Below, one piece after another: positions 1-64,000 of a DNA stretch of 64,000 bases (position 1 is its first letter; every line of letters begins with the position of its first letter). The position numbers and the translations under genes were made by a program. This DNA comes from Phytophthora sp. 'mugwort' (lineage: Eukaryota; Oomycota; Peronosporomycetes; Peronosporales; Peronosporaceae). The stretch covers positions 1,116,001 through 1,180,000 of the forward strand of contig JAUCEF010000011.1 in assembly GCA_033558025.1 (NCBI GenBank), given 5' to 3'. The notes beneath the pieces are model-generated. The model saw only the letters and a program-made list of their open reading frames with translations, did no database searches and had not been told where the DNA came from.

Positions 1-193
1 CCGCTCTTTAGATGCTCCCCGTCGTGGCAGCGGGGCTTCAAACAGCGCCACCGACTCTCGCTAAGATCGCGTACGCGCCAAGGTTAAGTGAGCCCACCAG
101 AGCTGGAGAAAGTTGCTGCCGAGTTTGCAGCCAAGGTGGAGGTGAAAGCAGCTGAACTTGGTATGTCTGTGATACACAATGCCGACCAGAAAG

Positions 194-257
194 GTATTTT
201 CTTATTTGTGGCAACTTGCTTTGTTCTGAATACTAACATTTTATTATGTACTGTAAG
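194..257 (+). other. Probable spliceosomal intron in the pogo-like transposase
   Basis: It starts with GT right after the NADQK codons, contains a perfect TACTAAC branch-site motif at 231-237, and ends with GTAAG at 253-257. The 64-nt length is typical of short introns. Removing it continues a transposase-like reading (NADQ followed by VVN). The exact acceptor is inferred. Confidence 0.5.
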
Positions 258-552
258 TTGTTAATGGAAGCTGCTTTTTTAATATCTACCAAAGAAGACC
301 TTGGACAGAACTGGCGAGAAGACTGTGGTCAAATGCGGCGGTAAGAGTAAGGAACGTGCATCCGAATTGCTGCTAGCAGTCTCAACAGGAAAATGTACCC
401 ACCGTTTTTGGTTTTCAAGTCAAGTCCGTCATCAATTCCTGCTACCTGCGAGCAGAACTTTTTCTTGCGCCACGGGTTTGGGAGGACGGTGTGGAAAGAG
501 GTTGAGGCTTCGCGAGTGAGCGATGACATTCGCATCTACGGCAACACAAAAG

Positions 553-621
553 GTTAGTCCTGTTATGTTTTTATTTTGCAAGTGCACCGAATTAATTATT
601 GTTTTTGCTTGTTAATTTTAG
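553..621 (+). other. Probable spliceosomal intron in the pogo-like transposase
   Basis: GTTAGT at the donor and TTTTAG at the acceptor bound a T-rich 69-nt segment. It separates the IYGNTKG part of the transposase from the part leading into RPNMQKPILLLWDD. Both sides read as transposase and the segment itself does not. Confidence 0.55.
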
Positions 622-1159
622 GCTGATGGAACTCTTATTTATCTACTGCGTTCCTTCGATACCACTTCAGTGGTCGACCTAACATGCAGAAACCCATACT
701 TCTGCTGTGGGATGACTCCTCTGGACATTGGTCCAGCGAAGTCGTCCAGTGCGCTCGGAGCTAAACGTAGTGCTGATGAAAGTGCCGCCCGGAGCTACGT
801 CCGTCTGCCAGCCCGCTGATGCAATGTGGAACGGTCCACTCAAATCTCACCTGCGTGCACAATGGGTTGAATATTTATGGTGGCAGCTTTTATATCGAGA
901 TCCGGGCGTGACGTTCAAGCTTGAAGCATCAACTCGATGAGTAATTTGTCGCTGGGTGACTGTTTCATGGAGACAGATTCCCACAACAGTCACAGCTGGG
1001 TATCGTAAGTGCCAGATTGATTTACCCGCAGAACTCATGGTGGACGACGTCATTAAGCGGCTCGACGAGCTAGGGCTCGTCGACAACAGTGTCGGCGAGA
1101 TTAGCGTGAAAAGAGATTTCCACCGAGAAGACTTCATTGATGACGAGGCCGTTGTATAA

Positions 1160-2149
1160 TATTGCACAAAATAAATTCATTTTTCGTCGAGAAGTACCGT
1201 AAGTGCAGGACGTTGTGTGTTACATGGATTGGACTGCCCGAATTTCGTGCACGTCTTGTGTATATCATAACAAATAATAGTCGGTACTTTGCAGACGACG
1301 AAGAGACCTCCGTTGGTCAGGCTGTACTGGTAGGGGGTATTGCATATTTAAAGGAAGGGCGGGTCGCGCGAAGCTTGTGGGAGTTTCACAATGAGGGGTT
1401 ATCGTGCATTTCACAGACTGAGTCCGACACCCGGTATCTTGTTCTTTTGTGTCCACCGGGACCCCAAGCGAATAGCTAGCGACACACGTTTTTGACCAAT
1501 GACAGAAGCACAGTTCAGAGCCCACAGAATAGACTCCTTTCCAAGGCAGCTACCGAGCTTCCACCCCGAGATATTCACGCCCTGCTGCCACAGAGGCTTC
1601 TGGATGTATGCTGCTGAGAAAGGGAACCGACATCTCGGCGAGCGCTGCATGCCGCCCGGTCGGCGCCGTTACCCAAGAATATACCGCTGATGTTGACGCC
1701 CCTCAGGTTCTACAAGACGTGGTAATATTACGCCGACCACAGCACCCCAGTCTATCGACGAGCAAAGCCCGCAACAGCTTTCTGCTCTGAAGCGCATCGA
1801 GACGCTTTAATGAGAGCAGCGCTTATCGCGGAGGTGACGACGCTTGCGTATGCAGTTCGAACAGCTGACATTGGCCAAGTCGAGACTCGTTTGGCGGCGG
1901 TAGTGGAGTGTATGGGGGGTTAGATTGCCTTGGTCATCCCCCAGCTGCTCGGACACGGGTGCTTGGTATTACCCGTGATGTAGCAAGAGAAAGGGACACA
2001 CGGCAGCGTTATTTCGGCAGCCGCATCGGAACGTAAAGAGGAGTCAAAATTGTGCCAGCGCAAACGTCACCATCCAGATTCCCGACAGATCCCGCTGTGA
2101 CAGCGAAACGGAAGCGTTGAAAAGGCGATGCTATTAAAAAAAAAATGCA
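1160..2149. other. No recognisable gene
   Basis: Only short open frames with no family resemblance. One frame around 1800-1920 reads as an alanine-rich, possibly helical stretch (ALMRAALIAEVTTLAYAVRT). It could be a decayed N-terminal part of the Ulp1-like gene that follows, but I cannot support this further. Confidence 0.3.
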
Positions 2150-3131
2150 GAAACCCGGATCGAAAACACAGTCGGTAATCGATGCGAAGTTACGGATGAT
2201 ATTGAAGATGAGCCGAGCCCGAGTGATGAAGCCGCAGATAGATTGTCTGGTGACATAAAGTCCGACAGTAATACTAGGATTTCGAGCAGTCGGGAAATCG
2301 AGAGTGGCGGGAACTTTGAGCCAAGCAGCTCCGCCAACAACAATGCGGAAGATAACGATGTGGATAATGCTGGAGATGCCGTGTCGCACCGTTTTTTCAA
2401 GAAGCGCGTTCCGAAACGAAACGCTCTGGTAGTCTGGACGGACCTCGAAGACAGTAACACCCGCGAACGGTTCATATTTTCCTGTCGGATCTTAATAGCT
2501 TGCATGCGGACGGTCTTCTTTGACACACCGCGCTAGACTACTTCATCTAATAATACAGCGTCCGTGAAACTGGACTAGTGCATGTGTGTGGATCTGAAAT
2601 GTATGCATTGATGGAGACTGCAAGATATACCCGGAATTTAACAAAGAAATCGCGCTTTTTTCGGGAAATGATTGCGTTGTATGACTGGACATCCTACAAA
2701 TACGTATTCATTCCCGTGTCAGGTCGCAATTATTGGCGTTTTCTTGTTGTCAAGAACCCCATGCACGGGAATCCGACAAAAACTTACCAGGTGAACTCGA
2801 TGAAAAATGCTCACACCTCTGCATATGCTGCATTTGATATCTGAAATGGTTTCTCGGACAAAATCATGCAAACAAATCAAGCAGTACGGCCGCGTTTAAG
2901 CGGAGTACCTTTGCCGACTATATGAAACCACAGCAAAGGAACTGCTCGGATTGTGGTCTCTATGCTCTTCACTACGTGGATGTGATTTCAAAGAATAAAA
3001 TTGCGTCTACAAGATTTCATCGACGAGAAGATTACCGCGTGGACGTCAAGATGAGTCAACGCCATAAAAGCAGCTGCATACCGGTCTCAACTATGCAGAA
3101 CACTTTCACCGAAATGTTTATGACACTATAG
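2150..3131 (+). pseudogene. Ulp1/C48 SUMO-protease-like gene, broken
   Basis: Ulp1-family cysteine peptidases cleave SUMO-like tags with a His-Asp-Cys triad and an oxyanion Gln. An acidic, low-complexity leader (2243-2536, rich in D, N, S and E) precedes the catalytic region. In 2578-2844 the WTSYKYVFIPVSG....W..LVV strand pattern matches the family. The position usually held by His is Tyr (codon 2731-2733, in RNYWRF), and the usual Asp of the DS motif is Asn (2794-2796). After a stop and frame change, 2922-3131 has the QxNxxDCG motif, with Gln at 2934-2936 and Cys at 2952-2954, followed by LYALHYV. Loss of His and Asp plus the frameshift make it non-catalytic. In oomycetes such proteases are often multicopy and carried with repeats; capture by a transposon is possible but unproven. 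Confidence 0.6.
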
Positions 3132-4182
3132 AATCTAAGGCATTTTTACCGATGTGCATCCCTAGTAGCAGACTTCTAATCTGGCTATACCGATCATGAC
3201 GATACCGCAAAATGTACGTGCCGCGAAGTTACACTGCGATAAGTGTAGCAAAGTTATTGTGCCGCATTTCGTTGATCAGCGAAGTGGTACCGCACAGTTA
3301 CATTAGGGTACCTCAAGCGGTATCACAATATGTTCGGCACTGCTGCAGTGAGGTACCGCAGATTTACATTGCGGCACGCACCACAATAACAAATTGGAAT
3401 AAGTCTTGCGTAGTCTCAAGTAATAGCATAGACTCAAGTCAGTAGCCTCCGCAAAACTAAACTATGTCTAGGCCCTGTACTGGGCGATGCAGACGGACTT
3501 ACAAACGTTTGAGCTTTTAAGCATGGTTAGTTACATGGCGGCCTTCCTTCTACTACCTAGCATTTCCAGGTCGCTGGCTGCTTTAGGCTACACTATGCTG
3601 TATGGGGGACTGGGCTCCGGTGGTCTCATTGAGAATTTGCCTGGCGAGGTCTTCTCTGAAAACTTCGGGTTGTTGGACATCCAGTTCAACGTCTCTATTG
3701 TGCCTTTCATGATAAATCAAGGGTACCAATAGTCTGCTTTATAGCAGTGCTCTCCTCTATTCCGCGTGAAAGCACAAGTTGTGAGCTCACCGCCTTCACG
3801 ACGGCAATGACGGCGTCGACGATTAAAAAGACGACGCTCGTCAGAACCACACCACTTGGTACCGTACTTCCAACACACTAGCAGCACGGCTTCCATTCAA
3901 CTAATTCAACTAATCGGCCACTCCTTCCACAAATCATTCACAGACGCTAAACTACGACTCATTGTGTAGCTCATCGACCGGCTTTCTAGAGCTTTTGGAA
4001 TTTAACGTAGAGTACGTATTAGTATGCCGTCGTCTATTGTTATAGAGTTTCCTACGACGCCACCGAGCGTACTGCATTGGATGGTACTCAATTTCTTGCT
4101 AAACTAGGAGCCTGGACCGGCTACTGAAACCACACGACGGCGATTGACATTCGACATCAGCAAGATGGATTAGAATGTTATG
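3132..4182. other. No recognisable gene; short diverged repeats at 3203-3380
   Basis: A hydrophobic 81-codon open frame at 3487-3732 has no family I recognise and may be chance. Between 3203 and 3380 a degenerate motif of the form T(A/G)CCGCNNANTTACA recurs at about 3203, 3219, 3259, 3288 and 3354. Nothing else stands out. Confidence 0.35.
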
Positions 4183-5449
4183 CTAGATGTAACTCAAACT
4201 CCGAGACTTATTCTTTGACCCAAACTTCGTCAAAGCAGCAAACAGTTCGTCGGCAGGGTCGCCGTCACTACTGTTGCTACCAGTACCTTGTTTATCCGGA
4301 GCAGATTCCGACCAGGCGTTGCGAAACTCAGCTCCGTAGACGTCTTGTCTGCTAATAAACCAGTCGTTAGGATCATCGTAAAAAGCACATCTACCGATGC
4401 CATCCATCACCACATTTTCAGGAACCTGGCGCCACCCTGTCATTAGCCAGGATACAACCGTCTCGATAGAAGGGGGTGTGGATTTCCATCGCGGGTGTAT
4501 GCCACTTGATCGGAGCGCTTCCAAGCATCGATTAAAAACGACAAGTGGTCCTTGAAGGCTTGAAGATCCCACGGCACCTGCCTGCAAATAGGGCATGAGT
4601 CCACCTGTCCATCGGCTTGCGCCACAGTGGGGTAATGCCATTCGAGCCACTGAAGTAGCATTTCTTGACCACCCTTGCGCGAGGTTAAAAGGAAACGTAG
4701 CAGCGTTCAAGTTGCTCCATAGGCCCCCGAGTTTTTTTTTTCAGATTAAGCAGGGAGGCAACTTTTTTCAGAGGCGGTCACAGCTAACGCCGCGGTAATA
4801 CGCATGGAAGCGAAACCAGTCGATCGAATGGCGACATGGCGGCGGCCAACTCGGCGATAGTCGGTTGCGAGGATCCTCGAATAGATGGCGGTTTCGTCCA
4901 TGAGGATGGTTCTGGCCCAGTCATTGTGGGCTTGTGCTCCTGAAGCAAGCGCATGAACGCGAGAGCTCGCTTAACCAGTACATCGTCCGTAAGTATCTTC
5001 AGGTTCGTACGGCGGCGGAGGCTGAGTTTGTTTCTTGCCATGAATCCGTTCACCCACGGGTCTGACGCAGAAAAAACGAAACCGGATGCTCCTCATGATC
5101 TTCTTCTGAGCGACTCTCCAGAAACATCAATCGGGCTTGAGCAGCAATCCAGTCACGCGAAACCTTCTCCTTGTTGAGCCGGCGCTCATAGATCATGTCC
5201 ACCAGAGTGTCCTCCGCCTCACCAAGCATTGGACGTCGCCCGCCGCCTTAAGTCGCTGGCGATTACCAGAGGCAGCAAGAATATCATCTCTTTGGCGCCA
5301 ACACCGACGGAACGATGCAGTACTATACGCCAACCACGCTGTCGGGGCTGCGCTTCCGCACGAGACAGCACGCCGCCTCCCTCTGTGGCAATCCGGTCGA
5401 TGGCCTGCCTCTTGATGCTGAGTTCCACGCTTTTTCGTCTGGCTGGCAT
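4183..5449 (-). pseudogene. pogo-like (DDE_1) transposase, nearly full length but broken
   Basis: Read leftward from a plausible start at 5449 (MPARRKSVELSIKRQAIDRIA). The N-terminus is a helix-turn-helix of the type found in oomycete pogo-like transposases, followed in another frame by the WRQRDDILAAS segment. A CENPB-like second HTH (ARNKLSLRRRTNLKILTDD) lies near 5045-4980. The first catalytic Asp is in ILMDETAI, codon 4896-4898, followed by a reading like RRHVAIRSTGFASMRITA in a shifted frame. A W..EMLLQWLEWHYP stretch lies near 4670-4630. A C-terminal part, FKDHLSFLIDAWKRSDQVAYTRDGN then VVSWLMTGWRQVPENVV and DVYGAEFRNAW, runs to the stop near 4183. The segment expected to carry the second catalytic Asp appears missing between about 4640 and 4580. 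At least four frame changes are needed to read it through. Confidence 0.75.
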
Positions 5450-6502
5450 CTTGGTGAACGATGCGAGCAAACGTCCGAGCTGCTGCACTCAATACCATAA
5501 ATAGCGGAGCATAGTCAACCTCCTGGCAAGTGCGATCCACACCGCGATGCCGATCTTCCAGTGAACCTCCAAGGTACTACAGGGTAGCGCGGAATCAGCT
5601 TGCTGTTTCATCGAACGGTCCAGCGCACTCTATTTGATGGTACTCTGTTCTTATATAATACCATAGAACAGGGTCCTTTTATTCACAGGGAACTATATTA
5701 CCTTACCGTATACTGTTCGGTATTCTACGTTAGGCTTTCGTCAGGTCTCGCCGATACAACAGGGACGAACCTGGACACGGAGCTTCCGTCTGGAACCATC
5801 TGACCTGAAGAATTGTGATGCCTCGTGAAAGAGGTCCCAGGATCTGCATCACTTCTTTTAAACCGTGTAATGAGCTGCTCAGTTTTCTTGTATTAATGTC
5901 TTGAGATCGTGATGGACTCCGTCAAGCTTTGCTTGCAAAATTGGCATGTTTTTGCCGTTGCTGCTCAGACTCACTACCCGCCTCGTCTCTTGTTTGTACT
6001 CGTTTGACTAAATATTGGATGCTGCCGCATTGAATGGCCGGGCATCCAGTCACTCATAATGGCTGCATCTTGCAGAAGACCCCCCCCACAAGATATGTAG
6101 GAGCTCCAAAACTCCCCGGCGGCAATTGTTTGTTCACGCCCACCGCCATTAAGAGATGTTTGCCACATTGCTCTTTGTGGAAACACCCTGCGTTTGCAAT
6201 GTGAGTGATGGATCAACGTGAGCACGGGCAAGAAAGTAACTAACTTTCGCCTCCGTCCGCTTCCATTTCTTGAGGGTCTGCGCTGGATCTTCCGTCTCAA
6301 TATGGAACCAACTTGGCTTGCCGGTGCTGAAACGCCAACGAGTCGACCACTGTTATGGTCCGTAACGATGGTGAAAGACTGTTTCAGCGATGCCATGTAG
6401 AATTCGACCGGACGATGGTGCGAGGACGGAAACTAGGTCCAGCACAGCTAATCTAAGCCTCCTTCAGGGCTATGACCACACGCAGTTCGCTCTAAAAGGA
6501 TG
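5450..6502. other. No assignable gene; one 140-codon open frame on minus strand
   Basis: The open frame at 5974-6396 (-) is basic and of low complexity. An alternative frame of the same stretch contains SWFHIETEDPAQTLKKWKR, which could be the downstream part of the SANT-like fragment at 6503-6733. An imperfect hairpin is seen at 5645-5671 (CTGTTCT and AGAACAG arms). I see no clear gene. Confidence 0.3.
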
Positions 6503-6733
6503 TCATTTGGGCTCCGCCAGCTCTCCAAAAATGCTTGGCACGAAGTGCTGAAAGGCCATCGATATATTCTTCGTACACGACTGCCGTGAACTGATCAGTC
6601 GTGTGTCCGACTGGGAGCGTCCTGATATGTCGCGCTTCCAAGCCGATATCAGCAGAAGCACTTCGTCAGATGTCCACGCCTTGCCTCGGGTGCCTTTTGC
6701 GCCAGCAATTCTCATAACTGCTCGCCAAAACAC
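6503..6733 (-). pseudogene. Possible SANT/Myb-like domain fragment
   Basis: The translation contains RGKAWTSDEVLLLISAWKRDI, a W...E...L..AW pattern like the first helix of SANT/Myb or trihelix domains used for DNA binding. The frame stops at 6503 without the later helices being clear. It could be part of a transposon-associated SANT protein or a decayed host gene; the short match leaves chance possible. Confidence 0.35.
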
Positions 6734-7499
6734 ACTATGCTGCAGTCGCCACTGCTGGACGACTGGTTGACAGAGGATGTGAAGTTGTATACAAAAAATG
6801 TAAAAGGTAGTCTATTCCGGAAAACTGAACACACGCCCGGTATACCACACACATTTAATCGGAATAGCGTATACCGGTACCATTAAGCTTGAACCACCCC
6901 AATGCGTCGTCCTTCTGGCCGGGACTAGTAGATTTCATGAAGATGTACACTACAGCGCTGTACACATATTGTTTTTGACTTTTTACAGTACAGACGGTAG
7001 TGGAATATCTGTCCCCCGTTGTTGTCACCTACCAAGTCGGAATTGGCGGAAGTGGATCCGAACTAAAGGGAGGGTGAATGACAAAATCGGAGGCGAGCGG
7101 TTGCGAGGTCGTAGCATACCCGCGTGGGGCCCGCGAAAACGGGTCACGCGGTATTTGCGAAGGCGGGCGCATTCCAGCGAGCCGATAACTGTAGCGGGAC
7201 GACTTTAGAATGTTGGCGAAGTGTCACGGTTCGCGCTAGGACGACCGGTTGACACTCCTTATGGACTATCTGAGCCACGCGTGTGCAGTGGCATCCCGTC
7301 GCCGGGCCGCCGAATGTCTTCGCGAAGGAGGAGCGTACCAAGCTTGAAGAGACCGGTGTCGCGTTCCCACAGTGGAACGTCTGGACCGCGACGAGGGAAC
7401 TCATGTACGGGAGCACTTGGCATGTAAAAGGTAATGAGTATAACTAAGGAGAAGGGGTGTATGTGCGAGCGCTTGGAGGACGCTCGGAAACGTAAGGTG
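6734..7499. other. No recognisable gene; interleaved inverted repeats at 6812-6877
   Basis: Two short perfect inverted repeats interlock here. CTATTCCG (6812-6819) pairs with CGGAATAG (6860-6867), and CCGGTATAC (6837-6845) pairs with GTATACCGG (6869-6877). A 12-bp palindrome TACAGCGCTGTA lies near 6951-6962. Open frames at 6969-7208 and 7144-7427 have no family I recognise. Confidence 0.35.
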
Positions 7500-7648
7500 T
7501 GTTGAAGTAGTCAGCTCGGACGTCGATGGATTAATGGGCACATTCAGACAAAAGATTTATATTGACTAGTTATCTTTCGTATGTATAACTAAATGAATCG
7601 CTTTCTGAATTTCATCCCTGTTTGACTAGCTAGTGCATAGTTTCAACA
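7500..7648 (+). repeat. 5' LTR of the copia element
   Basis: The 149-bp segment begins TGTTGAA and ends TTCAACA, a 7-bp terminal inverted repeat with the TG...CA ends expected of an LTR. It ends 25 bp before the gag ATG. No second copy is seen downstream, so the call rests on ends and position. Confidence 0.6.
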
Positions 7649-7668
7649 GGTTAGCAGCCGCAACTTAG
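7649..7668 (+). other. Candidate primer-binding site
   Basis: The bases right after the LTR (GGTTAGCAGCCGC...) are where a tRNA primer would anneal. The complement contains CTGCTAA, an anticodon-loop-like string. This hints at priming by an internal tRNA fragment as in Drosophila copia; the tRNA identity is not established. Confidence 0.25.
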
Positions 7669-7673
7669 GAAAT

Positions 7674-8160
7674 ATGAGTCTTCAGTCTTCGTCAAGGGAG
7701 CATAGCGTTGAGTCGGATCTTGGGGAGCGCCGCGCTGATCCAGATTTTAGAAGACTAATTAAAACTTTCAAGATTGGCATTTTCGATGGATCAGTCGAGC
7801 ATGGAGCAATTGACTCTGGAGTGGCCACGTGGTTTACACGCTTTGAAGCATTCCTTGAAATGCAGGAAGATCTCCACCAACTTCGACTTCCCTGGACACA
7901 TGAAAAATGCGCTGCTTTTTCAGCATTTGGGAGGAGCAGCAACCAATGGTATATTTCTAATGTAATTAATTTGCGCACGCGTTCTTTTTTTTTCGAGCAT
8001 TGTGCGCGAATTCAAAAGATATTCTGGCAGCAAATTGTCCAAGGCACAAATTGGGCAACTGGTGGCTAACGAAAGAAAGAAAAGCAATGAAACGTACCGG
8101 GAGTATTCACTGCAACTCCGGACAATGGCTGCAGCGATTTCTCATGATGGTTTGAAACTT
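7674..8160 (+). pseudogene. copia gag, N-terminal part
   Basis: The first frame (7674 to about 8010) has the copia gag pattern of a short acidic leader, a glycine-asparagine-like F-G/D-G segment (IGIFDGS) and a WFTRFEAFL helix. It then shifts frame after an F-rich run and continues as SKLSKAQIGQLVANERKKSNETYREY to about 8160. The start ATG at 7674 lies 25 bp past the LTR end. Gag would form the particle shell. Confidence 0.55.
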
Positions 8161-8460
8161 TGGTGTTCAATAATCTAGCACTCAGCTCATTTATTTTTAA
8201 TGCATGGCGCAAGCACACAGACAACTTACGCATGGTAATTCGGGAAGATTCAAGACACCCATCTCATGAGTTTGGCTGAGCCATCACCAGGCTATGCACA
8301 ATCGCAGCCACCAATGTGTCCTGTCATTTCCCGCCTCGATAGTCAGTGCCTGCGAATCAACTACAAAATACCCTCAAGCCAAATACGGGAAAGCGAAAAT
8401 TAGCAGAGACCGAATATAAAAGGGAAGGTAACTAACTATAAGAGACGTGATTAATCGAAA

Positions 8461-8520
8461 ATGTGCTGCGGCACTTGTGGAAAATTGGGACATACTACCG
8501 GATATCACGACAGATATGTG
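8461..8520 (+). pseudogene. copia gag zinc-knuckle remnant
   Basis: CGTCGKLGHTTGYH matches the CX2CX4HX4C nucleic-acid-binding knuckle except that the last Cys is His. The change may weaken zinc binding or reflect decay. Confidence 0.5.
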
Positions 8521-8657
8521 GCACGTCAGTCAAGTGGAGTAGCTTATCTTGCTGATCCTGTCGGAAAATTACGTGATGGGGAAAAATTAAACGAGATGAC
8601 AAATCAAAAAATGAAGATAGTGAACCACGCTCATTCAATTGAAGATCGTGGGAACCC

Positions 8658-8858
8658 TTGGAGTCCAAGGCTCAATTTTCTGACCCTGGCATTCCAAAAG
8701 GTGCCCCGATTATTGACTCTGGTTCGACTTATCACGTGATTGATATCGTGAAAAATTATTTGATGTTCACAATTGCGAGACGCACGTTCTCGAGATTGCA
8801 AATGGTGTGCTGTTGTGTGGTAACGAAAAGGGGGAAAAATGATTATGGACGAACTTAG
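8658..8858 (+). pseudogene. copia aspartic protease remnant
   Basis: The motif IIDSGSTYHVI has the D-S/T-G active site of retroviral-type aspartic proteases (Asp codon 8715-8717), in the position expected between gag knuckle and integrase. The frame is lost after about 60 codons. Confidence 0.55.
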
Positions 8859-9847
8859 TGGTGCAGGGTTAGACAATGTTGTCTATGCTTCTGGGTTTAA
8901 GCGAGCTCTCCTCTCAGTGAAACAATTAACTGATGGCGGAATGAAAATTGAATTTACCGATAAGGAGTGCTTGATTTATGATAAACCAATATTACGGGGT
9001 TCGGTGCGGCGAGGAGTATAACGTTAAATATTCCGGCCGATATGGCGGCCTGTGCTTTACGGCTAAATTCAATTGAGGACTGGCACCAACGACTCGGCCA
9101 TGTAAGCCATCGCTCAATAGTGAAACTCTCCAAATATAATGATGTCAAAGGGCTCGAAATCGCGGGCCCACTGACACCATCTAAGCCATGTGAATTGTGC
9201 CCACAAGGGAGGATTGGTCGAGCTCCTGCACCAAGACAGGCCTCGAGGCCTTCCGGAACACAAGACGAAGTTTGCCATGGCGACCTCGCTGGTCCGTTCG
9301 GGCAAAGTTATCATGGTAACCGGTATTATTATGCCTTAAAGTGGATAGGATACACAACCATTTATTTTTTAAGCACAAGGATGAAGCGGCAACTTGTTTC
9401 TGAAATTATATGAACATTGTTAACCGGCGATTTAACAAATCGAAAATTAACAAGGTATACAGATCTGACAACGGCGGAGAATTTCGAGATGGGGAGTTCC
9501 GAAAAGTGTGCGATGACGAAGGTATTACAATGGAAATGTCTGAGCTCGACGTTCATTATCAAAATGATGTCATAGAACGTACACATCGAACTATTGCAGA
9601 CGCTACTCGTACTCTCATGCTGCAAGCCAAACTCCCACACTATCTATGGGAATACGAGGTTCGAAGTGCTGTGGACGAAAGAAATCGTGTCTTCTCTCGC
9701 TCCGATCCTAACAAAACGCCTTTCGAAAAATTTGGGGGACGACAACCTGACTTAAAGCTTGTCAGAACGATTGGGCAACGGTATGCCGTACTCATACCTC
9801 CAGAAAAAAGATCGACATTTTTTTTTAATTTACAAGTTCCGACCTAA
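8839..9847 (+). pseudogene. copia GAG-pre-integrase and integrase core
   Basis: 8839-9021 and 9042-9413 carry the GAG-pre-integrase region and the HHCC zinc finger (WHQRLGHVSHRS, then CELC). The first catalytic Asp is in CHGDLAGPF (9282-9284). A frame change with overlapping ATGA at 9410-9413 leads to the rest of the core: Asp in YRSDNGGEF (9467-9469) and Glu in NDVIERTHRT (9575-9577). Exactly 35 residues separate these two, the usual DD35E spacing. The frame ends at 9847 after a T-rich run. All three acidic residues survive even though the frame is broken. Confidence 0.8.
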
Positions 9848-10200
9848 AGGCAGGCCAGGCATTTTTATTGGAAGTGATCCTCAAAGAAAAGGATACTTTG
9901 TTTATGTCCCACGGAGAGGTAATAGGTAGTAAAGTGGTGCACAGTCGAAGTGTTATTTTTCTAGAGCCACCGAAGTCTGAATCAAAAGTGAGTGGTTCAT
10001 CTGGTAATGTCGTGATCGCAAATCATCCGGAACCTGACGTGATCGACAAATCGGATCCGTTACCTATAATTTCCGACACTGACGCAAATCATCGAGATGA
10101 TGACGAAGATAATGAAGATGACAATCCCAGACACGGATCACGAACCAAAGTAAATAGTATGGACGAATCTGTTGGACCTGCTTTGACTCCGATGAAGTGA
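9840..10200 (+). pseudogene. copia integrase C-terminal and acidic linker region
   Basis: The frame crossing 9825-9920 reads FRPKGRPGIFIGSDPQRKGYF, the GKKR-like integrase C-terminal motif. After a further shift it gives KVVHSRSVIFLE, which in copia polyproteins precedes the linker to reverse transcriptase. An acidic D/E/N-rich tail runs to 10200. Confidence 0.55.
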
Positions 10201-10327
10201 ATGAGATTAATGTTTTTAATTTGCCCCATCTCCGACGATCAGCACGGGTCGCAAATCGGTCTCTTGGCTTAGTACTCAGTGCTGCGAATGTCATGTTACG
10301 GGAGTTATTCAGGAGCACCTAAACTTG

Positions 10328-11302
10328 AAGGAAGCACAAAAATCCAAGGAGTGGCCCCTTTGGAAAAAGGCCATTCAAGAAGAAATTGGAGCTCTAAAAG
10401 CCAATAATACATTTGATCTCGTTGAACCACCAGAGGAGCCCACATAATCGGATCCACAATTATTTTTCGAGTTAAGTTGGACGAATGCGGGGAAGTTTAC
10501 CGTTTGAAGGCTCGCAGATGTGCTCAGGGTTTTACCCAAGAAGTTCTAAGGATTCTTTCGAAACTTATGCCCCAGTGGCCAAACTAAATTCAATTCGCGT
10601 ATTTCTTGCGTTGGCTACCCAAAACGGGATGCGCGTACGCCAAGGAGATGTTCCTACAGCGTACGTCAAGGCAGGATTGCCCGAGACGATTTATGTCCGG
10701 CAACCCCCCGGATTTGAAGAAATGAGTAAATCACCCGTATGGAAACTAAAGAAAGCCCTGTACGGACTTAAACAAGCTGACAGGGAATGGAACGTTGAGC
10801 TTAACAATACTCTCATAACGTATGGTTTTTGCCTACAAGAGAAGATTCATGTGTTTACATTCATTCAGTTGACAAATTAATTTTGCTCATCTATGTGGAT
10901 GCTATTCTCATCGGTTATCATGACCAATCTGAACTTCTAAAAGTTATGCAGACATTTTATTCCAAGTACCAAATTAAAAAGCTCGGAAATGTGCTTTGTT
11001 TTTGGGGATACGAATTAACATGGACATAAATCGTGGAGTCACGACACTTGACCAAACACGATTTGCCTCTGGGGTTTTGCAACATTTTGAAATGGAAGAT
11101 TGTCGACCCCGAAAGACATCTCTCGATCAAGTCACAATTTTATACAACGAGCCGAAGACGAAGAGAAGATCAAAACTATCCCTACAGACAAGCCGTTGGG
11201 GCACTCCTCTACCTGACACGTGTTATTCGACCTGATATCGCTTTCGCTGTAAATCAAGTTGCCAGCCGCTCGAGGAAGACAGTCGTGAAACCACCTCGTT
11301 GA
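10328..11302 (+). pseudogene. copia reverse transcriptase, no RNase H
   Basis: Starts with EWPLWKKAIQEEIGALKANNTFDLV and continues through CAQGF and FETYAPVAKLNSIRVFLALA (10485-10880). It then has GDVPTAYVKAGL, which holds the first catalytic Asp, PPGFE and KKALYGLKQADREWN. The catalytic YVDD box is YVDA (10891-10902), so the last Asp is lost. FLGIRI and [23 protein letters not shown] follow in shifted frames. The RNase H domain that should follow is missing. Confidence 0.82.
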
Positions 11303-11429
11303 ACAGAATCAACCAAGAAACCAAAAGCTTTTTACTAATTCCCCGTTCCCTGGATCCGTTAAGCTACAGGTCACTCCTTTAGGCAGAAGGTACTCACGAC
11401 CCTGACGAGGATAGACTGCGACAACTTGG

Positions 11430-13265
11430 TGATATCTTCTTACCAAAAGAAGCGGCTCTCTGAGAGAGAGGAGCGGGTGCGGCGATATCAAGGACTGGAG
11501 AATCGCGCACGGTCCAGCTGCGAGAATTGGCGGCTGTGGAACGGTTGAAAGGCGCTGCAAGACGCGCTACTGTGAAGAGGAGAAGTCGTGGGAAACTCAA
11601 TGAGTGAGCACGACACGCCTGGAAAAGGGTCGGGCGAGGGACAAGGCGGTTGGCCAATCGAGACTGCGACCGGGTTCGCGCCGGTCGAGGAGGAAGTGTA
11701 TTGGGGAAGTGAGTCCAGCAGTAAGGAGGATCGCTATGAGGATGGGGGCGAACGGCATCCCCACAGCGAGGCATATGGAGATCTGACGAGCCTCGGGATG
11801 AGCCTGGAATGCTTGACGGAAGGGGGACAATAGCTTCGACCCCTCTCCCGGTGGAGATCGGAGCTTCGGGTGACCGACCGTCCCTGATCGAGACCCCTGA
11901 AGGGCGGTCGGTACTGCAAGAGCTGCTTAACCAGTTTGCACATGTGCCTACGAGAGGGGAGTGACGTGCGATCGAGGCCCGTACGGGGCTGGGAACGCTA
12001 GCCGAGGCTGCTACGGCCGAGGTCGAGGCGACACCGGGCCAACCAGTCCCCTCCCAGTCACCGGATATAGTGGCGGACGCGAGGGACTACAGGTCTTCAG
12101 GTCACCGGCGGACGTTGCAGCACACCGCGCCGTCGGGGACGTCGGCTCCAGCTGACAGTACTAGTGGTCCGGGGTCAAGCTCGCTCATGTATTCGGTCAG
12201 GAGCGCTCCGGGCGCTTTTGCAACTACGGGTAGGATGGCTATATCGGGTACGACAGGGACGTCTCAGAGACAAAAGTGCATCTTTGTCAACCGGTCACTG
12301 CCCGGTCCCGCACTCAAGGCACTCAGGCACAAACAGCCAGTTCGACGCATACTGGGCTGCCGGCGAGTCAAAGGAGCAGCTCGACGGTCAGGACGCTCGA
12401 TGCCGCGTCGGAGGACTACCTGGCTCGGACGATGAGTCAAGCGTTGCAGTTGTATGCAACGAGATCGGCTTTGCGGCGGTCGACGCCGGGAAGGGGCAGG
12501 GTGGATACGCATATCCGCCGGAAGGTGCTGCGTATGGAGGCTATCACCAGCAAGGACAAACGCCCGTCGGAGCGGATACGCCTAGGACGGAGTATAAAGT
12601 TCTTCCAGCTACGAGTGGTGCACTTGCTCCTACCCCTCACGCGTACGTGGGCATTCCTACCGAGCTTAAGAACGCTGTCAAGGGTCATCGTTCCGTTCCA
12701 CTCGGACACGGCGTCTAGCGAGCGAGCCGCCGCATTTTGGCGATCGTTCGAGAAATTCACGAACGGGATGGACAGTGCCATAAGGCTGACTGCGTTCGAG
12801 CAGTGCCTCAAGGGCAAGTCTGGACAAGAATGGTGGTACAATTCGCGGATCGAGGACTTTGAGGCGTTACGAGTGCGGTTCCCCTACCGGTTCATTTGTC
12901 AGATGCCGGCTCAGCCGTCTGAAAGTGGCTAATAGGAACCGAGGAGAATCTGCCGGCGAGCGGGCAGATCGCATCTCAACGATGTGAGACGCGCTGAACT
13001 ACACCGACCCGCGCATGAGGTACGAGTTCTTCATCGAGGGCATCAGGAACAAGCAGATCAAGGCCATGTTGAACTCAAGCATGGTGACGTCGATCCCGCA
13101 AGTGTGCGCGCTCTTGATGTACACGAATTTGCACCTTTCCATGGAGGAAGAAGACGAATTCGTGGAAGGCATACCGAAGGTAGGAGGTTCCAAGAGGGAT
13201 TCGACACAGCCGCAGGTATGGCAACAACTGCAGCAAATGAACTTGCTGATGTTGCAGCAGCAACA
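11430..13265 (+). pseudogene. Ty3/gypsy gag, frameshifted and 3'-truncated
   Basis: Gag of a gypsy-type LTR element. The N-terminal part is charged and low in complexity (for example 11588-11833, GKGSGEGQGGW...ATGFAPVEEE). The capsid-like core reads FWRSFEKFTNGMDSAIRLTA then FEQCLKGKSGQEWWYNSRI and FEALRVRFPYRFIC (about 12735-12895). After a frame change come MRYEFFIEGIRNKQIKAML, SMVTSIPQVCALLMYTNLHL and a glutamine-rich tail (13015-13265). This helical core with EWW and the LMYxNxHL stretch is the oomycete gypsy gag type as I know it. The sequence breaks off at about 13265, where Crypton-like sequence on the other strand begins. No LTR, zinc knuckle or pol is seen. Confidence 0.65.
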
Positions 13266-14311
13266 CCGGCCGTCAGTTCGTCTAATCTGCGCCTCGCTCA
13301 CACCTGCTAAATCAGCCATTCGTGCACCGGATCCTCTGCCAAACTTGGGTTTTTGCTTTGAATACCAACGCTTTCAATGCAAATATCATGGCTTCTCTGT
13401 GTACTTTGTAGGATATTTTCACTGTCGTATCTTTACCGGTCTTAAGGAGCTTAAGAGGTTACCATCGCTCGTATGATGTATAGTCAGGGGAGGCTCTCGA
13501 TCAACGTGCCAGCGCCAAACCAAATAGAAAGGTAATAGTCCATGAGGGCATAAGTTCACACACTTGGTGCGCAAGAAAGGGCCAACTTCAAGACGACCGA
13601 CTTGATTGTTTTTGCCTTGCCGCATGATCATGATCATCGCTCGACAGGGGCTGTACCCTTCATTCTCCAAGTTGACAGAGCGAATATCGGCCAGCTCCAT
13701 CGTACGAGAAGTCTCACCACGCAAGAGCGCGTAATGGCTCAGCAAAAACGCAAGTAAATCCCGAAGTATTACGCCTGGTTCACAAACGTTGTCCTACAAG
13801 AATCGGGATATGCGCCGAAGTTGATTTGTGGTTATATACCAGCCAAGCATCGTGCCCGCATCCCAGTCTTCCTATTTTTTCGCTTACACGCATCCTCTTG
13901 ATACCGAGTCACTTGCAACAGCGCTTTCATAGCCTCATTACGAGGAGAGGTATACCTGTTTATACGTGCTCGGGCTTGCTGCTGCCATAGGTCTACACCG
14001 CCGCCGCATAGCTGTCCACCGTAGACCTCCCGACTGTACGCTGCCTCTCGCTGCTTGTGTGCCCACTCTTGTGTCGGTTTTTGCGCGCTCAATAACGCAT
14101 CCCTCAAAGAAACAAAATTAGTTCTTCTCCGGTCACTGTTGTTCATGTCAAGTCGCTAAAGCTGAGCCTTTTGCGAGCACCAATCCAACAACTCTTGCTG
14201 GCACCTATTGTAAGTCCGCTGAGCGTTCTTGGGACGAATCTGAGATGCCTTGGCGTACGGTCGTCCGACAGACTCTTGTAAAGCGACGTCCATGCGCGCT
14301 GCCTCCGCCAT
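13266..14311 (-). pseudogene. Crypton-type tyrosine recombinase, truncated
   Basis: Cryptons are DNA transposons that move with a tyrosine recombinase instead of a DDE enzyme. Reading leftward from 14311, the first part has IRPKNAQRTYNRCQQELLDW, the N-terminal SAM-like helix pattern. After a stop, VDLWQQQARARINRYTSPRN and a KALLQVTRYQEDACKRK helix follow (14146-13832). An in-frame stop falls after RRISRFL. LRDLLAFLLSHYALLRGETSR carries the first catalytic Arg, followed by MIMIMRQGK and GLLPFYLVWRW (13745-13530). GRGSGARMADLAGVSEAQIR has the second Arg region (13335-13270), but the usual His three residues before it reads Lys. The catalytic Tyr would lie beyond the break at about 13266. Confidence 0.7.
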
Positions 14312-15414
14312 CGCGTTCCTCACCTGTCTCCGACATTTGCTTTGTATTTTGTCTCAGGTGCCCTTCCGCCAATCGGCGCGCAGAGGACGCGACGTTCAGA
14401 TAAGTCAGTTTCTCACTGCAGGGTTGATAAACGTTTTTTTTTTTACACTAAACACTAAACCCCTCAAGTCCCGGTCCGGACCCCGGTTACGATAATGGGC
14501 TACCTGGAGAAGATAACTCCCCAACTATCACAGGCTGCTACATGTAGCGGTGGATCAATTATTCCGAAGTACACAAACAACAAGTGATCGCAATTGCTGC
14601 AATCTTGCGTCTGGGTGCTAAACATGGGAGTGTTTTGCGAAAAGATGTCCACACAATCTTTACACAGCTTGTGTTTAACATACTTTATGTATCATTTCTA
14701 AAAGGCGGAGATCGCGGCGAGATAATGCAGAACATTTCCTTTCGATATGATTCCTGCAGCGAGCAGTACAGTGTTGCGAATTCCAGCCGAAATTGAACAT
14801 TTCGAGCGATTGGCCAAACCGCCCCTCATCCATCGAGCCGATCTGATTGGATGATAGCAACACCGCCGTTGTGCGCACTGTGTGGCAAGCGTTCGAGACG
14901 GCGAGCATCAACGCCGTAGCTTAAGTTAGCGAGCGTAACGCCGTTAGTGGGCAAGGCTGAGGAGACTGTGCGGCTTAGCAAGTACTGTGTCGCTCACTGG
15001 TGATACAGGTTAGTGAGTTCAGCCTGCTAGCTATGATAGGAAACGTTAGCTGACTGACTGTATGGATAACTCTGCGATTAACTAGCTGTTGATTTGCGCC
15101 TTCCATCTCCGGAAGGGCAATGGAAGAAGCGGTGGCGCAACAGCATTCTCATTTCAATACTGTGTTTCGTTGTTTGTACGGGTTCTACCGTCCCGGCTAC
15201 TCCAGAGAAGGAACTTGCCCACATCTATCACAAGTCTGAGAGCAGCGTTGGCAACTGGACTTGGGTATATGAAGATACTGAAACGTTTGAACGAGCTCAA
15301 ACAACCACAGACGAGAAGTCCACACTCCAGCACAGAATGTGGTTGTGCAATTTTAAGTGGAACGCCAACTGATATACCTGGACGAAGCTCAAGGAGCGGG
15401 TCGCAAAATGTCCG
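14312..15414. other. No recognisable gene between TE remnants and tRNA array
   Basis: This is the left flank of the array. An open frame at 15094-15372 (+) has a hydrophobic stretch (SILISILCFVVC) but no family I recognise. Another frame at 15089-15652 crosses into the array and is not a gene. No degenerate copy of the 750-bp unit was seen here. Confidence 0.4.
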
Positions 15415-15653
15415 AGCCTGCACGACTCCCATGGCCTTGTATCTCGATCGCCAGAAGCAGTCTGGAGAGCGGAGTGTAAATTGTTTGTCTCGGTTCGGAC
15501 GCAAAAGCCAATATCAAAACGTAAATACGTGTGTTGCGAGGCCGCATACAGTGAATGGGGAGCGAGACGCTGAAGCGAGGCAGCCGATACGACAGCAGAG
15601 CCGAACAGAAGGCGAAACGAGCGCTGGCGATGCATGGCGTGCGGCAACATAAA

Positions 15654-15757
15654 TCCGAGTGGCCGGAATCGAACCAGCGACCAATTGATTTCCGAGTATA
15701 CTGAAACACAGTATAGAACACTACAGTCAATCGCTCTACCAACTGAGCTACACTCGG
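15654..15757 (-). tRNA. tRNA-Tyr(GTA), copy 1 of 65
   Basis: Decodes UAC and UAU. Acceptor CCGAGTG/CACTCGG with discriminator A73 and a C1-G72 pair, the tyrosine identity pair of eukaryotes. D arm GCTC-AGTTGGTA-GAGC. Anticodon stem ATTGA/TCAAT with loop CTGTAG+A, GTA at 15722-15724. A 31-nt intron (15690-15720) sits after position 37, the canonical site; tRNA-Tyr genes of eukaryotes usually carry one. The intron contains a TATACTG/CAGTATA hairpin. The variable loop is TGGTC and the T arm GCTGG-TTCGATT-CCGGC. A box TAGCTCAGTTGG and B box GGTTCGATTCC match the pol III consensus. CCA is not encoded. The 3' side has only TTT before an A; the next T4 run is about 135 nt further. The unit is truncated at its 3'-trailer side by the array edge, yet the tRNA is intact. 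Confidence 0.97.
15690..15720 (-). other. tRNA-Tyr intron (copy 1, representative)
   Basis: A 31-nt intron between G37 and A38, to be removed by the tRNA splicing endonuclease. Arms TATACTG and CAGTATA flank a 5-nt TGTTT loop. I saw no variant of it among the copies. Confidence 0.85.
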
Positions 15758-15794
15758 TCCTAATTCAACAACCACACCAAAACTCCTCACCTCG

Positions 15795-15813
15795 CTGCGT
15801 AGCTCCTACGCAG
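15795..15813. other. Conserved hairpin in the tRNA 5' flank (copy 1, representative)
   Basis: Perfect 8-bp arms CTGCGTAG and CTACGCAG around a 3-nt CTC loop, 38-56 nt upstream of the tRNA 5' end. It recurs in every unit. Copies 3-5 and 9 have C to T at the first base of the second arm, and copy 30 has a shortened loop. Function unknown. Confidence 0.5.
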
Positions 15814-16403
15814 ACAACCACAACTTCTACAGCATGCACCACGCGGTCACAGCCTACCGGCGCCTCCTCGCTACCGGTTCCACGCATCCGCACGCACTCA
15901 ACTACCGTCCGAGGCTCAGTCGGACCTGGTTCGCTCACCCACTTGTCACGCTCTGTAGCGAACACCCAACGCTTTCCATGGCCCCCGCGACGTCCTCAGC
16001 CGCGCCGCGGACGCACTGACGGGTCCGTCACCGGTCCTCGGTTCCAGAATGTAAGCTAAAGAAAAATCAGTAATCTACGATCTGCGCCTATAGTCGGCGG
16101 AGCTGATAGCGATGGCGGCATTTCGCCGGTGTAGATGAGTGAACGGACAGCCGCACTGCTTCCCAGCCTGCACGACTCCCATGGCCTTGTATCTCGATCG
16201 CCAGAAGCAGTCTGGAGAGCGGAGTGTAAATTGTTTGTCTCGGTTCGGACGCAAAAGCCAATATCAAAACGTAAATACGTGTGTTGCGAGGCCGCATACA
16301 GTGAATGGGGAGCGAGACGCTGAAGCGAGGCAGCCGATACGACAGCAGAGCCGAACAGAAGGCGAAACGAGCGCTGGCGATGCATGGCGTGCGGCAACAT
16401 AAA

Positions 16404-16507
16404 TCCGAGTGGCCGGAATCGAACCAGCGACCAATTGATTTCCGAGTATACTGAAACACAGTATAGAACACTACAGTCAATCGCTCTACCAACTGAGCTA
16501 CACTCGG
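16404..16507 (-). tRNA. tRNA-Tyr(GTA), copy 2
   Basis: Sequence as copy 1. First full unit (16051-16800). Right flank has CGATGTCCTC instead of CGACGTCCTC, a marker shared only with copy 7. Confidence 0.96.
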
Positions 16508-17153
16508 TCCTAATTCAACAACCACACCAAAACTCCTCACCTCGCTGCGTAGCTCCTACGCAGACAACCACAACTTCTACAGCATGCACCACGCGGTCAC
16601 AGCCTACCGGCGCCTCCTCGCTACCGGTTCCACGCATCCGCACGCACTCAACTACCGTCCGAGGCTCAGTCGGACCTGGTTCGCTCACCCACTTGTCACG
16701 CTCTGTAGCGAACACCCAACGCTTTCCATGGCCCCCGCGATGTCCTCAGCCGCGCCGCGGACGCACTGACGGGTCCGTCACCGGTCCTCGGTTCCAGAAT
16801 GTAAGCTAAAGAAAAATCAGTAATCTACGATCTGCGCCTATAGTCGGCGGAGCTGATAGCGATGGCGGCATTTCGCCGGTGTAGATGAGTGAACGGACAG
16901 CCGCACTGCTTCCCAGCCTGCACGACTCCCATGGCCTTGTATCTCGATCGCCAGAAGCAGTCTGGAGAGCGGAGTGTAAATTGTTTGTCTCGGTTCGGAC
17001 GCAAAAGCCAATATCAAAACGTAAATACGTGTGTTGCGAGGCCGCATACAGTGAATGGGGAGCGAGACGCTGAAGCGAGGCAGCCGATACGACAGCAGAG
17101 CCGAACAGAAGGCGAAACGAGCGCTGGCGATGCATGGCGTGCGGCAACATAAA

Positions 17154-17257
17154 TCCGAGTGGCCGGAATCGAACCAGCGACCAATTGATTTCCGAGTATA
17201 CTGAAACACAGTATAGAACACTACAGTCAATCGCTCTACCAACTGAGCTACACTCGG
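17154..17257 (-). tRNA. tRNA-Tyr(GTA), copy 3
   Basis: Right flank has CTCGCC, GCTCTTAC and GGGTCCGCC together, the haplotype of copies 3, 4, 5 and 9. Confidence 0.96.
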
Positions 17258-17903
17258 TCCTAATTCAACAACCACACCAAAACTCCTCGCCTCGCTGCGT
17301 AGCTCTTACGCAGACAACCACAACTTCTACAGCATGCACCACGCGGTCACAGCCTACCGGCGCCTCCTCGCTACCGGTTCCACGCATCCGCACGCACTCA
17401 ACTACCGTCCGAGGCTCAGTCGGACCTGGTTCGCTCACCCACTTGTCACGCTCTGTAGCGAACACCCAACGCTTTCCATGGCCCCCGCGACGTCCTCAGC
17501 CGCGCCGCGGACGCACTGACGGGTCCGCCACCGGTCCTCGGTTCCAGAATGTAAGCTAAAGAAAAATCAGTAATCTACGATCTGCGCCTATAGTCGGCGG
17601 AGCTGATAGCGATGGCGGCATTTCGCCGGTGTAGATGAGTGAACGGACAGCCGCACTGCTTCCCAGCCTGCACGACTCCCATGGCCTTGTATCTCGATCG
17701 CCAGAAGCAGTCTGGAGAGCGGAGTGTAAATTGTTTGTCTCGGTTCGGACGCAAAAGCCAATATCAAAACGTAAATACGTGTGTTGCGAGGCCGCATACA
17801 GTGAATGGGGAGCGAGACGCTGAAGCGAGGCAGCCGATACGACAGCAGAGCCGAACAGAAGGCGAAACGAGCGCTGGCGATGCATGGCGTGCGGCAACAT
17901 AAA

Positions 17904-18007
17904 TCCGAGTGGCCGGAATCGAACCAGCGACCAATTGATTTCCGAGTATACTGAAACACAGTATAGAACACTACAGTCAATCGCTCTACCAACTGAGCTA
18001 CACTCGG
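17904..18007 (-). tRNA. tRNA-Tyr(GTA), copy 4
   Basis: Same haplotype as copy 3 at all markers, so a local unit duplication. Confidence 0.96.
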
Positions 18008-18653
18008 TCCTAATTCAACAACCACACCAAAACTCCTCGCCTCGCTGCGTAGCTCTTACGCAGACAACCACAACTTCTACAGCATGCACCACGCGGTCAC
18101 AGCCTACCGGCGCCTCCTCGCTACCGGTTCCACGCATCCGCACGCACTCAACTACCGTCCGAGGCTCAGTCGGACCTGGTTCGCTCACCCACTTGTCACG
18201 CTCTGTAGCGAACACCCAACGCTTTCCATGGCCCCCGCGACGTCCTCAGCCGCGCCGCGGACGCACTGACGGGTCCGCCACCGGTCCTCGGTTCCAGAAT
18301 GTAAGCTAAAGAAAAATCAGTAATCTACGATCTGCGCCTATAGTCGGCGGAGCTGATAGCGATGGCGGCATTTCGCCGGTGTAGATGAGTGAACGGACAG
18401 CCGCACTGCTTCCCAGCCTGCACGACTCCCATGGCCTTGTATCTCGATCGCCAGAAGCAGTCTGGAGAGCGGAGTGTAAATTGTTTGTCTCGGTTCGGAC
18501 GCAAAAGCCAATATCAAAACGTAAATACGTGTGTTGCGAGGCCGCATACAGTGAATGGGGAGCGAGACGCTGAAGCGAGGCAGCCGATACGACAGCAGAG
18601 CCGAACAGAAGGCGAAACGAGCGCTGGCGATGCATGGCGTGCGGCAACATAAA

Positions 18654-18757
18654 TCCGAGTGGCCGGAATCGAACCAGCGACCAATTGATTTCCGAGTATA
18701 CTGAAACACAGTATAGAACACTACAGTCAATCGCTCTACCAACTGAGCTACACTCGG
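18654..18757 (-). tRNA. tRNA-Tyr(GTA), copy 5
   Basis: Same haplotype as copies 3 and 4. Confidence 0.96.
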
Positions 18758-19403
18758 TCCTAATTCAACAACCACACCAAAACTCCTCGCCTCGCTGCGT
18801 AGCTCTTACGCAGACAACCACAACTTCTACAGCATGCACCACGCGGTCACAGCCTACCGGCGCCTCCTCGCTACCGGTTCCACGCATCCGCACGCACTCA
18901 ACTACCGTCCGAGGCTCAGTCGGACCTGGTTCGCTCACCCACTTGTCACGCTCTGTAGCGAACACCCAACGCTTTCCATGGCCCCCGCGACGTCCTCAGC
19001 CGCGCCGCGGACGCACTGACGGGTCCGCCACCGGTCCTCGGTTCCAGAATGTAAGCTAAAGAAAAATCAGTAATCTACGATCTGCGCCTATAGTCGGCGG
19101 AGCTGATAGCGATGGCGGCATTTCGCCGGTGTAGATGAGTGAACGGACAGCCGCACTGCTTCCCAGCCTGCACGACTCCCATGGCCTTGTATCTCGATCG
19201 CCAGAAGCAGTCTGGAGAGCGGAGTGTAAATTGTTTGTCTCGGTTCGGACGCAAAAGCCAATATCAAAACGTAAATACGTGTGTTGCGAGGCCGCATACA
19301 GTGAATGGGGAGCGAGACGCTGAAGCGAGGCAGCCGATACGACAGCAGAGCCGAACAGAAGGCGAAACGAGCGCTGGTGATGCATGGCGTGCGGCAACAT
19401 AAA

Positions 19404-19507
19404 TCCGAGTGGCCGGAATCGAACCAGCGACCAATTGATTTCCGAGTATACTGAAACACAGTATAGAACACTACAGTCAATCGCTCTACCAACTGAGCTA
19501 CACTCGG
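19404..19507 (-). tRNA. tRNA-Tyr(GTA), copy 6
   Basis: First unit with GGTGATGC on the 3'-trailer side, the form that dominates further right. Right end GGGTCCGCC. Confidence 0.96.
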
Positions 19508-20153
19508 TCCTAATTCAACAACCACACCAAAACTCCTCACCTCGCTGCGTAGCTCCTACGCAGACAACCACAACTTCTACAGCATGCACCACGCGGTCAC
19601 AGCCTACCGGCGCCTCCTCGCTACCGGTTCCACGCATCCGCACGCACTCAACTACCGTCCGAGGCTCAGTCGGACCTGGTTCGCTCACCCACTTGTCACG
19701 CTCTGTAGCGAACACCCAACGCTTTCCATGGCCCCCGCGACGTCCTCAGCCGCGCCGCGGACGCACTGACGGGTCCGCCACCGGTCCTCGGTTCCAGAAT
19801 GTAAGCTAAAGAAAAATCAGTAATCTACGATCTGCGCCTATAGTCGGCGGAGCTGATAGCGATGGCGGCATTTCGCCGGTGTAGATGAGTGAACGGACAG
19901 CCGCACTGCTTCCCAGCCTGCACGACTCCCATGGCCTTGTATCTCGATCGCCAGAAGCAGTCTGGAGAGCGGAGTGTAAATTGTTTGTCTCGGTTCGGAC
20001 GCAAAAGCCAATATCAAAACGTAAATACGTGTGTTGCGAGGCCGCATACAGTGAATGGGGAGCGAGACGCTGAAGCGAGGCAGCCGATACGACAGCAGAG
20101 CCGAACAGAAGGCGAAACGAGCGCTGGCGATGCATGGCGTGCGGCAACATAAA

Positions 20154-20257
20154 TCCGAGTGGCCGGAATCGAACCAGCGACCAATTGATTTCCGAGTATA
20201 CTGAAACACAGTATAGAACACTACAGTCAATCGCTCTACCAACTGAGCTACACTCGG
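20154..20257 (-). tRNA. tRNA-Tyr(GTA), copy 7
   Basis: Shares the CGATGTCCTC marker with copy 2. Confidence 0.96.
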
Positions 20258-20903
20258 TCCTAATTCAACAACCACACCAAAACTCCTCACCTCGCTGCGT
20301 AGCTCCTACGCAGACAACCACAACTTCTACAGCATGCACCACGCGGTCACAGCCTACCGGCGCCTCCTCGCTACCGGTTCCACGCATCCGCACGCACTCA
20401 ACTACCGTCCGAGGCTCAGTCGGACCTGGTTCGCTCACCCACTTGTCACGCTCTGTAGCGAACACCCAACGCTTTCCATGGCCCCCGCGATGTCCTCAGC
20501 CGCGCCGCGGACGCACTGACGGGTCCGTCACCGGTCCTCGGTTCCAGAATGTAAGCTAAAGAAAAATCAGTAATCTACGATCTGCGCCCATAGTCGGCGG
20601 AGCTGATAGCGATGGCGGCATTTCGCCGGTGTAGATGAGTGAACGGACAGCCGCACTGCTTCCAAGCCTGCACGACTCCCATGGCCTTGTATCTCGATCG
20701 CCAGAAGCAGTCTGGAGAGCGGAGTGTAAATTGTTTGTCTCGGTTCGGACGCAAAAGCCAATATCAAAACGTAAATACGTGTGTTGCGAGGCCGCATACA
20801 GTGAGTGGGGAGCGAGACGCTGAAGCGAGGCAGCCGATACGACAGCAGAGCCGAACAGAAGGCGAAACGAGCGCTGGCGATGCATGGCGTGCGGCAACAT
20901 AAA

Positions 20904-21007
20904 TCCGAGTGGCCGGAATCGAACCAGCGACCAATTGATTTCCGAGTATACTGAAACACAGTATAGAACACTACAGTCAATCGCTCTACCAACTGAGCTA
21001 CACTCGG
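20904..21007 (-). tRNA. tRNA-Tyr(GTA), copy 8
   Basis: 3'-trailer side has GCCCATAG, TTCCAAGCC and GTGAGTGGGG, three differences from the majority unit. Confidence 0.96.
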
Positions 21008-21653
21008 TCCTAATTCAACAACCACACCAAAACTCCTCACCTCGCTGCGTAGCTCCTACGCAGACAACCACAACTTCTACAGCATGCACCACGCGGTCAC
21101 AGCCTACCGGCGCCTCCTCGCTACCGGTTCCACGCATCCGCACGCACTCAACTACCGTCCGAGGCTCAGTCGGACCTGGTTCGCTCACCCACTTGTCACG
21201 CTCTGTAGCGAACACCCAACGCTTTCCATGGCCCCCGCGACGTCCTCAGCCGCGCCGCGGACGCACTGACGGGTCCGTCACCGGTCCTCGGTTCCAGAAT
21301 GTAAGCTAAAGAAAAATCAGTAATCTACGATCTGCGCCTATAGTCGGCGGAGCTGATAGCGATGGCGGCATTTCGCCGGTGTAGATGAGTGAACGGACAG
21401 CCGCACTGCTTCCCAGCCTGCACGACTCCCATGGCCTTGTATCTCGATCGCCAGAAGCAGTCTGGAGAGCGGAGTGTAAATTGTTTGTCTCGGTTCGGAC
21501 GCAAAAGCCAATATCAAAACGTAAATACGTGTGTTGCGAGGCCGCATACAGTGAATGGGGAGCGAGACGCTGAAGCGAGGCAGCCGATACGACAGCAGAG
21601 CCGAACAGAAGGCGAAACGAGCGCTGGCGATGCATGGCGTGCGGCAACATAAA

Positions 21654-21757
21654 TCCGAGTGGCCGGAATCGAACCAGCGACCAATTGATTTCCGAGTATA
21701 CTGAAACACAGTATAGAACACTACAGTCAATCGCTCTACCAACTGAGCTACACTCGG
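21654..21757 (-). tRNA. tRNA-Tyr(GTA), copy 9
   Basis: Right flank is the copy 3-5 haplotype, here separated from that block by three units. Confidence 0.96.
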
Positions 21758-22403
21758 TCCTAATTCAACAACCACACCAAAACTCCTCGCCTCGCTGCGT
21801 AGCTCTTACGCAGACAACCACAACTTCTACAGCATGCACCACGCGGTCACAGCCTACCGGCGCCTCCTCGCTACCGGTTCCACGCATCCGCACGCACTCA
21901 ACTACCGTCCGAGGCTCAGTCGGACCTGGTTCGCTCACCCACTTGTCACGCTCTGTAGCGAACACCCAACGCTTTCCATGGCCCCCGCGACGTCCTCAGC
22001 CGCGCCGCGGACGCACTGACGGGTCCGCCACCGGTCCTCGGTTCCAGAATGTAAGCTAAAGAAAAATCAGTAATCTACGATCTGCGCCCATAGTCGGCGG
22101 AGCTGATAGCGATGGCGGCATTTCGCCGGTGTAGATGAGTGAACGGACAGCCGCACTGCTTTCCAGCCTGCACGACTCCCATGGCCTTGTATCTCGATCG
22201 CCAGAAGCAGTCTGGAGAGCGGAGTGTAAATTGTTTGTCTCGGTTCGGACGCAAAAGCCAATATCAAAACGTAAATACGTGTGTTGCGAGGCCGCATACA
22301 GTGAATGGGGAGCGAGACGCTGAAGCGAGGCAGCCGATACGACAGCAGAGCCGAACAGAAGGCGAAACGAGCGCTGGCGATGCATGGCGTGCGGCAACAT
22401 AAA

Positions 22404-22507
22404 TCCGAGTGGCCGGAATCGAACCAGCGACCAATTGATTTCCGAGTATACTGAAACACAGTATAGAACACTACAGTCAATCGCTCTACCAACTGAGCTA
22501 CACTCGG
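22404..22507 (-). tRNA. tRNA-Tyr(GTA), copy 10
   Basis: 3'-trailer side has GCCCATAG and GCTTTCCAG. Right end AGGTCCGTC. Confidence 0.96.
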
Positions 22508-23153
22508 TCCTAATTCAACAACCACACCAAAACTCCTCACCTCGCTGCGTAGCTCCTACGCAGACAACCACAACTTCTACAGCATGCACCACGCGGTCAC
22601 AGCCTACCGGCGCCTCCTCGCTACCGGTTCCACGCATCCGCACGCACTCAACTACCGTCCGAGGCTCAGTCGGACCTGGTTCGCTCACCCACTTGTCACG
22701 CTCTGTAGCGAACACCCAACGCTTTCCATGGCCCCCGCGACGTCCTCAGCCGCGCCGCGGACGCACTGACAGGTCCGTCACCGGTCCTCGGTTCCAGAAT
22801 GTAAGCTAAAGAAAAATCAGTAATCTACGATCTGCGCCTATAGTCGGCGGAGCTGATAGCGATGGCGGCATTTCGCCGGTGTAGATGAGTGAACGGACAG
22901 CCGCACTGCTTCCCAGCCTGCACGACTCCCATGGCCTTGTATCTCGATCGCCAGAAGCAGTCTGGAGAGCGGAGTGTAAATTGTTTGTCTCGGTTCGGAC
23001 GCAAAAGCCAATATCAAAACGTAAATACGTGTGTTGCGAGGCCGCATACAGTGAATGGGGAGCGAGACGCTGAAGCGAGGCAGCCGATACGACAGCAGAG
23101 CCGAACAGAAGGCGAAACGAGCGCTGGCGATGCATGGCGTGCGGCAACATAAA

Positions 23154-23257
23154 TCCGAGTGGCCGGAATCGAACCAGCGACCAATTGATTTCCGAGTATA
23201 CTGAAACACAGTATAGAACACTACAGTCAATCGCTCTACCAACTGAGCTACACTCGG
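23154..23257 (-). tRNA. tRNA-Tyr(GTA), copy 11
   Basis: Right end AGGTCCGTC, with GGCGATGC on the trailer side. Confidence 0.96.
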
Positions 23258-23903
23258 TCCTAATTCAACAACCACACCAAAACTCCTCACCTCGCTGCGT
23301 AGCTCCTACGCAGACAACCACAACTTCTACAGCATGCACCACGCGGTCACAGCCTACCGGCGCCTCCTCGCTACCGGTTCCACGCATCCGCACGCACTCA
23401 ACTACCGTCCGAGGCTCAGTCGGACCTGGTTCGCTCACCCACTTGTCACGCTCTGTAGCGAACACCCAACGCTTTCCATGGCCCCCGCGACGTCCTCAGC
23501 CGCGCCGCGGACGCACTGACAGGTCCGTCACCGGTCCTCGGTTCCAGAATGTAAGCTAAAGAAAAATCAGTAATCTACGATCTGCGCCTATAGTCGGCGG
23601 AGCTGATAGCGATGGCGGCATTTCGCCGGTGTAGATGAGTGAACGGACAGCCGCACTGCTTCCCAGCCTGCACGACTCCCATGGCCTTGTATCTCGATCG
23701 CCAGAAGCAGTCTGGAGAGCGGAGTGTAAATTGTTTGTCTCGGTTCGGACGCAAAAGCCAATATCAAAACGTAAATACGTGTGTTGCGAGGCCGCATACA
23801 GTGAATGGGGAGCGAGACGCTGAAGCGAGGCAGCCGATACGACAGCAGAGCCGAACAGAAGGCGAAACGAGCGCTGGTGATGCATGGCGTGCGGCAACAT
23901 AAA

Positions 23904-24007
23904 TCCGAGTGGCCGGAATCGAACCAGCGACCAATTGATTTCCGAGTATACTGAAACACAGTATAGAACACTACAGTCAATCGCTCTACCAACTGAGCTA
24001 CACTCGG
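23904..24007 (-). tRNA. tRNA-Tyr(GTA), copy 12
   Basis: Right end AGGTCCGTC, with GGTGATGC on the trailer side. Confidence 0.96.
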
Positions 24008-24653
24008 TCCTAATTCAACAACCACACCAAAACTCCTCACCTCGCTGCGTAGCTCCTACGCAGACAACCACAACTTCTACAGCATGCACCACGCGGTCAC
24101 AGCCTACCGGCGCCTCCTCGCTACCGGTTCCACGCATCCGCACGCACTCAACTACCGTCCGAGGCTCAGTCGGACCTGGTTCGCTCACCCACTTGTCACG
24201 CTCTGTAGCGAACACCCAACGCTTTCCATGGCCCCCGCGACGTCCTCAGCCGCGCCGCGGACGCACTGACAGGTCCGTCACCGGTCCTCGGTTCCAGAAT
24301 GTAAGCTAAAGAAAAATCAGTAATCTACGATCTGCGCCTATAGTCGGCGGAGCTGATAGCGATGGCGGCATTTCGCCGGTGTAGATGAGTGAACGGACAG
24401 CCGCACTGCTTCCCAGCCTGCACGACTCCCATGGCCTTGTATCTCGATCGCCAGAAGCAGTCTGGAGAGCGGAGTGTAAATTGTTTGTCTCGGTTCGGAC
24501 GCAAAAGCCAATATCAAAACGTAAATACGTGTGTTGCGAGGCCGCATACAGTGAATGGGGAGCGAGACGCTGAAGCGAGGCAGCCGATACGACAGCAGAG
24601 CCGAACAGAAGGCGAAACGAGCGCTGGTGATGCATGGCGTGCGGCAACATAAA

Positions 24654-24757
24654 TCCGAGTGGCCGGAATCGAACCAGCGACCAATTGATTTCCGAGTATA
24701 CTGAAACACAGTATAGAACACTACAGTCAATCGCTCTACCAACTGAGCTACACTCGG
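24654..24757 (-). tRNA. tRNA-Tyr(GTA), copy 13
   Basis: GGTGATGC with right end GGGTCCGCC; copies 13-15 are alike. Confidence 0.96.
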
Positions 24758-25403
24758 TCCTAATTCAACAACCACACCAAAACTCCTCACCTCGCTGCGT
24801 AGCTCCTACGCAGACAACCACAACTTCTACAGCATGCACCACGCGGTCACAGCCTACCGGCGCCTCCTCGCTACCGGTTCCACGCATCCGCACGCACTCA
24901 ACTACCGTCCGAGGCTCAGTCGGACCTGGTTCGCTCACCCACTTGTCACGCTCTGTAGCGAACACCCAACGCTTTCCATGGCCCCCGCGACGTCCTCAGC
25001 CGCGCCGCGGACGCACTGACGGGTCCGCCACCGGTCCTCGGTTCCAGAATGTAAGCTAAAGAAAAATCAGTAATCTACGATCTGCGCCTATAGTCGGCGG
25101 AGCTGATAGCGATGGCGGCATTTCGCCGGTGTAGATGAGTGAACGGACAGCCGCACTGCTTCCCAGCCTGCACGACTCCCATGGCCTTGTATCTCGATCG
25201 CCAGAAGCAGTCTGGAGAGCGGAGTGTAAATTGTTTGTCTCGGTTCGGACGCAAAAGCCAATATCAAAACGTAAATACGTGTGTTGCGAGGCCGCATACA
25301 GTGAATGGGGAGCGAGACGCTGAAGCGAGGCAGCCGATACGACAGCAGAGCCGAACAGAAGGCGAAACGAGCGCTGGTGATGCATGGCGTGCGGCAACAT
25401 AAA

Positions 25404-25507
25404 TCCGAGTGGCCGGAATCGAACCAGCGACCAATTGATTTCCGAGTATACTGAAACACAGTATAGAACACTACAGTCAATCGCTCTACCAACTGAGCTA
25501 CACTCGG
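25404..25507 (-). tRNA. tRNA-Tyr(GTA), copy 14
   Basis: Identical to copy 13 at the markers followed. Confidence 0.96.
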
Positions 25508-26153
25508 TCCTAATTCAACAACCACACCAAAACTCCTCACCTCGCTGCGTAGCTCCTACGCAGACAACCACAACTTCTACAGCATGCACCACGCGGTCAC
25601 AGCCTACCGGCGCCTCCTCGCTACCGGTTCCACGCATCCGCACGCACTCAACTACCGTCCGAGGCTCAGTCGGACCTGGTTCGCTCACCCACTTGTCACG
25701 CTCTGTAGCGAACACCCAACGCTTTCCATGGCCCCCGCGACGTCCTCAGCCGCGCCGCGGACGCACTGACGGGTCCGCCACCGGTCCTCGGTTCCAGAAT
25801 GTAAGCTAAAGAAAAATCAGTAATCTACGATCTGCGCCTATAGTCGGCGGAGCTGATAGCGATGGCGGCATTTCGCCGGTGTAGATGAGTGAACGGACAG
25901 CCGCACTGCTTCCCAGCCTGCACGACTCCCATGGCCTTGTATCTCGATCGCCAGAAGCAGTCTGGAGAGCGGAGTGTAAATTGTTTGTCTCGGTTCGGAC
26001 GCAAAAGCCAATATCAAAACGTAAATACGTGTGTTGCGAGGCCGCATACAGTGAATGGGGAGCGAGACGCTGAAGCGAGGCAGCCGATACGACAGCAGAG
26101 CCGAACAGAAGGCGAAACGAGCGCTGGTGATGCATGGCGTGCGGCAACATAAA

Positions 26154-26257
26154 TCCGAGTGGCCGGAATCGAACCAGCGACCAATTGATTTCCGAGTATA
26201 CTGAAACACAGTATAGAACACTACAGTCAATCGCTCTACCAACTGAGCTACACTCGG
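26154..26257 (-). tRNA. tRNA-Tyr(GTA), copy 15
   Basis: Identical to copies 13 and 14 at the markers followed. Confidence 0.96.
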
Positions 26258-26900
26258 TCCTAATTCAACAACCACACCAAAACTCCTCACCTCGCTGCGT
26301 AGCTCCTACGCAGACAACCACAACTTCTACAGCATGCACCACGCGGTCACAGCCTACCGGCGCCTCCTCGCTACCGGTTCCACGCATCCGCACGCACTCA
26401 ACTACCGTCCGAGGCTCAGTCGGACCTGGTTCGCTCACCCACTTGTCACGCTCTGTAGCGAACACCCAACGCTTTCCATGGCCCCCGCGACGTCCTCAGC
26501 CGCGCCGCGGACGCACTGACGGGTCCGCCACCGGTCCTCGGTTCCAGAATGTAAGCTAAAGAAAAATCAGTAATCTACGATCTGCGCCTATAGTCGGCGG
26601 AGCTGATAGCGATGGCGGCATTTCGCCGGTGTAGATGAGTGAACGGACAGCCGCACTGCTTTCCAGCCTGCACGACTCCCATGGCCTTGTATCTCGATCG
26701 CCAGAAGCAGTCTGGAGAGCGGAGTGTAAATTGTTTGTCTCGGTTCGGACGCAAAAGCCAATATCAAAACGTAAATACGTGTGCGAGGCCGCATACAGTG
26801 AATGGGGAGCGAGACGCTGAAGCGAGGCAGCCGATACGACAGCAGAGCCGAACAGAAGGCGAAACGAGCGCTGGTGATGCATGGCGTGCGGCAACATAAA

Positions 26901-27004
26901 TCCGAGTGGCCGGAATCGAACCAGCGACCAATTGATTTCCGAGTATACTGAAACACAGTATAGAACACTACAGTCAATCGCTCTACCAACTGAGCTACAC
27001 TCGG
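26901..27004 (-). tRNA. tRNA-Tyr(GTA), copy 16
   Basis: Unit of 747 bp: GTGTTGCGAGG is reduced to GTGCGAGG near 26783. GCTTTCCAG also present. Confidence 0.96.
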
Positions 27005-27650
27005 TCCTAATTCAACAACCACACCAAAACTCCTCACCTCGCTGCGTAGCTCCTACGCAGACAACCACAACTTCTACAGCATGCACCACGCGGTCACAGC
27101 CTACCGGCGCCTCCTCGCTACCGGTTCCACGCATCCGCACGCACTCAACTACCGTCCGAGGCTCAGTCGGACCTGGTTCGCTCACCCACTTGTCACGCTC
27201 TGTAGCGAACACCCAACGCTTTCCATGGCCCCCGCGACGTCCTCAGCCGCGCCGCGGACGCACTGACGGGTCCGTCACCGGTCCTCGGTTCCAGAATGTA
27301 AGCTAAAGAAAAATCAGTAATCTACGATCTGCGCCTATAGTCGGCGGAGCTGATAGCGATGGCGGCATTTCGCCGGTGTAGATGAGTGAACGGACAGCCG
27401 CACTGCTTCCCAGCCTGCACGACTCCCATGGCCTTGTATCTCGATCGCCAGAAGCAGTCTGGAGAGCGGAGTGTAAATTGTTTGTCTCGGTTCGGACGCA
27501 AAAGCCAATATCAAAACGTAAATACGTGTGTTGCGAGGCCGCATACAGTGAATGGGGAGCGAGACGCTGAAGCGAGGCAGCCGATACGACAGCAGAGCCG
27601 AACAGAAGGCGAAACGAGCGCTGGTGATGCATGGCGTGCGGCAACATAAA

Positions 27651-27754
27651 TCCGAGTGGCCGGAATCGAACCAGCGACCAATTGATTTCCGAGTATACTG
27701 AAACACAGTATAGAACACTACAGTCAATCGCTCTACCAACTGAGCTACACTCGG
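27651..27754 (-). tRNA. tRNA-Tyr(GTA), copy 17
   Basis: Majority haplotype (GGTGATGC, GGGTCCGTC). Confidence 0.96.
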
Positions 27755-28400
27755 TCCTAATTCAACAACCACACCAAAACTCCTCACCTCGCTGCGTAGC
27801 TCCTACGCAGACAACCACAACTTCTACAGCATGCACCACGCGGTCACAGCCTACCGGCGCCTCCTCGCTACCGGTTCCACGCATCCGCACGCACTCAACT
27901 ACCGTCCGAGGCTCAGTCGGACCTGGTTCGCTCACCCACTTGTCACGCTCTGTAGCGAACACCCAACGCTTTCCATGGCCCCCGCGACGTCCTCAGCCGC
28001 GCCGCGGACGCACTGACGGGTCCGTCACCGGTCCTCGGTTCCAGAATGTAAGCTAAAGAAAAATCAGTAATCTACGATCTGCGCCTATAGTCGGCGGAGC
28101 TGATAGCGATGGCGGCATTTCGCCGGTGTAGATGAGTGAACGGACAGCCGCACTGCTTTCCAGCCTGCACGACTCCCATGGCCTTGTATCTCGATCGCCA
28201 GAAGCAGTCTGGAGAGCGGAGTGTAAATTGTTTGTCTCGGTTCGGACGCAAAAGCCAATATCAAAACGTAAATACGTGTGTTGCGAGGCCGCATACAGTG
28301 AATGGGGAGCGAGACGCTGAAGCGAGGCAGCCGATACGACAGCAGAGCCGAACAGAAGGCGAAACGAGCGCTGGTGATGCATGGCGTGCGGCAACATAAA

Positions 28401-28504
28401 TCCGAGTGGCCGGAATCGAACCAGCGACCAATTGATTTCCGAGTATACTGAAACACAGTATAGAACACTACAGTCAATCGCTCTACCAACTGAGCTACAC
28501 TCGG
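28401..28504 (-). tRNA. tRNA-Tyr(GTA), copy 18
   Basis: GCTTTCCAG on the trailer side and AGGTCCGTC at the right end. Confidence 0.96.
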
Positions 28505-29150
28505 TCCTAATTCAACAACCACACCAAAACTCCTCACCTCGCTGCGTAGCTCCTACGCAGACAACCACAACTTCTACAGCATGCACCACGCGGTCACAGC
28601 CTACCGGCGCCTCCTCGCTACCGGTTCCACGCATCCGCACGCACTCAACTACCGTCCGAGGCTCAGTCGGACCTGGTTCGCTCACCCACTTGTCACGCTC
28701 TGTAGCGAACACCCAACGCTTTCCATGGCCCCCGCGACGTCCTCAGCCGCGCCGCGGACGCACTGACAGGTCCGTCACCGGTCCTCGGTTCCAGAATGTA
28801 AGCTAAAGAAAAATCAGTAATCTACGATCTGCGCCTATAGTCGGCGGAGCTGATAGCGATGGCGGCATTTCGCCGGTGTAGATGAGTGAACGGACAGCCG
28901 CACTGCTTCCCAGCCTGCACGACTCCCATGGCCTTGTATCTCGATCGCCAGAAGCAGTCTGGAGAGCGGAGTGTAAATTGTTTGTCTCGGTTCGGACGCA
29001 AAAGCCAATATCAAAACGTAAATACGTGTGTTGCGAGGCCGCATACAGTGAATGGGGAGCGAGACGCTGAAGCGAGGCAGCCGATACGACAGCAGAGCCG
29101 AACAGAAGGCGAAACGAGCGCTGGCGATGCATGGCGTGCGGCAACATAAA

Positions 29151-29254
29151 TCCGAGTGGCCGGAATCGAACCAGCGACCAATTGATTTCCGAGTATACTG
29201 AAACACAGTATAGAACACTACAGTCAATCGCTCTACCAACTGAGCTACACTCGG
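29151..29254 (-). tRNA. tRNA-Tyr(GTA), copy 19
   Basis: Carries GGCGATGC, the left-edge form, inside a GGTGATGC neighbourhood. Confidence 0.96.
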
Positions 29255-29900
29255 TCCTAATTCAACAACCACACCAAAACTCCTCACCTCGCTGCGTAGC
29301 TCCTACGCAGACAACCACAACTTCTACAGCATGCACCACGCGGTCACAGCCTACCGGCGCCTCCTCGCTACCGGTTCCACGCATCCGCACGCACTCAACT
29401 ACCGTCCGAGGCTCAGTCGGACCTGGTTCGCTCACCCACTTGTCACGCTCTGTAGCGAACACCCAACGCTTTCCATGGCCCCCGCGACGTCCTCAGCCGC
29501 GCCGCGGACGCACTGACGGGTCCGTCACCGGTCCTCGGTTCCAGAATGTAAGCTAAAGAAAAATCAGTAATCTACGATCTGCGCCTATAGTCGGCGGAGC
29601 TGATAGCGATGGCGGCATTTCGCCGGTGTAGATGAGTGAACGGACAGCCGCACTGCTTCCCAGCCTGCACGACTCCCATGGCCTTGTATCTCGATCGCCA
29701 GAAGCAGTCTGGAGAGCGGAGTGTAAATTGTTTGTCTCGGTTCGGACGCAAAAGCCAATATCAAAACGTAAATACGTGTGTTGCGAGGCCGCATACAGTG
29801 AATGGGGAGCGAGACGCTGAAGCGAGGCAGCCGATACGACAGCAGAGCCGAACAGAAGGCGAAACGAGCGCTGGTGATGCATGGCGTGCGGCAACATAAA

Positions 29901-30004
29901 TCCGAGTGGCCGGAATCGAACCAGCGACCAATTGATTTCCGAGTATACTGAAACACAGTATAGAACACTACAGTCAATCGCTCTACCAACTGAGCTACAC
30001 TCGG
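29901..30004 (-). tRNA. tRNA-Tyr(GTA), copy 20
   Basis: Majority haplotype. Confidence 0.96.
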
Positions 30005-30650
30005 TCCTAATTCAACAACCACACCAAAACTCCTCACCTCGCTGCGTAGCTCCTACGCAGACAACCACAACTTCTACAGCATGCACCACGCGGTCACAGC
30101 CTACCGGCGCCTCCTCGCTACCGGTTCCACGCATCCGCACGCACTCAACTACCGTCCGAGGCTCAGTCGGACCTGGTTCGCTCACCCACTTGTCACGCTC
30201 TGTAGCGAACACCCAACGCTTTCCATGGCCCCCGCGACGTCCTCAGCCGCGCCGCGGACGCACTGACGGGTCCGTCACCGGTCCTCGGTTCCAGAATGTA
30301 AGCTAAAGAAAAATCAGTAATCTACGATCTGCGCCTATAGTCGGCGGAGCTGATAGCGATGGCGGCATTTCGCCGGTGTAGATGAGTGAACGGACAGCCG
30401 CACTGCTTTCCAGCCTGCACGACTCCCATGGCCTTGTATCTCGATCGCCAGAAGCAGTCTGGAGAGCGGAGTGTAAATTGTTTGTCTCGGTTCGGACGCA
30501 AAAGCCAATATCAAAACGTAAATACGTGTGTTGCGAGGCCGCATACAGTGAATGGGGAGCGAGACGCTGAAGCGAGGCAGCCGATACGACAGCAGAGCCG
30601 AACAGAAGGCGAAACGAGCGCTGGTGATGCATGGCGTGCGGCAACATAAA

Positions 30651-30754
30651 TCCGAGTGGCCGGAATCGAACCAGCGACCAATTGATTTCCGAGTATACTG
30701 AAACACAGTATAGAACACTACAGTCAATCGCTCTACCAACTGAGCTACACTCGG
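30651..30754 (-). tRNA. tRNA-Tyr(GTA), copy 21
   Basis: GCTTTCCAG marker; first unit of the 4-unit block repeated at copies 25-28. Confidence 0.96.
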
Positions 30755-31397
30755 TCCTAATTCAACAACCACACCAAAACTCCTCACCTCGCTGCGTAGC
30801 TCCTACGCAGACAACCACAACTTCTACAGCATGCACCACGCGGTCACAGCCTACCGGCGCCTCCTCGCTACCGGTTCCACGCATCCGCACGCACTCAACT
30901 ACCGTCCGAGGCTCAGTCGGACCTGGTTCGCTCACCCACTTGTCACGCTCTGTAGCGAACACCCAACGCTTTCCATGGCCCCCGCGACGTCCTCAGCCGC
31001 GCCGCGGACGCACTGACGGGTCCGTCACCGGTCCTCGGTTCCAGAATGTAAGCTAAAGAAAAATCAGTAATCTACGATCTGCGCCTATAGTCGGCGGAGC
31101 TGATAGCGATGGCGGCATTTCGCCGGTGTAGATGAGTGAACGGACAGCCGCACTGCTTCCCAGCCTGCACGACTCCCATGGCCTTGTATCTCGATCGCCA
31201 GAAGCAGTCTGGAGAGCGGAGTGTAAATTGTTTGTCTCGGTTCGGACGCAAAAGCCAATATCAAAACGTAAATACGTGTGCGAGGCCGCATACAGTGAAT
31301 GGGGAGCGAGACGCTGAAGCGAGGCAGCCGATACGACAGCAGAGCCGAACAGAAGGCGAAACGAGCGCTGGTGATGCATGGCGTGCGGCAACATAAA

Positions 31398-31501
31398 TCC
31401 GAGTGGCCGGAATCGAACCAGCGACCAATTGATTTCCGAGTATACTGAAACACAGTATAGAACACTACAGTCAATCGCTCTACCAACTGAGCTACACTCG
31501 G
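31398..31501 (-). tRNA. tRNA-Tyr(GTA), copy 22
   Basis: 747-bp unit with the 3-nt deletion near 31281, second unit of the 4-unit block. Confidence 0.96.
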
Positions 31502-32147
31502 TCCTAATTCAACAACCACACCAAAACTCCTCACCTCGCTGCGTAGCTCCTACGCAGACAACCACAACTTCTACAGCATGCACCACGCGGTCACAGCCTA
31601 CCGGCGCCTCCTCGCTACCGGTTCCACGCATCCGCACGCACTCAACTACCGTCCGAGGCTCAGTCGGACCTGGTTCGCTCACCCACTTGTCACGCTCTGT
31701 AGCGAACACCCAACGCTTTCCATGGCCCCCGCGACGTCCTCAGCCGCGCCGCGGACGCACTGACGGGTCCGTCACCGGTCCTCGGTTCCAGAATGTAAGC
31801 TAAAGAAAAATCAGTAATCTACGATCTGCGCCTATAGTCGGCGGAGCTGATAGCGATGGCGGCATTTCGCCGGTGTAGATGAGTGAACGGACAGCCGCAC
31901 TGCTTCCCAGCCTGCACGACTCCCATGGCCTTGTATCTCGATCGCCAGAAGCAGTCTGGAGAGCGGAGTGTAAATTGTTTGTCTCGGTTCGGACGCAAAA
32001 GCCAATATCAAAACGTAAATACGTGTGTTGCGAGGCCGCATACAGTGAATGGGGAGCGAGACGCTGAAGCGAGGCAGCCGATACGACAGCAGAGCCGAAC
32101 AGAAGGCGAAACGAGCGCTGGTGATGCATGGCGTGCGGCAACATAAA

Positions 32148-32251
32148 TCCGAGTGGCCGGAATCGAACCAGCGACCAATTGATTTCCGAGTATACTGAAA
32201 CACAGTATAGAACACTACAGTCAATCGCTCTACCAACTGAGCTACACTCGG
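32148..32251 (-). tRNA. tRNA-Tyr(GTA), copy 23
   Basis: Majority haplotype, third unit of the block. Confidence 0.96.
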
Positions 32252-32897
32252 TCCTAATTCAACAACCACACCAAAACTCCTCACCTCGCTGCGTAGCTCC
32301 TACGCAGACAACCACAACTTCTACAGCATGCACCACGCGGTCACAGCCTACCGGCGCCTCCTCGCTACCGGTTCCACGCATCCGCACGCACTCAACTACC
32401 GTCCGAGGCTCAGTCGGACCTGGTTCGCTCACCCACTTGTCACGCTCTGTAGCGAACACCCAACGCTTTCCATGGCCCCCGCGACGTCCTCAGCCGCGCC
32501 GCGGACGCACTGACGGGTCCGTCACCGGTCCTCGGTTCCAGAATGTAAGCTAAAGAAAAATCAGTAATCTACGATCTGCGCCTATAGTCGGCGGAGCTGA
32601 TAGCGATGGCGGCATTTCGCCGGTGTAGATGAGTGAACGGACAGCCGCACTGCTTCCCAGCCTGCACGACTCCCATGGCCTTGTATCTCGATCGCCAGAA
32701 GCAGTCTGGAGAGCGGAGTGTAAATTGTTTGTCTCGGTTCGGACGCAAAAGCCAATATCAAAACGTAAATACGTGTGTTGCGAGGCCGCATACAGTGAAT
32801 GGGGAGCGAGACGCTGAAGCGAGGCAGCCGATACGACAGCAGAGCCGAACAGAAGGCGAAACGAGCGCTGGTGATGCATGGCGTGCGGCAACATAAA

Positions 32898-33001
32898 TCC
32901 GAGTGGCCGGAATCGAACCAGCGACCAATTGATTTCCGAGTATACTGAAACACAGTATAGAACACTACAGTCAATCGCTCTACCAACTGAGCTACACTCG
33001 G
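32898..33001 (-). tRNA. tRNA-Tyr(GTA), copy 24
   Basis: Majority haplotype, fourth unit of the block. Confidence 0.96.
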
Positions 33002-33647
33002 TCCTAATTCAACAACCACACCAAAACTCCTCACCTCGCTGCGTAGCTCCTACGCAGACAACCACAACTTCTACAGCATGCACCACGCGGTCACAGCCTA
33101 CCGGCGCCTCCTCGCTACCGGTTCCACGCATCCGCACGCACTCAACTACCGTCCGAGGCTCAGTCGGACCTGGTTCGCTCACCCACTTGTCACGCTCTGT
33201 AGCGAACACCCAACGCTTTCCATGGCCCCCGCGACGTCCTCAGCCGCGCCGCGGACGCACTGACGGGTCCGTCACCGGTCCTCGGTTCCAGAATGTAAGC
33301 TAAAGAAAAATCAGTAATCTACGATCTGCGCCTATAGTCGGCGGAGCTGATAGCGATGGCGGCATTTCGCCGGTGTAGATGAGTGAACGGACAGCCGCAC
33401 TGCTTTCCAGCCTGCACGACTCCCATGGCCTTGTATCTCGATCGCCAGAAGCAGTCTGGAGAGCGGAGTGTAAATTGTTTGTCTCGGTTCGGACGCAAAA
33501 GCCAATATCAAAACGTAAATACGTGTGTTGCGAGGCCGCATACAGTGAATGGGGAGCGAGACGCTGAAGCGAGGCAGCCGATACGACAGCAGAGCCGAAC
33601 AGAAGGCGAAACGAGCGCTGGTGATGCATGGCGTGCGGCAACATAAA

Positions 33648-33751
33648 TCCGAGTGGCCGGAATCGAACCAGCGACCAATTGATTTCCGAGTATACTGAAA
33701 CACAGTATAGAACACTACAGTCAATCGCTCTACCAACTGAGCTACACTCGG
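33648..33751 (-). tRNA. tRNA-Tyr(GTA), copy 25
   Basis: GCTTTCCAG marker; counterpart of copy 21 at an offset of 2,997 bp. Confidence 0.96.
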
Positions 33752-34394
33752 TCCTAATTCAACAACCACACCAAAACTCCTCACCTCGCTGCGTAGCTCC
33801 TACGCAGACAACCACAACTTCTACAGCATGCACCACGCGGTCACAGCCTACCGGCGCCTCCTCGCTACCGGTTCCACGCATCCGCACGCACTCAACTACC
33901 GTCCGAGGCTCAGTCGGACCTGGTTCGCTCACCCACTTGTCACGCTCTGTAGCGAACACCCAACGCTTTCCATGGCCCCCGCGACGTCCTCAGCCGCGCC
34001 GCGGACGCACTGACGGGTCCGTCACCGGTCCTCGGTTCCAGAATGTAAGCTAAAGAAAAATCAGTAATCTACGATCTGCGCCTATAGTCGGCGGAGCTGA
34101 TAGCGATGGCGGCATTTCGCCGGTGTAGATGAGTGAACGGACAGCCGCACTGCTTCCCAGCCTGCACGACTCCCATGGCCTTGTATCTCGATCGCCAGAA
34201 GCAGTCTGGAGAGCGGAGTGTAAATTGTTTGTCTCGGTTCGGACGCAAAAGCCAATATCAAAACGTAAATACGTGTGCGAGGCCGCATACAGTGAATGGG
34301 GAGCGAGACGCTGAAGCGAGGCAGCCGATACGACAGCAGAGCCGAACAGAAGGCGAAACGAGCGCTGGTGATGCATGGCGTGCGGCAACATAAA

Positions 34395-34498
34395 TCCGAG
34401 TGGCCGGAATCGAACCAGCGACCAATTGATTTCCGAGTATACTGAAACACAGTATAGAACACTACAGTCAATCGCTCTACCAACTGAGCTACACTCGG
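34395..34498 (-). tRNA. tRNA-Tyr(GTA), copy 26
   Basis: 3-nt deletion near 34278; counterpart of copy 22. Confidence 0.96.
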
Positions 34499-35144
34499 TC
34501 CTAATTCAACAACCACACCAAAACTCCTCACCTCGCTGCGTAGCTCCTACGCAGACAACCACAACTTCTACAGCATGCACCACGCGGTCACAGCCTACCG
34601 GCGCCTCCTCGCTACCGGTTCCACGCATCCGCACGCACTCAACTACCGTCCGAGGCTCAGTCGGACCTGGTTCGCTCACCCACTTGTCACGCTCTGTAGC
34701 GAACACCCAACGCTTTCCATGGCCCCCGCGACGTCCTCAGCCGCGCCGCGGACGCACTGACGGGTCCGTCACCGGTCCTCGGTTCCAGAATGTAAGCTAA
34801 AGAAAAATCAGTAATCTACGATCTGCGCCTATAGTCGGCGGAGCTGATAGCGATGGCGGCATTTCGCCGGTGTAGATGAGTGAACGGACAGCCGCACTGC
34901 TTCCCAGCCTGCACGACTCCCATGGCCTTGTATCTCGATCGCCAGAAGCAGTCTGGAGAGCGGAGTGTAAATTGTTTGTCTCGGTTCGGACGCAAAAGCC
35001 AATATCAAAACGTAAATACGTGTGTTGCGAGGCCGCATACAGTGAATGGGGAGCGAGACGCTGAAGCGAGGCAGCCGATACGACAGCAGAGCCGAACAGA
35101 AGGCGAAACGAGCGCTGGTGATGCATGGCGTGCGGCAACATAAA

Positions 35145-35248
35145 TCCGAGTGGCCGGAATCGAACCAGCGACCAATTGATTTCCGAGTATACTGAAACAC
35201 AGTATAGAACACTACAGTCAATCGCTCTACCAACTGAGCTACACTCGG
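35145..35248 (-). tRNA. tRNA-Tyr(GTA), copy 27
   Basis: Majority haplotype. Confidence 0.96.
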
Positions 35249-35894
35249 TCCTAATTCAACAACCACACCAAAACTCCTCACCTCGCTGCGTAGCTCCTAC
35301 GCAGACAACCACAACTTCTACAGCATGCACCACGCGGTCACAGCCTACCGGCGCCTCCTCGCTACCGGTTCCACGCATCCGCACGCACTCAACTACCGTC
35401 CGAGGCTCAGTCGGACCTGGTTCGCTCACCCACTTGTCACGCTCTGTAGCGAACACCCAACGCTTTCCATGGCCCCCGCGACGTCCTCAGCCGCGCCGCG
35501 GACGCACTGACGGGTCCGTCACCGGTCCTCGGTTCCAGAATGTAAGCTAAAGAAAAATCAGTAATCTACGATCTGCGCCTATAGTCGGCGGAGCTGATAG
35601 CGATGGCGGCATTTCGCCGGTGTAGATGAGTGAACGGACAGCCGCACTGCTTCCCAGCCTGCACGACTCCCATGGCCTTGTATCTCGATCGCCAGAAGCA
35701 GTCTGGAGAGCGGAGTGTAAATTGTTTGTCTCGGTTCGGACGCAAAAGCCAATATCAAAACGTAAATACGTGTGTTGCGAGGCCGCATACAGTGAATGGG
35801 GAGCGAGACGCTGAAGCGAGGCAGCCGATACGACAGCAGAGCCGAACAGAAGGCGAAACGAGCGCTGGTGATGCATGGCGTGCGGCAACATAAA

Positions 35895-35998
35895 TCCGAG
35901 TGGCCGGAATCGAACCAGCGACCAATTGATTTCCGAGTATACTGAAACACAGTATAGAACACTACAGTCAATCGCTCTACCAACTGAGCTACACTCGG
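35895..35998 (-). tRNA. tRNA-Tyr(GTA), copy 28
   Basis: 2-nt deletion in the 5' flank: CTCACCTCGCTG is CTCACCGCTG near 36031. Spacing to the next copy is 748 bp. Confidence 0.96.
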
Positions 35999-36642
35999 TC
36001 CTAATTCAACAACCACACCAAAACTCCTCACCGCTGCGTAGCTCCTACGCAGACAACCACAACTTCTACAGCATGCACCACGCGGTCACAGCCTACCGGC
36101 GCCTCCTCGCTACCGGTTCCACGCATCCGCACGCACTCAACTACCGTCCGAGGCTCAGTCGGACCTGGTTCGCTCACCCACTTGTCACGCTCTGTAGCGA
36201 ACACCCAACGCTTTCCATGGCCCCCGCGACGTCCTCAGCCGCGCCGCGGACGCACTGACGGGTCCGTCACCGGTCCTCGGTTCCAGAATGTAAGCTAAAG
36301 AAAAATCAGTAATCTACGATCTGCGCCTATAGTCGGCGGAGCTGATAGCGATGGCGGCATTTCGCCGGTGTAGATGAGTGAACGGACAGCCGCACTGCTT
36401 CCCAGCCTGCACGACTCCCATGGCCTTGTATCTCGATCGCCAGAAGCAGTCTGGAGAGCGGAGTGTAAATTGTTTGTCTCGGTTCGGACGCAAAAGCCAA
36501 TATCAAAACGTAAATACGTGTGTTGCGAGGCCGCATACAGTGAATGGGGAGCGAGACGCTGAAGCGAGGCAGCCGATACGACAGCAGAGCCGAACAGAAG
36601 GCGAAACGAGCGCTGGTGATGCATGGCGTGCGGCAACATAAA

Positions 36643-36746
36643 TCCGAGTGGCCGGAATCGAACCAGCGACCAATTGATTTCCGAGTATACTGAAACACAG
36701 TATAGAACACTACAGTCAATCGCTCTACCAACTGAGCTACACTCGG
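36643..36746 (-). tRNA. tRNA-Tyr(GTA), copy 29
   Basis: Same 2-nt deletion as copy 28 (near 36780), so adjacent duplicates. Confidence 0.96.
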
Positions 36747-37390
36747 TCCTAATTCAACAACCACACCAAAACTCCTCACCGCTGCGTAGCTCCTACGCAG
36801 ACAACCACAACTTCTACAGCATGCACCACGCGGTCACAGCCTACCGGCGCCTCCTCGCTACCGGTTCCACGCATCCGCACGCACTCAACTACCGTCCGAG
36901 GCTCAGTCGGACCTGGTTCGCTCACCCACTTGTCACGCTCTGTAGCGAACACCCAACGCTTTCCATGGCCCCCGCGACGTCCTCAGCCGCGCCGCGGACG
37001 CACTGACGGGTCCGTCACCGGTCCTCGGTTCCAGAATGTAAGCTAAAGAAAAATCAGTAATCTACGATCTGCGCCTATAGTCGGCGGAGCTGATAGCGAT
37101 GGCGGCATTTCGCCGGTGTAGATGAGTGAACGGACAGCCGCACTGCTTCCCAGCCTGCACGACTCCCATGGCCTTGTATCTCGATCGCCAGAAGCAGTCT
37201 GGAGAGCGGAGTGTAAATTGTTTGTCTCGGTTCGGACGCAAAAGCCAATATCAAAACGTAAATACGTGTGTTGCGAGGCCGCATACAGTGAATGGGGAGC
37301 GAGACGCTGAAGCGAGGCAGCCGATACGACAGCAGAGCCGAACAGAAGGCGAAACGAGCGCTGGTGATGCATGGCGTGCGGCAACATAAA

Positions 37391-37494
37391 TCCGAGTGGC
37401 CGGAATCGAACCAGCGACCAATTGATTTCCGAGTATACTGAAACACAGTATAGAACACTACAGTCAATCGCTCTACCAACTGAGCTACACTCGG
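37391..37494 (-). tRNA. tRNA-Tyr(GTA), copy 30
   Basis: 1-nt deletion near 37540 shortens the loop of the 5'-flank hairpin (GTAGTCCTAC). This merges two spurious frames into a 208-codon one. Confidence 0.96.
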
Positions 37495-38139
37495 TCCTAA
37501 TTCAACAACCACACCAAAACTCCTCACCTCGCTGCGTAGTCCTACGCAGACAACCACAACTTCTACAGCATGCACCACGCGGTCACAGCCTACCGGCGCC
37601 TCCTCGCTACCGGTTCCACGCATCCGCACGCACTCAACTACCGTCCGAGGCTCAGTCGGACCTGGTTCGCTCACCCACTTGTCACGCTCTGTAGCGAACA
37701 CCCAACGCTTTCCATGGCCCCCGCGACGTCCTCAGCCGCGCCGCGGACGCACTGACGGGTCCGTCACCGGTCCTCGGTTCCAGAATGTAAGCTAAAGAAA
37801 AATCAGTAATCTACGATCTGCGCCTATAGTCGGCGGAGCTGATAGCGATGGCGGCATTTCGCCGGTGTAGATGAGTGAACGGACAGCCGCACTGCTTCCC
37901 AGCCTGCACGACTCCCATGGCCTTGTATCTCGATCGCCAGAAGCAGTCTGGAGAGCGGAGTGTAAATTGTTTGTCTCGGTTCGGACGCAAAAGCCAATAT
38001 CAAAACGTAAATACGTGTGTTGCGAGGCCGCATACAGTGAATGGGGAGCGAGACGCTGAAGCGAGGCAGCCGATACGACAGCAGAGCCGAACAGAAGGCG
38101 AAACGAGCGCTGGTGATGCATGGCGTGCGGCAACATAAA

Positions 38140-38243
38140 TCCGAGTGGCCGGAATCGAACCAGCGACCAATTGATTTCCGAGTATACTGAAACACAGTAT
38201 AGAACACTACAGTCAATCGCTCTACCAACTGAGCTACACTCGG
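38140..38243 (-). tRNA. tRNA-Tyr(GTA), copy 31
   Basis: Majority haplotype; copies 31-35 are alike. Confidence 0.96.
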
Positions 38244-38889
38244 TCCTAATTCAACAACCACACCAAAACTCCTCACCTCGCTGCGTAGCTCCTACGCAGA
38301 CAACCACAACTTCTACAGCATGCACCACGCGGTCACAGCCTACCGGCGCCTCCTCGCTACCGGTTCCACGCATCCGCACGCACTCAACTACCGTCCGAGG
38401 CTCAGTCGGACCTGGTTCGCTCACCCACTTGTCACGCTCTGTAGCGAACACCCAACGCTTTCCATGGCCCCCGCGACGTCCTCAGCCGCGCCGCGGACGC
38501 ACTGACGGGTCCGTCACCGGTCCTCGGTTCCAGAATGTAAGCTAAAGAAAAATCAGTAATCTACGATCTGCGCCTATAGTCGGCGGAGCTGATAGCGATG
38601 GCGGCATTTCGCCGGTGTAGATGAGTGAACGGACAGCCGCACTGCTTCCCAGCCTGCACGACTCCCATGGCCTTGTATCTCGATCGCCAGAAGCAGTCTG
38701 GAGAGCGGAGTGTAAATTGTTTGTCTCGGTTCGGACGCAAAAGCCAATATCAAAACGTAAATACGTGTGTTGCGAGGCCGCATACAGTGAATGGGGAGCG
38801 AGACGCTGAAGCGAGGCAGCCGATACGACAGCAGAGCCGAACAGAAGGCGAAACGAGCGCTGGTGATGCATGGCGTGCGGCAACATAAA

Positions 38890-38993
38890 TCCGAGTGGCC
38901 GGAATCGAACCAGCGACCAATTGATTTCCGAGTATACTGAAACACAGTATAGAACACTACAGTCAATCGCTCTACCAACTGAGCTACACTCGG
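38890..38993 (-). tRNA. tRNA-Tyr(GTA), copy 32
   Basis: Majority haplotype. Confidence 0.96.
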
Positions 38994-39639
38994 TCCTAAT
39001 TCAACAACCACACCAAAACTCCTCACCTCGCTGCGTAGCTCCTACGCAGACAACCACAACTTCTACAGCATGCACCACGCGGTCACAGCCTACCGGCGCC
39101 TCCTCGCTACCGGTTCCACGCATCCGCACGCACTCAACTACCGTCCGAGGCTCAGTCGGACCTGGTTCGCTCACCCACTTGTCACGCTCTGTAGCGAACA
39201 CCCAACGCTTTCCATGGCCCCCGCGACGTCCTCAGCCGCGCCGCGGACGCACTGACGGGTCCGTCACCGGTCCTCGGTTCCAGAATGTAAGCTAAAGAAA
39301 AATCAGTAATCTACGATCTGCGCCTATAGTCGGCGGAGCTGATAGCGATGGCGGCATTTCGCCGGTGTAGATGAGTGAACGGACAGCCGCACTGCTTCCC
39401 AGCCTGCACGACTCCCATGGCCTTGTATCTCGATCGCCAGAAGCAGTCTGGAGAGCGGAGTGTAAATTGTTTGTCTCGGTTCGGACGCAAAAGCCAATAT
39501 CAAAACGTAAATACGTGTGTTGCGAGGCCGCATACAGTGAATGGGGAGCGAGACGCTGAAGCGAGGCAGCCGATACGACAGCAGAGCCGAACAGAAGGCG
39601 AAACGAGCGCTGGTGATGCATGGCGTGCGGCAACATAAA

Positions 39640-39743
39640 TCCGAGTGGCCGGAATCGAACCAGCGACCAATTGATTTCCGAGTATACTGAAACACAGTAT
39701 AGAACACTACAGTCAATCGCTCTACCAACTGAGCTACACTCGG
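39640..39743 (-). tRNA. tRNA-Tyr(GTA), copy 33
   Basis: Majority haplotype. Confidence 0.96.
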
Positions 39744-40389
39744 TCCTAATTCAACAACCACACCAAAACTCCTCACCTCGCTGCGTAGCTCCTACGCAGA
39801 CAACCACAACTTCTACAGCATGCACCACGCGGTCACAGCCTACCGGCGCCTCCTCGCTACCGGTTCCACGCATCCGCACGCACTCAACTACCGTCCGAGG
39901 CTCAGTCGGACCTGGTTCGCTCACCCACTTGTCACGCTCTGTAGCGAACACCCAACGCTTTCCATGGCCCCCGCGACGTCCTCAGCCGCGCCGCGGACGC
40001 ACTGACGGGTCCGTCACCGGTCCTCGGTTCCAGAATGTAAGCTAAAGAAAAATCAGTAATCTACGATCTGCGCCTATAGTCGGCGGAGCTGATAGCGATG
40101 GCGGCATTTCGCCGGTGTAGATGAGTGAACGGACAGCCGCACTGCTTCCCAGCCTGCACGACTCCCATGGCCTTGTATCTCGATCGCCAGAAGCAGTCTG
40201 GAGAGCGGAGTGTAAATTGTTTGTCTCGGTTCGGACGCAAAAGCCAATATCAAAACGTAAATACGTGTGTTGCGAGGCCGCATACAGTGAATGGGGAGCG
40301 AGACGCTGAAGCGAGGCAGCCGATACGACAGCAGAGCCGAACAGAAGGCGAAACGAGCGCTGGTGATGCATGGCGTGCGGCAACATAAA

Positions 40390-40493
40390 TCCGAGTGGCC
40401 GGAATCGAACCAGCGACCAATTGATTTCCGAGTATACTGAAACACAGTATAGAACACTACAGTCAATCGCTCTACCAACTGAGCTACACTCGG
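40390..40493 (-). tRNA. tRNA-Tyr(GTA), copy 34
   Basis: Majority haplotype. Confidence 0.96.
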
Positions 40494-41139
40494 TCCTAAT
40501 TCAACAACCACACCAAAACTCCTCACCTCGCTGCGTAGCTCCTACGCAGACAACCACAACTTCTACAGCATGCACCACGCGGTCACAGCCTACCGGCGCC
40601 TCCTCGCTACCGGTTCCACGCATCCGCACGCACTCAACTACCGTCCGAGGCTCAGTCGGACCTGGTTCGCTCACCCACTTGTCACGCTCTGTAGCGAACA
40701 CCCAACGCTTTCCATGGCCCCCGCGACGTCCTCAGCCGCGCCGCGGACGCACTGACGGGTCCGTCACCGGTCCTCGGTTCCAGAATGTAAGCTAAAGAAA
40801 AATCAGTAATCTACGATCTGCGCCTATAGTCGGCGGAGCTGATAGCGATGGCGGCATTTCGCCGGTGTAGATGAGTGAACGGACAGCCGCACTGCTTCCC
40901 AGCCTGCACGACTCCCATGGCCTTGTATCTCGATCGCCAGAAGCAGTCTGGAGAGCGGAGTGTAAATTGTTTGTCTCGGTTCGGACGCAAAAGCCAATAT
41001 CAAAACGTAAATACGTGTGTTGCGAGGCCGCATACAGTGAATGGGGAGCGAGACGCTGAAGCGAGGCAGCCGATACGACAGCAGAGCCGAACAGAAGGCG
41101 AAACGAGCGCTGGTGATGCATGGCGTGCGGCAACATAAA

Positions 41140-41243
41140 TCCGAGTGGCCGGAATCGAACCAGCGACCAATTGATTTCCGAGTATACTGAAACACAGTAT
41201 AGAACACTACAGTCAATCGCTCTACCAACTGAGCTACACTCGG
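41140..41243 (-). tRNA. tRNA-Tyr(GTA), copy 35
   Basis: Majority haplotype. Confidence 0.96.
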
Positions 41244-41889
41244 TCCTAATTCAACAACCACACCAAAACTCCTCACCTCGCTGCGTAGCTCCTACGCAGA
41301 CAACCACAACTTCTACAGCATGCACCACGCGGTCACAGCCTACCGGCGCCTCCTCGCTACCGGTTCCACGCATCCGCACGCACTCAACTACCGTCCGAGG
41401 CTCAGTCGGACCTGGTTCGCTCACCCACTTGTCACGCTCTGTAGCGAACACCCAACGCTTTCCATGGCCCCCGCGACGTCCTCAGCCGCGCCGCGGACGC
41501 ACTGACGGGTCCGTCACCGGTCCTCGGTTCCAGAATGTAAGCTAAAGAAAAATCAGTAATCTACGATCTGCGCCTATAGTCGGCGGAGCTGATAGCGATG
41601 GCGGCATTTCGCCGGTGTAGATGAGTGAACGGACAGCCGCACTGCTTCCCAGCCTGCACGACTCCCATGGCCTTGTATCTCGATCGCCAGAAGCAGTCTG
41701 GAGAGCGGAGTGTAAATTGTTTGTCTCGGTTCGGACGCAAAAGCCAATATCAAAACGTAAATACGTGTGTTGCGAGGCCGCATACAGTGAATGGGGAGCG
41801 AGACGCTGAAGCGAGGCAGCCGATACGACAGCAGAGCCGAACAGAAGGCGAAACGAGCGCTGGTGATGCATGGCGTGCGGCAACATAAA

Positions 41890-41993
41890 TCCGAGTGGCC
41901 GGAATCGAACCAGCAACCAATTGATTTCCGAGTATACTGAAACACAGTATAGAACACTACAGTCAATCGCTCTACCAACTGAGCTACACTCGG
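41890..41993 (-). tRNA. tRNA-Tyr(GTA), copy 36, C48T variant
   Basis: The only sequence variant of the tRNA itself, shared with copy 55. Plus-strand G to A at 41915 changes mature position 48 from C to T, at the end of the variable loop. C48 normally forms the Levitt pair with G15, so folding may be weakened. Confidence 0.95.
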
Positions 41994-42639
41994 TCCTAAT
42001 TCAACAACCACACCAAAACTCCTCACCTCGCTGCGTAGCTCCTACGCAGACAACCACAACTTCTACAGCATGCACCACGCGGTCACAGCCTACCGGCGCC
42101 TCCTCGCTACCGGTTCCACGCATCCGCACGCACTCAACTACCGTCCGAGGCTCAGTCGGACCTGGTTCGCTCACCCACTTGTCACGCTCTGTAGCGAACA
42201 CCCAACGCTTTCCATGGCCCCCGCGACGTCCTCAGCCGCGCCGCGGACGCACTGACGGGTCCGTCACCGGTCCTCGGTTCCAGAATGTAAGCTAAAGAAA
42301 AATCAGTAATCTACGATCTGCGCCTATAGTCGGCGGAGCTGATAGCGATGGCGGCATTTCGCCGGTGTAGATGAGTGAACGGACAGCCGCACTGCTTCCC
42401 AGCCTGCACGACTCCCATGGCCTTGTATCTCGATCGCCAGAAGCAGTCTGGAGAGCGGAGTGTAAATTGTTTGTCTCGGTTCGGACGCAAAAGCCAATAT
42501 CAAAACGTAAATACGTGTGTTGCGAGGCCGCATACAGTGAATGGGGAGCGAGACGCTGAAGCGAGGCAGCCGATACGACAGCAGAGCCGAACAGAAGGCG
42601 AAACGAGCGCTGGTGATGCATGGCGTGCGGCAACATAAA

Positions 42640-42743
42640 TCCGAGTGGCCGGAATCGAACCAGCGACCAATTGATTTCCGAGTATACTGAAACACAGTAT
42701 AGAACACTACAGTCAATCGCTCTACCAACTGAGCTACACTCGG
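42640..42743 (-). tRNA. tRNA-Tyr(GTA), copy 37
   Basis: Majority haplotype; counterpart of copy 56. Confidence 0.96.
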
Positions 42744-43389
42744 TCCTAATTCAACAACCACACCAAAACTCCTCACCTCGCTGCGTAGCTCCTACGCAGA
42801 CAACCACAACTTCTACAGCATGCACCACGCGGTCACAGCCTACCGGCGCCTCCTCGCTACCGGTTCCACGCATCCGCACGCACTCAACTACCGTCCGAGG
42901 CTCAGTCGGACCTGGTTCGCTCACCCACTTGTCACGCTCTGTAGCGAACACCCAACGCTTTCCATGGCCCCCGCGACGTCCTCAGCCGCGCCGCGGACGC
43001 ACTGACGGGTCCGTCACCGGTCCTCGGTTCCAGAATGTAAGCTAAAGAAAAATCAGTAATCTACGATCTGCGCCTATAGTCGGTGGAGCTGATAGCGATG
43101 GCGGCATTTCGCCGGTGTAGATGAGTGAACGGACAGCCGCACTGCTTCCCAGCCTGCACGACTCCCATGGCCTTGTATCTCGATCGCCAGAAGCAGTCTG
43201 GAGAGCGGAGTGTAAATTGTTTGTCTCGGTTCGGACGCAAAAGCCAATATCAAAACGTAAATACGTGTGTTGCGAGGCCGCATACAGTGAATGGGGAGCG
43301 AGACGCTGAAGCGAGGCAGCCGATACGACAGCAGAGCCGAACAGAAGGCGAAACGAGCGCTGGCGATGCATGGCGTGCGGCAACATAAA

Positions 43390-43493
43390 TCCGAGTGGCC
43401 GGAATCGAACCAGCGACCAATTGATTTCCGAGTATACTGAAACACAGTATAGAACACTACAGTCAATCGCTCTACCAACTGAGCTACACTCGG
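43390..43493 (-). tRNA. tRNA-Tyr(GTA), copy 38
   Basis: GTCGGTGGAG, GGCGATGC and GGGTCCGCC together, a combination shared only with copy 57. Confidence 0.96.
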
Positions 43494-44139
43494 TCCTAAT
43501 TCAACAACCACACCAAAACTCCTCACCTCGCTGCGTAGCTCCTACGCAGACAACCACAACTTCTACAGCATGCACCACGCGGTCACAGCCTACCGGCGCC
43601 TCCTCGCTACCGGTTCCACGCATCCGCACGCACTCAACTACCGTCCGAGGCTCAGTCGGACCTGGTTCGCTCACCCACTTGTCACGCTCTGTAGCGAACA
43701 CCCAACGCTTTCCATGGCCCCCGCGACGTCCTCAGCCGCGCCGCGGACGCACTGACGGGTCCGCCACCGGTCCTCGGTTCCAGAATGTAAGCTAAAGAAA
43801 AATCAGTAATCTACGATCTGCGCCTATAGTCGGCGGAGCTGATAGCGATGGCGGCATTTCGCCGGTGTAGATGAGTGAACGGACAGCCGCACTGCTTCCC
43901 AGCCTGCACGACTCCCATGGCCTTGTATCTCGATCGCCAGAAGCAGTCTGGAGAGCGGAGTGTAAATTGTTTGTCTCGGTTCGGACGCAAAAGCCAATAT
44001 CAAAACGTAAATACGTGTGTTGCGAGGCCGCATACAGTGAATGGGGAGCGAGACGCTGAAGCGAGGCAGCCGATACGACAGCAGAGCCGAACAGAAGGCG
44101 AAACGAGCGCTGGTGATGCATGGCGTGCGGCAACATAAA

Positions 44140-44243
44140 TCCGAGTGGCCGGAATCGAACCAGCGACCAATTGATTTCCGAGTATACTGAAACACAGTAT
44201 AGAACACTACAGTCAATCGCTCTACCAACTGAGCTACACTCGG
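44140..44243 (-). tRNA. tRNA-Tyr(GTA), copy 39
   Basis: Majority haplotype; counterpart of copy 58. Confidence 0.96.
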
Positions 44244-44889
44244 TCCTAATTCAACAACCACACCAAAACTCCTCACCTCGCTGCGTAGCTCCTACGCAGA
44301 CAACCACAACTTCTACAGCATGCACCACGCGGTCACAGCCTACCGGCGCCTCCTCGCTACCGGTTCCACGCATCCGCACGCACTCAACTACCGTCCGAGG
44401 CTCAGTCGGACCTGGTTCGCTCACCCACTTGTCACGCTCTGTAGCGAACACCCAACGCTTTCCATGGCCCCCGCGACGTCCTCAGCCGCGCCGCGGACGC
44501 ACTGACGGGTCCGTCACCGGTCCTCGGTTCCAGAATGTAAGCTAAAGAAAAATCAGTAATCTACGATCTGCGCCTATAGTCGGCGGAGCTGATAGCGATG
44601 GCGGCATTTCGCCGGTGTAGATGAGTGAACGGACAGCCGCACTGCTTCCCAGCCTGCACGACTCCCATGGCCTTGTATCTCGATCGCCAGAAGCAGTCTG
44701 GAGAGCGGAGTGTAAATTGTTTGTCTCGGTTCGGACGCAAAAGCCAATATCAAAACGTAAATACGTGTGTTGCGAGGCCGCATACAGTGAATGGGGAGTG
44801 AGACGCTGAAGCGAGGCAGCCGATACGACAGCAGAGCCGAACAGAAGGCGAAACGAGCGCTGGTGATGCATGGCGTGCGGCAACATAAA

Positions 44890-44993
44890 TCCGAGTGGCC
44901 GGAATCGAACCAGCGACCAATTGATTTCCGAGTATACTGAAACACAGTATAGAACACTACAGTCAATCGCTCTACCAACTGAGCTACACTCGG
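44890..44993 (-). tRNA. tRNA-Tyr(GTA), copy 40
   Basis: GGGGAGTGAGAC on the trailer side, shared only with copy 59. Confidence 0.96.
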
Positions 44994-45639
44994 TCCTAAT
45001 TCAACAACCACACCAAAACTCCTCACCTCGCTGCGTAGCTCCTACGCAGACAACCACAACTTCTACAGCATGCACCACGCGGTCACAGCCTACCGGCGCC
45101 TCCTCGCTACCGGTTCCACGCATCCGCACGCACTCAACTACCGTCCGAGGCTCAGTCGGACCTGGTTCGCTCACCCACTTGTCACGCTCTGTAGCGAACA
45201 CCCAACGCTTTCCATGGCCCCCGCGACGTCCTCAGCCGCGCCGCGGACGCACTGACGGGTCCGTCACCGGTCCTCGGTTCCAGAATGTAAGCTAAAGAAA
45301 AATCAGTAATCTACGATCTGCGCCTATAGTCGGCGGAGCTGATAGCGATGGCGGCATTTCGCCGGTGTAGATGAGTGAACGGACAGCCGCACTGCTTCCC
45401 AGCCTGCACGACTCCCATGGCCTTGTATCTCGATCGCCAGAAGCAGTCTGGAGAGCGGAGTGTAAATTGTTTGTCTCGGTTCGGACGCAAAAGCCAATAT
45501 CAAAACGTAAATACGTGTGTTGCGAGGCCGCATACAGTGAATGGGGAGCGAGACGCTGAAGCGAGGCAGCCGATACGACAGCAGAGCCGAACAGAAGGCG
45601 AAACGAGCGCTGGTGATGCATGGCGTGCGGCAACATAAA

Positions 45640-45743
45640 TCCGAGTGGCCGGAATCGAACCAGCGACCAATTGATTTCCGAGTATACTGAAACACAGTAT
45701 AGAACACTACAGTCAATCGCTCTACCAACTGAGCTACACTCGG
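45640..45743 (-). tRNA. tRNA-Tyr(GTA), copy 41
   Basis: Right flank CCGTCCAAGG and GGGTCCGCC. Here the 19-unit correspondence with the later block breaks. Confidence 0.96.
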
Positions 45744-46389
45744 TCCTAATTCAACAACCACACCAAAACTCCTCACCTCGCTGCGTAGCTCCTACGCAGA
45801 CAACCACAACTTCTACAGCATGCACCACGCGGTCACAGCCTACCGGCGCCTCCTCGCTACCGGTTCCACGCATCCGCACGCACTCAACTACCGTCCAAGG
45901 CTCAGTCGGACCTGGTTCGCTCACCCACTTGTCACGCTCTGTAGCGAACACCCAACGCTTTCCATGGCCCCCGCGACGTCCTCAGCCGCGCCGCGGACGC
46001 ACTGACGGGTCCGCCACCGGTCCTCGGTTCCAGAATGTAAGCTAAAGAAAAATCAGTAATCTACGATCTGCGCCTATAGTCGGCGGAGCTGATAGCGATG
46101 ACGGCATTTCGCCGGTGTAGATGAGTGAACGGACAGCCGCACTGCTTCCCAGCCTGCACGACTCCCATGGCCTTGTATCTCGATCGCCAGAAGCAGTCTG
46201 GAGAGCGGAGTGTAAATTGTTTGTCTCGGTTCGGACGCAAAAGCCAATATCAAAACGTAAATACGTGTGTTGCGAGGCCGCATACAGTGAATGGGGAGCG
46301 AGACGCTGAAGCGAGGCAGCCGATACGACAGCAGAGCCGAACAGAAGGCGAAACGAGCGCTGGTGATGCATGGCGTGCGGCAACATAAA

Positions 46390-46493
46390 TCCGAGTGGCC
46401 GGAATCGAACCAGCGACCAATTGATTTCCGAGTATACTGAAACACAGTATAGAACACTACAGTCAATCGCTCTACCAACTGAGCTACACTCGG
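46390..46493 (-). tRNA. tRNA-Tyr(GTA), copy 42
   Basis: GATGACGGC on the trailer side, as in copies 44, 62 and 64. Right end GGGTCCGCC. Confidence 0.96.
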
Positions 46494-47139
46494 TCCTAAT
46501 TCAACAACCACACCAAAACTCCTCACCTCGCTGCGTAGCTCCTACGCAGACAACCACAACTTCTACAGCATGCACCACGCGGTCACAGCCTACCGGCGCC
46601 TCCTCGCTACCGGTTCCACGCATCCGCACGCACTCAACTACCGTCCGAGGCTCAGTCGGACCTGGTTCGCTCACCCACTTGTCACGCTCTGTAGCGAACA
46701 CCCAACGCTTTCCATGGCCCCCGCGACGTCCTCAGCCGCGCCGCGGACGCACTGACGGGTCCGCCACCGGTCCTCGGTTCCAGAATGTAAGCTAAAGAAA
46801 AATCAGTAATCTACGATCTGCGCCTATAGTCGGCGGAGCTGATAGCGATGGCGGCATTTCGCCGGTGTAGATGAGTGAACGGACAGCCGCACTGCTTTCC
46901 AGCCTGCACGACTCCCATGGCCTTGTATCTCGATCGCCAGAAGCAGTCTGGAGAGCGGAGTGTAAATTGTTTGTCTCGGTTCGGACGCAAAAGCCAATAT
47001 CAAAACGTAAATACGTGTGTTGCGAGGCCGCATACAGTGAATGGGGAGCGAGACGCTGAAGCGAGGCAGCCGATACGACAGCAGAGCCGAACAGAAGGCG
47101 AAACGAGCGCTGGCGATGCATGGCGTGCGGCAACATAAA

Positions 47140-47243
47140 TCCGAGTGGCCGGAATCGAACCAGCGACCAATTGATTTCCGAGTATACTGAAACACAGTAT
47201 AGAACACTACAGTCAATCGCTCTACCAACTGAGCTACACTCGG
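47140..47243 (-). tRNA. tRNA-Tyr(GTA), copy 43
   Basis: GCTTTCCAG, GGCGATGC and AGGTCCGTC together; counterpart of copy 63 at 14,994 bp. Confidence 0.96.
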
Positions 47244-47889
47244 TCCTAATTCAACAACCACACCAAAACTCCTCACCTCGCTGCGTAGCTCCTACGCAGA
47301 CAACCACAACTTCTACAGCATGCACCACGCGGTCACAGCCTACCGGCGCCTCCTCGCTACCGGTTCCACGCATCCGCACGCACTCAACTACCGTCCGAGG
47401 CTCAGTCGGACCTGGTTCGCTCACCCACTTGTCACGCTCTGTAGCGAACACCCAACGCTTTCCATGGCCCCCGCGACGTCCTCAGCCGCGCCGCGGACGC
47501 ACTGACAGGTCCGTCACCGGTCCTCGGTTCCAGAATGTAAGCTAAAGAAAAATCAGTAATCTACGATCTGCGCCTATAGTCGGCGGAGCTGATAGCGATG
47601 ACGGCATTTCGCCGGTGTAGATGAGTGAACGGACAGCCGCACTGCTTCCCAGCCTGCACGACTCCCATGGCCTTGTATCTCGATCGCCAGAAGCAGTCTG
47701 GAGAGCGGAGTGTAAATTGTTTGTCTCGGTTCGGACGCAAAAGCCAATATCAAAACGTAAATACGTGTGTTGCGAGGCCGCATACAGTGAATGGGGAGCG
47801 AGACGCTGAAGCGAGGCAGCCGATACGACAGCAGAGCCGAACAGAAGGCGAAACGAGCGCTGGTGATGCATGGCGTGCGGCAACATAAA

Positions 47890-47993
47890 TCCGAGTGGCC
47901 GGAATCGAACCAGCGACCAATTGATTTCCGAGTATACTGAAACACAGTATAGAACACTACAGTCAATCGCTCTACCAACTGAGCTACACTCGG
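47890..47993 (-). tRNA. tRNA-Tyr(GTA), copy 44
   Basis: GATGACGGC with GGGTCCGTC; counterpart of copy 64. Confidence 0.96.
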
Positions 47994-48639
47994 TCCTAAT
48001 TCAACAACCACACCAAAACTCCTCACCTCGCTGCGTAGCTCCTACGCAGACAACCACAACTTCTACAGCATGCACCACGCGGTCACAGCCTACCGGCGCC
48101 TCCTCGCTACCGGTTCCACGCATCCGCACGCACTCAACTACCGTCCGAGGCTCAGTCGGACCTGGTTCGCTCACCCACTTGTCACGCTCTGTAGCGAACA
48201 CCCAACGCTTTCCATGGCCCCCGCGACGTCCTCAGCCGCGCCGCGGACGCACTGACGGGTCCGTCACCGGTCCTCGGTTCCAGAATGTAAGCTAAAGAAA
48301 AATCAGTAATCTACGATCTGCGCCTATAGTCGGCGGAGCTGATAGCGATGGCGGCATTTCGCCGGTGTAGATGAGTGAACGGACAGCCGCACTGCTTCCC
48401 AGCCTGCACGACTCCCATGGCCTTGTATCTCGATCGCCAGAAGCAGTCTGGAGAGCGGAGTGTAAATTGTTTGTCTCGGTTCGGACGCAAAAGCCAATAT
48501 CAAAACGTAAATACGTGTGTTGCGAGGCCGCATACAGTGAATGGGGAGCGAGACGCTGAAGCGAGGCAGCCGATACGACAGCAGAGCCGAACAGAAGGCG
48601 AAACGAGCGCTGGTGATGCATGGCGTGCGGCAACATAAA

Positions 48640-48743
48640 TCCGAGTGGCCGGAATCGAACCAGCGACCAATTGATTTCCGAGTATACTGAAACACAGTAT
48701 AGAACACTACAGTCAATCGCTCTACCAACTGAGCTACACTCGG
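48640..48743 (-). tRNA. tRNA-Tyr(GTA), copy 45
   Basis: Majority haplotype. Confidence 0.96.
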
Positions 48744-49389
48744 TCCTAATTCAACAACCACACCAAAACTCCTCACCTCGCTGCGTAGCTCCTACGCAGA
48801 CAACCACAACTTCTACAGCATGCACCACGCGGTCACAGCCTACCGGCGCCTCCTCGCTACCGGTTCCACGCATCCGCACGCACTCAACTACCGTCCGAGG
48901 CTCAGTCGGACCTGGTTCGCTCACCCACTTGTCACGCTCTGTAGCGAACACCCAACGCTTTCCATGGCCCCCGCGACGTCCTCAGCCGCGCCGCGGACGC
49001 ACTGACGGGTCCGTCACCGGTCCTCGGTTCCAGAATGTAAGCTAAAGAAAAATCAGTAATCTACGATCTGCGCCTATAGTCGGCGGAGCTGATAGCGATG
49101 GCGGCATTTCGCCGGTGTAGATGAGTGAACGGACAGCCGCACTGCTTCCCAGCCTGCACGACTCCCATGGCCTTGTATCTCGATCGCCAGAAGCAGTCTG
49201 GAGAGCGGAGTGTAAATTGTTTGTCTCGGTTCGGACGCAAAAGCCAATATCAAAACGTAAATACGTGTGTTGCGAGGCCGCATACAGTGAGTGGGGAGCG
49301 AGACGCTGAAGCGAGGCAGCCGATACGACAGCAGAGCCGAACAGAAGGCGAAACGAGCGCTGGTGATGCATGGCGTGCGGCAACATAAA

Positions 49390-49493
49390 TCCGAGTGGCC
49401 GGAATCGAACCAGCGACCAATTGATTTCCGAGTATACTGAAACACAGTATAGAACACTACAGTCAATCGCTCTACCAACTGAGCTACACTCGG
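49390..49493 (-). tRNA. tRNA-Tyr(GTA), copy 46
   Basis: GTGAGTGGGG on the trailer side, CCGTCCAAGG on the right; same combination as copy 61. Confidence 0.96.
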
Positions 49494-50136
49494 TCCTAAT
49501 TCAACAACCACACCAAAACTCCTCACCTCGCTGCGTAGCTCCTACGCAGACAACCACAACTTCTACAGCATGCACCACGCGGTCACAGCCTACCGGCGCC
49601 TCCTCGCTACCGGTTCCACGCATCCGCACGCACTCAACTACCGTCCAAGGCTCAGTCGGACCTGGTTCGCTCACCCACTTGTCACGCTCTGTAGCGAACA
49701 CCCAACGCTTTCCATGGCCCCCGCGACGTCCTCAGCCGCGCCGCGGACGCACTGACGGGTCCGCCACCGGTCCTCGGTTCCAGAATGTAAGCTAAAGAAA
49801 AATCAGTAATCTACGATCTGCGCCTATAGTCGGCGGCTGATAGCGATGGCGGCATTTCGCCGGTGTAGATGAGTGAACGGACAGCCGCACTGCTTCCCAG
49901 CCTGCACGACTCCCATGGCCTTGTATCTCGATCGCCAGAAGCAGTCTGGAGAGCGGAGTGTAAATTGTTTGTCTCGGTTCGGACGCAAAAGCCAATATCA
50001 AAACGTAAATACGTGTGTTGCGAGGCCGCATACAGTGAATGGGAGCGAGACGCTGAAGCGAGGCAGCCGATACGACAGCAGAGCCGACCAGAAGGCGAAA
50101 CGAGCGCTGGTGATGCATGGCGTGCGGCAACATAAA

Positions 50137-50240
50137 TCCGAGTGGCCGGAATCGAACCAGCGACCAATTGATTTCCGAGTATACTGAAACACAGTATAGA
50201 ACACTACAGTCAATCGCTCTACCAACTGAGCTACACTCGG
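50137..50240 (-). tRNA. tRNA-Tyr(GTA), copy 47
   Basis: 747-bp unit with three linked changes: AG lost in GTCGGCGGCTGAT, one G lost in GAATGGGAGC, and CCGACCAG. Confidence 0.96.
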
Positions 50241-50883
50241 TCCTAATTCAACAACCACACCAAAACTCCTCACCTCGCTGCGTAGCTCCTACGCAGACAA
50301 CCACAACTTCTACAGCATGCACCACGCGGTCACAGCCTACCGGCGCCTCCTCGCTACCGGTTCCACGCATCCGCACGCACTCAACTACCGTCCAAGGCTC
50401 AGTCGGACCTGGTTCGCTCACCCACTTGTCACGCTCTGTAGCGAACACCCAACGCTTTCCATGGCCCCCGCGACGTCCTCAGCCGCGCCGCGGACGCACT
50501 GACGGGTCCGCCACCGGTCCTCGGTTCCAGAATGTAAGCTAAAGAAAAATCAGTAATCTACGATCTGCGCCTATAGTCGGCGGCTGATAGCGATGGCGGC
50601 ATTTCGCCGGTGTAGATGAGTGAACGGACAGCCGCACTGCTTCCCAGCCTGCACGACTCCCATGGCCTTGTATCTCGATCGCCAGAAGCAGTCTGGAGAG
50701 CGGAGTGTAAATTGTTTGTCTCGGTTCGGACGCAAAAGCCAATATCAAAACGTAAATACGTGTGTTGCGAGGCCGCATACAGTGAATGGGAGCGAGACGC
50801 TGAAGCGAGGCAGCCGATACGACAGCAGAGCCGACCAGAAGGCGAAACGAGCGCTGGTGATGCATGGCGTGCGGCAACATAAA

Positions 50884-50987
50884 TCCGAGTGGCCGGAATC
50901 GAACCAGCGACCAATTGATTTCCGAGTATACTGAAACACAGTATAGAACACTACAGTCAATCGCTCTACCAACTGAGCTACACTCGG
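50884..50987 (-). tRNA. tRNA-Tyr(GTA), copy 48
   Basis: Trailer side repeats the three changes of copy 47. Right flank has CGACGGCATC, seen nowhere else. Confidence 0.96.
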
Positions 50988-51633
50988 TCCTAATTCAACA
51001 ACCACACCAAAACTCCTCACCTCGCTGCGTAGCTCCTACGCAGACAACCACAACTTCTACAGCATGCACCACGCGGTCACAGCCTACCGGCGCCTCCTCG
51101 CTACCGGTTCCACGCATCCGCACGCACTCAACTACCGTCCGAGGCTCAGTCGGACCTGGTTCGCTCACCCACTTGTCACGCTCTGTAGCGAACACCCAAC
51201 GCTTTCCATGGCCCCCGCGACGGCATCAGCCGCGCCGCGGACGCACTGACGGGTCCGTCACCGGTCCTCGGTTCCAGAATGTAAGCTAAAGAAAAATCAG
51301 TAATCTACGATCTGCGCCTATAGTCGGCGGAGCTGATAGCGATGGCGGCATTTCGCCGGTGTAGATGAGTGAACGGACAGCCGCACTGCTTCCCAGCCTG
51401 CACGACTCCCATGGCCTTGTATCTCGATCGCCAGAAGCAGTCTGGAGAGCGGAGTGTAAATTGTTTGTCTCGGTTCGGACGCAAAAGCCAATATCAAAAC
51501 GTAAATACGTGTGTTGCGAGGCCGCATACAGTGAATGGGGAGCGAGACGCTGAAGCGAGGCAGCCGATACGACAGCAGAGCCGAACAGAAGGCGAAACGA
51601 GCGCTGGTGATGCATGGCGTGCGGCAACATAAA

Positions 51634-51737
51634 TCCGAGTGGCCGGAATCGAACCAGCGACCAATTGATTTCCGAGTATACTGAAACACAGTATAGAACA
51701 CTACAGTCAATCGCTCTACCAACTGAGCTACACTCGG
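51634..51737 (-). tRNA. tRNA-Tyr(GTA), copy 49
   Basis: Majority haplotype; copies 49-54 are alike. Confidence 0.96.
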
Positions 51738-52383
51738 TCCTAATTCAACAACCACACCAAAACTCCTCACCTCGCTGCGTAGCTCCTACGCAGACAACCA
51801 CAACTTCTACAGCATGCACCACGCGGTCACAGCCTACCGGCGCCTCCTCGCTACCGGTTCCACGCATCCGCACGCACTCAACTACCGTCCGAGGCTCAGT
51901 CGGACCTGGTTCGCTCACCCACTTGTCACGCTCTGTAGCGAACACCCAACGCTTTCCATGGCCCCCGCGACGTCCTCAGCCGCGCCGCGGACGCACTGAC
52001 GGGTCCGTCACCGGTCCTCGGTTCCAGAATGTAAGCTAAAGAAAAATCAGTAATCTACGATCTGCGCCTATAGTCGGCGGAGCTGATAGCGATGGCGGCA
52101 TTTCGCCGGTGTAGATGAGTGAACGGACAGCCGCACTGCTTCCCAGCCTGCACGACTCCCATGGCCTTGTATCTCGATCGCCAGAAGCAGTCTGGAGAGC
52201 GGAGTGTAAATTGTTTGTCTCGGTTCGGACGCAAAAGCCAATATCAAAACGTAAATACGTGTGTTGCGAGGCCGCATACAGTGAATGGGGAGCGAGACGC
52301 TGAAGCGAGGCAGCCGATACGACAGCAGAGCCGAACAGAAGGCGAAACGAGCGCTGGTGATGCATGGCGTGCGGCAACATAAA

Positions 52384-52487
52384 TCCGAGTGGCCGGAATC
52401 GAACCAGCGACCAATTGATTTCCGAGTATACTGAAACACAGTATAGAACACTACAGTCAATCGCTCTACCAACTGAGCTACACTCGG
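52384..52487 (-). tRNA. tRNA-Tyr(GTA), copy 50
   Basis: Majority haplotype. Confidence 0.96.
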
Positions 52488-53133
52488 TCCTAATTCAACA
52501 ACCACACCAAAACTCCTCACCTCGCTGCGTAGCTCCTACGCAGACAACCACAACTTCTACAGCATGCACCACGCGGTCACAGCCTACCGGCGCCTCCTCG
52601 CTACCGGTTCCACGCATCCGCACGCACTCAACTACCGTCCGAGGCTCAGTCGGACCTGGTTCGCTCACCCACTTGTCACGCTCTGTAGCGAACACCCAAC
52701 GCTTTCCATGGCCCCCGCGACGTCCTCAGCCGCGCCGCGGACGCACTGACGGGTCCGTCACCGGTCCTCGGTTCCAGAATGTAAGCTAAAGAAAAATCAG
52801 TAATCTACGATCTGCGCCTATAGTCGGCGGAGCTGATAGCGATGGCGGCATTTCGCCGGTGTAGATGAGTGAACGGACAGCCGCACTGCTTCCCAGCCTG
52901 CACGACTCCCATGGCCTTGTATCTCGATCGCCAGAAGCAGTCTGGAGAGCGGAGTGTAAATTGTTTGTCTCGGTTCGGACGCAAAAGCCAATATCAAAAC
53001 GTAAATACGTGTGTTGCGAGGCCGCATACAGTGAATGGGGAGCGAGACGCTGAAGCGAGGCAGCCGATACGACAGCAGAGCCGAACAGAAGGCGAAACGA
53101 GCGCTGGTGATGCATGGCGTGCGGCAACATAAA

Positions 53134-53237
53134 TCCGAGTGGCCGGAATCGAACCAGCGACCAATTGATTTCCGAGTATACTGAAACACAGTATAGAACA
53201 CTACAGTCAATCGCTCTACCAACTGAGCTACACTCGG
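53134..53237 (-). tRNA. tRNA-Tyr(GTA), copy 51
   Basis: Majority haplotype. Confidence 0.96.
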
Positions 53238-53883
53238 TCCTAATTCAACAACCACACCAAAACTCCTCACCTCGCTGCGTAGCTCCTACGCAGACAACCA
53301 CAACTTCTACAGCATGCACCACGCGGTCACAGCCTACCGGCGCCTCCTCGCTACCGGTTCCACGCATCCGCACGCACTCAACTACCGTCCGAGGCTCAGT
53401 CGGACCTGGTTCGCTCACCCACTTGTCACGCTCTGTAGCGAACACCCAACGCTTTCCATGGCCCCCGCGACGTCCTCAGCCGCGCCGCGGACGCACTGAC
53501 GGGTCCGTCACCGGTCCTCGGTTCCAGAATGTAAGCTAAAGAAAAATCAGTAATCTACGATCTGCGCCTATAGTCGGCGGAGCTGATAGCGATGGCGGCA
53601 TTTCGCCGGTGTAGATGAGTGAACGGACAGCCGCACTGCTTCCCAGCCTGCACGACTCCCATGGCCTTGTATCTCGATCGCCAGAAGCAGTCTGGAGAGC
53701 GGAGTGTAAATTGTTTGTCTCGGTTCGGACGCAAAAGCCAATATCAAAACGTAAATACGTGTGTTGCGAGGCCGCATACAGTGAATGGGGAGCGAGACGC
53801 TGAAGCGAGGCAGCCGATACGACAGCAGAGCCGAACAGAAGGCGAAACGAGCGCTGGTGATGCATGGCGTGCGGCAACATAAA

Positions 53884-53987
53884 TCCGAGTGGCCGGAATC
53901 GAACCAGCGACCAATTGATTTCCGAGTATACTGAAACACAGTATAGAACACTACAGTCAATCGCTCTACCAACTGAGCTACACTCGG
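53884..53987 (-). tRNA. tRNA-Tyr(GTA), copy 52
   Basis: Majority haplotype. Confidence 0.96.
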
Positions 53988-54633
53988 TCCTAATTCAACA
54001 ACCACACCAAAACTCCTCACCTCGCTGCGTAGCTCCTACGCAGACAACCACAACTTCTACAGCATGCACCACGCGGTCACAGCCTACCGGCGCCTCCTCG
54101 CTACCGGTTCCACGCATCCGCACGCACTCAACTACCGTCCGAGGCTCAGTCGGACCTGGTTCGCTCACCCACTTGTCACGCTCTGTAGCGAACACCCAAC
54201 GCTTTCCATGGCCCCCGCGACGTCCTCAGCCGCGCCGCGGACGCACTGACGGGTCCGTCACCGGTCCTCGGTTCCAGAATGTAAGCTAAAGAAAAATCAG
54301 TAATCTACGATCTGCGCCTATAGTCGGCGGAGCTGATAGCGATGGCGGCATTTCGCCGGTGTAGATGAGTGAACGGACAGCCGCACTGCTTCCCAGCCTG
54401 CACGACTCCCATGGCCTTGTATCTCGATCGCCAGAAGCAGTCTGGAGAGCGGAGTGTAAATTGTTTGTCTCGGTTCGGACGCAAAAGCCAATATCAAAAC
54501 GTAAATACGTGTGTTGCGAGGCCGCATACAGTGAATGGGGAGCGAGACGCTGAAGCGAGGCAGCCGATACGACAGCAGAGCCGAACAGAAGGCGAAACGA
54601 GCGCTGGTGATGCATGGCGTGCGGCAACATAAA

Positions 54634-54737
54634 TCCGAGTGGCCGGAATCGAACCAGCGACCAATTGATTTCCGAGTATACTGAAACACAGTATAGAACA
54701 CTACAGTCAATCGCTCTACCAACTGAGCTACACTCGG
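54634..54737 (-). tRNA. tRNA-Tyr(GTA), copy 53
   Basis: Majority haplotype. Confidence 0.96.
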
Positions 54738-55383
54738 TCCTAATTCAACAACCACACCAAAACTCCTCACCTCGCTGCGTAGCTCCTACGCAGACAACCA
54801 CAACTTCTACAGCATGCACCACGCGGTCACAGCCTACCGGCGCCTCCTCGCTACCGGTTCCACGCATCCGCACGCACTCAACTACCGTCCGAGGCTCAGT
54901 CGGACCTGGTTCGCTCACCCACTTGTCACGCTCTGTAGCGAACACCCAACGCTTTCCATGGCCCCCGCGACGTCCTCAGCCGCGCCGCGGACGCACTGAC
55001 GGGTCCGTCACCGGTCCTCGGTTCCAGAATGTAAGCTAAAGAAAAATCAGTAATCTACGATCTGCGCCTATAGTCGGCGGAGCTGATAGCGATGGCGGCA
55101 TTTCGCCGGTGTAGATGAGTGAACGGACAGCCGCACTGCTTCCCAGCCTGCACGACTCCCATGGCCTTGTATCTCGATCGCCAGAAGCAGTCTGGAGAGC
55201 GGAGTGTAAATTGTTTGTCTCGGTTCGGACGCAAAAGCCAATATCAAAACGTAAATACGTGTGTTGCGAGGCCGCATACAGTGAATGGGGAGCGAGACGC
55301 TGAAGCGAGGCAGCCGATACGACAGCAGAGCCGAACAGAAGGCGAAACGAGCGCTGGTGATGCATGGCGTGCGGCAACATAAA

Positions 55384-55487
55384 TCCGAGTGGCCGGAATC
55401 GAACCAGCGACCAATTGATTTCCGAGTATACTGAAACACAGTATAGAACACTACAGTCAATCGCTCTACCAACTGAGCTACACTCGG
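55384..55487 (-). tRNA. tRNA-Tyr(GTA), copy 54
   Basis: Majority haplotype. Confidence 0.96.
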
Positions 55488-56133
55488 TCCTAATTCAACA
55501 ACCACACCAAAACTCCTCACCTCGCTGCGTAGCTCCTACGCAGACAACCACAACTTCTACAGCATGCACCACGCGGTCACAGCCTACCGGCGCCTCCTCG
55601 CTACCGGTTCCACGCATCCGCACGCACTCAACTACCGTCCGAGGCTCAGTCGGACCTGGTTCGCTCACCCACTTGTCACGCTCTGTAGCGAACACCCAAC
55701 GCTTTCCATGGCCCCCGCGACGTCCTCAGCCGCGCCGCGGACGCACTGACGGGTCCGTCACCGGTCCTCGGTTCCAGAATGTAAGCTAAAGAAAAATCAG
55801 TAATCTACGATCTGCGCCTATAGTCGGCGGAGCTGATAGCGATGGCGGCATTTCGCCGGTGTAGATGAGTGAACGGACAGCCGCACTGCTTCCCAGCCTG
55901 CACGACTCCCATGGCCTTGTATCTCGATCGCCAGAAGCAGTCTGGAGAGCGGAGTGTAAATTGTTTGTCTCGGTTCGGACGCAAAAGCCAATATCAAAAC
56001 GTAAATACGTGTGTTGCGAGGCCGCATACAGTGAATGGGGAGCGAGACGCTGAAGCGAGGCAGCCGATACGACAGCAGAGCCGAACAGAAGGCGAAACGA
56101 GCGCTGGTGATGCATGGCGTGCGGCAACATAAA

Positions 56134-56237
56134 TCCGAGTGGCCGGAATCGAACCAGCAACCAATTGATTTCCGAGTATACTGAAACACAGTATAGAACA
56201 CTACAGTCAATCGCTCTACCAACTGAGCTACACTCGG
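56134..56237 (-). tRNA. tRNA-Tyr(GTA), copy 55, C48T variant
   Basis: Same C48 to T change as copy 36 (plus-strand A at 56159), at an offset of 14,244 bp. Confidence 0.95.
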
Positions 56238-56883
56238 TCCTAATTCAACAACCACACCAAAACTCCTCACCTCGCTGCGTAGCTCCTACGCAGACAACCA
56301 CAACTTCTACAGCATGCACCACGCGGTCACAGCCTACCGGCGCCTCCTCGCTACCGGTTCCACGCATCCGCACGCACTCAACTACCGTCCGAGGCTCAGT
56401 CGGACCTGGTTCGCTCACCCACTTGTCACGCTCTGTAGCGAACACCCAACGCTTTCCATGGCCCCCGCGACGTCCTCAGCCGCGCCGCGGACGCACTGAC
56501 GGGTCCGTCACCGGTCCTCGGTTCCAGAATGTAAGCTAAAGAAAAATCAGTAATCTACGATCTGCGCCTATAGTCGGCGGAGCTGATAGCGATGGCGGCA
56601 TTTCGCCGGTGTAGATGAGTGAACGGACAGCCGCACTGCTTCCCAGCCTGCACGACTCCCATGGCCTTGTATCTCGATCGCCAGAAGCAGTCTGGAGAGC
56701 GGAGTGTAAATTGTTTGTCTCGGTTCGGACGCAAAAGCCAATATCAAAACGTAAATACGTGTGTTGCGAGGCCGCATACAGTGAATGGGGAGCGAGACGC
56801 TGAAGCGAGGCAGCCGATACGACAGCAGAGCCGAACAGAAGGCGAAACGAGCGCTGGTGATGCATGGCGTGCGGCAACATAAA

Positions 56884-56987
56884 TCCGAGTGGCCGGAATC
56901 GAACCAGCGACCAATTGATTTCCGAGTATACTGAAACACAGTATAGAACACTACAGTCAATCGCTCTACCAACTGAGCTACACTCGG
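56884..56987 (-). tRNA. tRNA-Tyr(GTA), copy 56
   Basis: Majority haplotype. Confidence 0.96.
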
Positions 56988-57633
56988 TCCTAATTCAACA
57001 ACCACACCAAAACTCCTCACCTCGCTGCGTAGCTCCTACGCAGACAACCACAACTTCTACAGCATGCACCACGCGGTCACAGCCTACCGGCGCCTCCTCG
57101 CTACCGGTTCCACGCATCCGCACGCACTCAACTACCGTCCGAGGCTCAGTCGGACCTGGTTCGCTCACCCACTTGTCACGCTCTGTAGCGAACACCCAAC
57201 GCTTTCCATGGCCCCCGCGACGTCCTCAGCCGCGCCGCGGACGCACTGACGGGTCCGTCACCGGTCCTCGGTTCCAGAATGTAAGCTAAAGAAAAATCAG
57301 TAATCTACGATCTGCGCCTATAGTCGGTGGAGCTGATAGCGATGGCGGCATTTCGCCGGTGTAGATGAGTGAACGGACAGCCGCACTGCTTCCCAGCCTG
57401 CACGACTCCCATGGCCTTGTATCTCGATCGCCAGAAGCAGTCTGGAGAGCGGAGTGTAAATTGTTTGTCTCGGTTCGGACGCAAAAGCCAATATCAAAAC
57501 GTAAATACGTGTGTTGCGAGGCCGCATACAGTGAATGGGGAGCGAGACGCTGAAGCGAGGCAGCCGATACGACAGCAGAGCCGAACAGAAGGCGAAACGA
57601 GCGCTGGCGATGCATGGCGTGCGGCAACATAAA

Positions 57634-57737
57634 TCCGAGTGGCCGGAATCGAACCAGCGACCAATTGATTTCCGAGTATACTGAAACACAGTATAGAACA
57701 CTACAGTCAATCGCTCTACCAACTGAGCTACACTCGG
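57634..57737 (-). tRNA. tRNA-Tyr(GTA), copy 57
   Basis: Carries the copy 38 combination, including GTCGGTGGAG. Confidence 0.96.
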
Positions 57738-58383
57738 TCCTAATTCAACAACCACACCAAAACTCCTCACCTCGCTGCGTAGCTCCTACGCAGACAACCA
57801 CAACTTCTACAGCATGCACCACGCGGTCACAGCCTACCGGCGCCTCCTCGCTACCGGTTCCACGCATCCGCACGCACTCAACTACCGTCCGAGGCTCAGT
57901 CGGACCTGGTTCGCTCACCCACTTGTCACGCTCTGTAGCGAACACCCAACGCTTTCCATGGCCCCCGCGACGTCCTCAGCCGCGCCGCGGACGCACTGAC
58001 GGGTCCGCCACCGGTCCTCGGTTCCAGAATGTAAGCTAAAGAAAAATCAGTAATCTACGATCTGCGCCTATAGTCGGCGGAGCTGATAGCGATGGCGGCA
58101 TTTCGCCGGTGTAGATGAGTGAACGGACAGCCGCACTGCTTCCCAGCCTGCACGACTCCCATGGCCTTGTATCTCGATCGCCAGAAGCAGTCTGGAGAGC
58201 GGAGTGTAAATTGTTTGTCTCGGTTCGGACGCAAAAGCCAATATCAAAACGTAAATACGTGTGTTGCGAGGCCGCATACAGTGAATGGGGAGCGAGACGC
58301 TGAAGCGAGGCAGCCGATACGACAGCAGAGCCGAACAGAAGGCGAAACGAGCGCTGGTGATGCATGGCGTGCGGCAACATAAA

Positions 58384-58487
58384 TCCGAGTGGCCGGAATC
58401 GAACCAGCGACCAATTGATTTCCGAGTATACTGAAACACAGTATAGAACACTACAGTCAATCGCTCTACCAACTGAGCTACACTCGG
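58384..58487 (-). tRNA. tRNA-Tyr(GTA), copy 58
   Basis: Majority haplotype. Confidence 0.96.
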
Positions 58488-59133
58488 TCCTAATTCAACA
58501 ACCACACCAAAACTCCTCACCTCGCTGCGTAGCTCCTACGCAGACAACCACAACTTCTACAGCATGCACCACGCGGTCACAGCCTACCGGCGCCTCCTCG
58601 CTACCGGTTCCACGCATCCGCACGCACTCAACTACCGTCCGAGGCTCAGTCGGACCTGGTTCGCTCACCCACTTGTCACGCTCTGTAGCGAACACCCAAC
58701 GCTTTCCATGGCCCCCGCGACGTCCTCAGCCGCGCCGCGGACGCACTGACGGGTCCGTCACCGGTCCTCGGTTCCAGAATGTAAGCTAAAGAAAAATCAG
58801 TAATCTACGATCTGCGCCTATAGTCGGCGGAGCTGATAGCGATGGCGGCATTTCGCCGGTGTAGATGAGTGAACGGACAGCCGCACTGCTTCCCAGCCTG
58901 CACGACTCCCATGGCCTTGTATCTCGATCGCCAGAAGCAGTCTGGAGAGCGGAGTGTAAATTGTTTGTCTCGGTTCGGACGCAAAAGCCAATATCAAAAC
59001 GTAAATACGTGTGTTGCGAGGCCGCATACAGTGAATGGGGAGTGAGACGCTGAAGCGAGGCAGCCGATACGACAGCAGAGCCGAACAGAAGGCGAAACGA
59101 GCGCTGGTGATGCATGGCGTGCGGCAACATAAA

Positions 59134-59237
59134 TCCGAGTGGCCGGAATCGAACCAGCGACCAATTGATTTCCGAGTATACTGAAACACAGTATAGAACA
59201 CTACAGTCAATCGCTCTACCAACTGAGCTACACTCGG
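59134..59237 (-). tRNA. tRNA-Tyr(GTA), copy 59
   Basis: Carries the copy 40 marker GGGGAGTGAGAC. Confidence 0.96.
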
Positions 59238-59883
59238 TCCTAATTCAACAACCACACCAAAACTCCTCACCTCGCTGCGTAGCTCCTACGCAGACAACCA
59301 CAACTTCTACAGCATGCACCACGCGGTCACAGCCTACCGGCGCCTCCTCGCTACCGGTTCCACGCATCCGCACGCACTCAACTACCGTCCGAGGCTCAGT
59401 CGGACCTGGTTCGCTCACCCACTTGTCACGCTCTGTAGCGAACACCCAACGCTTTCCATGGCCCCCGCGACGTCCTCAGCCGCGCCGCGGACGCACTGAC
59501 GGGTCCGTCACCGGTCCTCGGTTCCAGAATGTAAGCTAAAGAAAAATCAGTAATCTACGATCTGCGCCTATAGTCGGCGGAGCTGATAGCGATGGCGGCA
59601 TTTCGCCGGTGTAGATGAGTGAACGGACAGCCGCACTGCTTCCCAGCCTGCACGACTCCCATGGCCTTGTATCTCGATCGCCAGAAGCAGTCTGGAGAGC
59701 GGAGTGTAAATTGTTTGTCTCGGTTCGGACGCAAAAGCCAATATCAAAACGTAAATACGTGTGTTGCGAGGCCGCATACAGTGAGTGGGGAGCGAGACGC
59801 TGAAGCGAGGCAGCCGATACGACAGCAGAGCCGAACAGAAGGCGAAACGAGCGCTGGTGATGCATGGCGTGCGGCAACATAAA

Positions 59884-59987
59884 TCCGAGTGGCCGGAATC
59901 GAACCAGCGACCAATTGATTTCCGAGTATACTGAAACACAGTATAGAACACTACAGTCAATCGCTCTACCAACTGAGCTACACTCGG
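59884..59987 (-). tRNA. tRNA-Tyr(GTA), copy 60
   Basis: GTGAGTGGGG on the trailer side, GGGTCCGTC on the right; no exact counterpart near copy 41. Confidence 0.96.
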
Positions 59988-60633
59988 TCCTAATTCAACA
60001 ACCACACCAAAACTCCTCACCTCGCTGCGTAGCTCCTACGCAGACAACCACAACTTCTACAGCATGCACCACGCGGTCACAGCCTACCGGCGCCTCCTCG
60101 CTACCGGTTCCACGCATCCGCACGCACTCAACTACCGTCCGAGGCTCAGTCGGACCTGGTTCGCTCACCCACTTGTCACGCTCTGTAGCGAACACCCAAC
60201 GCTTTCCATGGCCCCCGCGACGTCCTCAGCCGCGCCGCGGACGCACTGACGGGTCCGTCACCGGTCCTCGGTTCCAGAATGTAAGCTAAAGAAAAATCAG
60301 TAATCTACGATCTGCGCCTATAGTCGGCGGAGCTGATAGCGATGGCGGCATTTCGCCGGTGTAGATGAGTGAACGGACAGCCGCACTGCTTCCCAGCCTG
60401 CACGACTCCCATGGCCTTGTATCTCGATCGCCAGAAGCAGTCTGGAGAGCGGAGTGTAAATTGTTTGTCTCGGTTCGGACGCAAAAGCCAATATCAAAAC
60501 GTAAATACGTGTGTTGCGAGGCCGCATACAGTGAGTGGGGAGCGAGACGCTGAAGCGAGGCAGCCGATACGACAGCAGAGCCGAACAGAAGGCGAAACGA
60601 GCGCTGGTGATGCATGGCGTGCGGCAACATAAA

Positions 60634-60737
60634 TCCGAGTGGCCGGAATCGAACCAGCGACCAATTGATTTCCGAGTATACTGAAACACAGTATAGAACA
60701 CTACAGTCAATCGCTCTACCAACTGAGCTACACTCGG
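60634..60737 (-). tRNA. tRNA-Tyr(GTA), copy 61
   Basis: GTGAGTGGGG with CCGTCCAAGG and GGGTCCGCC, as copy 46. Confidence 0.96.
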
Positions 60738-61383
60738 TCCTAATTCAACAACCACACCAAAACTCCTCACCTCGCTGCGTAGCTCCTACGCAGACAACCA
60801 CAACTTCTACAGCATGCACCACGCGGTCACAGCCTACCGGCGCCTCCTCGCTACCGGTTCCACGCATCCGCACGCACTCAACTACCGTCCAAGGCTCAGT
60901 CGGACCTGGTTCGCTCACCCACTTGTCACGCTCTGTAGCGAACACCCAACGCTTTCCATGGCCCCCGCGACGTCCTCAGCCGCGCCGCGGACGCACTGAC
61001 GGGTCCGCCACCGGTCCTCGGTTCCAGAATGTAAGCTAAAGAAAAATCAGTAATCTACGATCTGCGCCTATAGTCGGCGGAGCTGATAGCGATGACGGCA
61101 TTTCGCCGGTGTAGATGAGTGAACGGACAGCCGCACTGCTTCCCAGCCTGCACGACTCCCATGGCCTTGTATCTCGATCGCCAGAAGCAGTCTGGAGAGC
61201 GGAGTGTAAATTGTTTGTCTCGGTTCGGACGCAAAAGCCAATATCAAAACGTAAATACGTGTGTTGCGAGGCCGCATACAGTGAATGGGGAGCGAGACGC
61301 TGAAGCGAGGCAGCCGATACGACAGCAGAGCCGAACAGAAGGCGAAACGAGCGCTGGTGATGCATGGCGTGCGGCAACATAAA

Positions 61384-61487
61384 TCCGAGTGGCCGGAATC
61401 GAACCAGCGACCAATTGATTTCCGAGTATACTGAAACACAGTATAGAACACTACAGTCAATCGCTCTACCAACTGAGCTACACTCGG
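61384..61487 (-). tRNA. tRNA-Tyr(GTA), copy 62
   Basis: GATGACGGC as copy 42, but with CCGTCCAAGG on the right, which copy 42 lacks. Confidence 0.96.
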
Positions 61488-62133
61488 TCCTAATTCAACA
61501 ACCACACCAAAACTCCTCACCTCGCTGCGTAGCTCCTACGCAGACAACCACAACTTCTACAGCATGCACCACGCGGTCACAGCCTACCGGCGCCTCCTCG
61601 CTACCGGTTCCACGCATCCGCACGCACTCAACTACCGTCCAAGGCTCAGTCGGACCTGGTTCGCTCACCCACTTGTCACGCTCTGTAGCGAACACCCAAC
61701 GCTTTCCATGGCCCCCGCGACGTCCTCAGCCGCGCCGCGGACGCACTGACGGGTCCGCCACCGGTCCTCGGTTCCAGAATGTAAGCTAAAGAAAAATCAG
61801 TAATCTACGATCTGCGCCTATAGTCGGCGGAGCTGATAGCGATGGCGGCATTTCGCCGGTGTAGATGAGTGAACGGACAGCCGCACTGCTTTCCAGCCTG
61901 CACGACTCCCATGGCCTTGTATCTCGATCGCCAGAAGCAGTCTGGAGAGCGGAGTGTAAATTGTTTGTCTCGGTTCGGACGCAAAAGCCAATATCAAAAC
62001 GTAAATACGTGTGTTGCGAGGCCGCATACAGTGAATGGGGAGCGAGACGCTGAAGCGAGGCAGCCGATACGACAGCAGAGCCGAACAGAAGGCGAAACGA
62101 GCGCTGGCGATGCATGGCGTGCGGCAACATAAA

Positions 62134-62237
62134 TCCGAGTGGCCGGAATCGAACCAGCGACCAATTGATTTCCGAGTATACTGAAACACAGTATAGAACA
62201 CTACAGTCAATCGCTCTACCAACTGAGCTACACTCGG
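62134..62237 (-). tRNA. tRNA-Tyr(GTA), copy 63
   Basis: Carries all three markers of copy 43. Confidence 0.96.
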
Positions 62238-62883
62238 TCCTAATTCAACAACCACACCAAAACTCCTCACCTCGCTGCGTAGCTCCTACGCAGACAACCA
62301 CAACTTCTACAGCATGCACCACGCGGTCACAGCCTACCGGCGCCTCCTCGCTACCGGTTCCACGCATCCGCACGCACTCAACTACCGTCCGAGGCTCAGT
62401 CGGACCTGGTTCGCTCACCCACTTGTCACGCTCTGTAGCGAACACCCAACGCTTTCCATGGCCCCCGCGACGTCCTCAGCCGCGCCGCGGACGCACTGAC
62501 AGGTCCGTCACCGGTCCTCGGTTCCAGAATGTAAGCTAAAGAAAAATCAGTAATCTACGATCTGCGCCTATAGTCGGCGGAGCTGATAGCGATGACGGCA
62601 TTTCGCCGGTGTAGATGAGTGAACGGACAGCCGCACTGCTTCCCAGCCTGCACGACTCCCATGGCCTTGTATCTCGATCGCCAGAAGCAGTCTGGAGAGC
62701 GGAGTGTAAATTGTTTGTCTCGGTTCGGACGCAAAAGCCAATATCAAAACGTAAATACGTGTGTTGCGAGGCCGCATACAGTGAATGGGGAGCGAGACGC
62801 TGAAGCGAGGCAGCCGATACGACAGCAGAGCCGAACAGAAGGCGAAACGAGCGCTGGTGATGCATGGCGTGCGGCAACATAAA

Positions 62884-62987
62884 TCCGAGTGGCCGGAATC
62901 GAACCAGCGACCAATTGATTTCCGAGTATACTGAAACACAGTATAGAACACTACAGTCAATCGCTCTACCAACTGAGCTACACTCGG
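62884..62987 (-). tRNA. tRNA-Tyr(GTA), copy 64
   Basis: Carries the copy 44 combination. Confidence 0.96.
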
Positions 62988-63633
62988 TCCTAATTCAACA
63001 ACCACACCAAAACTCCTCACCTCGCTGCGTAGCTCCTACGCAGACAACCACAACTTCTACAGCATGCACCACGCGGTCACAGCCTACCGGCGCCTCCTCG
63101 CTACCGGTTCCACGCATCCGCACGCACTCAACTACCGTCCGAGGCTCAGTCGGACCTGGTTCGCTCACCCACTTGTCACGCTCTGTAGCGAACACCCAAC
63201 GCTTTCCATGGCCCCCGCGACGTCCTCAGCCGCGCCGCGGACGCACTGACGGGTCCGTCACCGGTCCTCGGTTCCAGAATGTAAGCTAAAGAAAAATCAG
63301 TAATCTACGATCTGCGCCTATAGTCGGCGGAGCTGATAGCGATGGCGGCATTTCGCCGGTGTAGATGAGTGAACGGACAGCCGCACTGCTTCCCAGCCTG
63401 CACGACTCCCATGGCCTTGTATCTCGATCGCCAGAAGCAGTCTGGAGAGCGGAGTGTAAATTGTTTGTCTCGGTTCGGACGCAAAAGCCAATATCAAAAC
63501 GTAAATACGTGTGTTGCGAGGCCGCATACAGTGAATGGGGAGCGAGACGCTGAAGCGAGGCAGCCGATACGACAGCAGAGCCGAACAGAAGGCGAAACGA
63601 GCGCTGGTGATGCATGGCGTGCGGCAACATAAA

Positions 63634-63737
63634 TCCGAGTGGCCGGAATCGAACCAGCGACCAATTGATTTCCGAGTATACTGAAACACAGTATAGAACA
63701 CTACAGTCAATCGCTCTACCAACTGAGCTACACTCGG
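63634..63737 (-). tRNA. tRNA-Tyr(GTA), copy 65
   Basis: Last copy in the window. The tRNA is complete; its unit is cut by the window end at 64000. Confidence 0.96.
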
Positions 63738-64000
63738 TCCTAATTCAACAACCACACCAAAACTCCTCACCTCGCTGCGTAGCTCCTACGCAGACAACCA
63801 CAACTTCTACAGCATGCACCACGCGGTCACAGCCTACCGGCGCCTCCTCGCTACCGGTTCCACGCATCCGCACGCACTCAACTACCGTCCGAGGCTCAGT
63901 CGGACCTGGTTCGCTCACCCACTTGTCACGCTCTGTAGCGAACACCCAACGCTTTCCATGGCCCCCGCGACGTCCTCAGCCGCGCCGCGGACGCACTGAC

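What the first reader, a model, noticed from the sequence alone, without database searches (positions are those of the whole stretch)
15415..64000. Satellite-like array of at least 65 intron-containing tRNA-Tyr(GTA) genes in a 750-bp unit
Seen: 65 near-identical tRNA-Tyr genes, all on one strand, one per 750-bp unit, filling 48.6 kb and running off the window. Known: tandem tRNA arrays exist in Entamoeba, Arabidopsis has a Tyr-Tyr-Ser cluster, and Xenopus has a tDNA repeat. I know of no such single-tRNA array in an oomycete. Inference: far more Tyr genes than decoding should need. It may act as a structural or chromatin element (insulator, pol III focus, recombination site), a source of tRNA fragments, or a passive amplification.
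Basis: partly seen in the sequence, partly recalled or inferred. Interest (0 to 1): 0.9.

Follow-up and report, generated by a model that had tools for sequence, protein, structure and literature searches.

The report
Tandem array of tyrosine tRNA genes
A Phytophthora-like water mould carries its recognisable tyrosine tRNA genes as 87 near-identical copies in one 65-kb tandem block; the block is real and looks like working genes, but such blocks are already known in this group of organisms.

Summary
The window has 65 tRNA-Tyr(GTA) genes on one strand, one per ~750-bp unit; on the contig the array runs on to 87 genes (86 full units and one cut unit, 65 kb), each read as tRNA-Tyr with a 31-nt intron. 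In this same genome I met four more arrays: Phe (80 exact copies), Cys (195 hits, 99 of 100 listed in one array), Asn (100 places listed) and Gly-TCC/Gly-CCC (27 genes in 20 kb). What this case adds: the two papers disagree (tRNA gene arrays, or 'SINE-like'). Here the array holds every tRNA-Tyr gene my searches recognised; the one outside relative is a degenerate orphon just under Rfam's cut-off, and two spacer probes hit only the array. That favours a genuine, probably sole-source gene array, kept uniform by unequal exchange, with signs of ~15-kb block duplications. The surplus of copies is most likely a by-product of that exchange. Expression and true copy number could not be tested. New member of a known kind.

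The parts
15417..64000 (-). tandem array of ~750-bp units, each with one tRNA-Tyr(GTA) gene on the minus strand; 65 genes in the window; continues beyond the window to about 80479 (87 genes in all)
   Evidence: unit starts and spacing; ARAGORN with introns 87 of 87
15654..15757 (-). first tRNA-Tyr(GTA) gene, 104 nt: exons of 37 and 36 nt around a 31-nt intron
   Evidence: Rfam RF00005 60.5 bits; exon and intron lengths
15690..15720 (-). 31-nt intron of the first gene, between tRNA positions 37 and 38
   Evidence: the same intron letters in 87 of 87 genes
63634..63737 (-). last tRNA-Tyr gene inside the window (65th)
10485..10880 (+). retrotransposon remains in the left flank (reverse transcriptase, RVT_2); border context, not part of the array
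   Evidence: Pfam RVT_2, E 2.7e-27

Best explanation
It is a monomeric tandem array of genuine nuclear tRNA-Tyr(GUA) genes and probably the only nuclear source of this tRNA. Shown: complete genes with intron, nearly identical, with identical near flanks; no other Tyr gene recognised in the assembly except a degenerate orphon; the spacer probes occur nowhere else. Inferred: each unit is an independent pol III gene whose precursor is spliced to a 73-nt tRNA. Unequal crossing-over and gene conversion between misaligned units keep them alike and make the copy number drift; blocks of about 19-21 units appear to have been duplicated. Selection needs some intact copies, while the excess is mostly a neutral by-product of exchange, as in ribosomal DNA.
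For: 87 of 87 genes complete with intron; 84 of 87 identical, 30 nt before and 20 nt after identical in 87 of 87. Exact 5'-half pattern: 87 hits in the genome, each in the array. Loose A-box-to-anticodon pattern: 88 hits, one outside and without Rfam match. Two 30-base spacer probes with up to 3 mismatches: 87 hits each, each in the array. Rare unit types recur at lags 19-21 (14 matches, permutation mean 2.6, p 5e-5) and 40 (5 against 0.6, p 2e-4). Other tRNA families of this genome are arrayed too, as in P. infestans, where read depth supported the counts.
Against: No expression or pol III data. A strongly diverged Tyr gene would be missed, and 173 of 342 hits of the 3-mismatch search were neither listed nor identified. 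Lower variation in the gene than in the spacer is not significant (1 of 104 against 26 of 646 columns, p 0.16), so purifying selection is not shown. The lags 19-21 and 40 were picked after a scan; over all lags 1-59 the best single lag is 1 with 7 matches (equal to the 99.9% point of the permuted maximum), lag 19 has 6. Only TTTA, no run of four T, stands directly behind the gene; the first T4 is 131-134 nt off.
Confidence: 0.82

Rival explanations
1. SINE-like element: the unit is a tRNA-derived repeat annotated as a tRNA gene and expanded like a transposon, as proposed for the Peronospora effusa clusters.
For: Same overall look as the P. effusa clusters (717-bp units, near-identical tRNA part) for which those authors propose the name SINE-like. 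The orphon on C10 and a 151-bp spacer match on C5 show that pieces of the unit do occur elsewhere.
Against: Gene part and two spacer probes occur only in the array; complete gene with intron in 87 of 87; longest A run in a unit is 5 and the longest T run 3, so no A tail; no other recognised Tyr gene to do the cell's work. Target-site duplications were not tested.
Confidence: 0.06
2. Structural or chromatin element: the array is kept long because it organises the chromosome (insulator, pol III focus), beyond its coding role.
For: Copy number looks out of step with need, by analogy with P. infestans where it correlates only modestly with codon use; the P. infestans authors raise nuclear or chromatin organisation as a possibility.
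Against: Array lies inside its contig (1.13-1.20 of 3.84 Mb), so a chromosome-end role is not suggested.
Confidence: 0.07
3. Assembly artefact: the number of units is inflated, the real locus holds few.
For: Long tandem arrays are hard to assemble; PMC9584435 reports tRNA gene numbers differing by about one-quarter between P. infestans assemblies.
Against: Both borders lie in one contig and 29 unit types are laid out in a non-random order. In P. infestans read depth agreed with assembly counts.
Confidence: 0.05

Closest known systems
Tandem tRNA gene arrays of Phytophthora infestans (PMC9584435; abstract, section 9 and found passages read)
   Same: Monomeric arrays of one tRNA gene, near-identical units of some hundred bases, whole family on one chromosome (for example 271 tRNA-Cys(GCA) genes in 513-nt units), dimeric arrays with different anticodons of one amino acid; unequal crossing-over proposed.
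   Different: Different tRNA, unit length and sequence; the text I read does not name a Tyr array (figure S2A, which may show it, is not held).
tRNA / 'SINE-like' clusters of Peronospora effusa (PMC11540230; section 9 and found passages read)
   Same: 33-39 clusters per isolate with nearly all annotated tRNA genes; 717-bp unit in the largest described, tRNA part identical; subgroups of recently expanded units.
   Different: Those authors class them as SINE-like and report inversions and spacer frames with an RXLR motif in some clusters. Here there is one orientation, and none of 7 frames of 50 or more residues in a unit has R-x-L-R.
Arabidopsis tRNA-Ser/Tyr/Tyr (SYY) cluster (PMC12308677; abstract and section 7 read)
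   Same: Tandem amplification of intron-bearing tRNA-Tyr genes with a uniform core.
   Different: Unit has Ser-Tyr-Tyr; 16 dispersed Tyr genes exist besides 54 clustered ones; the cluster is silent in most tissues. No dispersed set was recognised here.
tRNA arrays of Entamoeba (PMC2652664; abstract and section 'Function' read)
   Same: tRNA genes as tandem arrays; no link of gene number to codon use reported.
   Different: Units with up to five tRNA genes, in E. histolytica with short tandem repeats between genes; a telomere role has been proposed there.
Xenopus tDNA repeat (recalled; no call)
   Same: Tandem repeat that carries tRNA genes.
   Different: As recalled, a unit of about 3 kb with several different tRNA genes.

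Membership tests
Peronosporaceae monomeric tRNA gene array | One complete tRNA gene per unit of some hundred bases, units in one orientation | tested here: met
   87 genes, one per ~750-bp unit, one strand
Peronosporaceae monomeric tRNA gene array | Units nearly identical | tested here: met
   99.6% mean pairwise identity over 86 units; 84 of 87 genes identical
Peronosporaceae monomeric tRNA gene array | Family confined to one chromosome | tested here: met
   87 of 88 hits of the loose pattern in the array, the other without Rfam match; degenerate orphon on C10
[quoted passage not shown]
   Neighbours share rare types (7 against 1.1, p 2.5e-4), but not significantly from unit 21 on (3 against 0.9, p 0.056); distinct types: 12 in the first 20 units, 9 in units 21-40, 11 in the last 20
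Peronosporaceae monomeric tRNA gene array | Host is a peronosporacean oomycete | tested here: met
   Flanking peptidase 89% to P. nicotianae, 88% to P. ramorum, then other Peronosporaceae; species not proved
SINE | Copies dispersed through the genome | tested here: not met
   Gene pattern and two spacer probes: 87 hits each, in the array only; three partial matches of the unit elsewhere
SINE | A-rich or simple-repeat tail | tested here: not met
   Longest A run 5, longest T run 3 in a unit; TRF finds no repeat of period up to 500 in the window
SINE | Target-site duplications | not tested
   -
Arabidopsis SYY-type cluster | Ser-Tyr-Tyr unit | tested here: not met
   Rfam finds one tRNA per unit, four in four units
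Arabidopsis SYY-type cluster | Transcriptionally silent in most tissues | not testable with these tools
   No expression data
Entamoeba tRNA array | Several tRNA genes per unit, short tandem repeats between genes (E. histolytica) | tested here: not met
   One gene per unit; TRF 0 rows

The most novel reading that the evidence does not exclude
tRNA families in this genome are run like ribosomal DNA: each is a sole-source array far above need, of which a changing fraction is active, and the array doubles as a fixed pol III and chromosome-organising locus. The Tyr array would then be a single-locus handle on the whole cellular supply of one tRNA.
Probability: 0.15. Interest if true: 0.6.

Novelty: new member of a known kind. 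Interest (0 to 1): 0.3.

Why it matters
Two published readings of such oomycete clusters conflict: real tRNA genes or SINE-like repeats. A Tyr array that holds every Tyr gene recognised in the assembly, each with an intact intron, is a good test case and argues for real genes. It also makes one locus the likely supply of a whole tRNA species, and its unit types record the history of exchange.

Tried and rejected
Whole-genome tRNA count: the RF00005 search scored 63 of 9,329 candidates, each on a contig between C15 and C115. Two of these contigs, sampled at 10 kb each, are mitochondrial by Rfam, and four loci printed in part show the same tRNA cluster; so no nuclear count came out. The B-box pattern gave 1,994 hits against 134 for its control, only the first places listed; the fraction in arrays was not computed.

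The Tyr pattern with up to 3 mismatches gave 342 hits, 100 listed. 87 are the array, 80 exact Phe copies, one a Phe-like place on C2, one the C10 orphon; 173 remain unlisted. The Asn genes differ from that pattern at exactly 3 places and lie on the same strand, so they are the likely rest, but this was not proved. One search is the cleaner test.

The 750-bp unit as a DNA query did not report the array itself, because that tool skips very common words; it could therefore not show that the unit is not dispersed. The probes were run for that reason.

A chromosome-end role is not suggested (array inside the contig). A tRNA-like stretch at 81416 in the right flank has a B box by eye but no Rfam match up to E 1. 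The two right-flank pieces found no Pfam family, so calling them Copia remains rests on recalled motifs. A missing T4 terminator as a special feature: rejected, as the Cys and Gly-CCC genes have no T4 close behind either.

Full report
Observation. The window contains 65 tRNA-Tyr(GTA) genes on the minus strand, one per unit, the first at 15654-15757. The next 100 kb of the contig show that the array ends at about 80479 in window numbering: 87 unit starts, 86 full units and a last one cut after 594 bases. Of the 64 spacings in the window 55 are 750 bp and 9 are 747-749. With introns allowed, ARAGORN reads 87 of 87 as tRNA-Tyr(gta) with a 31-nt intron; the default run finds none.

Gene anatomy. 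The 104-nt gene consists of exons of 37 and 36 nt around a 31-nt intron and gives a 73-nt tRNA, which ARAGORN also reads as tRNA-Tyr. It starts with C, pairs it with G72, and has A73 and anticodon GUA; that these are identity features of eukaryotic tRNA-Tyr, and that an intron is usual in such genes, is recalled. 84 of 87 genes are identical and 3 share one change, which I place in the variable loop; the 30 nt before and the 20 nt after are the same in 87 of 87. Directly behind the gene stands TTTA; the first run of four T is 131-134 nt away. In the samples looked at, Phe and Gly-TCC genes have a T4 close behind, Cys has TTCTT and Gly-CCC none close, so this is not peculiar to Tyr.

Place and owner. 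The genome has 86,260,535 bases in 154 contigs. A flanking S28 peptidase is 89% like one of P. nicotianae and 88% like one of P. ramorum, and two sampled small contigs are mitochondrial with an mt-tmRNA: a Phytophthora or close relative, species not proved. The left flank has retrotransposon remains (RVT_2, E 2.7e-27) and no ATG frame of 200 or more residues; on the right the first frame of 250 or more residues begins some 12 kb beyond the array.

Are there other Tyr genes? The exact 5'-half pattern has 87 hits in the genome, each in the array. A looser pattern from A-box core to anticodon has 88: the array plus C9:853885, where Rfam finds no tRNA up to E 1. One relative lies at C10:1191779-1192235, 75% like the unit, spacer included. 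As a tRNA it scores 27.6 bits against a cut-off of 29; its 5' half is 95%, intron 81% and 3' half 69% like the array gene, the gene as a whole 82% against 71-76% for its flanks. I take it for a decayed orphon; that its gene part is somewhat better kept than its flanks could also mean that it worked for a while, or is weakly functional. So the array is probably the sole nuclear source. Limits: a strongly diverged gene would be missed, withheld stretches read N, and 173 of 342 hits of the 3-mismatch search were not listed and are only probably Asn genes.

Not dispersed. Two 30-base spacer probes, up to 3 mismatches allowed, have 87 hits each, each in the array. The unit as a query matched three other places in part, on C10, C5 and C14.

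How it evolves. 27 of 750 columns vary, 1 of them in the gene (p 0.16, not significant); mean pairwise identity is 99.6%. Rare unit types recur at lags 19-21 (14 matches against a permutation mean of 2.6, p 5e-5) and 40 (5 against 0.6, p 2e-4), and neighbours share types (7 against 1.1, p 2.5e-4). From unit 21 on the long lags stay strong (p 5e-5 each) but neighbour sharing is not significant (p 0.056). These lags were picked after a scan; against the maximum over lags 1-59 the best single lag (lag 1, 7 matches) equals the 99.9% point and lag 19 has 6, with a permuted mean maximum of 3.5. I read this as duplication of blocks of about 15 kb plus local exchange, that is unequal crossing-over; the p values are indicative only.

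It is not alone. In the same genome: Phe(GAA), 80 exact copies on the same contig from 1720389 to 1772567, mostly 556-557-bp units (anticodon called on 4 genes of a 3-kb sample); Cys(GCA), 195 hits, of 100 listed 99 on C13 in 553-555-bp units and one on C7 (5 genes called in a 3-kb sample); a run on C5 with GTT in the anticodon place (Asn by the code table, no tRNA program run), 100 places listed of 515 hits of that pattern, steps 726-746 bp after a first gap; Gly-TCC and Gly-CCC mostly alternating on C1, 27 genes in 20 kb. Single copies outside also occur: C7 for Cys, C2 for a Phe-like one and one Gly-TCC about 8 kb before the Gly array. I met five families, not all; Cys was looked for because of the P. 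infestans paper, and Phe and Asn turned up in searches that favour large families.

What is known. In P. infestans 7,519 tRNA genes on chromosomes and 3,537 on other contigs were predicted, about 64% in arrays of one gene, two thirds of families on a single chromosome; 271 Cys(GCA) genes form an array of 513-nt units; counts agreed with read depth and correlate only modestly with codon use. Its authors invoke unequal crossing-over and raise chromatin organisation. In Peronospora effusa 33-39 clusters hold about 99.6% of more than 6,000 annotated tRNA genes per isolate; those authors prefer 'SINE-like'. The listings of searches with Phytophthora and tyrosine tRNA or tRNA-Tyr (15 of 40 papers listed, 6 of 6) showed no paper on a nuclear Tyr array of an oomycete by title or abstract start. 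Hence a new member of a known kind.

What the case decides. Against the SINE-like reading for this array stand its single locus, the lack of an A tail, the complete spliceable gene, and the lack of another gene to do the work. Unlike the Arabidopsis SYY cluster, which has 16 dispersed Tyr genes beside it and is silent in most tissues (abstract), this array cannot be wholly silent if the searches are complete. That is inference; no expression data were at hand. The surplus of copies is best seen as drift under unequal exchange; a structural role remains possible and untested.

Noticed in passing
C11:1224478-1225236 (-) and C11:1227052-1227810 (+) (window numbering 108478-109236 and 111052-111810, beyond the window): Two copies of a 252-residue frame with a tRNA-binding domain (Pfam tRNA_bind, E 2.8e-18), inverted to each other and identical over 759 of 759 bases, about 28 kb right of the tRNA array.
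   Followed up: partly
C11:1720389-1772567: tRNA-Phe(GAA) array of 80 exact copies on the same contig, opposite strand, with a gap of about 8 kb before the last copy.
   Followed up: partly
C5:885872-966646: Run of genes with GTT in the anticodon place (Asn by the code table), steps mostly 732 and 745-746 bp, as if two unit lengths were mixed.
   Followed up: no
C1:3740001-3760000: Array of tRNA-Gly(TCC) and tRNA-Gly(CCC), mostly alternating, 27 genes in 20 kb.
   Followed up: partly
C1:2440618/2443298/2446798 and C4:2944143/2946828/2950337: Two places with GGTTCGAGTCC copies about 6.2 kb apart and an opposite-strand GGTTCGATTCC between; perhaps a dispersed element whose ends carry a B-box-like motif.
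   Followed up: no
contigs C15 and C19 (sampled): Small contigs are mitochondrial, with an mt-tmRNA at 83.8 bits; many small contigs share the same tRNA hit, so the assembly seems to hold many mitochondrial fragments.
   Followed up: partly
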